Part shown: one piece after another, positions 1-64,000 of the stretch
How positions within the stretch are numbered: position 1 is the first letter of the stretch
How the letters are laid out: the number at the start of each line of letters is the position of its first letter
Origin: Pedobacter sp. ASV12
GTDB taxonomy: Bacteria; Bacteroidota; Bacteroidia; Sphingobacteriales; Sphingobacteriaceae
Reading direction: 5' to 3'
Assembly (NCBI RefSeq): GCF_016429155.1
Contig: NZ_JAELUC010000007.1
Span: 1-64,000 of the forward strand
Length of the DNA stretch: 64,000 nucleotides
Made by a program: the position numbers and the translations under genes
The notes under the pieces: model-generated
What the model was told of the DNA's origin: nothing
The model's database searches: none
What the model saw: only the letters and a program-made list of their open reading frames with translations

Positions 1-284
1 GATTGTGGGCGTTTTAGGCTGCATGGCCGAACGGTTGAAAGCCAAGTTTCTGGAAGAAGAAAAGCTGGTTGACGTGGTAGTAGGCCCCGATGCCTAATGC
101 TGGCTCTTTCGTAAGCTTTGATCTGGTAACTTTTGTCGATGATGATGCCATCTAATACCCTTAGATAAGTTGTGTCATTTACATTGATGATGCCTGTTTG
201 GGCTAATGCACGAGGGTGCTGAACTTGAGAGAAAGCATTCAGGTACATCGGGAGTAGCCATACAGCGAAAAGGATTCTTTTCAT
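1..284 (-). pseudogene. truncated secreted protein fused out of frame sense into antisense miaB
   Basis: An ATG at 284 opens a minus-strand frame with a clear Sec signal peptide (MKRILFAVWLLPMYLNAFSQ) and about 40 more residues, including the stretch YLRVLDGIIID. That stretch is reminiscent of TonB plug-like segments (xxVVDGxxI) in Bacteroidetes outer-membrane proteins, but this is only a resemblance. From about base 105 leftwards the frame reads antisense through the miaB fragment with no stop up to the window edge, giving residues that look non-native. I read it as the 5' end of a secreted or outer-membrane gene whose remainder was lost at the same junction that truncated miaB. It could also be a short intact gene that ends just outside the window. 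Confidence 0.45.
2..97 (+). pseudogene. miaB: miaB fragment (tRNA methylthiotransferase), 3'-truncated
   Basis: Frame 2 reads about 31 residues matching the internal MiaB segment [11 protein letters not shown] ... VDVVVGPDA, which includes the Cys that is a ligand of the N-terminal iron-sulfur cluster in the family. MiaB is normally about 440-480 residues and continues after GPDA with a tyrosine and a conserved stretch; here a TAA stop (95-97) follows immediately and nothing MiaB-like continues in any frame. What is seen is a fragment broken at or near base 95. The part upstream of base 1 is outside the window, so it may be a short duplicate or the 5' part of a disrupted gene. MiaB installs the ms2 group on i6A37 of tRNAs; this fragment cannot do so. 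Confidence 0.7.
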
Positions 285-288
285 GTGC

Positions 289-1446
289 TCAAATGTTAAC
301 TTCGTTAACCATGGTGCGCAAAAGCTGATAATATTCTGCCAATTTTTCAATGATAAGGCCTTCGTCTTCTCCATCTATAACATTCATATGTAGATAAACT
401 CGGTTGTCTTTTGTCTTGTCTAAAAAATGATTAGGGAAGTATTTAACCAAGTAGTCTTCATAAGGAGCAAAATCTTTGGTTTTCCATGTGGTAAAGTATA
501 TTCTAAATTTAGCCAATGGATTATTATTGGCCTGTTCATAAGATGCCTCTATGCCTATTTTAGGTTTTCTTGGGGCGATGTGTTCAGAATGAATGCCCAA
601 ATCCCATCCTTCCCAAGCCCACCAATCTTTATCATTTGTAATTAATTTAATCTTTTGCAAAATGGCCGCAATGCGATCCTTCTGAACAGTTAGAATACGT
701 TGAGTGTACTGATTATAAAGTCGGATAAGGTTTTCAATTTTTTCAGAATTGTTGGCAAAGAAATTAGAAAGCTTATTGTTGTTGTAGGGATCACCGGTCA
801 TGTTTTCTATGGTTTGTATAAAGTCGTAAAGAAAAAGAAGGTATTTTTGGTTGGCTTGCGAAATGTATCGTCCAATGCGTTGTTTAACAACATTGAAGAA
901 GTCGATGTATGAAATTATTACAAAATTGTTTTCTTGGATAAATCTTTTTTCACTAGCATCTGTAATAGCCCTAACCGTTAATATTACTTTAAAGATGTTA
1001 GTCTTGTGATATAGGGCAATTTGCCTACTATAGGCATCTAGAGGATTATAAACATTTGCGTAAATTTTGTTTTCAATGCCAATTACCATATCAGGACTTT
1101 TAATCAAGATATCCAATCTTTTGCCATCAGAATTAAGTTCTGGAATTACTTCGATCAGTCTGCTTTCGTAGCCTATTTCTTGCTCAGGTGCGATCAGCTC
1201 CAACAGCGCCTCCAAGAAGAGGTCGTTAAAGCCATGTTCGTTGTTTGGGTTAAAATAAAAGGAAAGTAGTCTGCTGCAAATTTCTTCAAATCGAGATCCA
1301 GGATATTTGCACAGTTCCAAATAGGTAGATTCGATAACAACTTTAGGAAGCCTGTCAAATTGGTCAATCAATTGTTCTAAATCAGGAAGTTGGGTGTCGT
1401 ACATAAGTTGCCGTTTAGTAATGTCGCTCAAATGGAAAGAAGGCAT
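289..1446 (-). CDS. PD-(D/E)XK nuclease-like protein (PDDEXK_4 type)
   Basis: 385 residues, no signal peptide or membrane segment, so cytoplasmic. The N-terminal part has the pattern of PDDEXK_4 proteins: a segment ending in HGFNDLFLEALL (about 71-82), then the nuclease core with D112 (KRLDILI) followed by E125-N-K127 (IGIENKI), the D...ExK metal-binding motif. The family is usually annotated as a PD-(D/E)XK nuclease superfamily protein and is often found in accessory or defence-rich regions; its substrate is not known. The gene stands alone: downstream lie only the broken genes at the window start, and upstream is the divergent XRE/DUF4870 gene. An alternative start is M15, but the longer form keeps the usual N-terminus. 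Nuclease-fold assignment is fairly sure; a biological role is not. Confidence 0.7.
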   Translation of the reverse strand: MPSFHLSDITKRQLMYDTQLPDLEQLIDQFDRLPKVVIESTYLELCKYPGSRFEEICSRLLSFYFNPNNEHGFNDLFLEALLELIAPEQEIGYESRLIEVIPELNSDGKRLDILIKSPDMVIGIENKIYANVYNPLDAYSRQIALYHKTNIFKVILTVRAITDASEKRFIQENNFVIISYIDFFNVVKQRIGRYISQANQKYLLFLYDFIQTIENMTGDPYNNNKLSNFFANNSEKIENLIRLYNQYTQRILTVQKDRIAAILQKIKLITNDKDWWAWEGWDLGIHSEHIAPRKPKIGIEASYEQANNNPLAKFRIYFTTWKTKDFAPYEDYLVKYFPNHFLDKTKDNRVYLHMNVIDGEDEGLIIEKLAEYYQLLRTMVNEVNI

Positions 1447-1548
1447 GTGTTCTTTCTGTAAGAAAAATAGGCATAATATATCAAAATGAACATTTTGTCA
1501 AAAAAAGGAACTTTCGCTGGTAATCAACAACAACTACTATATTTGTGC

Positions 1549-2097
1549 ATGCCCGCCTCTCTATTAGCTGCTTTTCGTCGCCAAAAAGGATTAAGCCAAG
1601 AACAGTTGGCTGCCCTTTCGGGTGTAAGTGCCAGAACTATCCAACGCATTGAAAAAGGTACGGTAGTTGCGCATCCGGCTACGCTTAAATTGCTGGCCGA
1701 TTGTTTGGAAGTGGAACCCGAATTGCTTTTGGGAAAAGGGCCTGATATGGCCGCAACTGCCAGTACAAATAAGCTAGTGCCCTTGTTTCACGGCTTGGCC
1801 TTGGTCGGTTTGTTTTTTCCCATTCTCAACATCATCCTGCCTGGATTTTTGTGGTTGCTTAAAAAGGACGAACAGCCCGAATATGATCGCCAAGGCAAGC
1901 AGGCACTTAATTTTCAGCTCACGATGTCTTTTGCTTTCGTGCCTTCGGTTTTGCTGCTCATTTTCTTCTTTCCGGTAGGGTTTCCCTTAACGCTATTGAT
2001 TTATTTTTACACCGTAGTGATGTGCCTGCTCAATCTCTTCAGGTCCATTAACCAACAGCCCGTTCGCTACCCCCTGTCTTTTGCATTTTTAAAATAA
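1549..2097 (+). CDS. XRE-family HTH regulator fused to DUF4870 membrane domain
   Basis: 182 residues from the ATG at 1549; a longer frame from 1486 exists, but the extra 21 residues do not look like the family and the HTH begins right after this ATG. Residues about 5-60 form a Cro/C1-type helix-turn-helix (LAAFRRQKGLSQEQLAALSGV, with ARTIQRIEKG as the recognition region). From about 80 on there are two or three hydrophobic segments with the DUF4870 pattern (a polar loop with QGKQALNFQ between membrane helices). This XRE-DUF4870 fusion is a recurring architecture in Bacteroidetes and puts a DNA-binding domain at the inner membrane. Targets are unknown. It is divergent from the PD-(D/E)XK gene, with about 100 bp between the starts. 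Confidence 0.75.
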   Translation: MPASLLAAFRRQKGLSQEQLAALSGVSARTIQRIEKGTVVAHPATLKLLADCLEVEPELLLGKGPDMAATASTNKLVPLFHGLALVGLFFPILNIILPGFLWLLKKDEQPEYDRQGKQALNFQLTMSFAFVPSVLLLIFFFPVGFPLTLLIYFYTVVMCLLNLFRSINQQPVRYPLSFAFLK

Positions 2098-2153
2098 AAC
2101 GCCTTTATGCCTTTAAAAAAGCAAAGTGTCGTGAAGGTGTCGGTAAGTTGTCG

Positions 2154-2184
2154 TTGAAAGGAATGGCCAAAGCCCCTAATTTTG
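2154..2184 (+). promoter_or_regulatory. Bacteroidetes-type promoter for the serine hydrolase gene
   Basis: TTG at 2154-2156, a 20-base spacer, then TAATTTTG at 2177-2184, a full match to TAnnTTTG. The ATG of the downstream gene is at 2203. A 7-bp inverted repeat (GGCCAAA 2165-2171, TTTGGCC 2181-2187) overlaps the -7 box and could be an operator, but the repeat is short. Confidence 0.6.
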
Positions 2185-2202
2185 GCCTAAACACTTTTCA
2201 CG

Positions 2203-3363
2203 ATGAAAACACAACTGCTGGCACTTGCCTTTATGCTTTACCTGCTTCCTGCTGTTGCCCAAGAAGCCAAGCAAATTCAACACCTCAACGGCCAATCGGT
2301 TAGTACGGTAGCCTTGCAAAAAAGACTGGCGCATTTGGTCGACAGTGCCAAACTTGCCGGTTTGCAGGTGGCCATTATTAACCACAACAAAATGGTGTTC
2401 GCCTCAAGCTTTGGTTATCAAGATTTGGAAAATCAAAAAGGCCTTAATGATAGTACGGTGATGTATGCCGCTTCTCTGACCAAGCCTGTAAGCGCCTATG
2501 TTTTTTTGCGTTTGGTTGATCGGGGGATATTTAATCTGGACAAACCCATACATTTTTACCTGAAAAAACCGATTGGCCAATATGAAAAATGGAAAGACCT
2601 GGCCGAAGATACCCCTGCGTTTAACCGCATTACGCCAAGGATGTTACTGGCCCACAGCGCTGGCTTGCCGGTGTTGCGCCAATTATATGGCAACAAAACC
2701 AACTTGATTGCCAGGCCGGGCGAGAGGTTCTACTACTCGAACGAAGGTCTTAACCTATTGGGCTTTATGATAGAGGAATATACCGGGAAGCCACTCGAAA
2801 TAATTACCCGCGAAGAAGTTTTTGGGCCTTTGCAAATGTTGCATACCAGCATGGTCTGGGAAAAGCCGTTCGAGAGCAATTTTTCGTACGCCTATTTTAA
2901 GGATGGCAAAAAATATGGTTCGGAAAGAAGGCAAAGCAGCAGGGCTGCGGGCTCAATGTCGACAACGGCTACCGATTATGCCCATTTTGTGCTAAACCTG
3001 ATGGCCCAAACAGGTCTAAGGAAAACTAGTTTTCGGCAAATGCTGTCACCCCAGATTTCGGTAACCAGCAAACGCGGGTTTGGTGTCTTAAAAGATAGCC
3101 TAACCCACGAAAACGATGCCATCAAACTGGCTTGGGGCTTGGGAATTGGTTTGTTTCAATCGCCTTATGGCAAAGCTTTTTTCCATACCGGACATGGCGA
3201 AGCCAATCAGAATTATGCGGTGGCTTTCCCTGAAAAAGGAATAGCGCTTATCCTGCTCAGCAATAGCGAAAATTTTGAAAGTGTTGGACCGGAAATTGTA
3301 AGGGCCTGCATCGGCGATAGCTATTCGCCATTTAGGTGGCTGGGCTATGGGGAAGATCACTAG
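2203..3363 (+). CDS. secreted serine hydrolase, beta-lactamase / class C penicillin-binding family
   Basis: 386 residues with a Sec signal peptide (about 1-19, cut after AVA-Q). It carries the three marks of the beta-lactamase (class C)/esterase EstB/LACTB superfamily: S91-L-T-K94 (catalytic Ser and Lys), Y178-S-N180, and H328-T-G330 in the place of KTG. HTG is usual for the esterase or peptidase-like members rather than true beta-lactamases, so resistance should not be inferred. Likely periplasmic or exported; possible substrates are D-amino-acid peptides or esters. It sits behind its own promoter and is followed by 420 bases without a convincing gene. Family assignment is firm, substrate unknown. 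Confidence 0.8.
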   Translation: MKTQLLALAFMLYLLPAVAQEAKQIQHLNGQSVSTVALQKRLAHLVDSAKLAGLQVAIINHNKMVFASSFGYQDLENQKGLNDSTVMYAASLTKPVSAYVFLRLVDRGIFNLDKPIHFYLKKPIGQYEKWKDLAEDTPAFNRITPRMLLAHSAGLPVLRQLYGNKTNLIARPGERFYYSNEGLNLLGFMIEEYTGKPLEIITREEVFGPLQMLHTSMVWEKPFESNFSYAYFKDGKKYGSERRQSSRAAGSMSTTATDYAHFVLNLMAQTGLRKTSFRQMLSPQISVTSKRGFGVLKDSLTHENDAIKLAWGLGIGLFQSPYGKAFFHTGHGEANQNYAVAFPEKGIALILLSNSENFESVGPEIVRACIGDSYSPFRWLGYGEDH

Positions 3364-3783
3364 ACTGCCGGCCAAAAGCCACTGATTGGACTTATACATG
3401 TCGGTGGCTTTCGATGGTGAATCGAAATAAGCCCTAGCCGGGTAGTTGGTTATATGGGACCTCTCGCAGGCGACTGGCAATTTCGTGCCCTTCTTTTATC
3501 ACGGTGATGTGCTGGCGAATTGCTGCAGAGGCTGTCAATCCCAGGCCTGCCAATGGCTGGCCTGGGAAAAATGCAGAGTTACAGGCTGTTGAGGTACTGC
3601 AATGCCAAGTTGCGGTATTACGGGGAAATATAGTGGCATGTGCTTTGGCTTCGTGTTTTTTACAGCCAATAGCAACCGACGCTAAAGTCTTTGTTTCGAG
3701 GTGATAAATGCATTTTTTACGATAAAATCTGTTTTTTTGCCCAGTTTGGTGACTATCGGTATGGGCTTTGAAAATGCTTATGG
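3364..3783. other. 420-base intergenic stretch without a convincing gene
   Basis: Short open frames here (one of 66 codons at 3504-3704 on the plus strand, one antisense frame running back into the serine hydrolase gene) lack family resemblance or a credible start. The only structured element I see is the hairpin at 3540-3566, listed separately. No promoter for the gene at 3784 matches the TAnnTTTG pattern clearly. Confidence 0.5.
3540..3566. repeat. strong GC-rich inverted repeat (hairpin)
   Basis: Arms CCCAGGCCTGCC (3540-3551) and GGCTGGCCTGGG (3555-3566) pair over 12 positions with a single T-T mismatch and a 3-base AAT loop. There is no T-run on either side in a sense that would make a classical terminator (the plus side continues GAAAAATG). 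It stands out from the surrounding sequence; function unknown. Confidence 0.55.
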
Positions 3784-4152
3784 ATGATAAAGCATTTAAA
3801 ATCTATTGTATTGGGGTTCGTACTGATTGCGCTGACTAAGCCCGTATTGGCCGATATCCGCGTTTGCTATCATGGGGGCGAAAACATTTCTAGCACCAAC
3901 GAAAATGGAACCGTTAGCTCGCGTCCCTTTTTTGATTCGCCTTACACCACGGGGTTTCCTTACGCTTGCAGTCCCGTGATCAGCTTGGTGTCTCAGGGTT
4001 GCGTGATGGATTTGCCGAGAGCCAGGGTTAGGGGAGATCTTTATACCTTTTCATCCTATGTGCCCTGCCCATTGGATGACTTTCATGGCTTAGGGCTGAT
4101 GGCCATGCTGTTGATACTGGCTTTTTTTCGTATCAGGAAAGCCTGTTGCTGA
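3784..4152 (+). CDS. small secreted, C-terminally membrane-anchored Cys-containing protein
   Basis: 122 residues. Residues 1-23 are a signal peptide (ending VLA-D). The mature part has four cysteines (CYHGG, YACSP, GCVMD, PCPLDD), then a C-terminal tripartite tail: PLDD, a hydrophobic segment (GLMAMLLILAFF) and a basic end (RIRKACC). This tail resembles the PID-CTERM-type sorting signals found in Bacteroidetes, where a proline/acidic motif, a membrane helix and basic residues end the protein; I infer this from the pattern only. No other domain is recognised. No neighbour suggests a function. Codon use matches the surroundings and the signal peptide is convincing, so I take it as a real gene. 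Confidence 0.55.
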   Translation: MIKHLKSIVLGFVLIALTKPVLADIRVCYHGGENISSTNENGTVSSRPFFDSPYTTGFPYACSPVISLVSQGCVMDLPRARVRGDLYTFSSYVPCPLDDFHGLGLMAMLLILAFFRIRKACC

Positions 4153-4296
4153 GCGAGTCTGAAAGGTTAAGCTACAGGCTTTGGGCGCCACCTCGGATGT
4201 AAAAGATTTCGGGCTTGTTAAATTTTGTCGCCATGTGAAATTTTTGTTAACAAAATGATAATTTAAGGTTATCTTCATGTTTACTAATTTTGTGGC

Positions 4297-4509
4297 ATGC
4301 AAATAGCAACCTATGTGATCTATGAACTATTGATCAGAATCAAGGAACTCAACCCCGATGTAGGCGACTTTGTTTCTTGCAGGAAAACCGAGCATGGTGT
4401 TTATGTCCAAACCACTGCAGGCCATGTAACCATACCCGATAGCCTTTACCACAAACAATTCGAAGAACCAACCGAAATTTCTACCGCCGAACTGCTTTCT
4501 TTGCTTTAA
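4297..4509 (+). CDS. small hypothetical protein, 70 residues
   Basis: An open frame of 70 codons starting at the ATG at 4297. Mixed composition, no signal peptide, no cysteine cluster (one Cys), predicted soluble: an N-terminal helix (ATYVIYELLIRIKEL) and a probable beta-hairpin (GVYVQTTAGHVTIPDSL). I do not recognise a family. TAATTTTG lies at 4285-4292, only four bases before the ATG, which would imply a leaderless or near-leaderless mRNA, but no -33 element is in position. It is followed by the antiporter gene 175 bases downstream. Confidence 0.5.
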   Translation: MQIATYVIYELLIRIKELNPDVGDFVSCRKTEHGVYVQTTAGHVTIPDSLYHKQFEEPTEISTAELLSLL

Positions 4510-4683
4510 GCGCTTTACAAGCTCATTGAATTGCGGTTTGAAGCTCAGGCCGCCGATTGATAACGGGTTGCTGGCATTAAAATGTGCTCGGAATTATCTA
4601 TTTTTATGAGGCTGGCAAGCATCGGCCTTGTTCATCTTTAGATGACCCGAAATGCCGAAGCGTAACGATAAACCAAAATTTTA

Positions 4684-6264
4684 ATGCATACAGTTTTACC
4701 TTTTTTATTGGCCATGGTAGCAGGCATTGTACTGTTGGAAATATGGGCCACCAAATTGCGGATTGCCTATCCTATATTGCTGGTCGTAGCTGGCTTGCTC
4801 GTGAGCCTATTACCTGGCCTGCCTCACGTAAAAATCAATCCCGACCTTATTTTCTTTATATTTTTGCCACCCCTGTTGTTTGAAGCGGCCTGGTCTATTT
4901 CTTTTAAGGAAATGAAAAAGTGGTGGCGCATTATCGGAAGCTTTGCCTTTTTGGTGGTGTTTTTTACAGCTTTGTCGGTCGCGTTGGTTACCAATTACCT
5001 TATTCCAGGCTTTACCATTGCATTGGGCTTTTTGCTGGGTGGCATTGTTTCGCCACCGGATGCGGTAAGCACTGGCGCGATTATGAAATTCGTCAAAATT
5101 CCCAAATCAGCTTCGGCTATTTTGGAAGGAGAAAGCCTGCTTAACGATGCTTCTTCGCTCATTATTTTTCGCTTTGCACTGGTAGCGGTAGGTACCGGAC
5201 AGTTTGTTTGGCAGGAGGCGTCGCTCGATTTTTTGTGGATGGTGCTTGGTGGCGCAGGCATTGGCTTGCTGTTGGGCTGGATATTTGTAATGGCTCATAA
5301 AAAACTGCCAACCGATGCGCCTTCCGATATTGCGCTTACCCTGATCGAACCCTATTTTATGTATTGGATAGCAGAACAACTGCACAGTTCGGGCGTATTG
5401 GCGGTAGTTTGTGGCGGCTTGTTTATGGCCAACCGGCGTCTGCTCTTTTTAAACAGTACCAGTCGCATTAGGGGCTACAGTGTGTGGGAAAGCTTTGTTT
5501 TTATTCTCAATGGCATTGTTTTTTTGTTGATCGGCTTGGGGCTTCCCGAAATTGTAGATGGTATCCGCGCTACGGGAATGCCATTGTCTACTGCCATCCG
5601 CTATGGTGTGATCGTAACCGGAGTGCTGATTGGCGCCCGAATGGTGAGTTCGTATGCGGCCATGGTGGCAACCCTTATTTTCAGGCCCAGTGTAGCGCCT
5701 CGGGCAAGCTCCAGGCGCCGACAGTTGCTGATGCCGCTAATGTTGGGCTGGACAGGCATGCGGGGTGTAGTATCGCTGGCGGCGGCCTTGTCTATACCCG
5801 TTAAATTAGATCATGGTGGATTTTTTCCTCATCGCGATCTTATCCTGTTCATTACTTTTGTGGTGATATTGCTTACCTTGGTGGTACAAGGCCTTACCTT
5901 GCCTTATCTCATTAAGTATGGCCGCATATTCGACGGTATGCGCGAAGAAGCGGAAGAAGAGGCTGTTAAAAAGCTCAAAAGAGGCCTAAAAGTACATGTG
6001 CATCAATTCCTCAAAAACAAATACGACCATGAACTGCAAGGCCATGTAGGCCTGCAACGTCTTTTGGCACATTGGGAAGAAAAACTGAAAGCCGCTGACG
6101 ACGACTGGATGAACGACAAAACAAAAACCATCTATCTCGAAATGCTCGAATGCCAGCGCCAGTATCTGGTAGAACTTAACAAAGATGTAAACGTTAGCGA
6201 AGAAATCATCCGTAGCCAACTGTACCAAATCGATTTGGAGGAAGAACGCCTGAGGGTTATTTAA
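4684..6264 (+). CDS. Na+/H+ antiporter, CPA1 (NhaP/NHE) family
   Basis: 526 residues with about 12 hydrophobic segments over the first 420 residues and a charged cytoplasmic C-terminal tail (about 425-526) rich in Glu/Lys with coiled-coil character. Diagnostic CPA1 motifs: FFIFLPPLLFEAAW near 58-71, GGIVSPPDAVSTGAI near 120, and EGESLLNDASSLIIF near 148-162, whose Asn-Asp pair is the cation-binding ND motif of electroneutral exchangers. It would exchange Na+ (or K+) for H+ at the inner membrane for pH and salt homeostasis. Length and order of motifs are as expected for bacterial TIGR00831-type exchangers. Apparently monocistronic. Ion specificity cannot be read from the sequence. Confidence 0.9.
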   Translation: MHTVLPFLLAMVAGIVLLEIWATKLRIAYPILLVVAGLLVSLLPGLPHVKINPDLIFFIFLPPLLFEAAWSISFKEMKKWWRIIGSFAFLVVFFTALSVALVTNYLIPGFTIALGFLLGGIVSPPDAVSTGAIMKFVKIPKSASAILEGESLLNDASSLIIFRFALVAVGTGQFVWQEASLDFLWMVLGGAGIGLLLGWIFVMAHKKLPTDAPSDIALTLIEPYFMYWIAEQLHSSGVLAVVCGGLFMANRRLLFLNSTSRIRGYSVWESFVFILNGIVFLLIGLGLPEIVDGIRATGMPLSTAIRYGVIVTGVLIGARMVSSYAAMVATLIFRPSVAPRASSRRRQLLMPLMLGWTGMRGVVSLAAALSIPVKLDHGGFFPHRDLILFITFVVILLTLVVQGLTLPYLIKYGRIFDGMREEAEEEAVKKLKRGLKVHVHQFLKNKYDHELQGHVGLQRLLAHWEEKLKAADDDWMNDKTKTIYLEMLECQRQYLVELNKDVNVSEEIIRSQLYQIDLEEERLRVI

Positions 6265-6590
6265 GCGGATATTTTTTTAATTAAGCAGTATGGCTGGTAG
6301 AAGCCAATTTCAAATCAGCAGATTCGGTTGGCTTTTATGCTACACAATTTTAGAGGTGGTACGCCTTCGAGTTGGGTTTTGAAGACGTATCTTGTTTTTC
6401 CAATTTTTTAAGAAAAATGTGGGTCTGACACTTCCGGTTTCAGGAATTAGCCTGCTTTAAACCGCTGATTTTAAATCAATCAAAACTTTTAGGGCCAATT
6501 GTTGCTTATTGAATAGGGAAATCGGAATAAGGCCGTAACTATGAATGGCAATTTTTCGAATCCTTTATGGTAAAACTAAATACAGGCATT
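6265..6590. other. 326-base intergenic stretch
   Basis: Between the antiporter and the small disordered protein. Contains the weak terminator-like repeat at 6301-6336 and otherwise AT-rich sequence. No RNA gene, repeat family or clear TAnnTTTG promoter seen. Confidence 0.5.
6301..6336 (+). terminator. possible terminator of the antiporter gene
   Basis: AAGCCAA (6301-6307) pairs with TTGGCTT (6328-6334) followed by TTA; the 20-base loop can pair internally (ATC/GAT). It lies 37 bases after the antiporter stop. The stem is short, so this is tentative. Confidence 0.35.
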
Positions 6591-6818
6591 ATGAACAATC
6601 AAAATGAGCAACAAAGCAAGGGTAAAAATGCTTTAGAAGAACAGAAAAGGGAAAGAAACCAGGCCGATATAGATAGCACGACCCATCTGGAAGACGAGCG
6701 CACCAATGGAACCACCACTGCGCCTACGCCCAAAGCGGTAGAAGGTTCGCAACCAGAAACTGCCAAGCCTAGCGAAGGACATGGCAAAACCGTTGCGCCA
6801 AATGATGAAAACGGCTAA
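6591..6818 (+). CDS. small hydrophilic, disordered protein
   Basis: 75 residues from the ATG at 6591; a frame start at 6567 adds eight residues but the MNNQNEQQ start looks more natural. The product is almost entirely polar and charged (Gln, Asn, Glu, Lys, Thr, Pro), with no hydrophobic core, so it should be intrinsically disordered. No signal peptide. Proteins of this kind are common in soil Bacteroidetes and some are stress-induced, but nothing here proves that. It is followed after about 65 bases by a strong terminator, which supports it being a transcribed unit. Function unknown. Confidence 0.5.
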   Translation: MNNQNEQQSKGKNALEEQKRERNQADIDSTTHLEDERTNGTTTAPTPKAVEGSQPETAKPSEGHGKTVAPNDENG

Positions 6819-6883
6819 GCCTGGCATGTTCTTGTTCCAGCTTTAAATAAATAGGTACCTCGTGATTGCCCAAGTATAAGCTA

Positions 6884-6915
6884 AAAACCACTTCCCCTGA
6901 GGAGGTGGTTTTTAA
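6884..6915 (+). terminator. strong intrinsic terminator
   Basis: AAAACCACTTCC (6884-6895) pairs with GGAGGTGGTTTT (6901-6912) over 12 positions (one T-G wobble), 5-base loop CCTGA, followed by further T. A-run on the left makes it usable in both directions. It ends the unit of the small disordered protein. Confidence 0.85.
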
Positions 6916-7060
6916 TTTATAGTTAAATATGTGTTGAAATCTCCGCAAATGCTTAAATTAGTCTGTAGCCAAAAGTCAATGACAACCGAGCATATAGACT
7001 GGATGAACGTGCTTTAGTAAGCTTCTGTTGCCAATTTATTTTAAAGCAAATATTAATCAT

Positions 7061-8911
7061 ATGAAAAAGAGGCTCTTGTTTTCCTGTTTGTTGCTGCTTG
7101 CCTCGAATTTTTGTCTTGCGCAAGCTACCGAGCTCAGAAATATCCAGGCTTCCTTGCCTAACATCCGCGATAGCCTCCGGTATGTAGATGCCTTAAACAG
7201 GATGGCCATGCTGCTGTATGAGAAAAATGTAGATAGTACCTTTTATTATACCAAAAAGGCCCGCGAAATTGCCGACCGCCATCATTACGCCAAGGGCAAA
7301 GCCGATGCCATGAACAACCTCGGCGTTTTCTTTGATATCAAAGGCAACTTTCAACTGGCCTTGCGCTATTATAATGAAGGCTATACGGTATACAAAAAAC
7401 TGGCCGATTCGAGCAACTGCATACAGGCCATGATGAATATCGCCATGGTATACCAAGAAATGGGCAAAGACGATAAAGCCATTCAGCGGTTTAGCCAGAC
7501 TTTTGAACAGGCCAAAAAACTGCAGCGAGACTCGATCAGGTCCCTGGTTATTTACAATTATTTATTGTCCTATCCTACACATTTCGACCGCTCAACTACC
7601 CTTAATTACATCAAGGTTGCCAAAAACATTGCCACCAAGTACAACGACAAGCGGTCGTTGTTGGCCATTGACCAATTAATTGCCGATGACCTGATTAGCC
7701 ATGGCAAGCGCAGCGAAGGACTGGCCTTGCTGAACCAAACCATTACGGCCGCCATCGATAAAAAGCTCTATTACGTATCAATGGATATGCTCTTGGACAT
7801 AGCCCAGCAATTGGAAGCCACTAGTCCCGATCAAACCGTAGCCTACTACAAACAGGCCATGGCTATTGCCGACCAAAACGAATACCAATACTATAGCGAG
7901 TTGCTGGCCAGAAAGCTATTCGATTTTTACGACACGCGTGGCGATCAGGCCACAGCCGCTATTTACAGTAAAAAGCTGATTAATATCCACGACATTGAGG
8001 CCAAGCGAAACAGCGAATCGGGGATAGACTACATCGATTATGCCCTTAAAGACGAGCAGGTAAAGTCGCTAGAAAACCGTTATGCCTATCAGGTAGCTTT
8101 ATCGATATTGGCTGGTGTGGCTTTTTTGTTGGCTATTGCTACGGTAGTTTCGGTACGCAGGCATTTACGGCGCACCAGGCAACAGAACAGCCAGATGAAA
8201 GAAGCATTGAGTGCATTGGAGCAAAGTCAGGCAGACAATACCCGAATGATGCGGGTTGTAGCCCACGACTTGCGCAACCCGATAGGAGGGATGTATTCTA
8301 TTGCCACATTGATGTTAGATGAGCCAGACCGCTCTGAAGAAGACCGGGTAATGCTCGATTTGATGAAAACATCGGGGCAGCACTCGCTTGAATTGGTTGA
8401 TAACCTGTTGCAGCTGCAGTTTAGCAGCGAAGAGCTTAAGAAAGAACCTGTTGATATTGCAGAGATGTTGCAGTATTGCGTTTCCCTGTTGCACAGCAAA
8501 GCCGAGGCCAAAAAGCAGCAACTGAGCTTAGAAACCGTGCCCGCAACCTTGTCGGCCAGCAGGGAAAAGCTTTGGAGGGTAATCAGCAATCTCATTGCCA
8601 ATGCCATTAAATTCAGTCCAAATGATGCCAAAATCAAGGTCAAGATGATTAAAAACGAACTGGGTATCCGCATTTTGGTAAAAGACGAAGGTATTGGCAT
8701 CCCAGCCGAAATGGGTGAAAAGATATTCGATTTGTTTACCGAAGCTAAAAGGCCGGGCACTGCTGGCGAACAGCCTTTTGGTATGGGCCTGGCCATTTCA
8801 AAGCAGATTGTGGAGGCGCACAACGGCAAGATATGGTTCGAAAACAACGAGGCAAGCGGTACAACTTTCTTTGTAGAACTACCCACTAAGTTAGCTGAGG
8901 CTAAAGCTTAG
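7061..8911 (+). CDS. TPR-containing membrane sensor histidine kinase
   Basis: 616 residues from the ATG at 7061, chosen because it starts the signal peptide MKKRLLFSCLLLLASNFCLA; the frame extends 11 codons upstream. Periplasmic part (about 30-340) consists of tetratricopeptide repeats (for example NNLGVFFDIKGNFQLALRYYNEGYTVY). One membrane helix lies near 350-372, then a coiled coil, a HisKA domain with H402 (VVAHDLRNPIGG), and a HATPase with N box (NLIANAIKFSPND), G1 (DEGIGIP) and G2 (GMGLAI). No receiver domain is attached and no response regulator is adjacent; the next gene encodes a membrane-bound winged-helix protein. The TPR-HK layout is common in Bacteroidetes; the signal sensed is unknown. 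Confidence 0.88.
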   Translation: MKKRLLFSCLLLLASNFCLAQATELRNIQASLPNIRDSLRYVDALNRMAMLLYEKNVDSTFYYTKKAREIADRHHYAKGKADAMNNLGVFFDIKGNFQLALRYYNEGYTVYKKLADSSNCIQAMMNIAMVYQEMGKDDKAIQRFSQTFEQAKKLQRDSIRSLVIYNYLLSYPTHFDRSTTLNYIKVAKNIATKYNDKRSLLAIDQLIADDLISHGKRSEGLALLNQTITAAIDKKLYYVSMDMLLDIAQQLEATSPDQTVAYYKQAMAIADQNEYQYYSELLARKLFDFYDTRGDQATAAIYSKKLINIHDIEAKRNSESGIDYIDYALKDEQVKSLENRYAYQVALSILAGVAFLLAIATVVSVRRHLRRTRQQNSQMKEALSALEQSQADNTRMMRVVAHDLRNPIGGMYSIATLMLDEPDRSEEDRVMLDLMKTSGQHSLELVDNLLQLQFSSEELKKEPVDIAEMLQYCVSLLHSKAEAKKQQLSLETVPATLSASREKLWRVISNLIANAIKFSPNDAKIKVKMIKNELGIRILVKDEGIGIPAEMGEKIFDLFTEAKRPGTAGEQPFGMGLAISKQIVEAHNGKIWFENNEASGTTFFVELPTKLAEAKA

Positions 8912-9048
8912 CGAACCCCCAGGCTTAAAGCAACTGGAAACTCGTCGGCTTCAATTGGTTTTGGCAAGCCTAACCATCCGCGCAACGTAGGCCAGGCCAA
9001 TTATTGTAAAATAAAATTGTAAACTTTGTAAAATCAAACAATCAGTTT

Positions 9049-9951
9049 ATGGGTACCTTTCAAACCTTGGCAACTACCAGCAACAAATACATTTTAGGCT
9101 TGTTGGCGTTGTTGCTCACTACGGTAATCTGTACGGCTTTTAGCCTCGGCAAAAACGATGGCTTCGACCTAGCCAAACAAGAAATCCTGCTGCGCAAAAT
9201 TGGGCATGAAGTATTGCTGCATGCTGGCGATGATACCTCGAGGGTATTGCCGGTAAAGAAAATAGGCTACAACGAATATGAGCTCAGGTTTGAGAACGAG
9301 TTTGCTTTTCAGCCTGATTCACTGATCAAAATTATTAGTCGAACATTGGCTAAAGATGAATTGGCAACTAATTATATGGTCAACGTACGTAGCTGCGTAG
9401 CCAGGGAGGTGATATTTGGATATATGGTTTTTAAGAACCAATCTAATAACATTGTGCCTTGCACAGGCCGGGTACAGCCCAAAGGTTGTTACCTTATTGA
9501 TATTAAGTTTGAAAGCCCAATGATTTCTGTGGCGCAAAAGAGCTACCTGATTGGGGGTTTGCCCATGTTGGCTTTCATCGGGTTGCTGCTGTTTCGCGCC
9601 GCAAACACGAGGGGCAGGCAAAAGAATGTAAAAATTACAGGCGAAAATCATTTTAAAATAGGCGCTACCTTATTCGATGCGCAAAAACGGCAACTGGTTT
9701 TAGGCGAAACGCTAACCGAACTCACTATTAAAGAAAGCAAGCTGCTTGCCATTTTTGCCTCTTCTCCAAATACCATTGTAGCAAGAAGCAGGCTGCAAAA
9801 GGAAATATGGGAAGATGAAGGAGTTATTGTTGGCCGTAGTTTAGACGTCTTCATTTCCAAGCTGAGGAGAAAACTAGAAGACGATCCGGCTGTGAGTTTG
9901 GTGAACATCCATGGCAAGGGCTATAAGCTGGAAATTATCGATCCAGATTAA
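9049..9951 (+). CDS. membrane-tethered OmpR-type winged-helix regulator
   Basis: 300 residues. An N-terminal hydrophobic segment (about 14-34), a roughly 140-residue exported part with two or three cysteines (VRSCVARE, VPCTGRVQPKGCY), a second membrane segment (about 166-185, LIGGLPMLAFIGLLLF), and a C-terminal cytoplasmic Trans_reg_C winged helix (about 205-298) with the usual SLDVFISKLRRKLEDD recognition helix and HGKGYKL wing. There is no receiver domain, so it is a one-component regulator in the manner of ToxR/CadC, but with the DNA-binding domain at the C-terminus. The exported cysteines could sense redox or a ligand; that is inference. It follows the TPR kinase by 137 bases. Confidence 0.8.
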   Translation: MGTFQTLATTSNKYILGLLALLLTTVICTAFSLGKNDGFDLAKQEILLRKIGHEVLLHAGDDTSRVLPVKKIGYNEYELRFENEFAFQPDSLIKIISRTLAKDELATNYMVNVRSCVAREVIFGYMVFKNQSNNIVPCTGRVQPKGCYLIDIKFESPMISVAQKSYLIGGLPMLAFIGLLLFRAANTRGRQKNVKITGENHFKIGATLFDAQKRQLVLGETLTELTIKESKLLAIFASSPNTIVARSRLQKEIWEDEGVIVGRSLDVFISKLRRKLEDDPAVSLVNIHGKGYKLEIIDPD

Positions 9952-10151
9952 TTAATTCTAGAGCTAAAAGTGCTACAGCGTCATTGTAATGGCTTTTTTA
10001 CAAAAATAGGAAAGCAGAAATTCACGATCTTATAAATTAGCAGAATTGTAAAAACTGGTGATAATTTAAGAATCGATTTGAGGCAAACTGAAGAAAAAGG
10101 TTTCACCAAATTGTACGTGAAAGCAAATAAACAAACGACTAATTATTTCAG

Positions 10152-11036
10152 ATGAAGAAATTACATATTTTAACCGCTCTGGCACTCATTTGCGCTGCTT
10201 TAACCAGCAAGGCGCAATTAGATCCCCTCTCATCGCAGTATTATTATAACCGTTATCAAACCAATTCGGCTTTTGCAGGGTTTGAGCACGGCATAAACCT
10301 GAATGTAGGCTTCAGAAGCATGTGGAACAATATTCCAGGTGCTCCCGTAACGCAGGCTGTTACCTTCGATTATGGCTTTCAACGTTCGGGCGTGGGCCTC
10401 AACGTTTACAACGACAAAGCCGGTTTGCAGCGTCAGACCAAGGTGTTGGCCAGTTACGCCTATCATTTGCCACTTAATGAAAAAAGCAAGCTGAATTTTG
10501 GCGTTTCGCTGGGCTTTACCAATCAGCGTTTGAGTACTTCCGATATTAACGGTAATCCGAACGATGTATTGGTGGGCCAGTACAACGACCGCGAAACCTA
10601 TATCGATGGCGATTTTGGCGTGGCCTATACCAATGACCGTTTAACGGTAAGTGCCTCCTTGCCCAACCTGAACAAGCTGTTTAACCGTGATGGTTCGAAA
10701 GTGGCTGATATTTCGCGCTTCTACTCGGCGGTAAGCTATAAAATTCCATTGGCAGGTACAGGACTGGAGGGAGAACTGCTTGAACCTTTGGTAGCCTACC
10801 GAATGGTTGAGGGCTATAAGGACATTTGGGATGCGGGTGCACAGCTATCGGTGTTTGAGCAGCAGGTTTTGCTTTCGGCTATTTACCACAGTACCGAAAA
10901 TGCAACTTTTGGCCTGGGTATGGACTACAAGAGAAAATACCTGATCAGTGGCTTGTACACCACCAATACTTCGCAGCTGAGCAATTATACCAATGGTAAC
11001 TTTGAACTTTATCTCAGGATAAAATTTGGTAAATAA
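10152..11036 (+). CDS. PorP/SprF-family type IX secretion outer-membrane protein
   Basis: 294 residues with signal peptide (1-21, cut after SKA-Q). The mature start (LDPLSSQYYYNRYQTNSAFAG) and the repeated amphipathic strands (NLNVGFRSMWNNIPGAPVTQ, GVGLNVYNDKAG, LNFGVSLGFTNQRL) are the hallmark of PorP/SprF proteins, which form a beta-barrel and, in the type IX secretion system, bind PorE-type periplasmic partners or serve a specific cargo. Length is typical (about 300). It is an orphan here: no gld/spr/por genes and no large adhesin next to it, unlike many SprF-like genes that follow their cargo gene. A terminator follows at 11058. Confidence 0.88.
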   Translation: MKKLHILTALALICAALTSKAQLDPLSSQYYYNRYQTNSAFAGFEHGINLNVGFRSMWNNIPGAPVTQAVTFDYGFQRSGVGLNVYNDKAGLQRQTKVLASYAYHLPLNEKSKLNFGVSLGFTNQRLSTSDINGNPNDVLVGQYNDRETYIDGDFGVAYTNDRLTVSASLPNLNKLFNRDGSKVADISRFYSAVSYKIPLAGTGLEGELLEPLVAYRMVEGYKDIWDAGAQLSVFEQQVLLSAIYHSTENATFGLGMDYKRKYLISGLYTTNTSQLSNYTNGNFELYLRIKFGK

Positions 11037-11057
11037 GCCTAGTTTAATTCAAGGGAG

Positions 11058-11091
11058 AAAGGCAAATCGTTTAACCCGGTTTGCCTTTTTT
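11058..11091 (+). terminator. intrinsic terminator of the PorP/SprF gene
   Basis: AAAGGCAAATCG (11058-11069) pairs with CGGTTTGCCTTT (11077-11088) over 12 positions with one T-G wobble, 7-base loop, then TTT. It lies 22 bases after the stop codon. Confidence 0.85.
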
Positions 11092-11137
11092 AATGGCCTG
11101 AGTTTGGCTGATAGCGGTGTGTTTGGTATATTTAGTC

Positions 11138-11508
11138 ATGCTAAGCATAGCGAAAGACATAGACGAATACATTGCCGGTTTCCCTCAAGATGTGCAGGCC
11201 ATATTGCAACAAGTACGCACAACGATAGCACAAGCCGCCCCAGAAGCCACCGAAGCTATTAAATATGCTATTCCAACTTTTGTGTTCCACGGCAACCTGG
11301 TGCATTTTGCAGGCTACAAAAATCACGTCGGCTTTTATGCCACACCGGGCGCGCATGAGGATTTTGCCCAAGAACTGGCGCCCTATAAACAGGGCAAAGG
11401 TTCGGTACAATTCCGATAGACCAACCCATGCCTTTGAGCCTCATCGCTCGGATGGTCAAATACCGGATGCAGAAAAACCTGGACAAGCTGGCGGGCAAAA
11501 AGAAATAG
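11138..11508 (+). pseudogene. DUF1801-family protein with a single-base frameshift
   Basis: Starting at the ATG at 11138, residues run MLSIAKDIDEYIAGFPQDVQ ... AIKYAIPTFVFHGNLVHFAGYKNHVGFYATPG, the typical iron-chaperone-like DUF1801 (YdhG) pattern. After GSVQF the frame meets a premature TAG at 11417-11419. The missing end (PIDQPMPLSLIARMVKYRMQ...) is present one frame over and reaches a TAG at 11506-11508. One extra C at 11412-11414 (TTCCG to TTCCCG) would restore a normal full-length protein of about 123 residues. Either a recent pseudogene or a homopolymer sequencing error. The repaired stop abuts the stop of the convergent MFS gene with no gap. Confidence 0.75.
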
Positions 11509-12687
11509 CTATTTTTTTCTGAAAAGGGCAATTAATCCCAAAATTGGTCCAATGGCCAACACCATATAAATGTATTGTGCATTTTGATTGGTTAGCAGGG
11601 CATTGATCAGTTGCACACTGGCAATAGTGGTGGCAAAGCCCATGCAGTTAACCATGGTCAAGGCTGTTCCTTTCCATTCTTCGTCGGCATTTTGAGCTAC
11701 CAGTGTAGAAAACAAAGGCGAATCGGCAATTACAGCGATTCCCCAAACCAATAAAAAGAACAGCAGTAAGGGCAACGACGAATTTAACAATACCAAAGGC
11801 GAAAGCAAGGCACAGGTGCAGGAAATGCCCAAGGCCATGATGGCTGTTTTTTTCGTTCCCAGGCGCAAGGAGAGCAGGCCACTGCCTACGCAGGCCAAGC
11901 TGCCAATACCGATAATGCAAAAGGAAAGCCACGAAATAGGCAAGCGCAGTTGCGGATAATGTTGTTGGTAGTTAGCCAACATCAGCGGTACAAATACCCA
12001 AAAGGCATACAGTTCCCACATGTGTCCCAAATACCCCAAAACGGCCGACCTAAAATTTTGGTTTTTAAAGCCCCTTAAAAATGCCAGCCAGTTTAATTGT
12101 TGCGCAGGTTTGCGGTATGGTCCATCGGCAACGCAAAACCGGATGGACAAGCCACCGATAACAGCAAGTAGCGAAGTGGCATAAACCACATATTGCCATT
12201 TCAAGGCAGGCAAGCTTTTGAGCAGGTGCGGAAAAGCAGTGCCCAAAACCAGGGCGCCCACCAAAAAGCCTAAGGACTTGCCCAAGCTTTGCTGGTAATA
12301 ATCGGAAGCAATTTTCATCCCCACCGGATAAATCCCCGCTAAAAAGAAACCTGTAAGAGCTCTTGATAAAATCAGGCCACTGGCACCTAATCCAGGCAGT
12401 ACCATCATCAGGTTAGCCATCGCCGCAATAAGCGCACAAATAAAAAAGACTTTCGAGGGCGAAAAGCGGTCGGCAATACCGAGCAGGGCAAATACCAGCG
12501 TGCCTACAATGAAGCCTAGCTGCACCGCGCTGGCCAAATGACCCAAATAGCTGGTCTTAACTTCGTAGGCCTGGGCAATATCTGCTATAATTGCATTGCC
12601 TGCAAACCACAAAGAAGTACAAAAGAACTGCGCCGTTACAATCGTGGGCAAAATCCATTTGGGTACAGGTGGCTTGGCAAGAGGCAT
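11509..12687 (-). CDS. major facilitator superfamily transporter
   Basis: 392 residues from the ATG at 12687 (MPLAKPPVPKWILP); an in-frame ATG at 12726 would add 13 residues. About 12 membrane helices, with the MFS loop-2 region (FALLGIADRFSPSKVFF) and helix 4/5 signature (LSRALTGFFLAGIYPVGMKIASDYY). The helix-1 stretch FFCTSLWFAGNAI and overall form resemble the CynX/NimT-like or other small-molecule carriers often annotated only as MFS transporter. Substrate cannot be inferred. It lies convergent to the DUF1801 gene; upstream on the same strand is the LytTR pair, about 85 bases apart, so it could be transcribed with it, though there is no functional link. Confidence 0.82.
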   Translation of the reverse strand: MPLAKPPVPKWILPTIVTAQFFCTSLWFAGNAIIADIAQAYEVKTSYLGHLASAVQLGFIVGTLVFALLGIADRFSPSKVFFICALIAAMANLMMVLPGLGASGLILSRALTGFFLAGIYPVGMKIASDYYQQSLGKSLGFLVGALVLGTAFPHLLKSLPALKWQYVVYATSLLAVIGGLSIRFCVADGPYRKPAQQLNWLAFLRGFKNQNFRSAVLGYLGHMWELYAFWVFVPLMLANYQQHYPQLRLPISWLSFCIIGIGSLACVGSGLLSLRLGTKKTAIMALGISCTCALLSPLVLLNSSLPLLLFFLLVWGIAVIADSPLFSTLVAQNADEEWKGTALTMVNCMGFATTIASVQLINALLTNQNAQYIYMVLAIGPILGLIALFRKK

Positions 12688-12772
12688 GATCGGGTGCTTG
12701 ATTTGAACGCAATTTAGGGAAATCATGAAGTAAATACACTTTCCAGGTTTTAAAACTTCGCAAGTGCTTTTC

Positions 12773-13486
12773 CTAAAAAGTCCGCAGCTTGATCAGGGCC
12801 ATAAAATGATCTCTGAACTTGTCGCTAATCGGAATTTGCTTGTTGCCCAGGTAAAGGTGGTTATCCTGTATTTTATCCACCTGCCTGATGTTCACGATGT
12901 ACGAGTTGTGTACCCTTACAAAAGGAAGCTTTAACAGGCTCTCTACTTCTTTTAGCCGTTTGTAAACCAGCAATTGCTCGTTGGCTGTGGCCAAGCGCAC
13001 ATACTCTTTTTCGCCTTCAAAATAAAGGATGTTTTCGAGGTGGATTTTGTTTAGGGTTTTACCCGATTTGACAAAGAAATATTCGTCCTGCAACATTCCG
13101 TTTTCGGATGCCTTTGCAGGTTCTGGCTTGTCAAAATAGAATTCTATTTTCTGAATGGCAGATAGAAAGCGTTTCAGCGTAATGGGTTTAAGCAGGTAAT
13201 CGATGGTTTGGTAGCTGTAGCTTTCGGCGGCGTGTTCAGAATAGGCGGTGGTGAATACAATTTTTACGCCAGGAGGCAATAAACCGGCCAATTCCATCCC
13301 GTTTAACATGGGCATGTTGATGTCGAGAAAGACAAAATCGACCCGATTTTCCTTCAAATAAGCCAAGGCCTCGAGCGCATTGTAGCAGATGGTAGCCAAG
13401 TTCCAGTCGGTGGTTTGCTTCACCAGCACTTCGAGCAGGTTCACTGCATTCGGCTCGTCGTCAATGATCATGCAGGTTAAACTCAT
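12773..13486 (-). CDS. LytTR-family response regulator
   Basis: 237 residues: receiver domain (about 4-118) with acidic pair D9-D10 (IIDDEPNA), phospho-acceptor Asp in FVFLDINMPMLNG near 55, T in VFTTAYS and K in YLLKPI; then a LytTR DNA-binding domain (about 140-235) with EGEKEYVRL and LPFVRVHNSYIVNI. Its start overlaps the upstream kinase gene by four bases (ATGA), so the two are translationally coupled. LytTR regulators bind short direct repeats upstream of target genes; no target can be named here. The divergently placed secreted-protein genes at 14.7-16.9 kb are positional candidates only. Confidence 0.92.
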   Translation of the reverse strand: MSLTCMIIDDEPNAVNLLEVLVKQTTDWNLATICYNALEALAYLKENRVDFVFLDINMPMLNGMELAGLLPPGVKIVFTTAYSEHAAESYSYQTIDYLLKPITLKRFLSAIQKIEFYFDKPEPAKASENGMLQDEYFFVKSGKTLNKIHLENILYFEGEKEYVRLATANEQLLVYKRLKEVESLLKLPFVRVHNSYIVNIRQVDKIQDNHLYLGNKQIPISDKFRDHFMALIKLRTF

Positions 13487-14502
13487 TGTATCGGAATTTT
13501 AAAGTAAGCCATAAAATAGCCTTCGGCTTCGCCGGTACGCAACTCAAAATCGTCGTTGTATAAAATAGCCAAGCGCTTGCGCAGGTTTTCGATACCCGAA
13601 CCCACGGTACGCTCGGGTTTTGCCGCTACCGTGTTGATGGTTTTGAAAATGAGGGTGTCGCCTTCTTGCAGCAACGAAATATCAACCTGATTGTTGGCGC
13701 TGGTTTTGTCTATGCCATGCTTAAAAATATTCTCTACAAAGGTCATCATCAACATGGGTGGTATTTGATAATCGTCAGCGTAGTCTTTTGTAAAATTCAG
13801 GGCAATCTGATGCCTGATCCTGATTTTTTCCAGCTCGATGTAATTCTCCAGAAAATTCAGTTCGGTGGAAATGAAGACTTTTGTTTTTGGGCTATCATCA
13901 ACAAAGTAACGCATCATATCGGCCAAACGCTCAATCAATCCTGCGGTTCTCGGCGCCTCAATGTAAGCTTCGTAATAGATGTTGTTGAGGGTATTGAACA
14001 AAAAGTGGGGCTGCACCTGCGATTTGAGCAGGTTGAGTTCGGCCTGTGTTTTTTGCAACAGGATTTCTTCCGTCTGTTTTTTCAATCCGAAATAGGCCAG
14101 GGCAATCCTGAAGATGAAGCTGAGCAGAAAAATAAGCAAGCCACTGATGCTGATGTAGAGCAAGCGAAGAAAAGTGGTTTTCTCGGGCATGTCGTGGCCA
14201 AAAAAGGTATTGTACACATAATTGACCAAATAGCCCTTCGAAATGCCATAAGCCAGTAAAAAAACGATCACCAAAATTACATAAAGTGTTTTTTGGTTGC
14301 GTTCGTAAAAACGTGGAAAGAGCCAGTTGATGTTACCGTAAATAATGAGGGCATAAAATAGGGTATTGATGAGGTTGAATACAAAAGACTGGCCAATGGT
14401 GCTCAGCGGCAAAGTAGAGAAGAATGAAATCAGAAAGATGGCGGTCCACACCAACCATTGAAACTGTGTCGTATTTACCTTCTTGGGGTCTAGGAAATGC
14501 AT
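13483..14502 (-). CDS. LytS/YehU-type sensor histidine kinase
   Basis: 339 residues from the ATG at 14502 (MHFLDPKKVNTTQFQWLVW); the frame extends 26 codons upstream without family resemblance. Four hydrophobic segments occupy about 18-150, followed by a short coiled coil and the His_kinase domain with the phospho-acceptor His in SQVQPHFLFNTLNN and the downstream ELNFLENYIELEKIR motif, then a compact HATPase domain with an N-box-like segment (MTFVENIFKHGID) and GSGIENLRKRL. This is the standard Bacteroidetes LytS-LytTR pair: the membrane part senses an unknown signal and the protein phosphorylates the regulator encoded just downstream. Confidence 0.92.
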   Translation of the reverse strand: MHFLDPKKVNTTQFQWLVWTAIFLISFFSTLPLSTIGQSFVFNLINTLFYALIIYGNINWLFPRFYERNQKTLYVILVIVFLLAYGISKGYLVNYVYNTFFGHDMPEKTTFLRLLYISISGLLIFLLSFIFRIALAYFGLKKQTEEILLQKTQAELNLLKSQVQPHFLFNTLNNIYYEAYIEAPRTAGLIERLADMMRYFVDDSPKTKVFISTELNFLENYIELEKIRIRHQIALNFTKDYADDYQIPPMLMMTFVENIFKHGIDKTSANNQVDISLLQEGDTLIFKTINTVAAKPERTVGSGIENLRKRLAILYNDDFELRTGEAEGYFMAYFKIPIQ

Positions 14503-14682
14503 TGCTAAATATACAAAGTTGCTACTTAAGCTGCACTGCGGCTTCAACCATTTGCCCCTAATTTTAAACCGATGTGCCAATACAACAAAACCGGGCTGTG
14601 GTTAAAAATATCTACCATATGGTTGAATGCATGCCATTAAAAAAACTTCAATTCCAACATTTGGTATTCAATTAAACGCAAA

Positions 14683-15483
14683 ATGATGAAAAAGTTGATT
14701 TCCCTGGGTATGGCCCTTGCAATGGGCAGCCTGTGGTCTGTTGCCCATGCACAAAAAGTAGATACCATCCGCTTAAAAGACCAGCGCCTGCTTACCTCGG
14801 CCTTGAAACCTGGCCTCAAACAATACCTTGTTTATTTTCAGATGCCGAAAAGTCCAAAAGACCTGAAATATTGGCTTTGGCTACGCGACATTAAACGAGA
14901 AAACAAACATGGAGAAGACGTATTTGCCATCAGTCAGCATTGGTATGGCAGCGACAGTACGACTTACCGCGAAGTATATTCGCTAAACCGTGCCAAAGAT
15001 TTTCTGCCGATTTACCATGCCGAAACCGTTGCAGGCAAGCGCAAAGCCTTTAACTGGAGCGCTGCCGGCATTACAGGAGCCGATACCGTTGCCCAAAATA
15101 CCCAAAAGGCCTTCAAGCTCGATTTTAACCAACCGTGTTTCAATTGGAACCTGGATATCGAAACTTTCGAGATGTTGCCTTTGGCGGCGGGCAAGACCTT
15201 CGCCATTAATTTTTACGATGCTGGTTTTGATGTGCCTAAATATGTAAACTATACCGTAACCGGCAGCGAACTGCTGCATACTTTAGATGGCCAAAAAGTA
15301 GATTGCTGGCTGTTGCGCACCGAAAGCGAAAATAGGGGAGCCAAATACGTGCAGACTTTCTGGATCAGCAAAAAAGGGCACGAATTATTGAAAGAAGAAG
15401 ATGCTTTTCCAAATGGCTATCGCTACAAAGTGAAATTGCCGGCACTGGCCCCTGATGTTTATGCACGTTTTCTCAAAAAATAG
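14683..15483 (+). CDS. secreted DUF3108-like protein
   Basis: 266 residues, Sec signal peptide about 1-24 (ending AHA-Q). The mature chain is beta-rich and ends in a pattern seen in DUF3108/LolA-like periplasmic proteins: a conversion step motif (YTVTGSELLHTLDGQKVDCWLLRTES) followed by a strand with FWISKKGHELLKEE. No catalytic motif seen. The stop is six bases from the start of the next gene, so the two form an operon. Two in-frame ATGs (14683, 14686) are possible. Function unknown; lipid or hydrophobic-ligand binding would fit the fold but is inference. Confidence 0.65.
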   Translation: MMKKLISLGMALAMGSLWSVAHAQKVDTIRLKDQRLLTSALKPGLKQYLVYFQMPKSPKDLKYWLWLRDIKRENKHGEDVFAISQHWYGSDSTTYREVYSLNRAKDFLPIYHAETVAGKRKAFNWSAAGITGADTVAQNTQKAFKLDFNQPCFNWNLDIETFEMLPLAAGKTFAINFYDAGFDVPKYVNYTVTGSELLHTLDGQKVDCWLLRTESENRGAKYVQTFWISKKGHELLKEEDAFPNGYRYKVKLPALAPDVYARFLKK

Positions 15484-15489
15484 ACAGCT

Positions 15490-16908
15490 ATGAAATTAAA
15501 TCCTTTTAAATATGCATTGTTGGTCCTGCTTTTTCCGTTTTTGGCCAACGCACAGCAAACGCCACAGGCTATTTTGCAAAAAGCGAAATCGGTTATGGGC
15601 CTTGATCGCTTAAAAAAACCAGTATTTCATTTTTACTATAATGAAGTCAGTTTGGGACGAGAACAATCCGACCGTACTTATGCGCCTTTCTTCACAACCG
15701 CTACCCAGGCCGAAGTTTGGTACAGTGCCCAGCATAATGTGCAGCGCATGGAGCAAAATACCATTCGCGTGGGTACGGGCCCGGGCAAAAACCCGGTTGT
15801 GGTGTACAATGGCGTCGGCAAAAATTATTTTGTGAGAGATACGGTTTATAAGCCCTTCCATTTTGAGTACGATAAGCTGAATGTTTGGATGGTGCTGCTC
15901 GATTGGTTGGCCGATCCGGAGGTAAAACAGGTCAAAAATGAGCGGTATCGTGATTTTGGCCGTTTGGTGCTGGCGCGCAAGGCTGCCGTTGGCGAAGAGC
16001 GTTTGTTTATAGATCCTAAAACTTATTTTCCAATCAAACTCGACTATTACGAACTGCATAGTCTTTGGGGGCAGCAACACATTGAAGTGGTTTACAGCAA
16101 CTGGAAGCTAACCGATAACAGTTTTTATCCCAATTCGGCCTTTAGGCTGGAAGACGGCGAGCCAATGTTTTATCGTACGCTGGGCAAAAGCGACCTGTCT
16201 GATTCGCTTAGTCTGTTCAGCAAAATCGGAAGCCTGCCGGCAACAGGGCCTAAGCATGTTAGCCTGGAGTGGTATAGTTCTGAACAGCCAACGCTCATTA
16301 AAGTGAGCGAAAACACTTATTTGAGCAAAAACAGGATGTATACCGAAACATTTACCCGCGTTGGCGATACCATTTACCTGTTGGATGCCACGCTGAACGA
16401 AGAAAGAGCCAAACAAGACGAACAACTGATTAAAAAAATATTTCCGGGCATCAATAAGTTTGTACTGGTGGTTACCGATTTGGCCTGGCCTCATATTGGG
16501 GGCATGCGCTATTGGGTGAGCAAGGGAGCAGCCGTAATCTCGCATCCGGCATCGAAGCAGTTTATAGCAAAGGTGGTTGCTCGCAAATGGATTTTTCAGC
16601 CAGACGAACTACAAAAACATCCGGTAAAACTGAAATTCGTAGCCGTAGAGCAGCTTAGGGCGCTGGCCAACAACCAACTGCAAATATTTCCGATAAACGG
16701 TATCGGCAGTGAGGGCGCTTTGGCTTGTTACCTGCCTGCCGATCAATTGCTTTGGGCCAGCGACTATATCCAAACGGTATCGTCGGCTTCGGCCTATGCC
16801 AAAGAGGTGGTTGATGCAGTAAACCGCGAAAAACTCAAACCGTTAAAAATGGTAGCCCAGCATGTAGGGCTAACCGATTGGCAACAGGTTTTGAAGATAA
16901 ACCCATAG
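15490..16908 (+). CDS. secreted LolA-like protein fused to a degenerate metallo-beta-lactamase-like domain
   Basis: 472 residues with signal peptide (1-21, ending ANA-Q). Residues about 24-240 resemble LolA-like or lipoprotein-sorting proteins (AILQKAKSVMGLDRL; LFIDPKTYFPIKLDYYE). Residues about 265-470 follow the metallo-beta-lactamase fold outline: strands around NTYLSKN and GDTIYLLDATLNEE, then VVTDLAWPHIGGMRYWVSKGAAVISH, where active enzymes read THHHxDHxGG. Here only the last His of HxHxDH and the later SH remain, so the di-metal site is lost and hydrolase activity is unlikely. C-terminal segment AQHVGLTDW fits the end of the fold. Operon partner of the DUF3108-like gene upstream. A binding or structural role is more likely than catalysis. 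Confidence 0.6.
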   Translation: MKLNPFKYALLVLLFPFLANAQQTPQAILQKAKSVMGLDRLKKPVFHFYYNEVSLGREQSDRTYAPFFTTATQAEVWYSAQHNVQRMEQNTIRVGTGPGKNPVVVYNGVGKNYFVRDTVYKPFHFEYDKLNVWMVLLDWLADPEVKQVKNERYRDFGRLVLARKAAVGEERLFIDPKTYFPIKLDYYELHSLWGQQHIEVVYSNWKLTDNSFYPNSAFRLEDGEPMFYRTLGKSDLSDSLSLFSKIGSLPATGPKHVSLEWYSSEQPTLIKVSENTYLSKNRMYTETFTRVGDTIYLLDATLNEERAKQDEQLIKKIFPGINKFVLVVTDLAWPHIGGMRYWVSKGAAVISHPASKQFIAKVVARKWIFQPDELQKHPVKLKFVAVEQLRALANNQLQIFPINGIGSEGALACYLPADQLLWASDYIQTVSSASAYAKEVVDAVNREKLKPLKMVAQHVGLTDWQQVLKINP

Positions 16909-16921
16909 CGGTGAGGTTGGG

Positions 16922-16983
16922 TAACCATTAAGGGGTTGAGTAAATCGTGTTTAACTTTCATTCTCTTAATTCCTTAATGGTTA
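16922..16983. repeat. 12-bp inverted repeat TAACCATTAAGG / CCTTAATGGTTA between convergent genes
   Basis: Perfect arms at 16922-16933 and 16972-16983 with a 38-base spacer, between two convergent genes. The arm motif CTTAATGGTT also occurs three times in the intergenic region 56704-57180. There is no T-run, so a classical terminator is not supported; it looks like a dispersed intergenic repeat. Confidence 0.6.
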
Positions 16984-17010
16984 AATGAATAATGCTTTAT
17001 CTTTTTGAGA

Positions 17011-17763
17011 CTAATTCTTTAACCAATGCCAATTGCCATACTTTGCGGGCTCAAAAAAAGCTTCGGGCAAGGGTACATTGGTCTTAAAATCGTGGTAGGC
17101 CTCGGTTTGGATCAACTGGTTGTTGGCAAAAATCTTGATTTCGGTTTCATGCCATATCTTGTTGATGAGCTGATGCTTAGCAAAATGGCACTCCAGCCGG
17201 CTTTTTTCCTTTTGTTGGATCATCCTAACCAAATAATGGTCCTTGGCGTCGAACCATAACTGGCTTTTGCTGCTGTCGGCACTGGCGGTGCCAAAAACAA
17301 CGGCAGCGCGTCCGTTCCAGGTGGTTTTGTAGCTTTTGCTAAGGTCAAAGCCATCGGCACCCAATTTTTTGAATACTTCATCGGCTTTATCGTAGTACAT
17401 GCCTCCCAACAAATAAATCAGGATGTTGGGGTTAACCACTGGCTGACTGGCCTTGGCTTGCCTAAAGTTGTAGGCCGTGTCGCCTCGGTAGATAACGGCA
17501 TTTCCCGCTTTCGGATCTCCAAAATCAATGCGGAACAAGCGTGGAAAAATACCTGCTTCGTACCAGGTTTGCGTACGACTTAACGTATCGGCCTTGTAAA
17601 ACCCTGTTTGTTGCGTAAACGTGATGGTCTTTGGCCATTTCCCGTAAAATTTTTGATGGATTTCCCTAAAATCCTTGCTCAAAGTTTGGGCACCTGCATT
17701 TAATGCCCCAAAAATTAGTGCCGTAATTACACAGAACAAACGTGTGCGTTGAAGTTTTGACAT
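17011..17763 (-). CDS. secreted LolA-like / outer-membrane lipoprotein-sorting-like protein
   Basis: 250 residues with a signal peptide (about 1-25, ending AGA-Q). The chain has the form of LolA/LolB-fold proteins of Bacteroidetes: strand pairs with TITFTQQTGFYKADTLSRTQTWYEAGIFPRLFRIDFG, a middle GDTAYNFRQ, and SQLWFDAKDHYLVRMIQQ, then ECHFAKHQLINKIWHETEIKIFANNQL. This matches the N-terminal half of the neighbouring gene at 15490 in general pattern. No lipobox, no catalytic residues. It could carry or sense a lipid in the periplasm. Convergent to the gene at 15490 with about 100 bases between stops. Confidence 0.6.
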   Translation of the reverse strand: MSKLQRTRLFCVITALIFGALNAGAQTLSKDFREIHQKFYGKWPKTITFTQQTGFYKADTLSRTQTWYEAGIFPRLFRIDFGDPKAGNAVIYRGDTAYNFRQAKASQPVVNPNILIYLLGGMYYDKADEVFKKLGADGFDLSKSYKTTWNGRAAVVFGTASADSSKSQLWFDAKDHYLVRMIQQKEKSRLECHFAKHQLINKIWHETEIKIFANNQLIQTEAYHDFKTNVPLPEAFFEPAKYGNWHWLKN

Positions 17764-17971
17764 GTTGAGTGCTTGTTTAGCTTTAAATTACGAAATAAAC
17801 TGAACGGTTGTGTATTTATTGAAGAATGATGAACTTGACCCCTCTAGCTATCAAAAACCTACATCATGAAAAACAGTCGGCCCGCTTAGGCTTTATTCGC
17901 CTGTGGCCATGCGCTGGGCATGCCTCCAAATCGAGAACAACACAAATAACCTAAATATATCATCAAAATTT

Positions 17972-20900
17972 ATGAAAAAAAGTCTCCTTATTTTTTGTTT
18001 ATCCCTGCTTTTTGTACACTTGGCCAAAGCACAGGAACTGCCTTCCGAACTGCAAACGCCAGAAGTGGTGTCGCTTAACCGCATGCCCATGCGCGCTTCG
18101 GCATTTGCCTACGAAAACAAGGAATTGGCCAGCAAAAGAAACAAAGAAAAATCAGCTTATTTTATCTCCTTAAACGGTACCTGGAAATTCAATTGGGTAC
18201 AAGATCCACGCAAACGCCCCTTGGATTTCTACAAACCCGATTTCAACGACTCGAAATGGGATAATTTTAAAGTGCCTGCCAACTGGGAGGTAAACGGCTA
18301 TGGTTTACCTATTTATGTGAACCAGCCCTACGAGTTTGCCGGTCGCAAGCTAACTGGCAACAGGATGAATCCTCCTTTCGATATTCCTGAAGACAACAAT
18401 CCGGTGGGTTCGTACCGCAGGAAAATCACCATCCCTGAAAACTGGAAAAACAGACAGGTATTTATCAGTCTGGGTGCCGTAAAATCGGCCTTCTTTATTT
18501 GGGTAAACGGCAAAAAAGTGGGCTATAGCGAAGACAGCAAGCTGGCTGCCGAATTTGATATCACCAATTATGTAAAACCAGGCGAAAACACCATCGCCTT
18601 ACAGGTTTACCGTTGGAGCGATGGCAGCTACCTCGAGTGCCAGGATATGTGGCGCATTTCGGGTATCGAACGCGATGTTTACCTCTACTCGACCCCAAAA
18701 ATAGACGTACGTGATTTCAAGGTCATCGGCAATTTAGACCCAACCTACACCAACGGCTTGTTGGATGTAAACCTGACCGTAGAAAACTACAAAATAGATC
18801 AACGCACCAACCACAGCAGGCCCGACAGCTTTTATGTAGCCCTCGATTTGCAGGATGCCAAAGGCAATACGGTTTGGAAAGATGCTACAGGCGCCAAAGC
18901 GGTTTTGGGCAATTACAAGAGCAATGTGGCTTTTAAAACCCAAATCAGCAACATCAAAACCTGGTCGGCCGAAATCCCTTACCTCTATACTTTATACATT
19001 ACCTTGAAAGACAAAAGTGGCGAAGTGCTCGAAGTAATTCCGCAGCGCGTGGGCTTCCGCTCGGTAGAAATTAAAGGCAGCGATTTGCTGGTAAACGGCA
19101 AGCGTATCTTCCTAAAAGGCGTAAACCGGCACGAACACAATGCCACGCAAGGGCATACGCTTACCCACGACGATATGCGCAAAGACATGGAAATGATGAA
19201 AAAGCTCAACGTCAATGCCGTTCGCCACTCGCATTATCCGCCAGATCCTTATTGGATGGAACTTTGCGACGAGTATGGTTTATACGTAATTGACGAAGCC
19301 AACATCGAATCGCATGGCCGTTACTATAGCTTGGAAACCACTTTCGCCAACGATAAAAAATGGCGCATACCGCATTTGGAGCGCATTACCAGGATGTACG
19401 AGCGCGACAAGAACCACGCTTCGGTAATTACCTGGTCGCTGGGCAACGAAGCAGGCAATGGCGTCAACTTTTACGAAGGCTACGAATGGCTGAAACAAAA
19501 AGACGGCAGACCGGTACAGTATGAGCGTGCCGAAAACGACTTCAATACCGATATGATCGTACCGCAATACCCTGACCCGAATTGGTTGGTCAGGTACTCG
19601 AACGGCAAGAGCGAGCGCCCAATGATCATGAGCGAATACGCACACATCATGGGCAACAGCTTGGGTAATTTTAAAGAATACTGGGATGCTATTGAGAGCC
19701 ACCCGAAACTACAAGGCGGTTTTATCTGGGAGTGGATAGACCAAGGCATTGATACCGTTAAAAACGGCAAACGCATTTTGGCCTATGGTGGCGATTTCCC
19801 TTTGCAGGGCCCGGTTAACGAAGATTTTAGCGACAACAACTTCTGCGTAAAAGGCGTGGTAACCGCTTACCGTGGCTTAACTCCGATGGCTATCGAAGCC
19901 AAAAAGGTTTATCAGTTTATCAAGACCAGCTATTTGGGCAATAACCAAATCAGCATAAACAACAGCTATTTCTTCCGCGATATTGCCAACATGCAATTGG
20001 ATTGGCAGTTGTTGGAAGATGGCAAGCTCATTGAAACAGGCACCTTGCCAACGCTCAATATTGGTCCGCGTCAATCTACAACCTTTACCTTACCTATTAA
20101 AGCTAAAGCCAAAACAGGCAAGGAATATTTCCTAACCGTACGCTATCGCTTAAAAACCGAGGAACCATTTTTAGAAAAAGGCTACGAAATAGCTACCGAC
20201 CAATTTGTTTGGGCGGGTGCGCCAAAAACGGCCACTTATGCCGAAGTGAAGAAAGCACTTAAAGTGGAGCAAACCGCCGATCAGGCCATCGTCAAAGGCA
20301 GCGATTTTACGCTCACCTTCGACCTGAAAAAAGGCACGTTGAGTAGCTATGTCTCCAAAGGAAAAGAATTGTTGGTGGAAGGTCCGCAACCAGGGTTTTA
20401 CCGTGCCCCAACCGATAACGACATCGGTGCCGGCCTAAACAAATCGTTGCGCATGTGGCGCAATGTGTACCAAACTACCGATCCAGCGCAGAAAAAAGCG
20501 ACGGTAAATGCTACCGCAGATAAATTTGTCTTGACCGTTCAATCCACCTTGTTAAACGGCGACGCGGTAACCACACAGGTTTTTGAAGTATTGGCTGATG
20601 GCAGCATTTTGGTTAAAAACAAGTTCGATGCGGTTAAAGGAAAATATAGAACCATGATGCGTATCGGCAACGATTTGCAACTGAACAAGGCTTACAGCAA
20701 TATCGAATGGTATGGCCGCGGACCGGGAGAAAACTATTGGGACAGAAAAACCGCTTCGCTGATTGGGACCTACAAACAAACCGTTGACGAGCAGTATTTC
20801 CCTTATGCCCGTCCGCAGGAAAGCGGCAACAAAACCGATGTGCGCTGGGTAAGCTTTACCGATAAACAAGGCAAAGGCCTTCGTTTTGAAGTGGCCGATA

Positions 20901-21133
20901 GCCTGTTGAGTTTTGGTGCTTTGCCTTATGCCGTTGAAGATTTGGATCCGGAAGCCGAAAAGAAACAATACCACTCTGGCGAATTGGTTAAACGCAACCA
21001 GATTTATGTACACATGGACATGAAACAGCTGGGTGTTCAGGGAATTGACAGTTGGGGTTCGTTGCCCTTGAAAGAATATCAAATTCCTTATCAAAATCAG
21101 GAGTATAGCTATTGGATTAAACCTATTAAATAA
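17972..21133 (+). CDS. GH2 beta-galactosidase (LacZ type)
   Basis: 1053 residues from the ATG at 17972, which begins the signal peptide (MKKSLLIFCLSLLFVHLAKA-Q). Domain order is LacZ-like: sugar-binding jelly roll (about 40-220), Ig-like domain, TIM barrel (about 340-640), second Ig-like domain, and the Bgal_small_N superfold (about 770-1050). Catalytic acid/base E493 lies in TWSLGNEAGNG and nucleophile E555 in MSEYAHIMGNS; RHSHYPPDPYW and GGFIWEWIDQGI are also in place. It would remove terminal beta-galactosyl residues outside the cytoplasm. It heads a cluster of degradative enzymes; the next gene starts two bases after its stop, so they are co-transcribed. Other GH2 activities are possible, but the small superfold favours beta-galactosidase. 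Confidence 0.92.
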   Translation: MKKSLLIFCLSLLFVHLAKAQELPSELQTPEVVSLNRMPMRASAFAYENKELASKRNKEKSAYFISLNGTWKFNWVQDPRKRPLDFYKPDFNDSKWDNFKVPANWEVNGYGLPIYVNQPYEFAGRKLTGNRMNPPFDIPEDNNPVGSYRRKITIPENWKNRQVFISLGAVKSAFFIWVNGKKVGYSEDSKLAAEFDITNYVKPGENTIALQVYRWSDGSYLECQDMWRISGIERDVYLYSTPKIDVRDFKVIGNLDPTYTNGLLDVNLTVENYKIDQRTNHSRPDSFYVALDLQDAKGNTVWKDATGAKAVLGNYKSNVAFKTQISNIKTWSAEIPYLYTLYITLKDKSGEVLEVIPQRVGFRSVEIKGSDLLVNGKRIFLKGVNRHEHNATQGHTLTHDDMRKDMEMMKKLNVNAVRHSHYPPDPYWMELCDEYGLYVIDEANIESHGRYYSLETTFANDKKWRIPHLERITRMYERDKNHASVITWSLGNEAGNGVNFYEGYEWLKQKDGRPVQYERAENDFNTDMIVPQYPDPNWLVRYSNGKSERPMIMSEYAHIMGNSLGNFKEYWDAIESHPKLQGGFIWEWIDQGIDTVKNGKRILAYGGDFPLQGPVNEDFSDNNFCVKGVVTAYRGLTPMAIEAKKVYQFIKTSYLGNNQISINNSYFFRDIANMQLDWQLLEDGKLIETGTLPTLNIGPRQSTTFTLPIKAKAKTGKEYFLTVRYRLKTEEPFLEKGYEIATDQFVWAGAPKTATYAEVKKALKVEQTADQAIVKGSDFTLTFDLKKGTLSSYVSKGKELLVEGPQPGFYRAPTDNDIGAGLNKSLRMWRNVYQTTDPAQKKATVNATADKFVLTVQSTLLNGDAVTTQVFEVLADGSILVKNKFDAVKGKYRTMMRIGNDLQLNKAYSNIEWYGRGPGENYWDRKTASLIGTYKQTVDEQYFPYARPQESGNKTDVRWVSFTDKQGKGLRFEVADSLLSFGALPYAVEDLDPEAEKKQYHSGELVKRNQIYVHMDMKQLGVQGIDSWGSLPLKEYQIPYQNQEYSYWIKPIK

Positions 21134-21134
21134 A

Positions 21135-22340
21135 ATGAAAGCCAAATTATTTCTTATCATGGCATTATTTGTTGGTGTTCAGGCCTTTGCTCAAGAAGCA
21201 AAACTGGCACCAACGCCACCCATGGGCTGGATGAGCTGGAACCTTTTGGCCGATAAGGTTAACGAAAAAGACCTGCGCGAAATGGCTGATGCGATGGTGG
21301 CCAATGGCCTGGTCAAAGCGGGGTATCAGTATATCTTTATCGACGATTGCTGGCAGGGCGGACGCGATTACAAAAACAACATCATTGCCGACCCTAAAAA
21401 GTTTCCCTCGGGCATTAAAGCCCTGGCCGATTACCTGCATGCCAAAGGCATGAAATTGGGCATTTATTCGGATGCCGCGCCTCTAACCTGCGCAGGCTAT
21501 ACCGGTAGCCTGAATTTTGAAGAACAAGATGCCAAAACCTTCGCTTCTTGGGGCGTCGATTATTTGAAATACGATTATTGCGGGGCACCCGAGGATGTAG
21601 AAACCGCCAAAAAGCGCTACACTAAAATGGCCAATGCCCTACGCAAATCGGGTAGGGACATTGTATTGGGCGTTTGCGAATGGGGCCCGCGCAAACCCTG
21701 GGAATGGGCCGCACAAGCCGGCGGACAAAGCTGGCGTGCTACTTTTGATCTGCGCGACAAATGGAAAGATAAAGGCAACGGCATTGATGCGGTTGGCGTA
21801 ATGGACGTAGTTGATCGTATTGCCGAGCTGGGCCAATATTCTGGGCCGGGCCATTGGAACGACGGAGATATGCTCATTATCGGGCTCAAAGGCCATAAAG
21901 GGCCATCGGGCGATTTGGGAGGCAAAGGCTGTACCGATACCGAGTACCAGAGCCAAATGAGCTTGTGGTGTATGCTCAACTCGCCCTTGTATATGAGCAA
22001 CGATTTGCGCAACATGAGCAGTGCTACTCAAAAAATCCTATCCAATGAAGAAGTGCTGGCCCTTAACCAAGATGTATTGGGCAAGCAGGCCGAACGCAAA
22101 ATCAAGAATGAAACCTGGAATATTTTCGTAAAACCCCTAGCCAACGGCGATGTTGCTGTGGCGATTTTGAACCGGTCGGAAACTGCCCAAAATGCACAGG
22201 TTAGCTTTGCCGATTTGGGCCTGATGGGCAAATACGAAATCAGGGATTTGTGGCAGCACCAGGTATTGGGCAAAGACAAACAATGGAAAGGAAAAGTTGA
22301 TACGCACGAAACCAAAGTGTTCAGACTGAAGAAGATTTAA
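21135..22340 (+). CDS. GH27 alpha-galactosidase
   Basis: 401 residues, signal peptide about 1-20 (AFA-Q). TIM barrel begins at TPPMGWMSWN, with IFIDDCWQ at about 67-74, nucleophile D147 in YLKYDYC, and acid/base D205 in SWRATFDLRDKW (WRxxxD as in characterised GH27 enzymes), then GPGHWNDGDMLIIG. C-terminal Greek-key domain about 315-401. Retaining enzyme that removes terminal alpha-1,3/1,4/1,6-galactose, for example side chains of galactomannan or galactosides on glycoproteins. It is coupled to the GH2 gene. Some GH27 members are alpha-N-acetylgalactosaminidases; specificity between the two cannot be settled by eye. Confidence 0.9.
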   Translation: MKAKLFLIMALFVGVQAFAQEAKLAPTPPMGWMSWNLLADKVNEKDLREMADAMVANGLVKAGYQYIFIDDCWQGGRDYKNNIIADPKKFPSGIKALADYLHAKGMKLGIYSDAAPLTCAGYTGSLNFEEQDAKTFASWGVDYLKYDYCGAPEDVETAKKRYTKMANALRKSGRDIVLGVCEWGPRKPWEWAAQAGGQSWRATFDLRDKWKDKGNGIDAVGVMDVVDRIAELGQYSGPGHWNDGDMLIIGLKGHKGPSGDLGGKGCTDTEYQSQMSLWCMLNSPLYMSNDLRNMSSATQKILSNEEVLALNQDVLGKQAERKIKNETWNIFVKPLANGDVAVAILNRSETAQNAQVSFADLGLMGKYEIRDLWQHQVLGKDKQWKGKVDTHETKVFRLKKI

Positions 22341-22483
22341 GCATGCTCGATTGATCGTTTGCAGTTCCTTTTCGGCAAAGGATGCCCAAAGGAAGGGTTG
22401 GTTCAAAAGTAACCTTTAATCGCGATCAGCTAAACCCATAAGCCAATAAACAAATGAACCAAAAATAAACAAGTTACATCCAC

Positions 22484-23998
22484 ATGAAAAAACAACTCAC
22501 CTTAACCTTTTTTGCTTGTGCGCTCGCCTGGGGGGCAAGTGCGCAAACTACAACCAAAGATCCGGCTACCGTGCTTATTTCGCCACAGCATACCTTGTCT
22601 AAAGACGATGTCGAGTTTAGAAAAGCCATTAGCGAATGGAGCGACAATACGTTAAAAAGCACCGACTATAAAAATATCAAAGCCCATCCATCGGCCGCCA
22701 TATTTCCAGGCGCACCTAAAGCGGGCTATAAATTTATCGACCGCGAAGTGGCCATCAGCCATCAAAAAATAGCCGATAGCTTGGTCGATATTGTTTCCAC
22801 CCTGGGCTACTCGAGCCCTTGGGCCAATAACCTGTACAGTACCGGCCTGTATGCCGTTGCCGGCGAATACATCGAAGTGGTTTTGCCAAAAGACATTGAT
22901 GCCAAGGAAGTGAGCGTGCAGATTGGTTCGCAGTCAGACCGCCTCAACACTTGGGTAGCCGGTAAAGAAGACTGGCGCCGCATGCCGATTATTACCAAAA
23001 GACAGGAACTCAAAAACGGCAGCAATAAATTGGCTTCGCCTTTTGGTGGCTTGATTTACATTTCCATTTCGCCAAAGAGCGCGAACAAAAGTTTTAAGGT
23101 AACCATCAAGCATGCCATCACTTCGCCTTTGTTTGTATTGGGCAAAACCAGCGACCAGGAGTGGGCCGAGCAGCTTAAAAACAACAAGGCTCCATGGGGC
23201 GAAATGGCAACCGAAAGCGTGATTTTAACTTTGCCCGATTCGGTATTGCAAACTGTTAAAAATCCTTCAGAAGTGATGAAGCTCTGGAATTTGATCGTAG
23301 CCGGAGAAATGGAACTGGCACAGATCAATCAGCCTTTTTACAGGGCACAGCGACTGGTGGTCGACGAGCACATCGGTGGCGGCTATATGCACAGTGGCTA
23401 TCCGATTATGATTCACCATTCGCCAAGCAAACGAATGCTGTCTAACGAAATCATGGCCAATCCGGCATTGTTGATGAAGCCGAGCAAAGGTGGTGCAAAC
23501 TGGGGCTTTTTTCACGAAATCGGCCATAACATGCAAAACCTCAACTGGGTATTTGGCGGCACTACCGAAGTGAGCAACAACTTCTTTTCGCTGTACATGT
23601 TCGATCGGTTGATGGGCGGACACGACGATTCGCACTCGGGTGTTTCGAGCGAGAACACACAGAAGCAGATGAAAAAGTACTTTGCCGATGCGCCTAGCTA
23701 CGAAAAGTGGAAGAAAGATCCATTCCTGGGCCTCATCATGTTCCGCCAGATGCAGGAAGGATTTGGATGGGAAAGCTTTAAATCCTTTTTCAGGGAATAC
23801 CAAAAACTGGGACCAACCATTGGCCGCATGAACGACCAGCAGAAAATAGACCTTTGGGTAAAAACCTATTCCAATATTGTGAAAAGAAACCTGGTGCCAT
23901 TCTGGAAAACCTGGGGTATTCCGGTAAGCGATTCGGTAGACAAGGAATTGTCGGTTTATCCAAAATGGATGCCTTTTAACTTCCCGCCACAGAATTAA
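22484..23998 (+). CDS. M60-like metallopeptidase (enhancin/mucinase family)
   Basis: 504 residues, signal peptide 1-20 (ASA-Q). The C-terminal half is the Peptidase_M60 domain: H344-E345-x-x-H348 (FFHEIGHNMQNLNW) with a downstream Glu about 14 residues later (E362, GGTTEV), the gluzincin arrangement of the family. The N-terminal part (about 80-210) is the M60-associated beta-sandwich (YAVAGEYIEVVLPKD; VQIGSQSD). M60-like peptidases of gut and environmental Bacteroidetes cleave glycosylated proteins, often next to O-glycans. Adjacent exo-glycosidases and a sulfatase support a glycoprotein as substrate. Six bases separate it from the next gene. All catalytic residues present; likely active. Confidence 0.88.
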   Translation: MKKQLTLTFFACALAWGASAQTTTKDPATVLISPQHTLSKDDVEFRKAISEWSDNTLKSTDYKNIKAHPSAAIFPGAPKAGYKFIDREVAISHQKIADSLVDIVSTLGYSSPWANNLYSTGLYAVAGEYIEVVLPKDIDAKEVSVQIGSQSDRLNTWVAGKEDWRRMPIITKRQELKNGSNKLASPFGGLIYISISPKSANKSFKVTIKHAITSPLFVLGKTSDQEWAEQLKNNKAPWGEMATESVILTLPDSVLQTVKNPSEVMKLWNLIVAGEMELAQINQPFYRAQRLVVDEHIGGGYMHSGYPIMIHHSPSKRMLSNEIMANPALLMKPSKGGANWGFFHEIGHNMQNLNWVFGGTTEVSNNFFSLYMFDRLMGGHDDSHSGVSSENTQKQMKKYFADAPSYEKWKKDPFLGLIMFRQMQEGFGWESFKSFFREYQKLGPTIGRMNDQQKIDLWVKTYSNIVKRNLVPFWKTWGIPVSDSVDKELSVYPKWMPFNFPPQN

Positions 23999-24004
23999 AT
24001 CCTT

Positions 24005-26275
24005 ATGAAAGCACTATTGATCAAGAAGATTGCGTGCCTGGGCTTGTTGTGTGGCGTGTTGCAGGTTGCCTGGGCGCAAAACGAAACCAAGCACAACCTT
24101 GTTTTTAACAAATTGGCCAATAAGTGGGATGAGGCCATGCCTTTGGGCAATGGCATGCTGGGCGCCTTGGTTTGGCAAAAGGGCGACAAACTACGACTTT
24201 CTTTAGACCGCGCCGACTTGTGGGACGAACGGAAAGCGCTCGACATGAGCAAGCTCAACTTCAAGTGGGTAAAAGAGCAAGTGCTCAAAAAAGATTACCG
24301 TCCGGTGCAAAAAATCGGCGATGAGCCTTACGATAATGTGCCTTACCCGACCAAGCTCCCTGCGGCGGCTATCGAGTTCGACATCAGTGCCTTGGGCAAG
24401 GTAAAATCTAACGTGCTCAGCATCAAAGAGGCACTCAATACCATCAAATTTGAAAACGGAACGGTATTTAACTGTTATATTCATGCCACTAAACCAGAAG
24501 GCTATTTTAGTTTCGAAAACCTCAAATCAGCCGCTATTTTGCCTCAGCTTATGGTACACAACTATAACACCAGCGCAAATGGTACCAATGATAATAGCCA
24601 TGCGGGCCAGGGATTGGGCAAACTGGGCTATGCCAAAGGCACGGTAAAGCAAACTGCCAATAGCATTGTCTACCATCAGCCTACAGCCGATGGCCATTAT
24701 TTTGAAGTGCTCATCAAATGGCAGCAGCAGCCAGGCCATAAAATCATTGGTTCATGGACCATCAGCAGCAATAAGCCTGCGGTAATGGCCAACCTGTCTA
24801 CCCAAGTAAAAGAACCAACCGGCTGGGATACGCACTTGGCGTGGTGGAAAAACTACTGGAAGCAATCGTCGGTTAGCTTGCCAGATACCTTGCTCGAAAA
24901 ACAGTATTACCTCGAGCTGTATAAATTAGGTTGCGTATCGAGAAAAGGAGCGCCAGCCATTACCCTGCAAGCCATTTGGACAGCCGATAACGGAAGCTTG
25001 CCTCCTTGGAAGGGCGATTTTCACAACGACCTGAATACCCAACTCAGCTATTGGCCGGCCTATACCGGCAACCGCTTGGTCGAAGCCGCCACCTTTACCG
25101 ATTGGCTGTGGAAAATCAGGGATAAGAATTTGGCCTACACCAAACAGTATTTTGGGGTAGAAGGCTTAAATGTACCCGGTGTGGTTACCTTAAATGGCGA
25201 TCCCATGGGTGGTTGGATCCAATATTCGATGTCGCCAACGGTAAGTGCCTGGGCATCGCAGCATTTTTATTGGCAATGGAAGTACTCGATGGACAAAACC
25301 TTCCTGAAAACAAGGGCCTATCCTTACATCCACGATGCCGCTACTTATTTGGAAAATATTACTTACGTTGAAAACGGCGTACGCAAACTGCCGTTAAGCT
25401 CAAGTCCAGAGTATAACGACAACAGCATTAATGCCTGGTTTCTAAACTGGAGCAATTTTGATTTGGGCCTGAGCAAATTCCTGTTCAAGGTCGCCGCCGA
25501 AGTAAGCCAAGCCAACGGGCAAGCGGCCGAAAGCCAACATTGGCTGTCGATATTAAAGCAACTGCCTGATTTCGAAGTGAACGAGACGGGCTTTACCGTT
25601 GCCCCAGGCCAGAACCTGAACAGCTCACATCGCCATTTTTCGCAGTACATGGCTATTTATCCGCTGGCCTTGCTTGATGTAAACCGCGGGGAAGACAAGT
25701 TGCGCATCAGCAATTCGCTAAAACGCATTGAAGAAAAGGGCACCCGTGGCTGGTGTGGCTATTCGTTCAGCTGGATGGCTTCATTGTATGCCCGTGCCTA
25801 CGAAGCCGATAAAGCCGTAAAACAGTTACAGATTTTTGCCAACAACTTCTGTTCGCCTAACAGCTTTCACCTAAACGGCGACCAAAAAGGCGGCCAATAT
25901 TCGGGCTTTACCTACCGGCCCTTTACCCTGGAAGGCAATTTTGCCTTTGCGCAGGGTGTAAACGAACTCTTGCTGCAAAGCAGGGAAGGCTATATTGAGG
26001 TTTTTCCTGCCGTGCCACGCGATTGGAAAAACGCTTCGTTCGAAAACCTGAGGGCAGAAGGCGCCTTTTTGGTTAGTGCCCAAAAGCAGAACGGCGTTCC
26101 GGCAAAAGTTAGTATTAAGGCAGAAAAGGGTGGTTTATTGGCCATCAAACTGCCTTTTAAAATAGCTGTCGTAAAGGAAATAGACGCCAAAAGAGTAAAA
26201 TTTGGACAAGACGGTTTGGCGCGGGTAAGCCTAAACAAAGGCGAAAGCATTAGCTTCGAAAATGGTTACGAATAA
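24005..26275 (+). CDS. GH95-like glycoside hydrolase with altered catalytic residues
   Basis: 756 residues, signal peptide about 1-25 (AWA-Q). N-terminal beta-sandwich with the GH95 opening (NKWDEAMPLGNGMLGALVW), an (alpha/alpha)6 barrel, and the GH95 C-terminal pattern (RPFTLEGNFAFAQGVNELLLQSREGYIEVFPAVP). The general-acid region is present: E469 in SSSPEYND. Two positions differ from characterised 1,2-alpha-L-fucosidases: the NxN catalytic pair reads D342-L-N344 (HNDLNTQ), and the Asp of the (I/L)DGNF motif is E643. At 756 residues it is in the usual range. It may be an alpha-L-fucosidase or galactosidase-like relative with changed specificity or mechanism. Operon with the M60 and sulfatase genes. 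Confidence 0.72.
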   Translation: MKALLIKKIACLGLLCGVLQVAWAQNETKHNLVFNKLANKWDEAMPLGNGMLGALVWQKGDKLRLSLDRADLWDERKALDMSKLNFKWVKEQVLKKDYRPVQKIGDEPYDNVPYPTKLPAAAIEFDISALGKVKSNVLSIKEALNTIKFENGTVFNCYIHATKPEGYFSFENLKSAAILPQLMVHNYNTSANGTNDNSHAGQGLGKLGYAKGTVKQTANSIVYHQPTADGHYFEVLIKWQQQPGHKIIGSWTISSNKPAVMANLSTQVKEPTGWDTHLAWWKNYWKQSSVSLPDTLLEKQYYLELYKLGCVSRKGAPAITLQAIWTADNGSLPPWKGDFHNDLNTQLSYWPAYTGNRLVEAATFTDWLWKIRDKNLAYTKQYFGVEGLNVPGVVTLNGDPMGGWIQYSMSPTVSAWASQHFYWQWKYSMDKTFLKTRAYPYIHDAATYLENITYVENGVRKLPLSSSPEYNDNSINAWFLNWSNFDLGLSKFLFKVAAEVSQANGQAAESQHWLSILKQLPDFEVNETGFTVAPGQNLNSSHRHFSQYMAIYPLALLDVNRGEDKLRISNSLKRIEEKGTRGWCGYSFSWMASLYARAYEADKAVKQLQIFANNFCSPNSFHLNGDQKGGQYSGFTYRPFTLEGNFAFAQGVNELLLQSREGYIEVFPAVPRDWKNASFENLRAEGAFLVSAQKQNGVPAKVSIKAEKGGLLAIKLPFKIAVVKEIDAKRVKFGQDGLARVSLNKGESISFENGYE

Positions 26276-26284
26276 GAAACAACG

Positions 26285-28327
26285 ATGAAAAAAAACATGC
26301 CTATCCTGCTTGGTCTTTTTGTGCTTCTGGCATGGCCAACCTATGCACAGCAAAAAACGAAAAAACCAAATATCATCTTTATTTTAACCGACGATTTGGG
26401 CTATGGCGACGTCGGGGTTTTCTTTCAAAACCAGCGGGCCCAGCAAAATAACAAGGCCTTGCCTTTTGCCCTAACGCCAAGTTTGGATCAAATGGCAGCC
26501 AACGGAGCCATTTTAACGCAGAGCTATTGCGCCGCACCGGTTTGTGCGCCGTCTAGGGCATCGATCCTTTTGGGCCAAAGCCAAGGGCATGCCAACGTGC
26601 GCGACAACCAGTTCGACAAGGCCTTGGCCAACAACCATACGCTGGGTACCGTGCTGCAAAAAGCAGGCTATAAAACGGTAGCCATTGGCAAATGGGGTTT
26701 GCAGGGAACGGGCAAAGACTGGCCAGCACATCCGCTAAATCGGGGCTTCGATTACTTTTATGGCTACATGCGCCATTCGGATGGGCACGAACATTATCCC
26801 AAAGAGGGCATTTACAGAGGCAAAAAGGAAGTTTGGGAAAACCGAACCGAAGTCTCGGCCGCACTCGACAAATGCTATACCGGCGATTTATGGACGGCAA
26901 AGGCCAAAGATTGGATCATCCAGCAGGCCAAAAGAAGTGCCGACCAGCCCTTTTTTATGTATTTGGCTTATGATACGCCCCATGCAGTTTTGGAACAGCC
27001 AACGGGTTCCTATCCGCAAGGCGGGGGCTTAAACGGTGGATTGCAATGGTTGGGCAAACCTGGCGAAATGATCAATACCGCGCATGGAACACCCGATAGC
27101 TGGACCGACCCGTTGTATGCCCATGCCACTTATGATGACGATAAAAATCCGGCCACACCCGAAAAGCCATGGCCCGACACCTATAAACGTTTTGCCACCA
27201 CCACCAAACGCCTCGACGATGAAATTGGCGATTTGTTGAAGCTGCTGAGCGACCTAAAGATAGACGATCATACTTTGGTGATTTTCAGCTCAGACAACGG
27301 CCCTTCTATCGAAGCCTACTTGCCTAAGCCCAACGTACCTTACGAAGCCAATTTCTTCGACAGTTTTGGCCCTTTTGATGGCATTAAAAGAGATGTGCTG
27401 GAAGGTGGCATGCGCATGCCGGTCATTGCCCAATGGACCAAACACATTGCACCGAACACTGTAGTGGCTTCGCCCAATATTTCGTACGATTGGATGCCGA
27501 CCTTTGTGGAGGCGGCGGGTTTAAGCGCACCGGCGGTTACCGATGGCGTTTCACTGTTGCCTTCGTTGTTGCAAAAAGGCAAGCAAGCCCCTAGTTTAAT
27601 CTATTCAGAGTATTTCGAATCGGGCAAAACGCCAAACTACAGCGAGTATGCACCCAACAACCGTGGCAAGCTGCGCAACCAGATGCAAATGATCCGCATT
27701 GGCGATATCGTGGGGCTGCGTTACAACGTCAAATCGGCCAATGATGATTTTCAGTTGTTCAACGTGGTTAGCGATACCCATCAAGCTACCGATTTGGCCA
27801 AGGACAATGCCCAGTTGCAAGCACAAATGAAAGCCAAGGTGTTGCAGCTGAGAAGAAGCGATGCAGAGGCCAAACGTCCCTACGACGAGGAGCTTGTACC
27901 TGCCATAACGCTGGCTGCACCCCAAGCAGGAGCAGTACTGAAGGCCTTTAACGACAAAGCTGCTTGGGTGCCCAAAACCGGAGGCCTATCGGCCCTGCGT
28001 ACAGTTACAACCAACGAAATTGCCATTAAGCCGGTAGCCAAAGCTAATGTTTACGAGTTTTCGGGCTATATCAAAGTTGCCAGTGATGGTTTATACACTT
28101 TTGCTTTAAGCACCAATGGCAAAGCCTTTTTGCGATTGCACGAAGCGGTAATCATAGATGCTGATTATGGCTATGTGGCCAATAAACAATTGCAGAACAG
28201 CATCAGGCTCAAGGCAGGCTACCATCCGTTTACCCTTACCGTTAAGGATGCCAAAACCATCAAGCTTTTATGGGCCGAAGATGGTGCAAGTGCCAAAGCA
28301 ATCGGCGTTGGTAGTTTATACCATTAA
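26285..28327 (+). CDS. sulfatase (S1 family) with C-terminal PA14-like domain
   Basis: 680 residues, signal peptide 1-21. Catalytic sulfatase domain about 28-520: metal ligands DD in ILTDDLGYGD (36-37), C87-A-P-S-R91 (the CxPSR motif whose Cys becomes formylglycine), GKWGLQG, and FSSDNGP near 338. C-terminal residues about 575-680 form a PA14-like beta-sandwich (YEFSGYIKVASDGLYTFAL; LKAGYHPFTLTV), which usually binds carbohydrate. The architecture sulfatase-PA14 is known in Bacteroidetes. Needs an anaerobic or aerobic maturase encoded elsewhere. Substrate not predictable; its place after M60 and GH95-like genes suggests sulfated glycans of a glycoprotein. About 107 bases and a promoter separate it from the next gene. 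Confidence 0.88.
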   Translation: MKKNMPILLGLFVLLAWPTYAQQKTKKPNIIFILTDDLGYGDVGVFFQNQRAQQNNKALPFALTPSLDQMAANGAILTQSYCAAPVCAPSRASILLGQSQGHANVRDNQFDKALANNHTLGTVLQKAGYKTVAIGKWGLQGTGKDWPAHPLNRGFDYFYGYMRHSDGHEHYPKEGIYRGKKEVWENRTEVSAALDKCYTGDLWTAKAKDWIIQQAKRSADQPFFMYLAYDTPHAVLEQPTGSYPQGGGLNGGLQWLGKPGEMINTAHGTPDSWTDPLYAHATYDDDKNPATPEKPWPDTYKRFATTTKRLDDEIGDLLKLLSDLKIDDHTLVIFSSDNGPSIEAYLPKPNVPYEANFFDSFGPFDGIKRDVLEGGMRMPVIAQWTKHIAPNTVVASPNISYDWMPTFVEAAGLSAPAVTDGVSLLPSLLQKGKQAPSLIYSEYFESGKTPNYSEYAPNNRGKLRNQMQMIRIGDIVGLRYNVKSANDDFQLFNVVSDTHQATDLAKDNAQLQAQMKAKVLQLRRSDAEAKRPYDEELVPAITLAAPQAGAVLKAFNDKAAWVPKTGGLSALRTVTTNEIAIKPVAKANVYEFSGYIKVASDGLYTFALSTNGKAFLRLHEAVIIDADYGYVANKQLQNSIRLKAGYHPFTLTVKDAKTIKLLWAEDGASAKAIGVGSLYH

Positions 28328-28376
28328 TCCATTGAAAAAGAAATTAATTAAAATAGGTTAAAACAGTTAACCGAGC

Positions 28377-28407
28377 TTTGTTTAATCAGATCAGAACAAT
28401 AGCTTTA
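28377..28407 (+). promoter_or_regulatory. promoter for the beta-propeller / TonB-barrel pair
   Basis: TTTG at 28377-28380, a 19-base spacer, and TAGCTTTA at 28400-28407 (TAnnTTTG with one mismatch at the last base). The ATG is at 28435. It implies that the last two genes can be transcribed separately from the glycosidase genes. Confidence 0.5.
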
Positions 28408-28434
28408 CATACAGAATAAGGACCATCTAACCAA

Positions 28435-29679
28435 ATGAAAACTAAATTAACCGCTGTTGCAGGGCTATGGTGCTGTGCATTGTTTGGCCATTACGCTCTG
28501 GCCCAAACTGCCAAGGTTGACAGCTCGCACGTACAAACATTGCGCATCGACCCGAACGCCGCCATGGGTGCGCCAGTCTCCGAAATTTTCGATGAGGTAA
28601 GCTTTACGCCCCTAGAAACCACTAAAGAAAGCCTGTTCGGCGCTATTGCCCAACTCGAAATCTTAAACGATCATTACGTCATATTCGATTACGACACCAG
28701 GGCTGTTTTAATCTTTACCAAGTCCGGCAAGTACAAAACCAAAATCGATGCATCCAAATTGCCATTCGATGCCGATTCGAAGGAACAAGGTATTTGGGGC
28801 TTCAACCTGCAGGAAGAGAATGGGGTAGGCTATATCCAGATTAATTCGAACAAGTTCTTTTTTTACTATGATATCAATGGGAAATTGGTTAAAAAGGTCA
28901 AGCCCGAAGATATGCCCGATAACAGGAAATATTTTAATGATAAGGTCAATTATGTTCGGGTTAACTATATCGCCAAAAAAGACGATTCGATATCGTATGA
29001 TGTAGGCATCTACAATAAAAACAAAGGAATTTTAACCTATTTCCCTTTCAAGACCAACCGCTACAACGATGACGATTTTATCGGGGCAGGCGAAAATTTT
29101 TGGCTCAGCGAGCAAAGAGACCGGTTTTGGTTTACCCGCTTTTACGATTATTCTATCTTTGAGGGCAACGCCAATGGCCTTTCGCTCGCTTACAGGCTGA
29201 TCTTTCCGATGAACATGTCGTTGCCCAATGATTTTGTTACCAATCCCATCTACAAGAAAAAACGCACAAAGTACTTCCAAGACAACAGTGGCAAGGTTTA
29301 CAGTCTTGGCAATGTGATGTTTATTGGCGATAACCTGCTCTTTAGGTTAGGCGTTTGGAATGGTGCAAAAAAGAATATGCTGGCCTACAATGTTAAATCG
29401 GGTGCCTTGTTGTCTATGAATGATATCGAACCCGACGAAAAGAGCTTCTATTTGCCTATCAATGATTCTGGAGTGGGCTATGATTTTCTAAATAGGGGCT
29501 TTCTCTTGTACAAAGACAGCTATTTGTACACCAGTTATTCCTCACTCGCCATGTTTGCCTTTAAGGAACAAAGTGCCAGCAAAAACCCGAAGTATAATGC
29601 GGTTTTAACCGATTATTTTAAAACGCAGAATAGAAAGAGCAATCCCGTAATCATCCAGTTAAAACCTAAGAAAAACTAA
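28435..29679 (+). CDS. secreted 6-bladed beta-propeller protein
   Basis: 414 residues, signal peptide about 1-23 (ALA-Q). The chain starts with the family pattern FDEVSFTPLETTKESLFGAIAQLEILNDHYVIFD, followed by repeated blades such as DTRAVLIFTKSGKYKTKI, as in the Bacteroidetes 6-bladed beta-propeller family (DUF4934-like). Such proteins are common next to TonB-type barrels and are thought to be periplasmic or surface ligand-binding partners, but no function is established. It is seven bases from the barrel gene downstream, so they are co-expressed. No lipobox is seen. Confidence 0.75.
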   Translation: MKTKLTAVAGLWCCALFGHYALAQTAKVDSSHVQTLRIDPNAAMGAPVSEIFDEVSFTPLETTKESLFGAIAQLEILNDHYVIFDYDTRAVLIFTKSGKYKTKIDASKLPFDADSKEQGIWGFNLQEENGVGYIQINSNKFFFYYDINGKLVKKVKPEDMPDNRKYFNDKVNYVRVNYIAKKDDSISYDVGIYNKNKGILTYFPFKTNRYNDDDFIGAGENFWLSEQRDRFWFTRFYDYSIFEGNANGLSLAYRLIFPMNMSLPNDFVTNPIYKKKRTKYFQDNSGKVYSLGNVMFIGDNLLFRLGVWNGAKKNMLAYNVKSGALLSMNDIEPDEKSFYLPINDSGVGYDFLNRGFLLYKDSYLYTSYSSLAMFAFKEQSASKNPKYNAVLTDYFKTQNRKSNPVIIQLKPKKN

Positions 29680-29686
29680 GGTCTAT

Positions 29687-32524
29687 ATGCGTTTGTATAA
29701 CGTTCTCCTTATGGCCATGCTATTGGCCTTTACCTCTCATTTTTGCGTCGCCCAACAAGCCAAGCCAGTGGCGCCTGGAAGCGTAAAGGGCATTTTAAGA
29801 GACACGGTGCATAAATATGTGGTTAAAACAGCCACCATTTCTGTTTACCGCGAAAAAGACAGCACTTTGCTCAATTACCAGTTGAGCAATAATTATGGCG
29901 AATTTAATGTAAAAAACCTGCCCGTTGGCATTCCGCTAAGGCTGGAAGTAAGCCATTTGGGCTATACAACCCTCGACCAAAAGTTTACCGTTGGGGCCAG
30001 CACCAATGTACACGATTTTGGTACCCTGATTTTGAAGGTACGCGATTTTACCCTCAAGGAAGTTGTGGTGAAAGTGCCACCCATCAGCATGAACGGCGAT
30101 ACCCTCGAAATCAATCCGGCTGCCTTTAAGCTTGATTCGAATGCCGTTATAGAGGATGTACTCCGTCGCACGCCAGGCATTACCCTTTGGGGCGATGGTG
30201 CCATTACCGTTAATGGCAAGGCGGTTACGAGTGTTTTTGTGGATGGAAAGGAATTTTTTGGAAACGATCCTAAAATCGCTCTGCAGAACATCAGCAAGCA
30301 GGCAATCCAAAAAGTACAGGTATATAATCAAAAGAACGAACAAAATCCGCTCGATTCGAACCTCATCATGAACCTCAAGCTCAAGACCAGCAAGAAATTC
30401 GGCATGTTTGGCAAAATAGGGGCGGGTTTAGGCACCAACAAACGATATGAAGCCGATGGCAACCTGAACATCTATACCTCAAAAATGCAGGTGGGCATAG
30501 TGGGCGCCAGCAACAATGTAAACAAGACTGCCAGTAGTGCATCTACATTATTGTCTAACAGCACTTTTAAGGGTATAGGGGCGAATATCAGCTACCAACC
30601 CGATTTTAGGGCTACAGGCATTGCCAAGCCCAGTACCGGTGGCTTGATATTCAAATATGATTTTAAGGAAAACCCCGACTACAACAAAAGAAGTAGCTTG
30701 TCTGTGAATTACTTTGGCCAAAACCGCGATTTCCAGAATGAGTCGCAGAATGAAAGCATCACCACCATTGCCAATGCCGACCAGCTGTACGGCAGCTCCA
30801 GCAGCAAGAGCCATTCCGATTATAACATCCAAAACTTGGATGCCATGTACCAATATGCCAATAAAAACCACACGGTAGACTTTACACAGCGCTTAACCAA
30901 AAACAATTCGCAAAGCAACAGCCAGTCGCTAAGCAGTTCGTTTGATAACCAGCGGGTATTGGTGAGCCAGAACGCCGCGGTAAACACCAGCGAAAGCCAA
31001 ACGACCAATTTTCATTTTGCCGCTAATTACCGAAAAAGCAAATTCGATTTTACGCCGAAGGCATTTAGGCTGTTCAACTATATCAACGTTAACTATGCCT
31101 TAGATGCCAATTCGAACCAGAACCAGAGCAACAGCCAGTCCGATTTCAGGTCTTTCGTCAATACATCGACCAGCAGAAAACTAGAAAGGCGCTATGATAA
31201 CCAAGTCGATAATACCCAGCAGAGCCTGGTCTTGGAGCTCCCTCAAATGACCAACATTTTTAAACTGAGCCGGTTTACTAGCCGTCTGGGCATGAGTTTG
31301 AAAAATTCGCTTAAACTGGGCAATACCAAGAGCATTAACCTGGCCGAAGACTTGGATGCCCTTACGGGTACCTATAAAAACAACAATTACCTGAGCAGCC
31401 GTTTAACCACCAATCAGCTAGAAGAACAGCCCGAACTGAATATACAACGGAGCTTTGGAAAAAGCCTGGCCAACCGCTTTTCTAAGAACCTGAGGTTTTC
31501 CGTTGGGTTGAGCCAAAGTATTATTGTGCAGGACAATAAATCGACGAAGAGTTTCCAGAACATCCGCAAAACCTATAGCCGGTTTTTGCCTAATGCCAAT
31601 ATCAGCTACTCTAACTTCCAATATGGCGATTTTTTTGAATCGATCAACATCACTTACCAGCAGAATATGCGTATTCCCAACATCAACCAATTGGCGCCGC
31701 TAACCGACAGCATTAACCTTTATAGTATTCGCCTTGGCAACCTTGGCCTGCGCGAGGCTCAAGTACATGGTTTTAGGTTTTCTTATAGCCATACCGACCA
31801 AAAAAAGAAGAACACCTTTAATTATAATGCCAGTGTCAATGCCGAAATGGTCAACAACGGCTTTGCCGACAGCCTTTTTGTGGATGCGCAGAACCGGCAG
31901 GCCAGCTATACCGTAAACGTTAATGGAACACGCACACTCAATGGGTCTATCAGTGTTAATAAGGCCTATAAGCTTAAAAAAGGCGAAATACAGCTGAGGC
32001 TGAATTCGAATATCGACTTTTCGAAAAATCCAGGCTACGTTAACGGCGTGCTCAATTTTTCCAACTTGCTGCGAAGCAATAATGCGCTCAATGTTTTTTA
32101 TACGCTCAACGATAAGCTGGCTGTAGAAGCCAGTACCAGCTTTAGCCCTTCGCGTTCAAAGCAACGCAACTTTAATACCGAATATAGAGGAGCCAATTAT
32201 ATGAACAGTTTGAGTGCCAGCTACAATATCACCAAAAAGCTGACGCTGAGCAGCAACATTAATTTCAACAAGACTACGTCTAACAATACCGACGCCATCA
32301 ATTTTACCATCTGGAATGCCAATGTTACTTACCGCTTCTTCAAAAATAACAGCGCAGAGTTTAAATTGGCCGCGTTAGACCTGTTGCACCAGAATACCAG
32401 CGCGATCATTTTTGCCAGGGCCAATGGGTTAACCACGGGCACGCAAACTGTTTTGCAACAATATTTTATGACTACTTTGTCTTATTACCCACGTATTTTC
32501 GGTACGCCTGATAAGAAAAAATAA
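29687..32524 (+). CDS. TonB-dependent receptor-like outer-membrane beta-barrel protein
   Basis: 945 residues, signal peptide about 1-23. A carboxypeptidase-regulatory-like Ig domain (about 30-115, KGILRDTVHKYVVKTATISVY), a plug-like domain (about 125-225, IEDVLRRTPGITLWGDGAITVNGKAVTSVFVDGKEFFGNDP), then an outer-membrane barrel of the OMP_b-brl_3 type to the C-terminus, ending in alternating hydrophobic strands (TVLQQYFMTTLSYYPRIFG). This family differs from SusC and is not accompanied by a SusD. Its likely role is uptake or surface display for products of the neighbouring glycosidases and peptidase, but ligand is unknown. Followed by a bidirectional terminator. Confidence 0.85.
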   Translation: MRLYNVLLMAMLLAFTSHFCVAQQAKPVAPGSVKGILRDTVHKYVVKTATISVYREKDSTLLNYQLSNNYGEFNVKNLPVGIPLRLEVSHLGYTTLDQKFTVGASTNVHDFGTLILKVRDFTLKEVVVKVPPISMNGDTLEINPAAFKLDSNAVIEDVLRRTPGITLWGDGAITVNGKAVTSVFVDGKEFFGNDPKIALQNISKQAIQKVQVYNQKNEQNPLDSNLIMNLKLKTSKKFGMFGKIGAGLGTNKRYEADGNLNIYTSKMQVGIVGASNNVNKTASSASTLLSNSTFKGIGANISYQPDFRATGIAKPSTGGLIFKYDFKENPDYNKRSSLSVNYFGQNRDFQNESQNESITTIANADQLYGSSSSKSHSDYNIQNLDAMYQYANKNHTVDFTQRLTKNNSQSNSQSLSSSFDNQRVLVSQNAAVNTSESQTTNFHFAANYRKSKFDFTPKAFRLFNYINVNYALDANSNQNQSNSQSDFRSFVNTSTSRKLERRYDNQVDNTQQSLVLELPQMTNIFKLSRFTSRLGMSLKNSLKLGNTKSINLAEDLDALTGTYKNNNYLSSRLTTNQLEEQPELNIQRSFGKSLANRFSKNLRFSVGLSQSIIVQDNKSTKSFQNIRKTYSRFLPNANISYSNFQYGDFFESINITYQQNMRIPNINQLAPLTDSINLYSIRLGNLGLREAQVHGFRFSYSHTDQKKKNTFNYNASVNAEMVNNGFADSLFVDAQNRQASYTVNVNGTRTLNGSISVNKAYKLKKGEIQLRLNSNIDFSKNPGYVNGVLNFSNLLRSNNALNVFYTLNDKLAVEASTSFSPSRSKQRNFNTEYRGANYMNSLSASYNITKKLTLSSNINFNKTTSNNTDAINFTIWNANVTYRFFKNNSAEFKLAALDLLHQNTSAIIFARANGLTTGTQTVLQQYFMTTLSYYPRIFGTPDKKK

Positions 32525-32664
32525 TAGAATGGCAGGCCGGAGAAGCCAGTTTTGTTTTTTTGAAAAGCCAAGACCGCATTTCATGGCAAAGCTCGCCCTG
32601 CTGTCCGCTTTACTTCGTGCCCGCTGCCATCAGGTTTAAGCAACAATGGCTGTGCTGCCCACAA

Positions 32665-32704
32665 AAAAAATCCCCGATCGAATTAACGGTCGGGGATTTT
32701 TTTT
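32665..32704. terminator. bidirectional intrinsic terminator
   Basis: AAAAAATCCCCGATCG (32665-32680) pairs with CGGTCGGGGATTTTTT (32687-32702) over 16 positions with one T-G wobble and a 6-base loop AATTAA; A-run on one side and T-run on the other. It separates the convergent barrel and symporter genes and serves both. Confidence 0.92.
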
Positions 32705-32719
32705 GCGAATAAACTTGGC

Positions 32720-34420
32720 TTACCAGTAAATGGTATAAAGTGCGGTTAGCAAGGCAATGATCACTAATGCGCCGATGGTAAAGCTTTTCGAAGTCTTGAA
32801 CATGCTCGTGTCAACCTCGAGGCCTTTAGGAGTAACGCCCTTTCTGTTTTCGATATTGGTAATAATGCTCATGCCTATGATACAGAGGATAAACACAATG
32901 CCCATTCTGTCGATAAAAGGAATTTCGTAAATGCCTTTGTTGTCATAATTAGGCTGGAACAAGCCATAAGGAGTTAAGAAGCTGAGGTTTGCCCAGTTTG
33001 GCAGGAATTTCAAGACGATAGAGAAAATAAAACCTCCAATGGTCGCGAATAAGGCTGCGTTTGAAGTCGTTCTCTTCCAGAAGAAACCCAAAATAAACAT
33101 GGCAAAAATACCCGGAGAAACGAAACCGGTGTATTCTTGGATATAGTTAAAGCCCTGTTTGCCTTCACCCATGAGCTGTTCGCCTATAATGACAGAAAGC
33201 ACAACTGCAATTAAAATGGACACAATTACCGTAATCTTTCCAATGCCAACCAGGTTCTTTTCGGTTGCCTCTTTGTTGATGGCTTTTTTATAAATGTCTA
33301 AGGTAAAAATAGTGGCAATACTGTTGGCCTTGCCGGCCAACGAAGCTACTATGGCTGCGATAAGTGCAGCAAAGGCCAAGCCTTTAATGCCTATTGGAAG
33401 CAGGTTCAGCAAGTTTGGATAGGCTTTGTTTACGTCTACAACGCCTTTCGAATCCAGCATTTCGGTATGGAACATGCCGTATTTGGTGTAAAGCACATAG
33501 GCCGCGATGCCTGGCAATACTACAATTACGGGCATGAGCAGCTTTAAAAAGGCCGCAAATAGAATGCCTCCACGGGCTGTTTTCAAATCGGCGCCCAAGG
33601 CACGTTGCGTGATGTATTGGTTACAGCCCCAATAGTTAAGGTTTACGATCCACATACCGCCAATTAATACCGAAAGGCCCGGTAGGCTTACATAGTTTTT
33701 GTTATCCTTGCTAAAAATCATATGAAAATGGTCGTTGGCCTCGCTTTTCAGTATGTTTAAGCCATTTAATAGGCCGCTTGTGCCAGATTTGGTGGCAAGT
33801 AGCTCAAGCGCAATATAAGTGGCCACCAAGCCGCCCAAAATAAGGAAGAAGACTTGGATAACGTCGGTGTAGCCAATTACCTTCATGCCTCCAAGGGTAA
33901 TGATGATGGCAAATACGGCAAGTAGGATAATACACAAAAAGATATGCAGGCCAGAAATATTGCTGATGGCTAAGGCACCAAGGTATAAAATCGACATGAG
34001 GTTAACCACAATATACAACATCAGCCAAAACACCGCCATAATCATAGCCACCGTGCCGTTGTAGCGCTGGTGCAGGAATTGGGGCATGGTAAAGATCTTG
34101 TTTTTGAGGTAAACCGGAATAAAGAACACAGCGACAACAATGAGGGTGGCGGCAGCCATCCACTCGTAGGTGGCAATGGCCAGGCCCATTTTAAAGCCCG
34201 AACCGCTCATGCCGATAAACTGCTCGGCCGAGATGTTGGAGGCGATTAACGAGGCGCCAATAGCCCACCAGGTTAATGAGCCTTCTGCCAAAAAATAGTC
34301 TTTCGAGTCGCCGGTTTTTGATTTCTTTTTGTAGTAGATGTAAAAGCCGTAAGCTGCTACAACGATGAAATAGATTAAGATTACAATATAATCCTTAAAG
34401 TCCAACAGGTTGTTTTTCAT
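32720..34420 (-). CDS. sodium:solute symporter (SSS/vSGLT-like), probable xylose transporter
   Basis: 566 residues, about 14 membrane helices. Typical SSS/SGLT marks: WWAIGASLIASNISAEQFIGMSGSGF in helices 1-2, GGMKVIGYTDVIQ near 180, and NLNYWGCNQYITQRALGA near 265, which matches the sugar-binding region of the galactose/glucose subgroup (vSGLT). It would import a monosaccharide with Na+. The gene follows xylB-xylA in the same direction, 155 bases after xylA, and a LacI-type operator lies upstream at 34508, so xylose is the most likely substrate. Another aldose cannot be ruled out. Confidence 0.85.
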   Translation of the reverse strand: MKNNLLDFKDYIVILIYFIVVAAYGFYIYYKKKSKTGDSKDYFLAEGSLTWWAIGASLIASNISAEQFIGMSGSGFKMGLAIATYEWMAAATLIVVAVFFIPVYLKNKIFTMPQFLHQRYNGTVAMIMAVFWLMLYIVVNLMSILYLGALAISNISGLHIFLCIILLAVFAIIITLGGMKVIGYTDVIQVFFLILGGLVATYIALELLATKSGTSGLLNGLNILKSEANDHFHMIFSKDNKNYVSLPGLSVLIGGMWIVNLNYWGCNQYITQRALGADLKTARGGILFAAFLKLLMPVIVVLPGIAAYVLYTKYGMFHTEMLDSKGVVDVNKAYPNLLNLLPIGIKGLAFAALIAAIVASLAGKANSIATIFTLDIYKKAINKEATEKNLVGIGKITVIVSILIAVVLSVIIGEQLMGEGKQGFNYIQEYTGFVSPGIFAMFILGFFWKRTTSNAALFATIGGFIFSIVLKFLPNWANLSFLTPYGLFQPNYDNKGIYEIPFIDRMGIVFILCIIGMSIITNIENRKGVTPKGLEVDTSMFKTSKSFTIGALVIIALLTALYTIYW

Positions 34421-34507
34421 TAAAAAATATTTGGTTTAAAGTTTAGGTTTTCTAAATGTACAAAATCAGCATTTATCATTTTTAATTCTAACAAGATTAT
34501 TAATGAA

Positions 34508-34517
34508 CAAACGTTTG
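34508..34517. promoter_or_regulatory. LacI-type operator upstream of the symporter
   Basis: CAAACGTTTG is a perfect 10-bp palindrome with a central CG, the usual form of LacI/GalR-family sites. It shares the core CAAACGnTTGC with the site in front of xylB (37433-37452). It is 88 bases upstream of the symporter ATG. Confidence 0.6.
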
Positions 34518-34575
34518 CGTTTGAGCGGATTGTCTTTTTCAACCGCAACTTTGCTACCCATATCCATCCTATGGA

Positions 34576-35907
34576 TCAGATATATCGGTTAATCAGGTTT
34601 TCTAAATACTCCTGCCTGCCGCTGCGCTTTTCTGGTTCGCCGTGGGTTGCGGCATGGTTCCTTAAATCTTCCAAACTCAATTTGCCTTGTTCAAAAGCTG
34701 CGCCATGGCCGCCATCAAAAGAGGCATAACGTTCTTCCCTTATTTTGGGGTAATCCGATTTTTGCAAAATGGCATCGGCAGTAAGCAGCGCCCGGGCAAA
34801 AATATCCATGCCTCCAATGTGCGCATAAAACAGATCGGCAGGATCAGTAGAATTGCGGCGGATTTTGGCATCGAAATTTACGCCTCCGCCCTGCAAGCCT
34901 CCACCTTCCAAAATGATCAACATGGCTTCGGTCAGTTCGTTAATATCATTCGGAAACTGGTCGGTATCCCAGCCGTTTTGGTAATCGCCACGATTGGCAT
35001 CTATCGAGCCCAGTAAGCCACTATCCACAGCTACCTGCAATTCGTGCTGAAAACTGTGTCCAGCCAAGGTAGCATGGTTTACTTCGAGGTTAAGCTTAAA
35101 GTCTTTTAACAGGTCGTATTGTTGCAAAAAGCCTTTTACGGTAGCCGCATCATAATCATACTGGTGTTTAGACGGTTCGCAGGGTTTAGGCTCGATCAAG
35201 AAAGTACCTTTAAAGCCTTGCTTTCGAGCGTAGTCTTTGGCTACATGTAAAAATTGGGCTAAATGTTCCTGTTCGCGCTTCATGTTGGTGTTGAGCAGGC
35301 TCATGTAGCCCTCGCGGCCACCCCAAAAAACATAGTTTTCACCACCCAAAGCAATGGTGGCATCTAAAGCGGCTTTTACCTGCGCGCCGGCATGGGCCAA
35401 CACATTGAAATCGGGGTTGGTGGCTGCGCCATTCATATAACGTTCGTGGCTAAACAGGTTGGCCGTGCCCCAAAGCAGCTTTACGCCACTTTCGGCCTGC
35501 TTTTGTTGGGCATAGGTTACAAGTTCCTGCAGGCGGCTTTCGTTGAGCGCCACATCGTTGGTGTAATCTACCACATCTACGTCGTGAAAACAGTAATAGG
35601 GCAGCTGCATCTTGGTCATGAACTCAAAAGCCGCGTCCATTTTGTCTTTGGCGCGTGCAATGACATCTTTTTGCTCGTCCCAGGGAAAAATATGCGTTGG
35701 GCCTCCAAAGGGATCTGCCCCGCTGCCGTTAAAAGAATGCCAATAGGCACAGGCAAATTTGAAATGCTGGGCCATTGTTTTGCCGGCCACAACACGGTTG
35801 GCGTCGTACCATCTAAATGCCAGCGGATTATCGCTTTGCAGGCCTTCGAATTGGATCTGGCCAATCCCCTTAAAAAATTCCTTTGCTCCTTTTGTTACTT
35901 TAATCAT
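34576..35907 (-). CDS. xylA: xylose isomerase
   Basis: 443 residues, cytoplasmic. Class II xylose isomerase throughout: [21 protein letters not shown] near 48-68, CFHDVDVVD with the active-site His, [38 protein letters not shown] with the metal ligand Glu, [17 protein letters not shown] and [18 protein letters not shown] with further ligands. Converts D-xylose to D-xylulose. Length matches the family. Starts 20 bases after the xylB stop, so the two form an operon; LacI-type sites flank the unit. All active-site motifs are intact. Confidence 0.97.
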
Positions 35908-35927
35908 GTTTAAGTGTTTTGTGCTGG

Positions 35928-37409
35928 TTATGATGACAAGGCTTTATTGAGCAGCACTTTCCAGTCTTGGTAAATGCTTTCGTAGGCTTGCGCATTTTGA
36001 GGTTCAATGTATTGAAGCGGTTGATGGTGTGTAAAGGCATCGGCCGGACTGGCAAAAATTCCGGCGCCAATTCCGGCACCTAAAGCCGCACCTACGCTAC
36101 CGTTGCTATCGTAAAGCGCTACTGGAATTCCGGTAACGTCGACAAAGGTTTGGGTAAATACTTCGCTCAAAAACAAGTTGGCCATGCCGGCCCTGATGAC
36201 TTGGGGCTGCATGCCATTTTCGCGCAAAATATCCAGTCCGTACCTAAAGGCAAAGGCAATGCCTTCTTGTACGGCCCTAAAAATACAGGCTTGGTTGTGC
36301 AGGTTCAGGTCTATGCCCAATAACTGTGCGCCGGTATATTGGTTGTTCAGCATGCGCTCTGCGCCATTGCCAAAAGGCAGTACCCTTAAGCCCCGGCTGC
36401 CGATGGGAGCCTGCGCGGCCAGTTCGTTAAGTTGTGCATAGCTAAGCTGGGGCGCAAAGTTGTGTTTGGCCCAGCGGTATAGGCTGCCCGTTCCATTAAT
36501 GCAGAGCAACACACCGATATGCTTTTGGGCAGGGGTGTAGGTTACATGGGCAAAACTGTTTACCCGCGATTGCAGGTCGTAGGTAAGCCGATCGCTAATG
36601 CCATAAATAACACCAGAGGTGCCTGCTGTGGCGGCTACTTCGCCGGGTTGAAGTACATGGAGCGAAAGGGCGTTGTTGGGCTGGTCGCCCGATTTATAGG
36701 CTACCGGAATATGCGGACTTAGGCCCAAAAGTTGTGCAATGTCTTCCTTCACATAGCCGTGTATGCCAAATAAGGGTTTAATAGGAGGGATGAGCTCGGT
36801 TGAAAAGCCGTAATAATCCATTACTTCGCTGGAGATTTCGTCTCGTTCAAAATCCCAAAAAACACCTTCCGACAGGGCGGCTATGCTGGTGGTGCTTTCG
36901 CCAGTGAGCTGTAGGGCAATGAAATCGCCGGGAAGCATGATTTTGTCGATTTGCCTGTAGATTTCGGGTTCGTGTTGTTTTACCCAGGCCAGTTTAGCCG
37001 CAGTAAAATTGCCGGGCGAATTGAGCAGGTGCTGCAGGCAATATGCCTGGCCGATGCTATTGAAGGCCTGTTCGCCCAGTTCAACGGCACGGCTGTCGCA
37101 CCAAATGATGCTGCTGCGCAAAGGCCGCTGCTGTTGGTCAACCACCACCAAGCCATGCATTTGATAGGCAATGCCGATAGCTTTAATGGCTTTCGGGTCG
37201 AATAAGCCCGAAGCATTGAGCCTGAGGATAGCTTGTTGCGTATGTTGCCACCAATCCAAAGGCGATTGTTCGGCCCAGCCCGGTTCGCGCGATTGGATAG
37301 GCATTTCTTCATCGGGATATTGGGCCATGGCCACGGTTTTTTGGCTGCCTATCTCCACAACTGCTACTTTAATAGACGAAGTGCCTATGTCGATCCCTAA
37401 TAAATACAT
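35928..37409 (-). CDS. xylB: xylulokinase
   Basis: 493 residues, cytoplasmic FGGY-family kinase. N-terminal phosphate-1 motif ([17 protein letters not shown], 3-19), [17 protein letters not shown] near 104-111, [12 protein letters not shown], and the C-terminal lobe motif AGTSGVIYG. Closest in pattern to xylulokinases: the W-C-D-x-R motif and the MHG motif are diagnostic. Phosphorylates D-xylulose to xylulose 5-phosphate for the pentose phosphate pathway. First gene of the xylB-xylA(-symporter) unit, with a promoter and a LacI operator directly upstream. Confidence 0.95.
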
Positions 37410-37432
37410 GAAAGCTGAGTTTTTATATTTGG

Positions 37433-37452
37433 TTATGCAAACGGTTGCATAA
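37433..37452. promoter_or_regulatory. LacI-type operator upstream of xylB
   Basis: TTATGCAA (37433-37440), ACGG, TTGCATAA (37445-37452): perfect 8-bp arms around a central CG. It overlaps the downstream edge of the -7 box of the xylB promoter and the expected transcription start, so bound repressor would block initiation. Best match to the regulator is the LacI gene just upstream. Confidence 0.8.
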
Positions 37453-37480
37453 ATATAGGTGCGCTATTCTTTATTGTCAA
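37450..37480 (-). promoter_or_regulatory. xylB-xylA promoter
   Basis: On the minus strand: TTG (plus 37480-37478), 20-base spacer, TATATTTA (plus 37457-37450), a TAnnTTTG box with one mismatch. The xylB ATG is 41 bases downstream. The LacI operator at 37433-37452 overlaps it. Confidence 0.6.
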
Positions 37481-37538
37481 GTATTTTTAAAGAAAGTTTT
37501 GATAATAAGGGTTTTCTGGTGCAGAAAGCGGGTCGGAA

Positions 37539-38558
37539 TTAGTTCCTGATTTCGGTCGATTGCCTTTCTATAAGCGCAGGTTCCAATATAATATGGTCAA
37601 TCTGTTTGTAAGGATTTTCCTGTTGGATCATTTTCAGGAAAAGCTGGGCGCACTCGTGGCCCATTTGGTTGGCATGTTGGTCTATGGTTGATAGCGTAGG
37701 CGTGATGTAGGCCGAAAAAGCCTCGTTGGCAAAGCCAATCACCCCGATTTTCGGTGGGGTTTCGTTAATTTCGATCAGCTTCTTGATGACCCCGAGGGCG
37801 GTAAAATCGTCGCCAGCAATAATGGCATCGGGTTTTTGATGGTTACGCATCAACTTGCCCGCTCCAAATCTGCCGTCTTTGATGGATAAGCCTCCCAAAA
37901 TGATATGCTCTTCGATCAGTGGCAACTGGTTGTCTTTTAAAGCCGCTTTGTAGCCGTTTAAACGATCATTGAATATTTTTACCCGATGGCTGGTCGTTAC
38001 AAAGGCGATGGTTTTGTAGCCCCGGTCTATCAGGTGCTGGGTAGCCAGGTAGCCTGCCCTAAAGTCGTTGAGCGTTACGGTGGGTACTTTCAACTCGTCG
38101 TGCACCCGGTCGAACAGAATAAGGGGCTTGTGCTGGGCAATGACTTCGGCGAAATGCGACACATCTTCGGTTTCGAGCGACATAGAGGCGATAATGCCAT
38201 CAACCTGCGCCTCCAATAAGGTTTTAACGCCATTGATTTCGTTTTCAACCGACTCGTTCGATTGATAGAGGATTACCCGATAGCCCATACCTTTCAAGCC
38301 TTCTTCAATGCTGTGGATAACAGAGGCGAAAAAATGGGCCTGCACGCTGGGTACAATGACCCCAATGATGTGGGTTTTGCCCGACTTTAAAGCAGAAGCT
38401 AGCCGGTTGGGACTATAATTGAGGCGTTTGGCAGTGGCAATCACTGCATTGCGGGTAGTCTCGCTAATTGCCGGAAAACCACTAAGTGCCCTCGATACGG
38501 TAGATACCGTAATGTTAAGCGCTTTGGCAATGTCGTATATGGTGGTTTTCTTTTTCAA
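37539..38558 (-). CDS. LacI/GalR-family transcriptional regulator, probable xylose repressor
   Basis: 339 residues if translation begins at the TTG at 38558, giving MKKKTTIYDIAK; there is no in-frame ATG near the HTH, and a second TTG lies directly before it (38561). HTH about 6-28 (IYDIAKALNITVSTVSRAL) with hinge helix SPNRLASALKSGKT, then a periplasmic-binding-protein-like effector domain (about 60-335, IIGVIVPSVQAHFFASVIHSIEEG). It lies upstream of xylB in the same direction, and three similar operators flank its target genes and its own promoter region. Expected to release DNA on binding xylose or a derivative. The effector is inferred from context. Confidence 0.88.
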   Translation of the reverse strand: MKKKTTIYDIAKALNITVSTVSRALSGFPAISETTRNAVIATAKRLNYSPNRLASALKSGKTHIIGVIVPSVQAHFFASVIHSIEEGLKGMGYRVILYQSNESVENEINGVKTLLEAQVDGIIASMSLETEDVSHFAEVIAQHKPLILFDRVHDELKVPTVTLNDFRAGYLATQHLIDRGYKTIAFVTTSHRVKIFNDRLNGYKAALKDNQLPLIEEHIILGGLSIKDGRFGAGKLMRNHQKPDAIIAGDDFTALGVIKKLIEINETPPKIGVIGFANEAFSAYITPTLSTIDQHANQMGHECAQLFLKMIQQENPYKQIDHIILEPALIERQSTEIRN

Positions 38559-38654
38559 CAAGTTAAAGTAAAGTAAAATCCACGAAACTTTTTAGCAATC
38601 CAGTTAAAAAAATAAAGACCCCTTTCGTCTTCTTGTACACGCTGCGCCGGGTTT

Positions 38655-38670
38655 ATGCAATCGATTGTAT
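38655..38670. promoter_or_regulatory. LacI-type operator between the LacI gene and the divergent sulfatase
   Basis: ATGCAAT-CG-ATTGTAT, a palindrome with one mismatch pair, central CG, and TTATGCAA on its left side as in the xylB site (15 of 20 positions agree). It lies 97 bases from the LacI start and 80 bases from the sulfatase start, so it could control either. Confidence 0.55.
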
Positions 38671-38749
38671 TTTTCTGTTTGTGCAAGATCTTGTGCGAAA
38701 ACAAGTGATGTTCGTCAATTTGTGCTAAATTGGATGAAAATCTATCTCT

Positions 38750-40309
38750 ATGAATACCAAACTTAATCTAAAAGGCATCAGCTGTATGCTGGCCTGCTTT
38801 CTATTCGGCTTTTTTGCCAATCCGCTTTGGGCGCAAAAACAAAACAGGCCCAATATTGTGATCATTATTTCAGACGACCATGCCTTGTCTACCATTGGCG
38901 CTTATGGCGCAAAATATGGGGCAAGTCCTCATATCGATCAATTGGCTAAACAAGGGGTAACTTTCACCAATGCCTTTGTCAACAATTCGCTGTGTGCACC
39001 AAGCCGAGCAACCTTGCTTACCGGTAAATACAGCCATGTAAATGGGTTGCGCGATAACCGAGACCAGTTTGATGCGGCACAAGATGTTTTTCCGAGACGC
39101 TTGCAGCAAGCGGGTTTTCAAACGGCATGGATAGGCAAGTGGCATCTGAAGAACTATCCGCAAGGTTTTGATTATTGGAGCATTTTGCCGGATCAAGGTC
39201 AATATTATAACCCAGATTTGATCGGCATGCAGGGAGATACGGTTAGGAAAGAAGGTTATTGTACGGACATCATTACCAACCTGACGGTTGATTGGCTCGA
39301 CAAGCGCGATAAGACCAAGCCTTTTTGCGTCATTATTGGCCAAAAGGCGCCACACCGGCCGTGGATGCCTGATGCGAGGGATTTGAGGCGTTTTGAGCAG
39401 GTTAAATTTGCCTTGCCTCCAAATTTCTACGACGATTATCAAGACCGTATCGCCGCGCAAACCCAAGACATGAGCATAGCCAAAACCATGCAGCTGGGTT
39501 ATGACCTGAAGATGAAAAATGATCCCGCAGATCCTAAAAGCGCCATGAATGCTACCAAACGGATGAACGCCGTGCAACAAAGAGCGTGGAATGCATATTA
39601 TGACTCGGTGCAAAACGACATGGTTAAACAACAGCTGAGCGGAAAGGCCCTGATCGAATGGAAGTACCAGCGCTACATGAAAGACTATTTGGCCACTACG
39701 GTTTCGCTGGATCGAAATATTGGCGAGATTATGGACTACCTGGACAAAAACAAACTGTCTGAAAATACCATTGTGGTGTATACTTCCGATCAAGGCTTTT
39801 ACATGGGCGAGCACGGCTGGTTCGACAAGCGCTTTATGTATGAAGAATCGATGCATGCCCCTTTTATCATGCGTTACCCGAAAGTGGTGAAACCCCATTC
39901 GAAAGTATCGCAATTGGTGTCGAATGTAGATTTTGCGCCTACTTTCCTAGATTTGGCGGGGGTGTCTGTTCCGAAGGAAATCCAGGGCAAATCATTTGTG
40001 CAGGTATTGAAAAACGGCAAAGAGAAAATCAGGGAGTCGGTGTATTACCATTACTACGAATTTCCGGCCGAGCATAGCGTGCGTAAACATTTCGGAATCC
40101 GTACCGATCGTTATAAGCTGATCAGGTTTTATGGACAACAGGATTTTTGGGAGTTTTACGACCTGAAAACAGATCCGCACGAAATGAAGAACCTGTACAA
40201 TGACAAGTCGAAACAAGCATTGATTGCCACCTTAAAAGCAAAACTGCTGGCTTTGACCATCGAAAACAAAGACCAATTGGCCGAGGGGATCTTGAAAAAA
40301 GAAAATTAG
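38750..40309 (+). CDS. sulfatase (S1 family), GlcNAc-6-sulfatase-like
   Basis: 519 residues, signal peptide about 1-28 (LWA-Q). Metal ligands DD at 42-43 (IIISDDHAL), C82-A-P-S-R86 (formylglycine site) in NNSLCAPSRATLLTGKYSHVNG, GKWHL near 127, YTSDQGFYMGEHGWFDKR near 345, and C-terminal RTDRYKLIRFYG ... FWEFYDLKTDPHEMKNL. The layout resembles S1 sulfatases acting on GlcNAc-6-sulfate or similar. It is convergent to the epimerase gene and their ends overlap by four bases. It is not part of the mannan operon by strand; a LacI-type site lies upstream. Substrate unproven. Confidence 0.85.
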   Translation: MNTKLNLKGISCMLACFLFGFFANPLWAQKQNRPNIVIIISDDHALSTIGAYGAKYGASPHIDQLAKQGVTFTNAFVNNSLCAPSRATLLTGKYSHVNGLRDNRDQFDAAQDVFPRRLQQAGFQTAWIGKWHLKNYPQGFDYWSILPDQGQYYNPDLIGMQGDTVRKEGYCTDIITNLTVDWLDKRDKTKPFCVIIGQKAPHRPWMPDARDLRRFEQVKFALPPNFYDDYQDRIAAQTQDMSIAKTMQLGYDLKMKNDPADPKSAMNATKRMNAVQQRAWNAYYDSVQNDMVKQQLSGKALIEWKYQRYMKDYLATTVSLDRNIGEIMDYLDKNKLSENTIVVYTSDQGFYMGEHGWFDKRFMYEESMHAPFIMRYPKVVKPHSKVSQLVSNVDFAPTFLDLAGVSVPKEIQGKSFVQVLKNGKEKIRESVYYHYYEFPAEHSVRKHFGIRTDRYKLIRFYGQQDFWEFYDLKTDPHEMKNLYNDKSKQALIATLKAKLLALTIENKDQLAEGILKKEN

Positions 40310-41511
40310 TCTCCCAAGCTGTCAATTCTTTTGATCAGTTCCATGCAGGCGCGTCCGTTGTGGTAGGGACACTTCCAAAAACCGGCCTTGTCTTCGCCCA
40401 GCATCACGCTGTAATCGCTGCGGAGGCCCCAAAACCATTCGCCGTTTTTTTGGTCTTTCAGGTGTTTTTTTACAAAATCCCATATTTGCAGGGTGTGGCG
40501 CAAAAAGTGCTCGTGCCCGCTGATTTGCCAGGCATTAAAAAAACCGACCATGGCTTCGGCTTGTGGCCACCAATGTAGCTCTTTGACCCAGTGTTTATGG
40601 GCGGGATCGTATTCGTACCAGAGGGCTCCATTTTCATCAAGTCCTTTTAAACTGGCGTTGGCCATTTGCAAGGCCAGTTGTCTGTAATGAACGATGGTCG
40701 TTTCGTTTTTTAAGGCATGCGCGGCTTCTTCGAGCAGCCAGGAGGCTTCAATGTCATGCCCGAAAGAAATCGGGGTCGATTTTACTTTCCAGTCGTTGTC
40801 AAAAAACAGCTGGAGATGAAAGGTATGAGGATGAATAATGTGTTCGCTAAAATTCTGCAGCAGCAACTCGATGGCTTTTTTCAGGATTTCGTTGGGCCAA
40901 ATGCCGTACAGGTTGGCGTAAGCCTCGATGATGTGCAAATGGGTATTCATGGTCTTCTTTTCGTTCTGGTCTTTGGCGCTTAGCCTTTGGTCGGCGATGT
41001 TGGTCCATGCTCTGGTAAATGCTTCAAAATAGCCCAATTGGGTGGGGTCAAAACTGTAGAGCTCGATGAGCCTGAACGTGGCTTTGGCCAAGTCCAAGGC
41101 TTTTGGATTTGCCGTGGCCTTGTAATATTCGGCGAGCGCATAAATGGCAAAGGCCTGCCCATAGATTTGCTTTTTGCCGTCGAGTAGCTGGCCTTTGGCA
41201 TCGACCGACCAATAAAAACCGCCATCAACCTCATCTGTAAAATGCTGTACCAGGTAATCAAATGCACGATGGGCGAGTTCCAAATGGACCGCTTTTTTTT
41301 GAAGCAGATAGGCTGAAGAAAAGGTGTAAAGTATTCTGGCATTAAGCACAAGGCCTTTGGGCGCCTCGGCATTGACTTGGTTCTGATTATCGATTTGCCC
41401 ATAAAAACCACCATTTTCTTGGTCTACCGTATACTTGGCCCACCAGGTGAGCAAATCTTCCAGTTCGGCATTCATTTCCGATTTAAACTGATGCAATGTG
41501 GCGGTATTCAT
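40306..41511 (-). CDS. cellobiose 2-epimerase (AGE family)
   Basis: 401 residues, cytoplasmic (alpha/alpha)6 barrel. Motifs of cellobiose 2-epimerases: GGFYGQID near 33-40, KKQIYGQAFAIYALAEYY, MNTHLHIIEAYANLY, SFGHDIEASWLL with catalytic His, KELHWWPQAEAMVGFFNAW, and the C-terminal GFWKCPYHNGRACMEL with another catalytic His. It converts beta-1,4-mannobiose to beta-mannosyl-1,4-glucose, the substrate of the GH130 enzyme encoded three bases upstream. Last gene of the mannan operon. N-acetylglucosamine 2-epimerases are the nearest alternative, but the WWPQAE and GFWKCPYHN motifs and the operon favour the disaccharide epimerase. Confidence 0.93.
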   Translation of the reverse strand: MNTATLHQFKSEMNAELEDLLTWWAKYTVDQENGGFYGQIDNQNQVNAEAPKGLVLNARILYTFSSAYLLQKKAVHLELAHRAFDYLVQHFTDEVDGGFYWSVDAKGQLLDGKKQIYGQAFAIYALAEYYKATANPKALDLAKATFRLIELYSFDPTQLGYFEAFTRAWTNIADQRLSAKDQNEKKTMNTHLHIIEAYANLYGIWPNEILKKAIELLLQNFSEHIIHPHTFHLQLFFDNDWKVKSTPISFGHDIEASWLLEEAAHALKNETTIVHYRQLALQMANASLKGLDENGALWYEYDPAHKHWVKELHWWPQAEAMVGFFNAWQISGHEHFLRHTLQIWDFVKKHLKDQKNGEWFWGLRSDYSVMLGEDKAGFWKCPYHNGRACMELIKRIDSLGD

Positions 41512-41514
41512 GTA

Positions 41515-42732
41515 TTAATAGGTGGCTTTTCCGTTTAAATTGGCTATAGTTTGAGTGCCGTGCAGGCTTTGATTTGCTTCAATGATGTCGATAATTGTGC
41601 GTACAGAAGTGGCCGAACGCAAGCCATCGGCAGGGTTGTTCATCACGTAATCGGTAAGCTGTTGTATCGTGCTGGTGGCTACATGCATGCGAGTATCTGA
41701 AGAAGCGTAGTAAATATACACCGTTCCGTCTTCATCGGCAATCCAGCCATTGCTAAAGGCTACGTTCGATACATCGCCCACGCGCTCATTACCTTCCGGA
41801 GCCAAAAAGTAGCCGGCAGGCTTGTGCGTAACCTTGGTCAAGTCGTTCAGGTCGGTCATGAACATATAAAGTACATAGCGTAGTCCAGCGGCGGTATTTC
41901 TTACGCCATGCGCCAAATGTAACCAACCTTGCGGCGTTTTGATCGGTGCTGGTCCCAAGCCGTTTTTGGCTTCGTAAACCGTGTGGTAAATTTTTCTGTC
42001 GATTACAGTTTCTTCCTCAATGATGGCGTTTTCGATATTGGCCGCCAAACCAAAGCCAATGCCGCCACCGTTGCCGGCCTCTACAAAGCCATCCTGCGGC
42101 CGGGTGTAAAAAGCATATTTGCCATTCACAAATTCTGGATGCAGCACGACGTTTCTTTGCTGTGGCGACGGCGTTTTCAAATCGGCCAGTCTTTCCCACT
42201 TTACCAGATCCTTGCTCCGGGCGATGCCACATTGGGCGATGGCCGCCGATTGATCGCCTGCTGGAGCCGACTGATCTCTGCGCTCGGTGCAAAAAAGGCC
42301 GTAAATCCAACCGTCTTCGTGTTCAACCAGCCTGATGTCGTACACATTGGTGTCGGGCTCGTCGGTTTCCGGCATTATTACCGGGTAATCCCAAAAGCGG
42401 AAATGGTCTATTCCGTTAGGGCTTTCGGCAATGGCGAAAAACGATTTGCGGTCGGTTCCCTCCACACGGGCCATCAAGATATATCTGCCTTGCCATTTCA
42501 TGGCGCCGGCATTGAGCACGGCGTTGATGCCAAATCTTTCGATCAGGTAGGGATTGCTTAGCGGATTGAGGTCGTATTTCCAGTTGAAAGGAACGTGCGC
42601 GGCGGTAAGTACCGGATGCTGATAGCGGTTAAAAATGCCATTTGCCGTTTCCAGTTTAACATTAGGAGTATTGATCAGTACTTCTTGATCGTGGGCTAAT
42701 TTTGCAATGCGTTGTTCGAAATTTGTATTCAT
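41515..42732 (-). CDS. GH130 4-O-beta-D-mannosyl-D-glucose phosphorylase
   Basis: 405 residues from the ATG at 42732; the frame runs 45 codons further upstream into the symporter gene, but that part has no family resemblance. Five-bladed propeller of GH130 subfamily 1: HPVLTAAHVPFNWKYDLNP, GAMKWQGRYILMARVEGTDRKSFFAIAESPNGIDHFRFW, TNVYDIRLVEHEDGWIYGLFC with the catalytic Asp region, and HGVRNTAAGLRYVLY. Cytoplasmic. With phosphate it splits mannosyl-glucose to mannose 1-phosphate and glucose. Eight bases after the symporter stop and three before the epimerase, exactly the known mannobiose pathway order. Confidence 0.95.
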   Translation of the reverse strand: MNTNFEQRIAKLAHDQEVLINTPNVKLETANGIFNRYQHPVLTAAHVPFNWKYDLNPLSNPYLIERFGINAVLNAGAMKWQGRYILMARVEGTDRKSFFAIAESPNGIDHFRFWDYPVIMPETDEPDTNVYDIRLVEHEDGWIYGLFCTERRDQSAPAGDQSAAIAQCGIARSKDLVKWERLADLKTPSPQQRNVVLHPEFVNGKYAFYTRPQDGFVEAGNGGGIGFGLAANIENAIIEEETVIDRKIYHTVYEAKNGLGPAPIKTPQGWLHLAHGVRNTAAGLRYVLYMFMTDLNDLTKVTHKPAGYFLAPEGNERVGDVSNVAFSNGWIADEDGTVYIYYASSDTRMHVATSTIQQLTDYVMNNPADGLRSATSVRTIIDIIEANQSLHGTQTIANLNGKATY

Positions 42733-42740
42733 GGTATGTG

Positions 42741-44567
42741 TTAGTCTTCTAGTTTGTTCCACCAGGTTCTTTTTAAAATGAAAATAATAACCACCAGCAC
42801 GGCAATGGTGAAGCCCAGGGGCTGGTACATGCCGGTAATGAGGTACATCGGAAATATGGTAAGGCATAATTGGGCAACAATGCCCAGCGCTACGTTAAAC
42901 ATGTCAAGTCCGAAGTTTTTGTTGGCCTTGAAATTGGGGTCTTGGGCAGCTACCAACTGGTGTATGGGTTGCCAAAAGCCCCAGGGCCTTACGGTTCTGT
43001 AAAATGATTGGAGTACTTGCGTGTCTGTTGCAGGGGCGGTGTAGGTACCAATTAGGCAACCGATCAGCGAAAGTACAAACAGCAACGGCCACCAGTATAA
43101 CGGCAATCCGGTGGTTACATAAGGCATCAGCAAGGCGGCGCCAACGCCAACGGCCATACCCCAGAAAAAACCATTGGCATTAAAACGCCACCAGTACCAT
43201 TTGAGGCAGTTGGCGGCTACGTAGCCACCGTACAGGCCGCCTACAATCCATTGCAGAATATCATTGACGTTATGGGCCAAAAAGCCAAAAAATACGCCTA
43301 CTACCACCACCGCAATGCCAACCATATAGTTCATCGACATGATTTTTTTGGTGCTGGCCTGCGGGTTAAGGTATTTCAGGTAAATATCGTTTACAATGTA
43401 GGCCTGTGCAGCATTGAGTGTGCCACTAAAAGTACCCATAAAAGCACCGAGCAAGCCGGTAAGTACCAGGCCCAAAACGCCAACCGGCAAGAAGTTGTTG
43501 ATGGTAGCCGGCAAGATGCGTTCAAAATCGGTAACGCCATCGGGGCCTTTCAGGTAAAGCTGGTTGTAGTAAAGCAGGGCCAGCACGGTTAAGCCGGTAA
43601 TCATAGAGTAGCGAATGGGCAAAAGTACAATGCTCACAAAACCGGTCATTTTGCTGGCTTCCTTGGGGCTGCGCGTACTCAGTACTTTTTGCATGTCGTA
43701 GTTGGGAGCCGGGCCAGCCAGCGAAGCGAAAATGCCCTTCATGAGCATCATCATAAAGAAAATGCCAAACAGACTGAAGCCATCGTCGGCTATTTTTTTG
43801 TTGGCCTCAGCGGCGATCTTGCTCCAGTCGAGGTTTAAATGCCAGCCAAAGAAGGGGTTGTTCCAGCCTTTGGGTACGTTGAGCGATTGATGCTGCAAAT
43901 GCTGTACGGCAATAACGCCAATAGCAATGCAGGCCAAGGTCATGATCAAATATTTAATGGCATCGCCCAGCACAATGCTATGCATGCCTCCCAAAATTGA
44001 ATAGAACATGGCAAAGAGCGTAAAAACGATACCATAGAAATGGGGTACATATTTGTCGGCTACCTGAAAAGGCACATAGTCCTTAATCAAATCCCAAGGC
44101 ACAAAAACCTGTACAAACTTGCCCAAGCCCACAAATCCATAGGCCAAAAAGCCCAGACAGCTGATCAGCGCAAAGGCGATAACCACGATATGCGAACTTT
44201 TGACGCCCTTGCCTTGCAGGCCGAAGCGGGTTTTGAGCCATTCGGCACCGGTTGTTGCGTTCGATCTCCGGAGCCATTTTGACAGGAACATCATCATAAA
44301 CACTTGGTTAAAAACCGGCCATAACCAAGGAATCCAGATACTTTTGAAGCCGTAAACGAAACAAAGAGCTACCATCCACATGGTGCCGCTAATGTCGAAC
44401 ATGTCGCTGGCATCGCTGAGACCCAACATGTACCAAGGCAGTTTTTTGCCACCCATTAGATAGCTTTCCTTGTCTTGCTTGGCTTTGTTTTTCATGTAAA
44501 AGCCAATGAGGATCATGGTAGCCAGATAGGCGAGGAGAATAAGAATGTCGAGGAGATGGAGTTTCAT
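42741..44567 (-). CDS. SSS-family symporter, probable mannobiose/mannooligosaccharide importer
   Basis: 608 residues with about 13-14 membrane helices. SSS features: SYLMGGKKLPWYMLGLSDASDMFDISGTMWMV in the first helices, a long central cytoplasmic loop, and GAFMGTFSGTLNAAQAYIVNDIYLKYLNP near the sodium-binding helix. It is larger than the xylose-type symporter at 32720 and only distantly similar. Its start overlaps the GH26 gene by four bases (ATGA) and its stop is eight bases before GH130. In the Bacteroides mannobiose pathway a cation symporter imports the disaccharide before epimerisation; the position here fits that role. Confidence 0.85.
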   Translation of the reverse strand: MKLHLLDILILLAYLATMILIGFYMKNKAKQDKESYLMGGKKLPWYMLGLSDASDMFDISGTMWMVALCFVYGFKSIWIPWLWPVFNQVFMMMFLSKWLRRSNATTGAEWLKTRFGLQGKGVKSSHIVVIAFALISCLGFLAYGFVGLGKFVQVFVPWDLIKDYVPFQVADKYVPHFYGIVFTLFAMFYSILGGMHSIVLGDAIKYLIMTLACIAIGVIAVQHLQHQSLNVPKGWNNPFFGWHLNLDWSKIAAEANKKIADDGFSLFGIFFMMMLMKGIFASLAGPAPNYDMQKVLSTRSPKEASKMTGFVSIVLLPIRYSMITGLTVLALLYYNQLYLKGPDGVTDFERILPATINNFLPVGVLGLVLTGLLGAFMGTFSGTLNAAQAYIVNDIYLKYLNPQASTKKIMSMNYMVGIAVVVVGVFFGFLAHNVNDILQWIVGGLYGGYVAANCLKWYWWRFNANGFFWGMAVGVGAALLMPYVTTGLPLYWWPLLFVLSLIGCLIGTYTAPATDTQVLQSFYRTVRPWGFWQPIHQLVAAQDPNFKANKNFGLDMFNVALGIVAQLCLTIFPMYLITGMYQPLGFTIAVLVVIIFILKRTWWNKLED

Positions 44568-45697
44568 TTTTTGGCTTGGTATATTTTTAGGGTGCTCAAT
44601 TTTTTCTCGAACAAAATTTTAGGGTTCTGGTAAAATCTTTGAAAGTCGTTGGCCGATGCCTGGCCAGGGTAAGGTGCGTAGTAGTGCATTTTTTTCATGC
44701 TGGGCGAATAGCCGGCGTTGCGCCAAACCAATACATAAGCCACCGGAAAATCTTTGATAACGGGCCATAAAGTTTGGGTCCACCAGTTGGTGTCGGGTAT
44801 GGCCTCGTAACCCGTTTCGGCAAAGGCCATGGGTTTGTGCTTGGCCTTTGCTATTTGGGTGAGCAGCGTCATTTCGTGCCGAACGGCCTTGATGAAGTCT
44901 TTTTGAGGCTGGGTGTCGAATTGATAATGGTCAAAGCTGAGCAGGTCTACCACGTCGTCGCCAGGATAACGTTCCAGGTAAGCCGTCTCGGTAGTAAAAT
45001 CGTTGGTGTTGTAAACCACGATAAGGTTATGCAATTGCTTTTCGGCTCTTAAATAGTTGATGGTAAAGCGCCAGGCTGCCTTGAGTTGTGCAGGGGTTGA
45101 CGTTTTGCTGCCCCACCAAAACCAATCGCCAGTGAGTTCGTGGAATGGCCTGAACAGGATAGGGATGGCTTCGCCTTTGGGACCTTGGAGACTGTGCATG
45201 AAGCGGGCTGCTTTATCGAGCCACGATTTGTAAAGCTCGTGTTTGGCGCCTCCCGGCAAGATAGAGGCCACTGCATTTTGGGTAGTATCCCAAGATGAAC
45301 CACCGCTTAACGGATTGTTGAAATGCCAGCTTAGGGTAATGATGCCCCCACGTTGATAGCCTTCTTTAATGTATTTCCGCATCTTTTCGAATGGCACACC
45401 ATCAATGTTATTGGCCGAATCGAGTTCAATGCGGGCCATGTCCCAGCCGTATACTGCAGGATAATCGTTTACAACGGCTTTGATATCGCTTTTGCCGTTA
45501 ACGTATTTCCAGTTTACGCCGTAGGCCAAGTCATCCTGATGGCCAAACAAGGTATGTTTTTGGCTGAGCCGATAGAGGTTTTTATACAGTATTTGGGTAG
45601 TTGCCGTGGCTCGCGCATCGCTCAGTTGCTGGGCTTTTGCCCACCACGAAAGCAGGCAAAGGGCAAGGGTAGCTAAATAGGATCGGTGTATCTTCAT
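44564..45697 (-). CDS. GH26 endo-beta-1,4-mannanase / mannobiohydrolase
   Basis: 377 residues, Sec signal peptide about 1-22 (AKA-Q), no lipobox. TIM barrel of GH26: KHTLFGHQDDLAYG near 48-60, acid/base E187 in LFRPFHELTGDWFWWG, SFDHYQF near 254-260, nucleophile E294 in MAFAETGYE, and VLVWRNAGY near the end. The HExTGxWFWWG and AETGY motifs are diagnostic. Cuts beta-1,4-mannan in the periplasm or outside to mannobiose or short oligosaccharides. No carbohydrate-binding module is attached. In the middle of the mannan operon. Confidence 0.95.
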   Translation of the reverse strand: MKIHRSYLATLALCLLSWWAKAQQLSDARATATTQILYKNLYRLSQKHTLFGHQDDLAYGVNWKYVNGKSDIKAVVNDYPAVYGWDMARIELDSANNIDGVPFEKMRKYIKEGYQRGGIITLSWHFNNPLSGGSSWDTTQNAVASILPGGAKHELYKSWLDKAARFMHSLQGPKGEAIPILFRPFHELTGDWFWWGSKTSTPAQLKAAWRFTINYLRAEKQLHNLIVVYNTNDFTTETAYLERYPGDDVVDLLSFDHYQFDTQPQKDFIKAVRHEMTLLTQIAKAKHKPMAFAETGYEAIPDTNWWTQTLWPVIKDFPVAYVLVWRNAGYSPSMKKMHYYAPYPGQASANDFQRFYQNPKILFEKKLSTLKIYQAKK

Positions 45698-45708
45698 GTA
45701 AGGGGCAT

Positions 45709-46794
45709 TTATTTGGGGGAGAGTACTTCTTTGATGGGTTTTCCTATTTCGTGGCCATTCTCGAATTTGACTCCTAAAAACGAAGCAATGGTTTGGGCAA
45801 GTTGGTTTTGGTACAGTTGGCCTTTTTGCTTCACTTCGCCCAGGGGCTTGGTATCGGGGCCCATCACGGCCAAAAATATTTCGTTAGAGTGGGGTACGCT
45901 ATAATAATGGTGTTGCCAGTTGTCTTCGTAGCCTCGGCCATGGTCTTCGGTAATGATAAAGGTGGTTTGGTCTTTGTAAAACGGATCGCTCTGCATGTAG
46001 TTCCATAAATCGGCAATCATGGCATCGTTGTAATTGGCGGCATCTAAATAATAATCGTATTTGCCACTGTGGGCCAAAGCATCGGTTTCGATAAAGCTCA
46101 GTTGCAAAACCCTCGGATGGTTCAATTTTACGTATTCCTTGGCCAAAGCATAGGTAATGCCGTCGTGTCGCTCACCACCTCCATAATCTTTGGGCAACCA
46201 ATGCTGCAGGTCGTTCAGTGCCTTTTGTACCTCGCTTAACTTGTCGCCTTTTACATTGTTGAAACCCGAGTTGATGGGGAAGCCCGAACGTTCAGCGTTC
46301 AGGATTTTATAAAAAGCATCCCACGAGGTAAAAGTAGCCACTTTGCCTTTAAACTCGGGTAATTTGTTCAGAAACTCCAGCACATTGATGTTGTGGTTGG
46401 CCGGATGCGAATTGGAATTGATCAGCGTATCGGGATAGCCCGTAAATATTTCGTTGTAGCCAGGGTACGAAAACCAATAGCGGTTGGTTACATTAACCAT
46501 GTTACCGTAGTTGCGGTCACCATAAATCTGTCCATGCTTGGCCAGGTAATTCCAAAAGAAGGGCATGAGTTTTGCCCTTCTTTGGTTGAGGTCTGTGCTC
46601 CAGTACTTGCGTACGCGCCAAGCTGAGTCCTGCGAGGTGAATTTCTTGCCAAACAGGTTGCTCGAATCGGCACCATTAAACAAATCCTTCCAGCGGTAGC
46701 CATCAAAAGTAATGACCACCACGTTTCGGGTTCGTTGTGCAAAGCTGGTTTGCAAGCCCAGCAATAGGCAAATGGTAACTAAAACTAAACGCAT
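45709..46794 (-). CDS. secreted alkaline-phosphatase-superfamily hydrolase (phosphodiesterase/phosphatase-like)
   Basis: 361 residues, signal peptide 1-19 (SFA-Q). Alkaline phosphatase/nucleotide pyrophosphatase fold: metal ligand D31 in VVVITFDGYRW, likely nucleophile S109 in WFSYPGYNEIFTG (at the place of the Thr/Ser in nucleotide pyrophosphatases), LSFIETDALAHSGKYDYY with ligand Asp and His, and FIITEDHGRGYEDNWQHHYY with ligands D and H. No CxPSR motif, so not a sulfatase. It lies inside the mannan operon, 11 bases before GH26 and seven after the glycan-binding lipoprotein. Mannan itself has no phosphate, so it may remove a phospho-substituent from mannan or a phosphorylated side product. 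Substrate unknown. Confidence 0.8.
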   Translation of the reverse strand: MRLVLVTICLLLGLQTSFAQRTRNVVVITFDGYRWKDLFNGADSSNLFGKKFTSQDSAWRVRKYWSTDLNQRRAKLMPFFWNYLAKHGQIYGDRNYGNMVNVTNRYWFSYPGYNEIFTGYPDTLINSNSHPANHNINVLEFLNKLPEFKGKVATFTSWDAFYKILNAERSGFPINSGFNNVKGDKLSEVQKALNDLQHWLPKDYGGGERHDGITYALAKEYVKLNHPRVLQLSFIETDALAHSGKYDYYLDAANYNDAMIADLWNYMQSDPFYKDQTTFIITEDHGRGYEDNWQHHYYSVPHSNEIFLAVMGPDTKPLGEVKQKGQLYQNQLAQTIASFLGVKFENGHEIGKPIKEVLSPK

Positions 46795-46801
46795 CTGTTT
46801 C

Positions 46802-47830
46802 TTAATAAAAGCCTACGTCGTCGATATAAATCTGCGAGGCTAGGCCACTGAATTCCTGAAAAGTAATATAATCTATGGCAGTAGGGCTGCCGATGTTGAT
46901 CAAGGGAATTTGGTAGTCTGTCCAGGCGCCTTCGGTTAATACCAGATCGTAAGTGCTCTTTGCCGGGGTTACCGAAATCCTTACTTTTTTGCCGGCAGTG
47001 CCCGGACCTCCGTAAATGGAGATTTTCAAAGTGGTATAGCCGGTAGTGCTGAAAGTTGGGATGCACCTGAACCTGGCCGCGCCGAAGCCCACGGTAAATT
47101 TATGCCCGATGGCGATGGTGCCACGTCTTACGATAACATTTTGGGTCATGTCGTAAGTGCTGCTGTACGAGGTATTGCTCCAGCCACCACGCAAGGCATC
47201 ATCAAAAATGATATGCTTAAGGCCAAAGGTTTTGCTGGCGGTAACCGATCCGACAGGCGTGGTTACCACTACTTGTCCGTAAGAAACACCAGTTGGTACT
47301 TTGATCTTGATTTCGGTTTGCGTGCTCGAAACTACGGTAGCAGCAACGCCATTGATGGTTACCCCGGTTAAGCCTTTAAAGTAATTGCCTTTAATGGTGA
47401 CCTGGTCGTCGGGATTGCCAGCCGGCGGATCAAAGCTGGAAATAACCGGTGCGGGTTGCATGATCTTGAAGTTGAGCGTGGCCGAGCCGTATTTGGTGGT
47501 TACTGTTATCGGGTTGTTGATCGGGTCGGTTAGGTTAGCCGGAATTTTGACCGTAATGCTGGTTTCGTCGGCATAGGTGAGCGAATCGGCAGCCAAGGTG
47601 CCATTGAAATCTACCTTTGAGGTGGTGCTCAGGTTGGTGCCTTTAATGATAATCCACTCGCCATAGCCTACCGAAGCCAGTGGCGTAGTGCGGGCGCTCA
47701 GGTTGGTTACCTCACTTAAAGTGGGAGGCGCCGTATTTTCAGACTTGTCTTTTTTGCATGAGCCCACCAATAGCATCAGCACGGCTGTTAGCATGCCAAA
47801 ACCAAGTGTTAATCGAGTTCTTTTCATCAT
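46802..47830 (-). CDS. IPT/TIG surface glycan-binding lipoprotein
   Basis: 342 residues, lipoprotein signal with lipobox LVGSC (Cys near residue 25) followed by KKDKSEN, an acidic/polar start that favours surface export. Two IPT/TIG Ig-like repeats (about 40-125 and 128-205: ASVGYGEWIIIKGTNLS; PPAGNPDDQVTIKGNYF), then a C-terminal beta-sandwich (about 210-342) typical of glycan-binding modules of mannan and glucan loci. Sits directly after susD in the operon, the normal place of such surface glycan-binding proteins. It should hold mannan at the cell surface. Two adjacent ATGs (47830 and 47827). Confidence 0.88.
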   Translation of the reverse strand: MMKRTRLTLGFGMLTAVLMLLVGSCKKDKSENTAPPTLSEVTNLSARTTPLASVGYGEWIIIKGTNLSTTSKVDFNGTLAADSLTYADETSITVKIPANLTDPINNPITVTTKYGSATLNFKIMQPAPVISSFDPPAGNPDDQVTIKGNYFKGLTGVTINGVAATVVSSTQTEIKIKVPTGVSYGQVVVTTPVGSVTASKTFGLKHIIFDDALRGGWSNTSYSSTYDMTQNVIVRRGTIAIGHKFTVGFGAARFRCIPTFSTTGYTTLKISIYGGPGTAGKKVRISVTPAKSTYDLVLTEGAWTDYQIPLINIGSPTAIDYITFQEFSGLASQIYIDDVGFY

Positions 47831-47862
47831 GTTTTGATTTAAATTTATGACTAAAAACTATT

Positions 47863-49479
47863 TTACCAGCCGGGATTGTTACCCTTGATGGCCGTATTGG
47901 AGTTCAATTCGTTTAATGGCAAAGGCAGGAGGAGGTTTTTCAGCGAACGCACTTTGGAAATGTTGTTCTGCCCCGAACTGATTTTGTTCATCACCTGCAG
48001 GTAGATGCCCCAGCGCATCAGGTCGAAACGTCTGATGCCTTCGAGGTTGAACTCGCGGGCGCGCTCGGCCAGCACAAAGCTGCGGAACTGCTCTGGGGTC
48101 ATGTTGGCCGGTGCATTAGTGGCATTGGCCCTGCCTCTTACGGCATTTAAGGCGTTATAGGCTGCCAAGGTAGCGCCGTTTACCTCGTTTTCGGCTTCGG
48201 CATACATCAGCAATACTTCCGAATAACGCAGGAGCGGATAAAACGCATCGCTATTGGCTACGTTAGGGTCGGCAACGCTGCTGTATTTGATCACATAAGC
48301 TCTTTCGGCGGTAGTACTGCCGGTGTTGTTGTAGGTAATGCCGTTTACTACTTTGTACTGGGCGGCCTGCCACGATGGGTAGAAAATATAAGTGCCCTGC
48401 AAGGTTTGATAGTTGTGGAATACGCCCTCTAACACACGTTTGTCGGCATCTTCATAATCGTTATAGTGGTTGTTGGTGGTCCAAACCGCACCTTGGCCAA
48501 AGGTAGATCTGGCCGAAAAATAGGCGCAAAGGTTGTTTACAAAGGCAGTTCCAGCTAGCGACTGCAGTTCCCACATCTGCTCTTTCGAGTTGCGGCCTGC
48601 AATGCTCCATAGGTCTTTCCAGCTGGTAGTTAGCGAGTAAAGCCCACTGGTAATCACCTCATTGGCTTTGTCTCTGGCCAAGGTGTAATAAGCTTTGGCA
48701 TCTAATCCTTCCAATCCCTTCACTACATCTTTGGCATAAGTGTAATAGCCATTGTCGGTGCCACCACGTACGGTTACATTGCCCGTTGAGGCGCCCGAGG
48801 CCATGGTGAGGTAGGTTTTGGCTAAAAAGGCCTTGGCTACGCCTTGGTTTACGCGACCAGCTTCGCCAGCTTTGGCATGGCCCAGAGGTAATAACATGCT
48901 TTCGGCGGCTTTAAAGTCGCTGATAATAACATCGTAGGTTGCTTTAACCGTGGCACGTGGCACACTGGTTTCCGGGTTTTCGGCCGACAGCGATTTTAAG
49001 CGCAAAGGAACGCCTCCATACAGCTGTACCAGTTGAAAATAGGCCCAACCTCTTAAAAAGTAAGCTTCGCCCAAAATCCTGTTTTTAATATCCGGATCGA
49101 TGTTGGTAATGTTAACCACATTTTCTAAAACCGTGTTGGCGCGGGCAATAATGGCGTAGCAGCCTACCCAAGGCCTGTCCCAGCCAAAATAGGCCTGCGG
49201 ATTGCCGGCTCCGGTAGTGCCCAGAAACCAATCGGCCCCCGATACATGGTCGTCGTCTAAAATGGTCATGTTCCAGAAAGGCTGCAGGTACAAATCGTAG
49301 GTATACAGCTCGTTGTATACCCCGTTGATGGCCGCCTTGGCATCGCTCTCGTTGCGGTAAAAATTTTCCGGCGAGTAGAAGGAATAGGGCTTTTCTTCGA
49401 GTGCCTTTTTGCAAGAGCTCATGCTGGCTACCCCCATGAGGCCGGCCAGTGCAATTATATAAGTTGAAATCGCTTTCAT
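47863..49479 (-). CDS. SusD/RagB-family nutrient-uptake lipoprotein
   Basis: 538 residues, lipoprotein signal (SMSSCKKALEEKP, Cys near 23). SusD pattern: SFYSPENFYRNESDAKAAINGVYNELY near 33-60, WVGCYAIIARANTVLENV, EAYFLRGWAYFQLVQLYGGVPL (the TPR-like core), and C-terminal LRYSEVLLMYAEAENEV and RAREFNLEGIRRFDLMRWGIY. SusD partners SusC as a lid and captures glycan at the outer membrane. 18 bases after susC, 32 before the IPT/TIG lipoprotein. Complete. Confidence 0.97.
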   Translation of the reverse strand: MKAISTYIIALAGLMGVASMSSCKKALEEKPYSFYSPENFYRNESDAKAAINGVYNELYTYDLYLQPFWNMTILDDDHVSGADWFLGTTGAGNPQAYFGWDRPWVGCYAIIARANTVLENVVNITNIDPDIKNRILGEAYFLRGWAYFQLVQLYGGVPLRLKSLSAENPETSVPRATVKATYDVIISDFKAAESMLLPLGHAKAGEAGRVNQGVAKAFLAKTYLTMASGASTGNVTVRGGTDNGYYTYAKDVVKGLEGLDAKAYYTLARDKANEVITSGLYSLTTSWKDLWSIAGRNSKEQMWELQSLAGTAFVNNLCAYFSARSTFGQGAVWTTNNHYNDYEDADKRVLEGVFHNYQTLQGTYIFYPSWQAAQYKVVNGITYNNTGSTTAERAYVIKYSSVADPNVANSDAFYPLLRYSEVLLMYAEAENEVNGATLAAYNALNAVRGRANATNAPANMTPEQFRSFVLAERAREFNLEGIRRFDLMRWGIYLQVMNKISSGQNNISKVRSLKNLLLPLPLNELNSNTAIKGNNPGW

Positions 49480-49497
49480 AATGCTAGGTTGAATAGG

Positions 49498-52400
49498 TTA
49501 AAAACTGCAGCGTAGCGACAGGTTATAGGTTCTTGAATTAGGGTAGCCGCCGAGGTCGACGCCAAACAGCGCAGGATTATCGCCATAGCTGTTGATTTCA
49601 GGATCATAGCCAGAATAGTTGGTGAAAGTAAACAGGTTGTTTACACCAAAGGCCACCCTGAGCGACTTCACCGTTTTTGAAGTAATAGGCACATTGTAGC
49701 CCAGTGTGACGTTTTTGATGCGTACAAAGCTGCCATCCTCAATAAATCTTCTGCTAAACAACTGGTTCCTGAAAAACTGGCGCATGATTTTAGGGCCGGT
49801 AGCTTGGCTGTTGTCTTTGCCCTGTGCCCAGGCGCCATCAAACATATCCTGGGTGATGTTTTTGTTGGTGCCCAGGTTGCCGTTAAAACGGGTGTTCATG
49901 TTGATGATGTCGTTGCCCTGCACCCCATTGATAAAGATGCTCAGGTCAAAGCGCTTGTAGCGGAAATTGTTCGTAAAGCCAAAGGTGTAATCCGGATTGA
50001 CGTCGCCAATAAAGGTGCGATCGGTTTGCGAAATGCTGGTTGGATCGTTGTCCAGATTCTTATACTTGATTTCGCCAATGGTTCGCAAAATAATGGCGTC
50101 GCTTTGGTTCGCATAAGCCGGATCGTTTCTTACCTCGGCTTCATTGTCGTAATAGCCATCTTCTACATAGCCATAAAGTGCGCCGATGGGTTTGCCTACG
50201 GTTTGGATAAATGGCGCATCGCCGGTAGAAATGTTGCGGCCATACTGCTCGGTTACATCTTTGCTCAGGCTCAGGATCTTGTTACGGTTAAACGAGACGT
50301 TAAAGTTCGAGCTCCATTCGAAATCTTTTTTCTTGATGATAGCGCCCTCTAAAATTACTTCCAGACCCCTGTTTTGGATCGAGCCCGAGTTAACCAGCTT
50401 GGTTTGAAAACCTGTTGAAGAAGGGATAATCAGGTTCTGCAACAGGTCGTTGGTAATTTTTTTATACAAGTCTACATGCAGGTTCAGCCTGCTTTTGAAC
50501 ATGCTTAAATCCAAGCCGAGGTTGTAGGCTGTGGTGGTTTCCCATTTCAGTTTTTCGTTGGCCGGTCCGGCATACAGATCATTGGCCAAGCCTGTTTGTA
50601 CGGCGCCGCCAAAAGGATAGTTGTATACGCTCAGCTTAGCCAGCGAGGCATAAGAGCCAATGCCTTGGTTACCGGTTTGCCCGTAGCTGAAGCGTGCCTT
50701 AAGCTCGTTGATGACCTTGAGGTTTTTCATGAAATCTTCGTTAGAGACTTTCCAGGCCACACCAGCCGATGGAAAACCCGCCCATTTGTTGTCTTTGCCA
50801 AACTTGCTCGAACCATCCTGGCGATAAGAAACGGTTAGGAGGTAACGGTCGTCATAGCTGTAGTTGGCACGGCCCAAAAACGAAATCAGCGTAGATTGAT
50901 ACCTGTTGGTGATAACCGGCAACACGGTTTCGCCCGCGGCCAGGTTTTCGTTTTCCAAGGCATCGTTAGGGAACGTTTTAGCTTCGGCCCTTTTGCTTTG
51001 GCCGTTGGTGCGCTCGAAGGTGCCGGCACCCATTACATTAAGGCTATGCTTGTTGAGCTGTTTGTTGTAGGTCAAAATACTTTCGGCAACGCCACTGTTC
51101 CATAAATTGTCTGATTTGAGGCCCCAGCCTTTCACGGCAAAGCCTTCGTAAACGCTTCGTGGGTAATATTGGTCCCTATTGCTCGAAGCATAGTTGAAGC
51201 CAATGTTCTGCCTAAACTTGAAGTCTTTGAGGAAAGTAGCTTCCAGGTAGTTGGAAGAAAAGATATTTAATCCCTTGACGCGGTTCAGCACATCGTTTAC
51301 ATAGATTTGCGGATTGGTAATAAAGGCATCGCCTACACCATCGTAAGCCAAAGCATCGGTTAGCGTAGAAGGAAAAGTGATGGCCGCACGGATTACACCC
51401 GCACTGGCGGCATCAGATTTGTCGGTGCCTGTTTTAACGCCGTTGGTTGTAGAACTGGCAATAGACGTGCTGGTGCCTATTTTAATCGTTTTACTGATGT
51501 TCCGGGTCAGGTTCATGCTCAAGCCGAAACGGTTGTAGTCTGAGTTGGAAATGGTGCCTTCCTGGTTAAGGTAGCTGAAAGTTAGGCTGTGGCTGCCTGC
51601 ATCGGTGCCTCCCGAAACGTTGATCGAGTAGTTTTGGTAAAGGCCTTTGCGAAAAATACGGTCCTGCCAAGAATTGTTGTCGCCAACAAAATCCTGTGGA
51701 CCTCTGGCATAATAAGTATGGCCAGGATTTAAAGGATCGGGCAGTTGCGTGCCTGGATAGGGCAAGGTATAATTGGTGCCGGTGTATTTGTTGGAGTTGG
51801 CATAGGCCAGGTTTTGGTAAGTGGCATATTCAGCAGGATTCAAAACATCGAGGGTTTTTGAAACTTCGGCCTGTCCCACCGTAAAATTGGCTTCGATCCT
51901 GTCTTTGCCGCTTTTGCCTTTTCTGGTGGTAATGAGCACTACGCCATTGGCGCCACGCGATCCGTAAATGGCTGTGGCCGAAGCATCTTTCAGGATGTCG
52001 ATGGTTTCGATGTCGTTGGGGTTGAGGAAAGACATGGCATTCAAGGTCTGTTTTTCATCATCGCCGATTGAAGCCGGCGTAGAACCGCTGCTCGAATTGT
52101 TGAAAGGTACGCCGTCGATTACATAAAGTGGCTCGGTTCCCCCTAAAAAGGAGTTGGACCCCCTAATTCGGAGGCTTAATCCGGCACCAGGCGCGCCGTC
52201 GTTTTGGGTTACATTAACACCCGCTACTTTCCCCTGCAGCGCCTGCAACACATTGGTTGGCGCATCGGTAAGCAGCTGATCTCTCCCAATTCGGGTAACC
52301 GAACCGGTAAGATCGGTTTTTTTCACGGTGCCATAGCCTACAATCACCACATCGGAAAGCATGGTGCTTTTGGTTTTTAATACCATGTTGAATGTGGTTC

Positions 52401-52671
52401 TGGTGCCGATGGTGGCTTCTTGCTCTTCCATTCCTAAAAAGGTGAAAACAAGCGTTTGGGCATTGGCGGGCACATTGATCGCAAAGTTTCCTTCTGCATC
52501 GGTGCTTACCGAAGTTTTGCTTCCCTTTACGCTTACCGAAACGCCCGGAAGCGTTAGCCCGTTTTCGTCGCTTACCTTTCCGCTAAGCCTTCTGTCTTGT
52601 GCGAAACAGGTGGCGAAAGCTAGGAAACATACAAGTGCAGCCAATAAATGTTTGGTTACTTTATTCAGCAT
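49498..52671 (-). CDS. SusC/RagA-family TonB-linked outer-membrane transporter
   Basis: 1057 residues, signal peptide about 1-24. Carboxypeptidase-like regulatory domain (about 28-105), TonB box near DVVIVGYGT, plug domain (about 115-230: TDLTGSVTRI ... AIYGSRGANGVVLITTRKGK), then a 22-strand-type barrel to the terminal aromatic Phe (LSLRCSF). Imports oligosaccharides with SusD. No anti-sigma-interacting N-terminal extension, so control is not by an ECF sigma pair but probably by the divergent AraC regulator. First gene of the mannan operon; promoter at about 52694-52701. Confidence 0.97.
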   Translation of the reverse strand: MLNKVTKHLLAALVCFLAFATCFAQDRRLSGKVSDENGLTLPGVSVSVKGSKTSVSTDAEGNFAINVPANAQTLVFTFLGMEEQEATIGTRTTFNMVLKTKSTMLSDVVIVGYGTVKKTDLTGSVTRIGRDQLLTDAPTNVLQALQGKVAGVNVTQNDGAPGAGLSLRIRGSNSFLGGTEPLYVIDGVPFNNSSSGSTPASIGDDEKQTLNAMSFLNPNDIETIDILKDASATAIYGSRGANGVVLITTRKGKSGKDRIEANFTVGQAEVSKTLDVLNPAEYATYQNLAYANSNKYTGTNYTLPYPGTQLPDPLNPGHTYYARGPQDFVGDNNSWQDRIFRKGLYQNYSINVSGGTDAGSHSLTFSYLNQEGTISNSDYNRFGLSMNLTRNISKTIKIGTSTSIASSTTNGVKTGTDKSDAASAGVIRAAITFPSTLTDALAYDGVGDAFITNPQIYVNDVLNRVKGLNIFSSNYLEATFLKDFKFRQNIGFNYASSNRDQYYPRSVYEGFAVKGWGLKSDNLWNSGVAESILTYNKQLNKHSLNVMGAGTFERTNGQSKRAEAKTFPNDALENENLAAGETVLPVITNRYQSTLISFLGRANYSYDDRYLLTVSYRQDGSSKFGKDNKWAGFPSAGVAWKVSNEDFMKNLKVINELKARFSYGQTGNQGIGSYASLAKLSVYNYPFGGAVQTGLANDLYAGPANEKLKWETTTAYNLGLDLSMFKSRLNLHVDLYKKITNDLLQNLIIPSSTGFQTKLVNSGSIQNRGLEVILEGAIIKKKDFEWSSNFNVSFNRNKILSLSKDVTEQYGRNISTGDAPFIQTVGKPIGALYGYVEDGYYDNEAEVRNDPAYANQSDAIILRTIGEIKYKNLDNDPTSISQTDRTFIGDVNPDYTFGFTNNFRYKRFDLSIFINGVQGNDIINMNTRFNGNLGTNKNITQDMFDGAWAQGKDNSQATGPKIMRQFFRNQLFSRRFIEDGSFVRIKNVTLGYNVPITSKTVKSLRVAFGVNNLFTFTNYSGYDPEINSYGDNPALFGVDLGGYPNSRTYNLSLRCSF

Positions 52672-52693
52672 AAGTCGTTTTATTTGGTTTACT

Positions 52694-52701
52694 CAAAAGT
52701 A
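52694..52701 (-). promoter_or_regulatory. -7 box of the susC promoter
   Basis: On the minus strand TACTTTTG, a full TAnnTTTG match, 23-30 bases before the susC ATG. No TTG is at the proper -33 distance, which fits a promoter that needs an activator; the AraC-type site at 52726-52747 begins about 25 bases upstream of the box. Confidence 0.6.
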
Positions 52702-52725
52702 GGGCGCAATATAACGCAATGAATA

Positions 52726-52747
52726 ATACTATTTTATCCATTTATAG
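52726..52747. promoter_or_regulatory. candidate AraC site in front of susC
   Basis: ATACTATTTTATCCATTTATAG. The first 16 positions occur again with one change at 52855-52870. It also holds one arm of the 7-bp inverted repeat AATACTA (52725-52731) / TAGTATT (52745-52751). Position just upstream of the -33 region of susC is that of an activator site. Confidence 0.65.
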
Positions 52748-52816
52748 TATTTTTATCGCTATGTTATACCCCGTTTTAAAATTTGAATTACTTTAGTGGT
52801 TGTAATCAGGTTTTTA

Positions 52817-52848
52817 TTGATGATTTACGGCAGGTTGCCTTATATTTG
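52817..52848 (+). promoter_or_regulatory. promoter of the araC-type gene
   Basis: TTG at 52817-52819, a 21-base spacer, TATATTTG at 52841-52848 (full TAnnTTTG match). Expected start of transcription near 52853, about 45 bases before the GTG start codon. Confidence 0.6.
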
Positions 52849-52854
52849 ATTGTG

Positions 52855-52874
52855 ATATTATTTTATCCATATAG
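52855..52874. promoter_or_regulatory. candidate AraC site in front of its own gene
   Basis: ATATTATTTTATCCATATAG, matching the site at 52726 (ATAyTATTTTATCCAT). It lies right at and after the expected transcription start of the araC-type gene, which would fit negative autoregulation. Confidence 0.6.
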
Positions 52875-52897
52875 TTGATGTTATTTATTCATTTATC

Positions 52898-53773
52898 GTG
52901 CAGAACAATATAATCAAAGAAATAACCCCGCTAACCAATAGCGATTGTTTCACCATTTTCGAGCGGACAAAAAAGGATTTCGATTTCCCTTTGCATTACC
53001 ACGAAGAAATGGAATTGAACTTTATTTCGAATGCCGGCGGCGCCCGTAGGGTAGTTGGCGACCATATTGAAGAAATAACCGATATCGAACTCGTGCTCAT
53101 TGGCTCAAACCTGCCCCATGTTTGGGAAACCCATAAACTGGCCGGCAAGGAAATACATGAGGTAACCATCCAGTTTCATAAGGATCTTTTTGACGAAAAG
53201 CTGTTGCGCCGAAACCAATTGAGGGTGATTAGGGAAATGTTCGAAAAATCGAAATGCGGTATTTTGTTTTCGGCCGCCACGGCACAGCAGATCGGTCCGC
53301 GTTTAGTCCAGTTGAATAAAAAACATGGTTTTGACTCGGTACTCGAGCTCATGTCTATCCTGCACGACCTTTCTACTTCTCGAAACATGCGCACCCTGTC
53401 TGACTCGACCTTTAGCCAGGCCGAATTTTCGTACAGCAGCCGCAGGGTAGAAAAGGTAATGGAATACATCAATTTCAATTTCGATAAACAGGTAACCTTA
53501 GGAGAGGTGGCACGCATTGCCAACATGACCGAGGTATCGTTCAGCCGGTTTTTCAAAAGTAGAACGGGCGTAAGCTTCATCGATAGCCTCATCGAAATCA
53601 GGCTGGGTCATGCTTCCCGCAAGCTGATCGATACCACCGAGGCAGTTGCCGAAGTGGCTTATAACTGCGGTTTTAACAACATCTCTAACTTTAACCGCAT
53701 TTTTAAAAAGAAAAAAGGCTGTACGCCAAAAGAATTTAGAGAGAACCTGTCTGGCAACCGAATTTTTGTATAA
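52898..53773 (+). CDS. AraC-family transcriptional regulator of the mannan locus
   Basis: 291 residues, starting at a GTG (52898); no in-frame ATG lies between the upstream stop and the first domain. N-terminal cupin-like sensing domain (about 15-110: FPLHYHEEMELNFISNAGG, where HYHEEMEL is the sugar-binding or metal-like motif), C-terminal HTH_18 (about 185-285) with VTLGEVARIANMTEVSFSRFFKSRTG and VAEVAYNCGFNNISNFNRIFKKKKGCTPKEFR. Divergent from susC, with shared sequence elements in between, so it most likely activates the mannan operon on binding a mannose-derived sugar. The next gene starts one base after its stop. Confidence 0.88.
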   Translation: MQNNIIKEITPLTNSDCFTIFERTKKDFDFPLHYHEEMELNFISNAGGARRVVGDHIEEITDIELVLIGSNLPHVWETHKLAGKEIHEVTIQFHKDLFDEKLLRRNQLRVIREMFEKSKCGILFSAATAQQIGPRLVQLNKKHGFDSVLELMSILHDLSTSRNMRTLSDSTFSQAEFSYSSRRVEKVMEYINFNFDKQVTLGEVARIANMTEVSFSRFFKSRTGVSFIDSLIEIRLGHASRKLIDTTEAVAEVAYNCGFNNISNFNRIFKKKKGCTPKEFRENLSGNRIFV

Positions 53774-53774
53774 G

Positions 53775-54848
53775 ATGAAAAACTTTTTTTTGATACTGGC
53801 TTTAGGGATGATGGCCTTGGCTGGTCGGGCCAATCCTGCAGGAAACAAATTTTATACGGCCGATCACCAATATATCCAATACACGGGCCGGTTCGACTTT
53901 TCCAATCAGCTGCGGCCAAAGGTTTGGGCCTCGGGTGCCTACGTGGTGATCCGGTTCAAAGGACCCTCGTGTATGGTGCAGCTCAACGACGAAATGCTAT
54001 GGGGCACGGTGCATAATTACATCGAAGTAATTGTTGATGGTCAGCCGGCCCGTAGGTTACAGCTCAAAGGGAGAGAAAATACACTGGAATTGGCCAAAGA
54101 TCTTTCGCCTGGCGTGCATACGCTACTCATTTGCAAAGATACGGAGGCCGAAAATGGTTATATCGAACTCCTGGGCTTTTCTTGCCGCGAATTGTTGCCT
54201 CCACCAACCAAGGCCAAGCGCAAGCTTGAATTTATCGGCGATTCGATTACCTGTGGCTTTGGTGCCGACGAAAGCGCAATCAAATGTGGTGCACCTCATG
54301 CGCAGTGGTACGACCAGCACAATGCCTGGATGGCTTATGGGCCTACCACCGCACGCAGCCTTAATGCGCAATGGCACTTGTCGTCGGTTTCGGGCATAGG
54401 TTTGATCCATAGTTGCTGCGATAAGCAAATACTGATGCCCCAGGTGTTTGACAAGGTCAGCATGGCTAAAGATAGCCTGAAATGGAACTTTGCCAATTAC
54501 CAACCCGATGTGGTAACGGTGTGTTTGGGCCAAAACGATGGCATACAAGATTCGGCCAAGTTCTGCAATGCCTATGTCGGTTTTGCCAAAACCCTGCGCA
54601 GCTATTACCCTCAAGCCAAATTGGTGTTTTTAACTAGCCCAATGGCCGACCAGGCACTCAAAACGGCATTAATAAAGTACATTACGGCTGTTCGGGCCAC
54701 TTTAAACAGCCAAGGCGAACGCAATACAGGGTCTTATTTTTTTGTAAAGCGATCTATAAAAGGCTGTAGCAGCCACCCTTCGATGGCCGAACAGCAAGAA
54801 ATAGCCCAAGAACTCACCACTTACCTTAAAAAGGAGATGAAATGGTAA
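53775..54848 (+). CDS. CE2-like carbohydrate esterase (SGNH fold)
   Basis: 357 residues from the ATG at 53775, which begins a signal peptide (about 1-19). N-terminal jelly-roll domain (about 25-140: YIQYTGRFDFSNQLRPKVWASGAYVVIRF) and C-terminal SGNH hydrolase (about 150-357) with S157 in EFIGDSITCGFG, CLGQNDG (Asn block) and C-S-S-H-P-S at the end carrying the catalytic His. CE2 enzymes work with a Ser-His dyad and deacetylate xylan and glucomannan. One base after the AraC stop, so co-transcribed. In this place it probably strips acetyl groups from acetylated mannan before or after GH26. Confidence 0.85.
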   Translation: MKNFFLILALGMMALAGRANPAGNKFYTADHQYIQYTGRFDFSNQLRPKVWASGAYVVIRFKGPSCMVQLNDEMLWGTVHNYIEVIVDGQPARRLQLKGRENTLELAKDLSPGVHTLLICKDTEAENGYIELLGFSCRELLPPPTKAKRKLEFIGDSITCGFGADESAIKCGAPHAQWYDQHNAWMAYGPTTARSLNAQWHLSSVSGIGLIHSCCDKQILMPQVFDKVSMAKDSLKWNFANYQPDVVTVCLGQNDGIQDSAKFCNAYVGFAKTLRSYYPQAKLVFLTSPMADQALKTALIKYITAVRATLNSQGERNTGSYFFVKRSIKGCSSHPSMAEQQEIAQELTTYLKKEMKW

Positions 54849-56044
54849 GGTTTATGCTATTGCTTTGTTTGGCTTGCTGTGCAAATTCCCTGCAGGGGCA
54901 GGAATTGTTCAGGATGAAAAGTGGCGTAAATTCTCGCTTAATCAGCTTCGAAAATATGAGCGGAGCCAAAGGCAGTGGAGGCAAGGAAAATAATGGCGCT
55001 AAAGGCCATGCTACCGAGACAATTTTTCCTGGAAAGAGCAGGACTATTGTCGACTACCTGGGGACGGGAATTGTGCAACGTATTTGGTGCACCATTAGCG
55101 AGCGTAGTCCAGAAGTGTTGCGTTCTATCCGTATCCAAATGTATTGGGATGGAGATGCCAAACCAGCAGTGGATGTGCCTATTGGCGACTTTTTTGGATT
55201 GGGTTTGGGGCAGAAGCGGCCTTTCGAATCGGTTTTTTTTAGCGATGCAGAGGGTAAATCCTTCAATTGCTTTATTCCGATGCCTTTTCGCAAGCAGGCC
55301 AAAATCATTTTTGTAAACGAGAGTCGGCTTCAAGTGAACCTTTTTTATGATGTTGCCATTTTAGAAACGGCACCACATCAGGATGATGTTCTTTATTTTC
55401 ATGCTTATTGGAGTAGAAAAATCAAAGCCGATCTGGGTGAAGATTTTGAGATATTGCCAAAAATTACTGGGAAGGGACGCTTTTTAGGGACTAATATTGG
55501 CGTTATTGCCGATTCGCTATATCAAGGTACTTGGTGGGGCGAGGGCGAAGTAAAAATGTATATCGACGAAGATGGTCCCTACCCAACTATCAATGGAACA
55601 GGTACTGAAGATTATGTAGGCGCAGCCTGGGGCTTAGGAACATTTAACCATCAATATCAAGGCTGTTTAATTGCCGATAATAAAATGGGCTATTTTGCAT
55701 TTTATAGGTATCACGTACCAGACGAGATCTACTTTACCCAGAGCATGCGGGTCACCATTCAAGAATTAGGCGGTTCGAGTTTAGAAACCGCGAGGGCTTT
55801 GCTGAGCAAAGGGGTAAAAATGAAACCGGTAATTGCCAATTCTAAAATTGGTTATTTGAAACTGAATGCCATGAATCCCGCTCCGCATTTAAGTGATGAA
55901 CAATTTCGTCCAGGTGGCGTTTTATTCTATCGCATTGACGATTATTCGGCCACGAGTTATTTTTATCTTAACCAAACCAGTAACAATTTACCAGCTCTAC
56001 AGCCATTAGCTATACGTACACAACAATTAAAAACCATAAAATAA
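54842..56044 (+). CDS. GH172 (DUF2961) protein
   Basis: 400 residues, signal peptide about 1-20 (LQG-Q). The DUF2961 pattern is clear: SRLISFENMSGAKGSGGKENNGAKG near 17-41, IVQRIWCTISERSPEVLRSIRIQMYWDGD, VDVPIGDFFGLGLGQ, FNCFIPMPFRKQAKI, and GEGEVKMYIDEDGPYPTINGTGTEDYVGAAWG with two acidic residues expected to be catalytic (DEDG and GTGTEDY). GH172 members act on D-arabinofuranosides or D-fructofuranosides, with trimeric jelly-roll assembly. Overlaps the CE2-like gene by seven bases. Target side chain here is uncertain; alpha-D-arabinofuranose is not a usual mannan substituent. Confidence 0.88.
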   Translation: MVRFMLLLCLACCANSLQGQELFRMKSGVNSRLISFENMSGAKGSGGKENNGAKGHATETIFPGKSRTIVDYLGTGIVQRIWCTISERSPEVLRSIRIQMYWDGDAKPAVDVPIGDFFGLGLGQKRPFESVFFSDAEGKSFNCFIPMPFRKQAKIIFVNESRLQVNLFYDVAILETAPHQDDVLYFHAYWSRKIKADLGEDFEILPKITGKGRFLGTNIGVIADSLYQGTWWGEGEVKMYIDEDGPYPTINGTGTEDYVGAAWGLGTFNHQYQGCLIADNKMGYFAFYRYHVPDEIYFTQSMRVTIQELGGSSLETARALLSKGVKMKPVIANSKIGYLKLNAMNPAPHLSDEQFRPGGVLFYRIDDYSATSYFYLNQTSNNLPALQPLAIRTQQLKTIK

Positions 56045-56049
56045 TCCCG

Positions 56050-56703
56050 ATGAAAAGATTTCTTTTATTCTTCTTGCTGATCAGTTCGTTTGTAACGGTA
56101 AATGCTCAAAACGATCCTTTCTTAAACGAAATTAAGTACTTTAAAAAACAGGATAGCCTGCATTTTCCGCCTAAAAAAGCCATTTTGTTTATTGGCAGCT
56201 CTACTTTTACCAAATGGAAAGATGTACAGGACTATTTTCCGGGCCATACCATCATTAACCGTGGTTTTGGAGGCTCTTCCTTGCCCAATGTGATCCAACA
56301 TGCCAACGATATCATTTTTCCTTACCAGCCTAAGCAGATTGTAATTTATTGTGGCGAGAACGATTTTACAGGTGGCGACCATATCACGGCCGACACCGTA
56401 ACAACGCGTGTCAAACAACTCATTGAACTGATCAGAACCAAATATCCGAGGGTGCCAATCGCTTATATTTCGATTAAGCCAAGTCCTTCAAGGCTCAAAT
56501 ACCAGGCTAAAATGATTGAAGCCAATGGCATGATAGCCAAAATGGCTAAAAAAATGAGAAGGGTAACCTTTATCAATACCTACAATTCGATGTTCAATGC
56601 TGATGGAAGTATAATGCAGGACATCTTCTTGTCGGATAACCTGCACATGAACGCCAAAGGTTATGCCATCTGGCAAAAAATTATAGAACCTTATTTGAAA
56701 TAA
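56050..56703 (+). CDS. SGNH/GDSL-family hydrolase, probable acetyl esterase
   Basis: 217 residues, signal peptide 1-20 (VNA-Q). SGNH blocks: block I FIGSSTF with S51, GFGGSSLPN (block II Gly), YCGENDF (Asn block III), and DNLHMNAKGY (block V D-x-x-H). Complete Ser-Asp-His triad. Small single-domain enzyme as in rhamnogalacturonan or sialate/xylan acetyl esterases. Five bases after GH172, third enzyme of the araC-led unit; it would be a second deacetylase next to the CE2-like enzyme. Alternatives such as lysophospholipase cannot be excluded. Confidence 0.82.
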   Translation: MKRFLLFFLLISSFVTVNAQNDPFLNEIKYFKKQDSLHFPPKKAILFIGSSTFTKWKDVQDYFPGHTIINRGFGGSSLPNVIQHANDIIFPYQPKQIVIYCGENDFTGGDHITADTVTTRVKQLIELIRTKYPRVPIAYISIKPSPSRLKYQAKMIEANGMIAKMAKKMRRVTFINTYNSMFNADGSIMQDIFLSDNLHMNAKGYAIWQKIIEPYLK

Positions 56704-56793
56704 ACACCTTCGAGCGTTTGTTTTAAAATTCTTAGTACCTTAATGGTTGGTCTTAGTCTTTCACCGCCTTAGACACCTCAGAATCATTTGCTT

Positions 56794-56991
56794 GGCTACC
56801 TGCTTTCTCTTTTAACATGAAGGAATTAAGGGCAATAAGCTGATGGTGTTTTCGGTAGAGGTGACTTTTAACTTCTTAATGGTTGGCACCTAGGCTACCT
56901 GCTTTCTCTTTTAACAGGAAGGAATTAAGGGCGATAAGTTCATGGTGTTTTGCATCTGGCTGAAATCCTAGCTTCTTAATGGTTAAGCTAT
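56794..56991. repeat. 99/100-bp tandem direct repeat, two copies
   Basis: Unit 1 from 56794 and unit 2 from 56893 both begin GGCTACCTGCTTTCTCTTTT, continue AACAnGAAGGAATTAAGGGC with few changes, diverge in the middle and end with CTTCTTAATGGTT. The ends CTTAATGGTT match the repeat at 16922-16983. No coding sense. Confidence 0.8.
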
Positions 56992-57128
56992 AAGCTGCAT
57001 GTTTCTATGCCCATTTTGTCTTAGTCATTATTTGCTCAAGCCGTTCATCTTAGCCTAACTGGGGTGTCTTCGGTGGTGAATAAAAAACTGTTGGTTTGTC
57101 TTCTAAAAATCACAAAACGCAACAATGC

Positions 57129-57159
57129 TTTGCAGATTATACCAAACGGTATATATTTG
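57129..57159 (+). promoter_or_regulatory. tetR promoter
   Basis: TTTG at 57129-57132, a 19-base spacer, TATATTTG at 57152-57159: a full Bacteroidetes promoter. The operator 57138-57153 sits inside the spacer and touches the -7 box. ATG at 57181. Confidence 0.75.
57138..57153. promoter_or_regulatory. TetR operator O1
   Basis: TATACC-AAAC-GGTATA: perfect 6-bp inverted arms, 4-base centre. Same arms and spacing as 57786-57801. Overlaps the tetR promoter. Confidence 0.8.
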
Positions 57160-57180
57160 TTTAGTCAATTGAAAATAAAC

Positions 57181-57768
57181 ATGTCGAAAGCAGAACGGAC
57201 AAAAGCTTACATCATCGAAAAAACTGCGCCAATCTTTAACAAAAAAGGATTTGCCGGTACTTCTTTGGCCGACATGACAACTGCCACCGGGCTAACCAAA
57301 GGAAGTATCTATGGCAACTTTGCCAATAAAGACGAAGTGGCTCTTGCCGTTTTCGACTATAATTTCAAACGTGTAAGCTCGGCTATTGGTAAAGAAATGG
57401 CCAAAAGAACCAAGGCAAAAGACAAGCTCCTGGTATTTGCCGAGTTTTATTCGCAGGTTTTTGAGCCACCCCTAGATGCTGGAGGCTGTGCCGTGCTCAA
57501 TACCGCTGTTGAGGCCGACGACACGCATGACGCCTTGAAAAAGAGAGCCGCACAGGCGGTTTTATCCTGGAAAGCAAATATTATCCAAGTTGTAGAACAG
57601 GGCATCGCCCATAAGGAACTAAACGAAACAATCATACCCGAGCAGGTGGCGCTAACCATAATTGCCTTGTTTGAGGGAGGCATTATGATTGCCAAACTGC
57701 TGGAAAGCAAAACAGCGATGCAAATGATCATGGATTCGATGCAAAAAATGATCGAAGGATGGAGCTGA
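57181..57768 (+). CDS. TetR/AcrR-family repressor
   Basis: 195 residues from the ATG at 57181 (MSKAERTKAYIIEKTAPIFN); the frame extends upstream to 57064 but runs through the promoter and operator, so that start is wrong. HTH about 20-50 (GFAGTSLADMTTATGLTKGSIYGNFANKDE), then a C-terminal ligand domain of the TetR_C_6/C_16-like kind with GGCAVLNTAVEADDTHDALKKRA. The GGCAVLN pattern is typical of YxaF/LmrA-like repressors. Two matching operators flank the gene, so it should repress itself and the SDR gene. Ligand unknown. Confidence 0.9.
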   Translation: MSKAERTKAYIIEKTAPIFNKKGFAGTSLADMTTATGLTKGSIYGNFANKDEVALAVFDYNFKRVSSAIGKEMAKRTKAKDKLLVFAEFYSQVFEPPLDAGGCAVLNTAVEADDTHDALKKRAAQAVLSWKANIIQVVEQGIAHKELNETIIPEQVALTIIALFEGGIMIAKLLESKTAMQMIMDSMQKMIEGWS

Positions 57769-57785
57769 TTTTTTTTAACCAAAAA

Positions 57786-57801
57786 TATACCGATTGGTAT
57801 A
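57786..57801. promoter_or_regulatory. TetR operator O2 in front of the SDR gene
   Basis: TATACC-GATT-GGTATA, same arms and 4-base centre as O1. It lies 18 bases after the tetR stop and 65 bases before the SDR start, so it would control the SDR gene. Confidence 0.8.
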
Positions 57802-57866
57802 AAATAGAAAACATACCCAACTCTTCAGTACTATACAATTAATTATAAATTTTTAATCTAAATCAC

Positions 57867-58613
57867 ATGAAAACAACAAACAATACCATACTAATTACCG
57901 GCGGTAGTGCCGGTATTGGTTTCGAAACTGCAAAACTGCTCATTGAAAGTGGCAACCGCGTTATCATCATTGGTAGAGACCAAAAGCGATTAGATGAAGC
58001 GGCGAAACAATTGGGCAAGGTAACCGCCATCAAGGCGGATGTAAGCAAGGCGGCAGATGTTGAACAGCTGGTAGCTACGCTGAAGCAGGATTTTCCGCAG
58101 CTTAACATGGTCATCAACAATGCAGGTAGTGCCTTTTACTACAGCCTGAACGATGATTCGCAACCTGCATTCGAAAACGCATCGGCCGAAATCCTGACCA
58201 ATTATTTGGCTATTGTGAGGCTAAATCAACTAGTGTTGCCATTACTCAGAACGCAAGAGGAGGCGGCTATCGTCAATGTATCGTCTATTGTGGCTTATGT
58301 GCCTGGTGCCAGCCTCCCAACCTACGCAGCCAGCAAAGCAGCCCTGCATTCTTACACAACCTCGTTACGCCTTACTTTAGCAGGTACTTCGGTTAAGGTG
58401 TTCGAATTGTTGCCACCGTTGGTCAATACGGCTTTTTCGACAGAAATTGGTGGCGAGCACGGCATCCATCCCGCAGTAGTTGCGACCGATTTGTTGGCGG
58501 CGCTGGCCAACGACGATTTTGAGATCAGGGTAGGCGATACCGCTAAAATTTATGAGCTTTTCCTATCTTCGCCCTCCGAAGCACTGAACGCAATGAACGG
58601 GAGGCGAAACTAA
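57867..58613 (+). CDS. short-chain dehydrogenase/reductase
   Basis: 248 residues, cytoplasmic Rossmann fold. TGGSAGIG (11-18, NAD(P)-binding), NNAG (84-87), Ser near 139-140 in VNVSS, Y153-x-x-x-K157 (TYAASK). A classical SDR of the DltE/YqjQ-like group, where the SDR is often next to a TetR regulator. The pair of operators shared with tetR suggests induction by a toxic or reactive carbonyl compound, but the substrate is unknown. All catalytic residues are present. Confidence 0.88.
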   Translation: MKTTNNTILITGGSAGIGFETAKLLIESGNRVIIIGRDQKRLDEAAKQLGKVTAIKADVSKAADVEQLVATLKQDFPQLNMVINNAGSAFYYSLNDDSQPAFENASAEILTNYLAIVRLNQLVLPLLRTQEEAAIVNVSSIVAYVPGASLPTYAASKAALHSYTTSLRLTLAGTSVKVFELLPPLVNTAFSTEIGGEHGIHPAVVATDLLAALANDDFEIRVGDTAKIYELFLSSPSEALNAMNGRRN

Positions 58614-58687
58614 GCCAGCCATTCGGCTGTCTAGTTTGCTGATTAGCAGGTTGTTTGCAGATGGGCTTTGTCAATAAAACACATTTT

Positions 58688-59941
58688 ATGAAAAGAGTAG
58701 TTGTAACCGGGCTTGGAGCCATTACGCCTTTAGGCAACACGGTAAACGAATTTTGGGAAAATATCCTGGCTGGGAAAAGTGCTGCCGGTCCCATTACGAA
58801 ATTCGACAGTTCGAAATTTAAAACACAATTTGCCTGCGAGGTAAAGGATTTTAACATCGAAGACTATCTTGATAAAAAAGAAGTCAAGAAGTACGACATG
58901 TTTACCCAGTACGCCATTGCGGCCAGCGATCAGGCTATTCGTGATGCCGGATTGGATTTTGGCCAGATGAGCGAAGAAGAGCGCTATGATGTTGGCGTAA
59001 TCTGGGCTACCGGAAACGGAGGTATTAGCACCTTCGAAAGCCAGCTGAAAGAATTTAACGGAGGCGACGGTACGCCGAGGTTCAATCCTTATTTTATTCC
59101 GAAAATGATTGTGGATATTGCTGCGGGTGTAATTTCTATCCGTCACCAGCTTTATGGACCAAACTATTGTACGGTTTCGGCCTGTGCATCGTCTAACACA
59201 GCCATTATCAGTGCCTTTGATACCATTAAAATGGGCAAGGCCAAAATTATGGTAGCCGGAGGTTCTGAAGCGGCGGTTACCGAAGCTTCGGTAGGTGGTT
59301 TCAATGCCGCGCAGGCCTTGTCTAAAAACAACGAAAATCCGCAGGGCGCTTCACGTCCGTTTGATAAGCAGCGCGATGGTTTTGTGATGGGCGAGGGGGC
59401 AGGTGCCCTGATTTTGGAAGACCTGGAATATGCCTTGGCCCGCGGTGCTAAAATCTATGCCGAATTGGTAGGAACGGGTATGGCCGCAGATGCCTATCAC
59501 CTCACCGGTACTCATCCCGAAGGCCTAGGTGCCGTTTTAGGCATGAGCAAAGCCATTAAGGAAGCCGGAATTGAGCCACAGGATATCGATTATATCAATG
59601 CCCATGCCACTTCAACAGGTATTGGCGATATTAGCGAGCTGATGGGTATTAAACGCGTATTTGGCGATCATGAAGTTGCCGTAACCGGTACCAAATCAAT
59701 GACGGGCCACTTGTTGGGCGCAGCCGGGGCCATAGAGAGCATTATTTCGGTGCTGTCTGTGCAACACGATGTTATTCCGCCAACCATCAATACCACCGAG
59801 CTCGACGAGGCTGTTCCGGCCGGATTGAAAATTGTATTGGGCAAACCGCTTTATCAAGAAGTAAACTATGTGCTTAACAATACCTTTGGCTTTGGAGGGC
59901 ACACGGCAACCAGTTTGTTTAAAAAATACAAAACAGACTAA
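58688..59941 (+). CDS. fabF: beta-ketoacyl-ACP synthase II (FabF type)
   Basis: 417 residues from the ATG at 58688 (MKRVVVTGLGAITPLGN); the frame extends 11 codons upstream but the family starts here. Thiolase-fold condensing enzyme: catalytic C166 in VSACASSNTA, His in INAHATSTG and His in KSMTGHLLGAAGA, and the FGFGGHTATSLF end loop. C-H-H triad as in FabF/FabB. Elongates acyl-ACP with malonyl-ACP. No acpP, fabG or rnc gene next to it, so this may be a second, non-housekeeping copy; a rnc-linked fabF is more usual in Bacteroidetes. Confidence 0.9.
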   Translation: MKRVVVTGLGAITPLGNTVNEFWENILAGKSAAGPITKFDSSKFKTQFACEVKDFNIEDYLDKKEVKKYDMFTQYAIAASDQAIRDAGLDFGQMSEEERYDVGVIWATGNGGISTFESQLKEFNGGDGTPRFNPYFIPKMIVDIAAGVISIRHQLYGPNYCTVSACASSNTAIISAFDTIKMGKAKIMVAGGSEAAVTEASVGGFNAAQALSKNNENPQGASRPFDKQRDGFVMGEGAGALILEDLEYALARGAKIYAELVGTGMAADAYHLTGTHPEGLGAVLGMSKAIKEAGIEPQDIDYINAHATSTGIGDISELMGIKRVFGDHEVAVTGTKSMTGHLLGAAGAIESIISVLSVQHDVIPPTINTTELDEAVPAGLKIVLGKPLYQEVNYVLNNTFGFGGHTATSLFKKYKTD

Positions 59942-59966
59942 TCGGCAGGGCCAATTTATTTAATAA

Positions 59967-60003
59967 AAAACTGCCTTCAATTAGTTTTGGAGGCAGTTTT
60001 CTA
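59967..60003. terminator. bidirectional terminator between fabF and the response regulator
   Basis: AAAACTGCCTTCAA (59967-59980) pairs with TTGGAGGCAGTTTT (59987-60000) over 14 positions with one T-G wobble, 6-base loop TTAGTT. It starts 26 bases after the fabF stop. The right arm lies inside the last codons of the convergent response-regulator gene, whose stop is at 59981-59983 in the loop. Confidence 0.88.
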
Positions 60004-60349
60004 TTTTAGACAAGAGGTTGTCTATTTCGAAGGGCTTGGCCAGAAAATCGTCGGCGCCGGCACTTTCTGCCGATTTTTGCAGGTCGTTGCTGGCCGAAAT
60101 CAAAATTACCGGGATATTCTTCGTTTTTTCGTCGGTTTTAAGCTTCTTGCACAATTCCCGTCCATCAGATCCCGACATCCAGATGTCGAGTACATAGATG
60201 TCAGGTAGTCGGCTTTCGGTGTTCAGAATGGTATTTCCGTTCAAGGTGGTGCTCACCTCGTAGCCCTCCATCTCCAACATCATGCCTACCGCATCCAAAA
60301 TTCCGGGATCGTCGTCGGCAAGTGTTACCCTTTTGTTCCTGCTGTTCAT
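59981..60349 (-). CDS. single-domain response regulator (CheY-like)
   Basis: 122 residues from the ATG at 60349 (MNSRNKRVTLADDDPG); a longer frame from 60397 would overlap the kinase gene by 17 bases and adds no family sequence. Only a receiver domain: acidic DDD at 12-14, phospho-acceptor Asp in IYVLDIWMSGSDG, Ser/Thr in VILISASND, Lys in DFLAKPFE. No output domain, so it acts by protein contact or as part of a phosphorelay. Encoded 31 bases after the stop of the five-PAS kinase, surely its partner. The gene's last codons form one arm of its own terminator. Confidence 0.88.
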   Translation of the reverse strand: MNSRNKRVTLADDDPGILDAVGMMLEMEGYEVSTTLNGNTILNTESRLPDIYVLDIWMSGSDGRELCKKLKTDEKTKNIPVILISASNDLQKSAESAGADDFLAKPFEIDNLLSKIENCLQN

Positions 60350-60380
60350 TACATTTATATTTATTTGATTGGCTAAGTAT

Positions 60381-63086
60381 TCAATAATCGTTGGCACGTG
60401 CTCTTGGTATAGAGAAACAGAATTTGGATCCTTTGCCTTCTTTGCTGCTGACCCAGATTTTGCCTCCTTCGCGCTTAATGATTTCTGATGAAATAAAAAG
60501 TCCGAGTCCCAAACCCGGAAAAGTATGCTGCATGTTGCCGCTTACCCGATAAAACTGTTCAAATACCTTGTTCAAATCATTTTCAGCAATACCGATGCCA
60601 AAATCCTCTACGCAAACCAGGATATTTTCGCCCTCTATGCGGCTATGTACAATAATCTGTTCTGCTTCTGGCGAATATTTGATGGCATTGGTGATGAGGT
60701 TGGTCACCACTTGGCTTAAACGCTCCTTGTCGGCGAAAACCAGCCCTATTTCTTGCAGGTCTTCCTTTATTTGATGTTTCTCTGAGGTGCGTTGCAGCTC
60801 TTCGATGGCAAAACGCATCATTTCGTTAAAATCGAAATAGGTATGGTTGTATTGCAGTTTGCCAGAGTTTACCTTGGTTACATCCAATAAATCGCCGATG
60901 AGGCTGGTGAGGCGGTTAAGTTGGGCATCCATCTTTTTCATCAGCCCCGCTTCTACAATATCTCCTTTTTTAAGCAGCATTCTTTCCAATACCTGCGTAT
61001 ACGCCTTGATGCTGGTTACCGGCGTTTTGAGCTCGTGACTGGCAATGCCGATAAAATCGTCCTTTTGCTGTTGGAGCTGCTTGGTCTCGGTTATATCAAA
61101 GGATACGCCAATAAAGCTGATCGGGTTGCCATGGTCGTCGTATTGGGCCTTACCCGATTCTTTGATCCAATGCAGCGATTGGTCGGGCCAGCTAATCTGA
61201 TACTCGCCTTCGTATACATATCCATTGGCGATGGCTTGGTTAAGCGCTTCGATAACGGCTTCTTTTTGCTGGGGTACTATAAAATTGAGCAGCTGCTCGT
61301 AGCTGAGCACAGTTTCCGATTTTAACCCATAATTTTTGTAAAACTGCTCAGAAAGCTTTAGCGTTTGGGTACGCAAGTCTAATTCGTAAGAACCTAGCTT
61401 GCCCGTTTCAAGTGCAATTTCAAGCCTTTGGTTAATCTGTAGCAGTTCTTCTTTGGCTTGGCGCTGTTGCGTAATATCCATGGCGGTGCCCAGCATGCGT
61501 AAAGGCTTATGGTCGGCATCGTAGTAGATTTTTCCTTCAACCCTCACCCAATGGATGGAATGGTCTTTCCAGATAACCCGGGCTTCGTAATAAATCTGTC
61601 CAATATCCAGCGCCCGTCTGTGGGCATTGATGCGGATTTCACGATCGTCGGGATGGATTACACTAGTGTATGCCGAACGGGCCACATGCCTGTCGAAGCC
61701 GAAAATCTCGTCGAAACGTTCTGAAGTTGCCATTTGACCGTTGCGCAAATCCAAATCAAAAGTACCGAGACCAGCTGCGGCTGTGGCCAGTCTGGCACGT
61801 TCTTCGGCATCTTGTATCTTGCGTTTGCTTTCGAGCATGTCGGTAATGTCTATGGCCACTACCATAATGCGGTTAATGCTGCCGTCAATATCCTTTAAGG
61901 GCTCGTAAACATAGTTGATGTAGGTTGTTTCTTTTTTGCCGTTCCTAACCGTGGTAATATTCTGTTCGTTGCCGTAGTGCGCAATGCCGGTTTTCATCAC
62001 TTTTTTAAGTACATGCTCAAAACCCAGCGATTTGGCCTCAGGCAAGGCTTCCCATAACGGTTTTTCGACGAAGGTTTTTCTTTCCTTGTTGGCCAACTTG
62101 AGATAGGTGTCGTTAACCTCTTCTACAAAAAATGCTTCGCCTTTCAGGATAATCATGCCTACAGGTGCCTGCAGGATTAGCTTCCTGAAATTTTCTTCGC
62201 TTTCTTTGAAGGCATTTTGGGCCATAATCTCGTCGGTAATGTCTTGCAAGGTTCCGTTCAGGCGGTAGGCTACATTGTTAGCGTCGAACAATGCCTTGCC
62301 CCGGGCTTTTACGATGCGCTCTTTGCCGGTTTTGGCATTCTTAATGGTGTATTGAATGGTATAATGGCCCCCGGTTTCGTGATCGAGCGATTTTTGGAGG
62401 GCTTCTTTTACCCTTTCCCGGTCTTTGGGTATAATCGCTTCAATGGCTATGTTTAAATCGATATTTGATTCAGTATCTAAGCCAAACCACCTTTTGAGGC
62501 GGTTATTGCAGGTAAATTTATTGGTAAGCGGGTTCAGGTCCCAGGTACCCAGTTCTGCCGCATTCAGTGCAAATTCGAGTTCTTTTTTATTTTCGTTCAG
62601 CTCGTTGAGCATACGGATATTGTCTGTGGTTTCTACAACGGCCACAAACACGCCCCCAACTTTTCCGCTTTCGTCTTTAACTGGGCTGTAGCTGAATGTC
62701 CAATACACATCTTCAATATGGCCATTGCGGTAAATGGGCAATAAAATATCTTCGTTCCAAGTAGCCTCGCCCCGGTACAGTACGCCATCGAGCATACTGC
62801 CAACCTCATCCCATATCTCTGCCCAGCATTCCTTGCCTCGCTGGCCCATGGCTTTGGGATGCTTTCCGTTATTGCCCAAGCTTTTCCGGTAAGAATCGTT
62901 GTAAAAGCAAATGTATTCAGGACCCCAAAGCAAAAACATCGGGAATTTGGAATTGATCAGGATGCTAAGGGTTGTCCGCAAACTTTGCGGCCATTCATTC
63001 ATGGGGCCAAGTGGGTTTTCGGCCCAGTTGATCGAGCGTATGAGGGCACCACATTCGCCACCCCCACTAATGAAGCCATCGGTCAT
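60381..63086 (-). CDS. soluble sensor histidine kinase with five PAS domains
   Basis: 901 residues, no signal peptide or membrane helix, so cytoplasmic. Five PAS/PAC units: about 30-155, 165-285, 295-415, 425-545 and 550-665 (recurrent EITxxR/ITDxxE-type PAC ends such as GTLQDITDEI, VAIDITDML, TAMDITQQR, VSFDITETK). Then HisKA (about 670-740, GIASHELKTPVTSIKAY, with the phospho-His) and HATPase (about 780-895: NLITNAIKYSPEA, CVEDFGIGIAEND, GLGLGLFI). It probably senses small ligands, redox or light through PAS cofactors; no chromophore-binding Cys or flavin motif (GxNCRFL) was seen. Pairs with the response regulator downstream. Confidence 0.9.
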   Translation of the reverse strand: MTDGFISGGGECGALIRSINWAENPLGPMNEWPQSLRTTLSILINSKFPMFLLWGPEYICFYNDSYRKSLGNNGKHPKAMGQRGKECWAEIWDEVGSMLDGVLYRGEATWNEDILLPIYRNGHIEDVYWTFSYSPVKDESGKVGGVFVAVVETTDNIRMLNELNENKKELEFALNAAELGTWDLNPLTNKFTCNNRLKRWFGLDTESNIDLNIAIEAIIPKDRERVKEALQKSLDHETGGHYTIQYTIKNAKTGKERIVKARGKALFDANNVAYRLNGTLQDITDEIMAQNAFKESEENFRKLILQAPVGMIILKGEAFFVEEVNDTYLKLANKERKTFVEKPLWEALPEAKSLGFEHVLKKVMKTGIAHYGNEQNITTVRNGKKETTYINYVYEPLKDIDGSINRIMVVAIDITDMLESKRKIQDAEERARLATAAAGLGTFDLDLRNGQMATSERFDEIFGFDRHVARSAYTSVIHPDDREIRINAHRRALDIGQIYYEARVIWKDHSIHWVRVEGKIYYDADHKPLRMLGTAMDITQQRQAKEELLQINQRLEIALETGKLGSYELDLRTQTLKLSEQFYKNYGLKSETVLSYEQLLNFIVPQQKEAVIEALNQAIANGYVYEGEYQISWPDQSLHWIKESGKAQYDDHGNPISFIGVSFDITETKQLQQQKDDFIGIASHELKTPVTSIKAYTQVLERMLLKKGDIVEAGLMKKMDAQLNRLTSLIGDLLDVTKVNSGKLQYNHTYFDFNEMMRFAIEELQRTSEKHQIKEDLQEIGLVFADKERLSQVVTNLITNAIKYSPEAEQIIVHSRIEGENILVCVEDFGIGIAENDLNKVFEQFYRVSGNMQHTFPGLGLGLFISSEIIKREGGKIWVSSKEGKGSKFCFSIPRARANDY

Positions 63087-63312
63087 GCTACTGCAGTAAT
63101 TATCTGTTAATTGCTAAAAGAAACGATTAATTGTTCAATTAACAAATAAATATTTTTTTTGTTGTGGTTAAAAAAATTATTGTATCGATATTTTAAAAAG
63201 GCAAGCCACGGCTTTTAGGCGCCACACAAGGGGTAACCTTGATTAACGGCCAAAAATTTGCAAAGCCTCGAAAATTACCTGGGCTTTATAGCTTTAAATA
63301 GCTAATATTAAG

Positions 63313-63320
63313 TATTTTTG
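63313..63320 (+). promoter_or_regulatory. -7 box for the GH13 lipoprotein gene
   Basis: TATTTTTG, a full TAnnTTTG match, 20 bases before the ATG at 63341. No clear -33 TTG at the expected distance. Confidence 0.45.
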
Positions 63321-63340
63321 AAACCTAGCAATCTTTCGCC

Positions 63341-64000
63341 ATGAGAAAAATAGTTTACCTTTTGCTGTTGGTGGCAGTAGCCTTAACGGCTTGCAAAAAG
63401 GCCAAAACCAGTACAGAACCAACGCCGGTAACTCCGGTTACGCCTACGCCAAGCAACGAACTGCCTGCCGGTGCCAAAGATGGGGTGGCTTTTATCAATG
63501 GAGGTACTTCGGCCATTGTAACGCTGTATGCGCCCGGTAAAACTTCGGTAGCACTGATTGGCGACTTCAACAATTGGCAGGTATCGGCATCTTACCAGAT
63601 GAAGAATACTGCCGACGGCAATACCTGGTGGGTGCAAATTGATGGCCTGAACCCCAATACCGAATACGCTTATCAGTTTTTGGTAAACGGCACCTTAAAA
63701 GTGGCCGATCCTTATTGCGAAAAGGTACTCGATCCAGATAACGACCCTTACATTACGGCCAGTGTTTATCCAAACCTGCGGGCCTATCCTACGGGCAAAA
63801 CTACGGGTATCGTAAGCGTAATGCAGGCCAATCAGCCTACCTATACCTGGAAAAACAGTTTTACGCGGCCCGACAAAAACAACCTGGTGATTTACGAATT
63901 ACTGGTGCGCGATTTTACTACGGAACATACCTATGCTTCTACTTTGCAAAAACTCGATTATTTGGTTAGCCTTGGCATCAATGCCATCGAGCTGATGCCC
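63341..64000 (+). CDS. secreted GH13 alpha-amylase-type lipoprotein (5' part only)
   Basis: Open from the ATG at 63341 to the window end (220 codons). Lipoprotein signal with lipobox LTAC (Cys about 17) and a Thr/Pro-rich linker (TEPTPVTPVTPTPS). Residues about 45-135 form an N-terminal CBM48/E-set-like domain (VTLYAPGKTSVALIGDFNNWQ ... WWVQIDGLNPNTEYAYQFLVNG), as in amylases and pullulanases, and the catalytic barrel begins near 180 with NLVIYELLVRDF and LGINAIELMP. The nucleophile and acid/base lie beyond the window. Would degrade starch-like alpha-glucans at the cell surface. Subfamily cannot be decided from this part. Confidence 0.85.
   Translation, partial: MRKIVYLLLLVAVALTACKKAKTSTEPTPVTPVTPTPSNELPAGAKDGVAFINGGTSAIVTLYAPGKTSVALIGDFNNWQVSASYQMKNTADGNTWWVQIDGLNPNTEYAYQFLVNGTLKVADPYCEKVLDPDNDPYITASVYPNLRAYPTGKTTGIVSVMQANQPTYTWKNSFTRPDKNNLVIYELLVRDFTTEHTYASTLQKLDYLVSLGINAIELMP

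Follow-up and report, generated by a model that had tools for sequence, protein, structure and literature searches.

The better-known way of regulating beta-mannan genes is through hybrid two-component systems. An AraC-type factor has been reported for the beta-mannan polysaccharide utilisation locus (PUL) of Muricauda, whose marine strains have two or more GH26 enzymes together with a GH27 and a putative GH5, according to the accessible part of that account (PMC9860051). The system of Bacteroides fragilis, as far as the accessible description goes, includes a GH26 enzyme giving mannobiose, an epimerase and a mannosylglucose phosphorylase (PMC13276840). The Pedobacter locus analysed here has the same three functions; by description only, it differs in that SusC/D and a binding lipoprotein lie in one run, and in having an AraC-CE2-GH172-SGNH arm as well as a phosphatase-like gene.

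In the literature consulted, enzymes of family GH172 have so far been tied to D-arabinan and fructan. In the accessible parts of the respective reports, the substrate of DgGH172, ExoMA1 and alphaFFase1 is given as D-arabinan of mycobacteria or as difructose anhydride (PMC10115798, PMC10509167, PMC8605356), a GH172 gene is placed in an inulin-type PUL (PMC9905522), and the label fructofuranosidase is used for GH172 (PMC11748540). No GH172 gene in a beta-mannan locus is described in the literature searched, which comprised few subscription journals and included the accessible parts of PMC10766802 and PMC3878776.

Layout of the locus

The locus lies at positions 38750-56703 of the window, i.e. 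the whole stretch of 64,000 nucleotides of Pedobacter sp. ASV12 that was analysed. Open frames and Pfam matches, together with the fold for the alkaline-phosphatase-like protein, confirmed every gene, gap and overlap named in a sequence-only reading of this DNA, but the plus-strand sulfatase that opens the interval was missing from its list.

38750..40309, plus strand: sulfatase, tail to tail with the epimerase gene
40306..41511, minus strand: AGE-superfamily cellobiose 2-epimerase (9l8i 2.2e-112, 3wkf 4.7e-112)
41515..42732, minus strand: GH130 4-O-beta-D-mannosyl-D-glucose phosphorylase (3was 1e-176, 5ay9 5.6e-154)
42741..44567, minus strand: SSS symporter, presumed disaccharide importer (SSF 3.1e-21)
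44564..45697, minus strand: GH26 beta-mannanase (Pfam 1.3e-48; 4zxo 1.3e-103)
45709..46794, minus strand: alkaline-phosphatase-superfamily hydrolase (fold and conserved residues)
46802..47830, minus strand: TIG lipoprotein (TIG 1.4e-13)
47863..49479, minus strand: SusD-type surface glycan-binding lipoprotein (SusD_RagB 6.4e-34)
49498..52671, minus strand: SusC-type TonB-dependent transporter (Pfam Plug, CarbopepD_reg_2, TonB_dep_Rec)
52898..53773, plus strand: AraC-type regulator, 291 aa, GTG start (HTH_18 2e-22)
53775..54848, plus strand: CE2 acetylesterase (CE2_N 1.8e-28; 2wao 4.1e-41)
54842..56044, plus strand: GH172 (DUF2961) exo-furanosidase-type enzyme (DUF2961 2.8e-67; 8ic8 6.3e-38)
56050..56703, plus strand: SGNH esterase, partner of GH172 (Lipase_GDSL_2 9.8e-15)

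The minus arm is read in the order SusC, SusD, TIG lipoprotein, alkaline-phosphatase-like hydrolase, GH26, symporter, GH130 and epimerase, with gaps of 18, 32, 7, 11, 8 and 3 bases and one 4-base overlap; in the plus arm, AraC, CE2, GH172 and SGNH follow each other with a gap of 1, an overlap of 7 and a gap of 5 bases. By eye, the likely start of the GH130 gene is at 42732 (the mechanical ORF begins at 42867) and that of the CE2 gene is the ATG at 53775 (the mechanical ORF begins earlier). Since the core gene order is repeated in seven relatives and, for the part covered, in the Pedobacter MAG L222, the layout is not a product of chance. Across the seven relatives the identities amount to 78-84% for SusC, 85-90% for the symporter and 88-92% for the AraC protein. 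The sulfatase was rejected as a member of the locus, as it is not found beside the epimerase in any of the six relatives with the far flank read.

A SusC/SusD pair clustered with GH26, as in Bacteroidota beta-mannan PULs, is present, and so is, by homology, the mannobiose branch consisting of epimerase, mannosyl-glucose phosphorylase and symporter. These matches mark the minus arm as a locus for the use of beta-mannan/glucomannan.

Mannan enzymes and accessory modules

The matches of GH130, epimerase and GH26 lend homology support to the route previously suggested, which would lead from mannan via mannobiose and mannosyl-glucose to mannose 1-phosphate. The epimerase scores 388.9 bits against NCBIfam EpiA, below the 800-bit cut-off. 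The GH26 protein matches 4zxo and CjMan26C and was assigned to this type; Glu187 and Glu294, presumably the catalytic residues, are located in the catalytic motifs. Exo-loop 2 is kept and the Arg/Glu latch of loop 8 is changed; with the loop retained but the latch lost, release of mannobiose is not assured. By eye, the protein has a signal peptide without a clear lipobox. Some of its orthologues have a Cys within the signal stretch.

Exactly one GH26 was found in the organism's own genome (assembly 93.8% complete), and not the set of a surface and a periplasmic mannanase known from the BoManPUL type. GH26 and PF00150 searches of this genome revealed no lipoprotein endomannanase; its one GH5 is encoded on contig C110, outside the locus, and PF00150 had no match in four of the eight genomes carrying the locus. 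Nor does the locus contain an alpha-galactosidase. The proposal that the locus is complete is therefore doubtful.

Cys25 of the TIG lipoprotein is invariant in 11/11 sequences. The best Foldseek matches of its model (pLDDT 84.3) are proteins of the SGBP-B type from loci for xyloglucan and mixed-linkage glucan, with CBM8 and CBM29 matches lower in the list; given a pTM of 0.54 and full-length matches with an rmsd above 10, the domain-level match alone was used. The model suggests that the protein is probably a surface glycan-binding protein with IPT/TIG domains and a C-terminal CBM29/CBM8-like beta-sandwich.

The alkaline-phosphatase-superfamily protein falls just below both Pfam cut-offs (22.3 vs 24.3 and 21.3 vs 23 bits) and had no PDB match by sequence up to E = 1. 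Its model (pLDDT 91.7) aligns with PafA (VIA-align: Z 29.3, 299 residues aligned, rmsd 3.4) and with NPP enzymes (Z about 26); the query-normalised Foldseek TM-scores are modest (0.43-0.61 among the matches listed). Residues D31, S109, D238, H242, D284, H285 and H296, which we take to be the metal ligands and nucleophile set, are invariant in 20/20 sequences. By modelled fold and by this full set of residues the protein is a member of the superfamily, with Ser109 as the likely nucleophile and a probably periplasmic location. Its gene occurs in seven of nine close loci (missing from G110, a remnant in G118) and lies no more than 70 bp from GH26 in 6/7 genomes where both are found within 20 kb; it is a second add-on of the mannan locus.

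The CE2 protein combines a CE2_N and an SGNH domain with the motifs GDSI (155), GQND (252) and SSHPS (332), and scores 145.6 bits against NCBIfam AxeC2 (cut-off 500 bits). CE2 is a usual companion of the mannan locus; among relatives, both CE2 and GH172 come and go, whereas AraC stays. The GH172 protein exceeds the DUF2961 cut-off of 27 by far (227.1 bits). Its E234 and E256, invariant in 8/8 relatives, are the catalytic Glu pair by alignment with 8ah3; the accessible text on DgGH172c gives this pair as E233/E254 (PMC10115798). No characterised GH172 was found to be as close as the clade's own relatives. The SGNH protein (217 aa), with PDB matches to generic SGNH hydrolases, has S50, G75, N104, D196 and H199 invariant in 13/13 sequences.

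The GH172-SGNH pair is present in 4/9 close loci and absent in 5/9, where the mannan core is present wherever covered. Among the relatives examined, it was not found beside mannan genes outside the close loci; elsewhere it resides in GH3/GH43 operons, without GH26 in the flanks covered, which indicates a portable module. In three of 22 same-family genomes with both, window included, the distance from GH172 to GH26 is at most 20 kb, and only three of the 80 GH172 loci retained from 221 relatives have mannan genes in the flanks covered, some of which are short. On these counts, the idea that GH172 belongs regularly to mannan loci was rejected. One GH172 relative (L129) adjoins an L-fucose-isomerase-family gene, but this isomerase was found in 0/80 loci within the flanks covered, and the idea that GH172 signals a D-arabinose pathway was rejected as well. 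In the SusC tree, G115, which has GH172, stands beside G118, which lacks it (support 98/96), and this pair is separate from a group of the window, G227 and the MAG (support 93/93, below the threshold of the tool). Instead of a single gain, GH172 may therefore have been lost repeatedly or gained twice; the AraC tree gave no resolution of this history.

The idea that the second arm deacetylates the polymer fits CE2, but GH172 is a glycosidase family, and the GH172-SGNH pair occurs elsewhere without mannan genes. The combination with AraC and GH172 had been called unusual, which is true of GH172-SGNH in a mannan locus but not of AraC; CE2 is ordinary, too.

The AraC regulator and its candidate operator

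With 291 aa and, of the Pfam families, matches to HTH_18 and HTH_AraC only, the regulator does not have the hybrid two-component architecture (periplasmic sensor, kinase, receiver and AraC HTH joined in a single protein). Of 72 same-family genomes having both genes, 66 encode the orthologue no more than 20 kb from GH26; 36 genomes have AraC without a strong GH26 and 17 have a strong GH26 without AraC, in searches that for AraC scored a subset of the initial candidates (up to nine per genome). Five of six inspected loci from genomes lacking a strong GH26 (L133-L136 and L142, not L143) have AraC adjoining the epimerase and/or GH130 gene. The presumption that it is unusual to find AraC instead of a hybrid two-component system is not supported, given its proximity to GH26 in these 66 genomes and the Muricauda precedent in the accessible part of PMC9860051.

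The divergent promoter between SusC and AraC contains the following elements:

52694..52701, minus strand: -7-like box TACTTTTG of the SusC promoter, TAnnTTTG kept in 8/8 loci
52724..52757, plus strand: operator-like site 1, TAATACTATTTTATC followed by a second, weaker half; first half in 8/8 close loci
52841..52848, plus strand: -7-like box TATATTTG of the AraC promoter, in 7/8 loci, not in G110
52853..52890, plus strand: operator-like site 2, TGATATTATTTTATC then TGATGTTATTTATTC; first half in 8/8 close loci

We take TAnnTTTG to be the Bacteroidota -7 consensus. The second half of site 1 is alike in 9-11 of 15 positions at best, without a fixed period, and for site 2 a period of 23 is best or tied best in 6/8 close loci. 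This footprinting by conservation suggests that the TAATACTATTTTATC-like sequence is likely an operator, present twice in the divergent promoter. No operator of this kind is described in the accessible parts of the mannan AraC/PUL literature searched, with few subscription journals among it.

A matrix built on the close-loci sites, with its threshold fixed, has same-direction matches upstream of 37 of 55 other AraC orthologues (0.53 expected from dinucleotide shuffles) and, likewise, upstream of 14 of 20 orthologues added later (0.13 expected from simple shuffles). Overall, 51/75 orthologues have a match vs 6/75 in the reverse direction; these sequences are related, and the shuffles ignore kinship. 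Of the 24 orthologues without a match in the direction scanned, 22 belong to genus g14. A clean split by genus, in line with the first 18 misses being all g14 and no match being g14, was discarded because the later set broke it: the motif is found there in 7/11 orthologues of g14 and 7/9 of other genera, leaving a tendency only.

When a strict pattern was searched in eight genomes, 35 matches were obtained, 13 at the locus and 22 elsewhere, compared with 29 for the reversed-pattern control; the own genome has four, two of them at the locus (control two). Since the count elsewhere is no higher than the control, single matches mean little, and a genome-wide AraC regulon was rejected. By eye, five stretches with pattern matches outside the locus have no gene visibly linked to mannan. 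Control of both arms by one AraC switch, as previously proposed, is well supported, albeit not proven, by the paired predicted sites in the divergent promoter and the matches upstream of other orthologues.

Proposed working and comparison with known systems

The sequences show the identities of the genes (by homology), their catalytic residues, the synteny, how the accessory genes are distributed, and the conserved sites; from these we infer substrate, inducer, DNA binding, direction of regulation and localisation as follows. With good confidence, we regard the locus as one for beta-mannan/glucomannan fragments, probably acetylated, with both arms on one AraC signal and with add-on modules. 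SusC, SusD and the TIG/CBM29-like lipoprotein would bind oligosaccharides and bring them into the periplasm, where these would lose their acetyl groups to CE2, alone or together with the SGNH enzyme, and be cut by GH26 to mannobiose and mannosyl-disaccharides. The symporter may carry the disaccharides into the cytosol, where the epimerase would turn mannobiose into mannosyl-glucose, and GH130 would convert the latter with phosphate into mannose 1-phosphate and glucose. As the AraC protein looks cytosolic, it should sense the imported disaccharide. Binding to site 1 would activate SusC, and binding to site 2, which follows the -7-like box of the AraC promoter, would tune AraC's own operon, so that a single signal would reach both arms. 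GH172-SGNH and the phosphatase-like gene would be add-ons that members of the clade have gained or lost and that remove further substituents.

The polymer might not be opened by the organism's own enzymes at all, the locus rather scavenging manno-oligosaccharides released by others. The single GH26 without a clear lipobox and the four locus-bearing genomes devoid of PF00150 matches make this a real possibility, if short of an even chance. Yet GH26 might leave the cell by another route, the mannanase search covered the GH26 and PF00150 families so that other families are possible, the own assembly is 93.8% complete, and a likely surface-binding lipoprotein is present. Rather unlikely, in our view, are two regulons side by side, in which AraC runs the SusC-to-epimerase arm and itself, and CE2-GH172-SGNH is constitutive read-through or serves another glycan. 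The GH3/GH43 operons with GH172 and SGNH, and the variability of CE2 and GH172 next to a constant AraC, are consistent with such a separation; the tight run of the plus arm behind AraC, and the -7-like box (7/8 loci) and site 2 (8/8) just before AraC, argue against it.

Intact catalytic residues in GH172, SGNH and the phosphatase-like enzyme, and the proximity of the latter's gene to GH26, could also mean that the substrate is a mannan with furanosyl and phosphate or other ester substituents for which all three enzymes are needed. We consider this improbable, as G110 lacks the phosphatase-like gene and G118 retains a remnant of it, and the mannan core persists, wherever covered, in the five close loci missing GH172-SGNH. 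A more far-reaching version is a long shot: GH172-SGNH, perhaps with the phosphatase-like enzyme, would attack undescribed mannan substituents, e.g. acylated furanosyl side groups, so that this GH172 clade, which is not known to have a characterised member, would act in mannan debranching, and AraC would sense a cytosolic disaccharide.

Returning to the preferred reading of a fragment-utilising locus under one AraC signal, this is a largely ordinary soil-bacterium mannan cluster with an AraC switch common in the family, its rare part being the GH172-SGNH pair. It provides a concrete candidate operator for the AraC-type regulator found alongside beta-mannan genes in one bacterial family.

According to the accessible part of its description, BoManPUL of Bacteroides ovatus (PMC5217682) has in common with the Pedobacter locus a BoMan26A-type GH26, glycan-binding proteins and mannobiose as product; its surface endo-mannanase BoMan26B, GH36 and predicted periplasmic regulator have no counterpart found in the Pedobacter locus. 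The PUL of Muricauda sp. MAR_2010_75 (PMC9860051) shares the AraC-type factor, GH26, GH130, symporter, epimerase and a predicted esterase, as far as the accessible text goes, and this text makes no mention of GH172. In contrast, the Pedobacter locus has one GH26, is without GH5 or GH27, and has GH172-SGNH added. With DgGH172, ExoMA1 and alphaFFase1, as described in the accessible reports, the Pedobacter GH172 shares the DUF2961 domain and the catalytic Glu pair. Unlike these characterised enzymes of D-arabinan and difructose anhydride, it is encoded among mannan genes, a placement that suggests either a new specificity or a mannan decoration yet to be described.

Gene content and the mannan core

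Open reading frames and Pfam domains bore out every gene named by the sequence-only reading, together with its position and spacing. The studied interval also contains a further gene, which adjoins the epimerase gene tail to tail:

38750-40309, plus strand: sulfatase (PF00884) with an intact CxPSR motif, CAPSR at residue 82

This sulfatase is absent from the epimerase-side flanks that we read in six relatives. The source genome comprises 403 contigs (93.8% complete), and the window represents contig C381. Outside the interval, a plus-strand run at 17903-28327 (GH2 beta-galactosidase, GH27, M60-like peptidase, GH95, second sulfatase) looks like a further glycan cluster. A minus-strand set at 32720-38561, encoding an SSS symporter, a xylose-isomerase-like protein (Pfam score just below the cut-off), an FGGY kinase and a LacI regulator, is likely a xylose operon. 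Apart from the questions of the regulator and GH172, the locus is ordinary.

GH130 matched two mannosyl-glucose phosphorylases (1e-176 and 5.6e-154), the next entry being far weaker (6.5e-27), and the matches of the epimerase are cellobiose 2-epimerases. The closest relatives of GH26 are CjMan26C and 4zxo, which we take to be BoMan26A. According to the accessible text of PMC5217682, mannobiose is the main product of BoMan26A and a loop shuts the site beyond subsite -2; the loop 2 residues of 4zxo agree with those given there for this enzyme. The loop past subsite -2 is retained gap-free in the window GH26, whereas the loop 8 Arg/Glu latch is substituted in it and in ten aligned orthologues. 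With loop 2 kept and the latch replaced, an exo action of GH26 is likely from its sequence, though not certain. The TIG lipoprotein resembles SGBP-B-type proteins from xyloglucan and mixed-linkage glucan loci. One of its domains is similar to CBM29 and CBM8, and among the matches listed for this domain one of the CBM29 entries is a mannohexaose complex.

To call this a 'complete' beta-mannan locus is nevertheless too strong, since it has one GH26 without a clear lipobox and no alpha-galactosidase. When the N-termini of the window GH26 and ten orthologues were inspected by eye, we found a signal peptide but no clear lipobox. A nearby GH27 gene is located at 21135-22340, 18 kb past the locus end. 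The genome itself has a single GH26 match and a single PF00150 GH5, the latter on a different contig, and PF00150 gave no match in 4 of the 8 genomes carrying the locus. A locus importing oligosaccharides that are produced elsewhere fits as well. In L138 and L139, two loci from sister genera, AraC-GH26-SSS-GH130-epimerase is joined to a second SusC/D set and further genes, which in L138 include GH27, a GH5-like gene and another GH26, whose signal is lipobox-like. This type of arrangement is a fuller galactomannan version of the locus.

Accessory genes

For 251 genomes of the family, among them that of the window, co-location with GH26 was counted wherever strong matches lay at most 20 kb apart. 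AraC was found this close in 66 of the 72 genomes with both genes, CE2 in 25 of 46, the AP-like gene in 7 of 31 (six of the 7 within 70 bp) and GH172 in 3 of 22; AraC occurred without GH26 in 36 genomes, and GH26 without AraC in 17. Nine close loci were compared, i.e. the window, seven relatives and the partly covered Pedobacter MAG locus L222. The mannan core was found in each of them wherever coverage allowed, CE2 in eight (G140 lacks it), and GH172 with SGNH in four. The AP-like frame is open in seven, absent from G110 and reduced to a remnant in G118. This decayed remnant, located between TIG and GH26 (L062:11530-11840), shows gene loss inside the clade.

Seven positions of the AP-like protein, presumably its metal ligands and nucleophile (the latter at Ser109), are invariant across twenty relatives. 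Its structure model (pLDDT 91.7) aligned to PafA with Z 29.3 and to NPP enzymes with about 26, which makes a periplasmic hydrolase of a phosphoric or other ester probable. A second copy, 50% identical, is present on contig C166 of genome G000 (51297-52361, locus L075), and the surrounding 11 kb gave no match to any of the window's mannan proteins.

Scanning named genomes with a clade alignment yielded 221 GH172 relatives, and the 80 best were retained. Among these 80 loci, mannan genes were found in the covered flanks of only L147, L148 and L222, all from Pedobacter. An SGNH relative is present in 13, together with a GH3 relative in 8 and GH43 in 7 of the 13, and GH97 occurs in 4. The eight GH172-SGNH-GH3 loci, mostly from Chitinophagaceae, are one-strand runs including GH172, in which adjacency is not constant; domains were Pfam-confirmed for one GH172-SGNH locus, L188. 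Because the GH172-SGNH pair occurs apart from mannan genes, it appears to have been joined onto the AraC-CE2 arm. The catalytic pair of the window GH172 is intact, and the characterised GH172 substrates described in the accessible parts of PMC10115798, PMC10509167 and PMC8605356 are alpha-D-arabinofuranosides and alpha-D-fructofuranosides.

The AraC regulator and its predicted operator

AraC is the most conserved of the compared proteins in all seven relatives (88-92%). Since Pfam detects only a DNA-binding domain and no membrane sensor, its ligand should be cytosolic. Even in genomes without a strong GH26 match, AraC adjoins epimerase and/or GH130 genes in five of six inspected loci, which points to an imported disaccharide as the ligand.

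The 226-bp divergent promoter contains two 15-base sites conserved in all eight loci compared. Site 1 is located 22 bases upstream of a SusC -7-like box (kept in 8 of 8 loci), and an AraC -7-like box (kept in 7 of 8) precedes site 2 by 4 bases, a placement that suggests SusC activation and AraC autoregulation. A matrix built from the two promoter sites of the close loci was scanned upstream of other AraC orthologues. It matched in the same direction in 37 of 55, against 0.53 expected from dinucleotide shuffles, and in 14 of 20 further orthologues, against 0.13 from simple shuffles (51 of 75 in total), both expectations ignoring kinship among the genomes. Reverse-direction matches numbered five and one, respectively. 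Forty of the 55 had been obtained after the threshold was set, and 26 of these matched. All 18 non-matching orthologues of the first 55 belong to genus g14. A split of the motif by this genus was rejected as a rule and is a tendency only, since 7 of the 11 further g14 orthologues match (7 of 9 outside g14).

In a genome-wide scan, single motif hits were no more numerous than in the control, so AraC looks like a one-locus switch. At L143 (G148) and L287 (G006) the motif is found upstream of AraC in both directions, with 16.3-19.2 bits each; most loci differ. Genome G105 has a second AraC copy, 63% identical, beside five GH5 matches (contig C16, 20741-40676). Its upstream region scores 10.0, below the motif threshold, and this copy may regulate a further cluster, for mannan or glucan.

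The predicted regulator switch and GH172 are the parts worth an inexpensive test. Neither the predicted operator nor the addition of GH172-SGNH and of the AP-like gene was found in the literature on mannan PULs and AraC regulons, Pedobacter and GH172, and all of these are new as far as the searches show. Already published, according to the accessible parts of the papers, are a beta-mannan PUL with an AraC-type factor (PMC9860051) and a complementary mannan esterase pair in Bacteroides (PMC13276840). The direct-repeat form of the sites is likewise reported, in the accessible text of PMC3878776, for Bacteroides HTCS and SusR-like sites.
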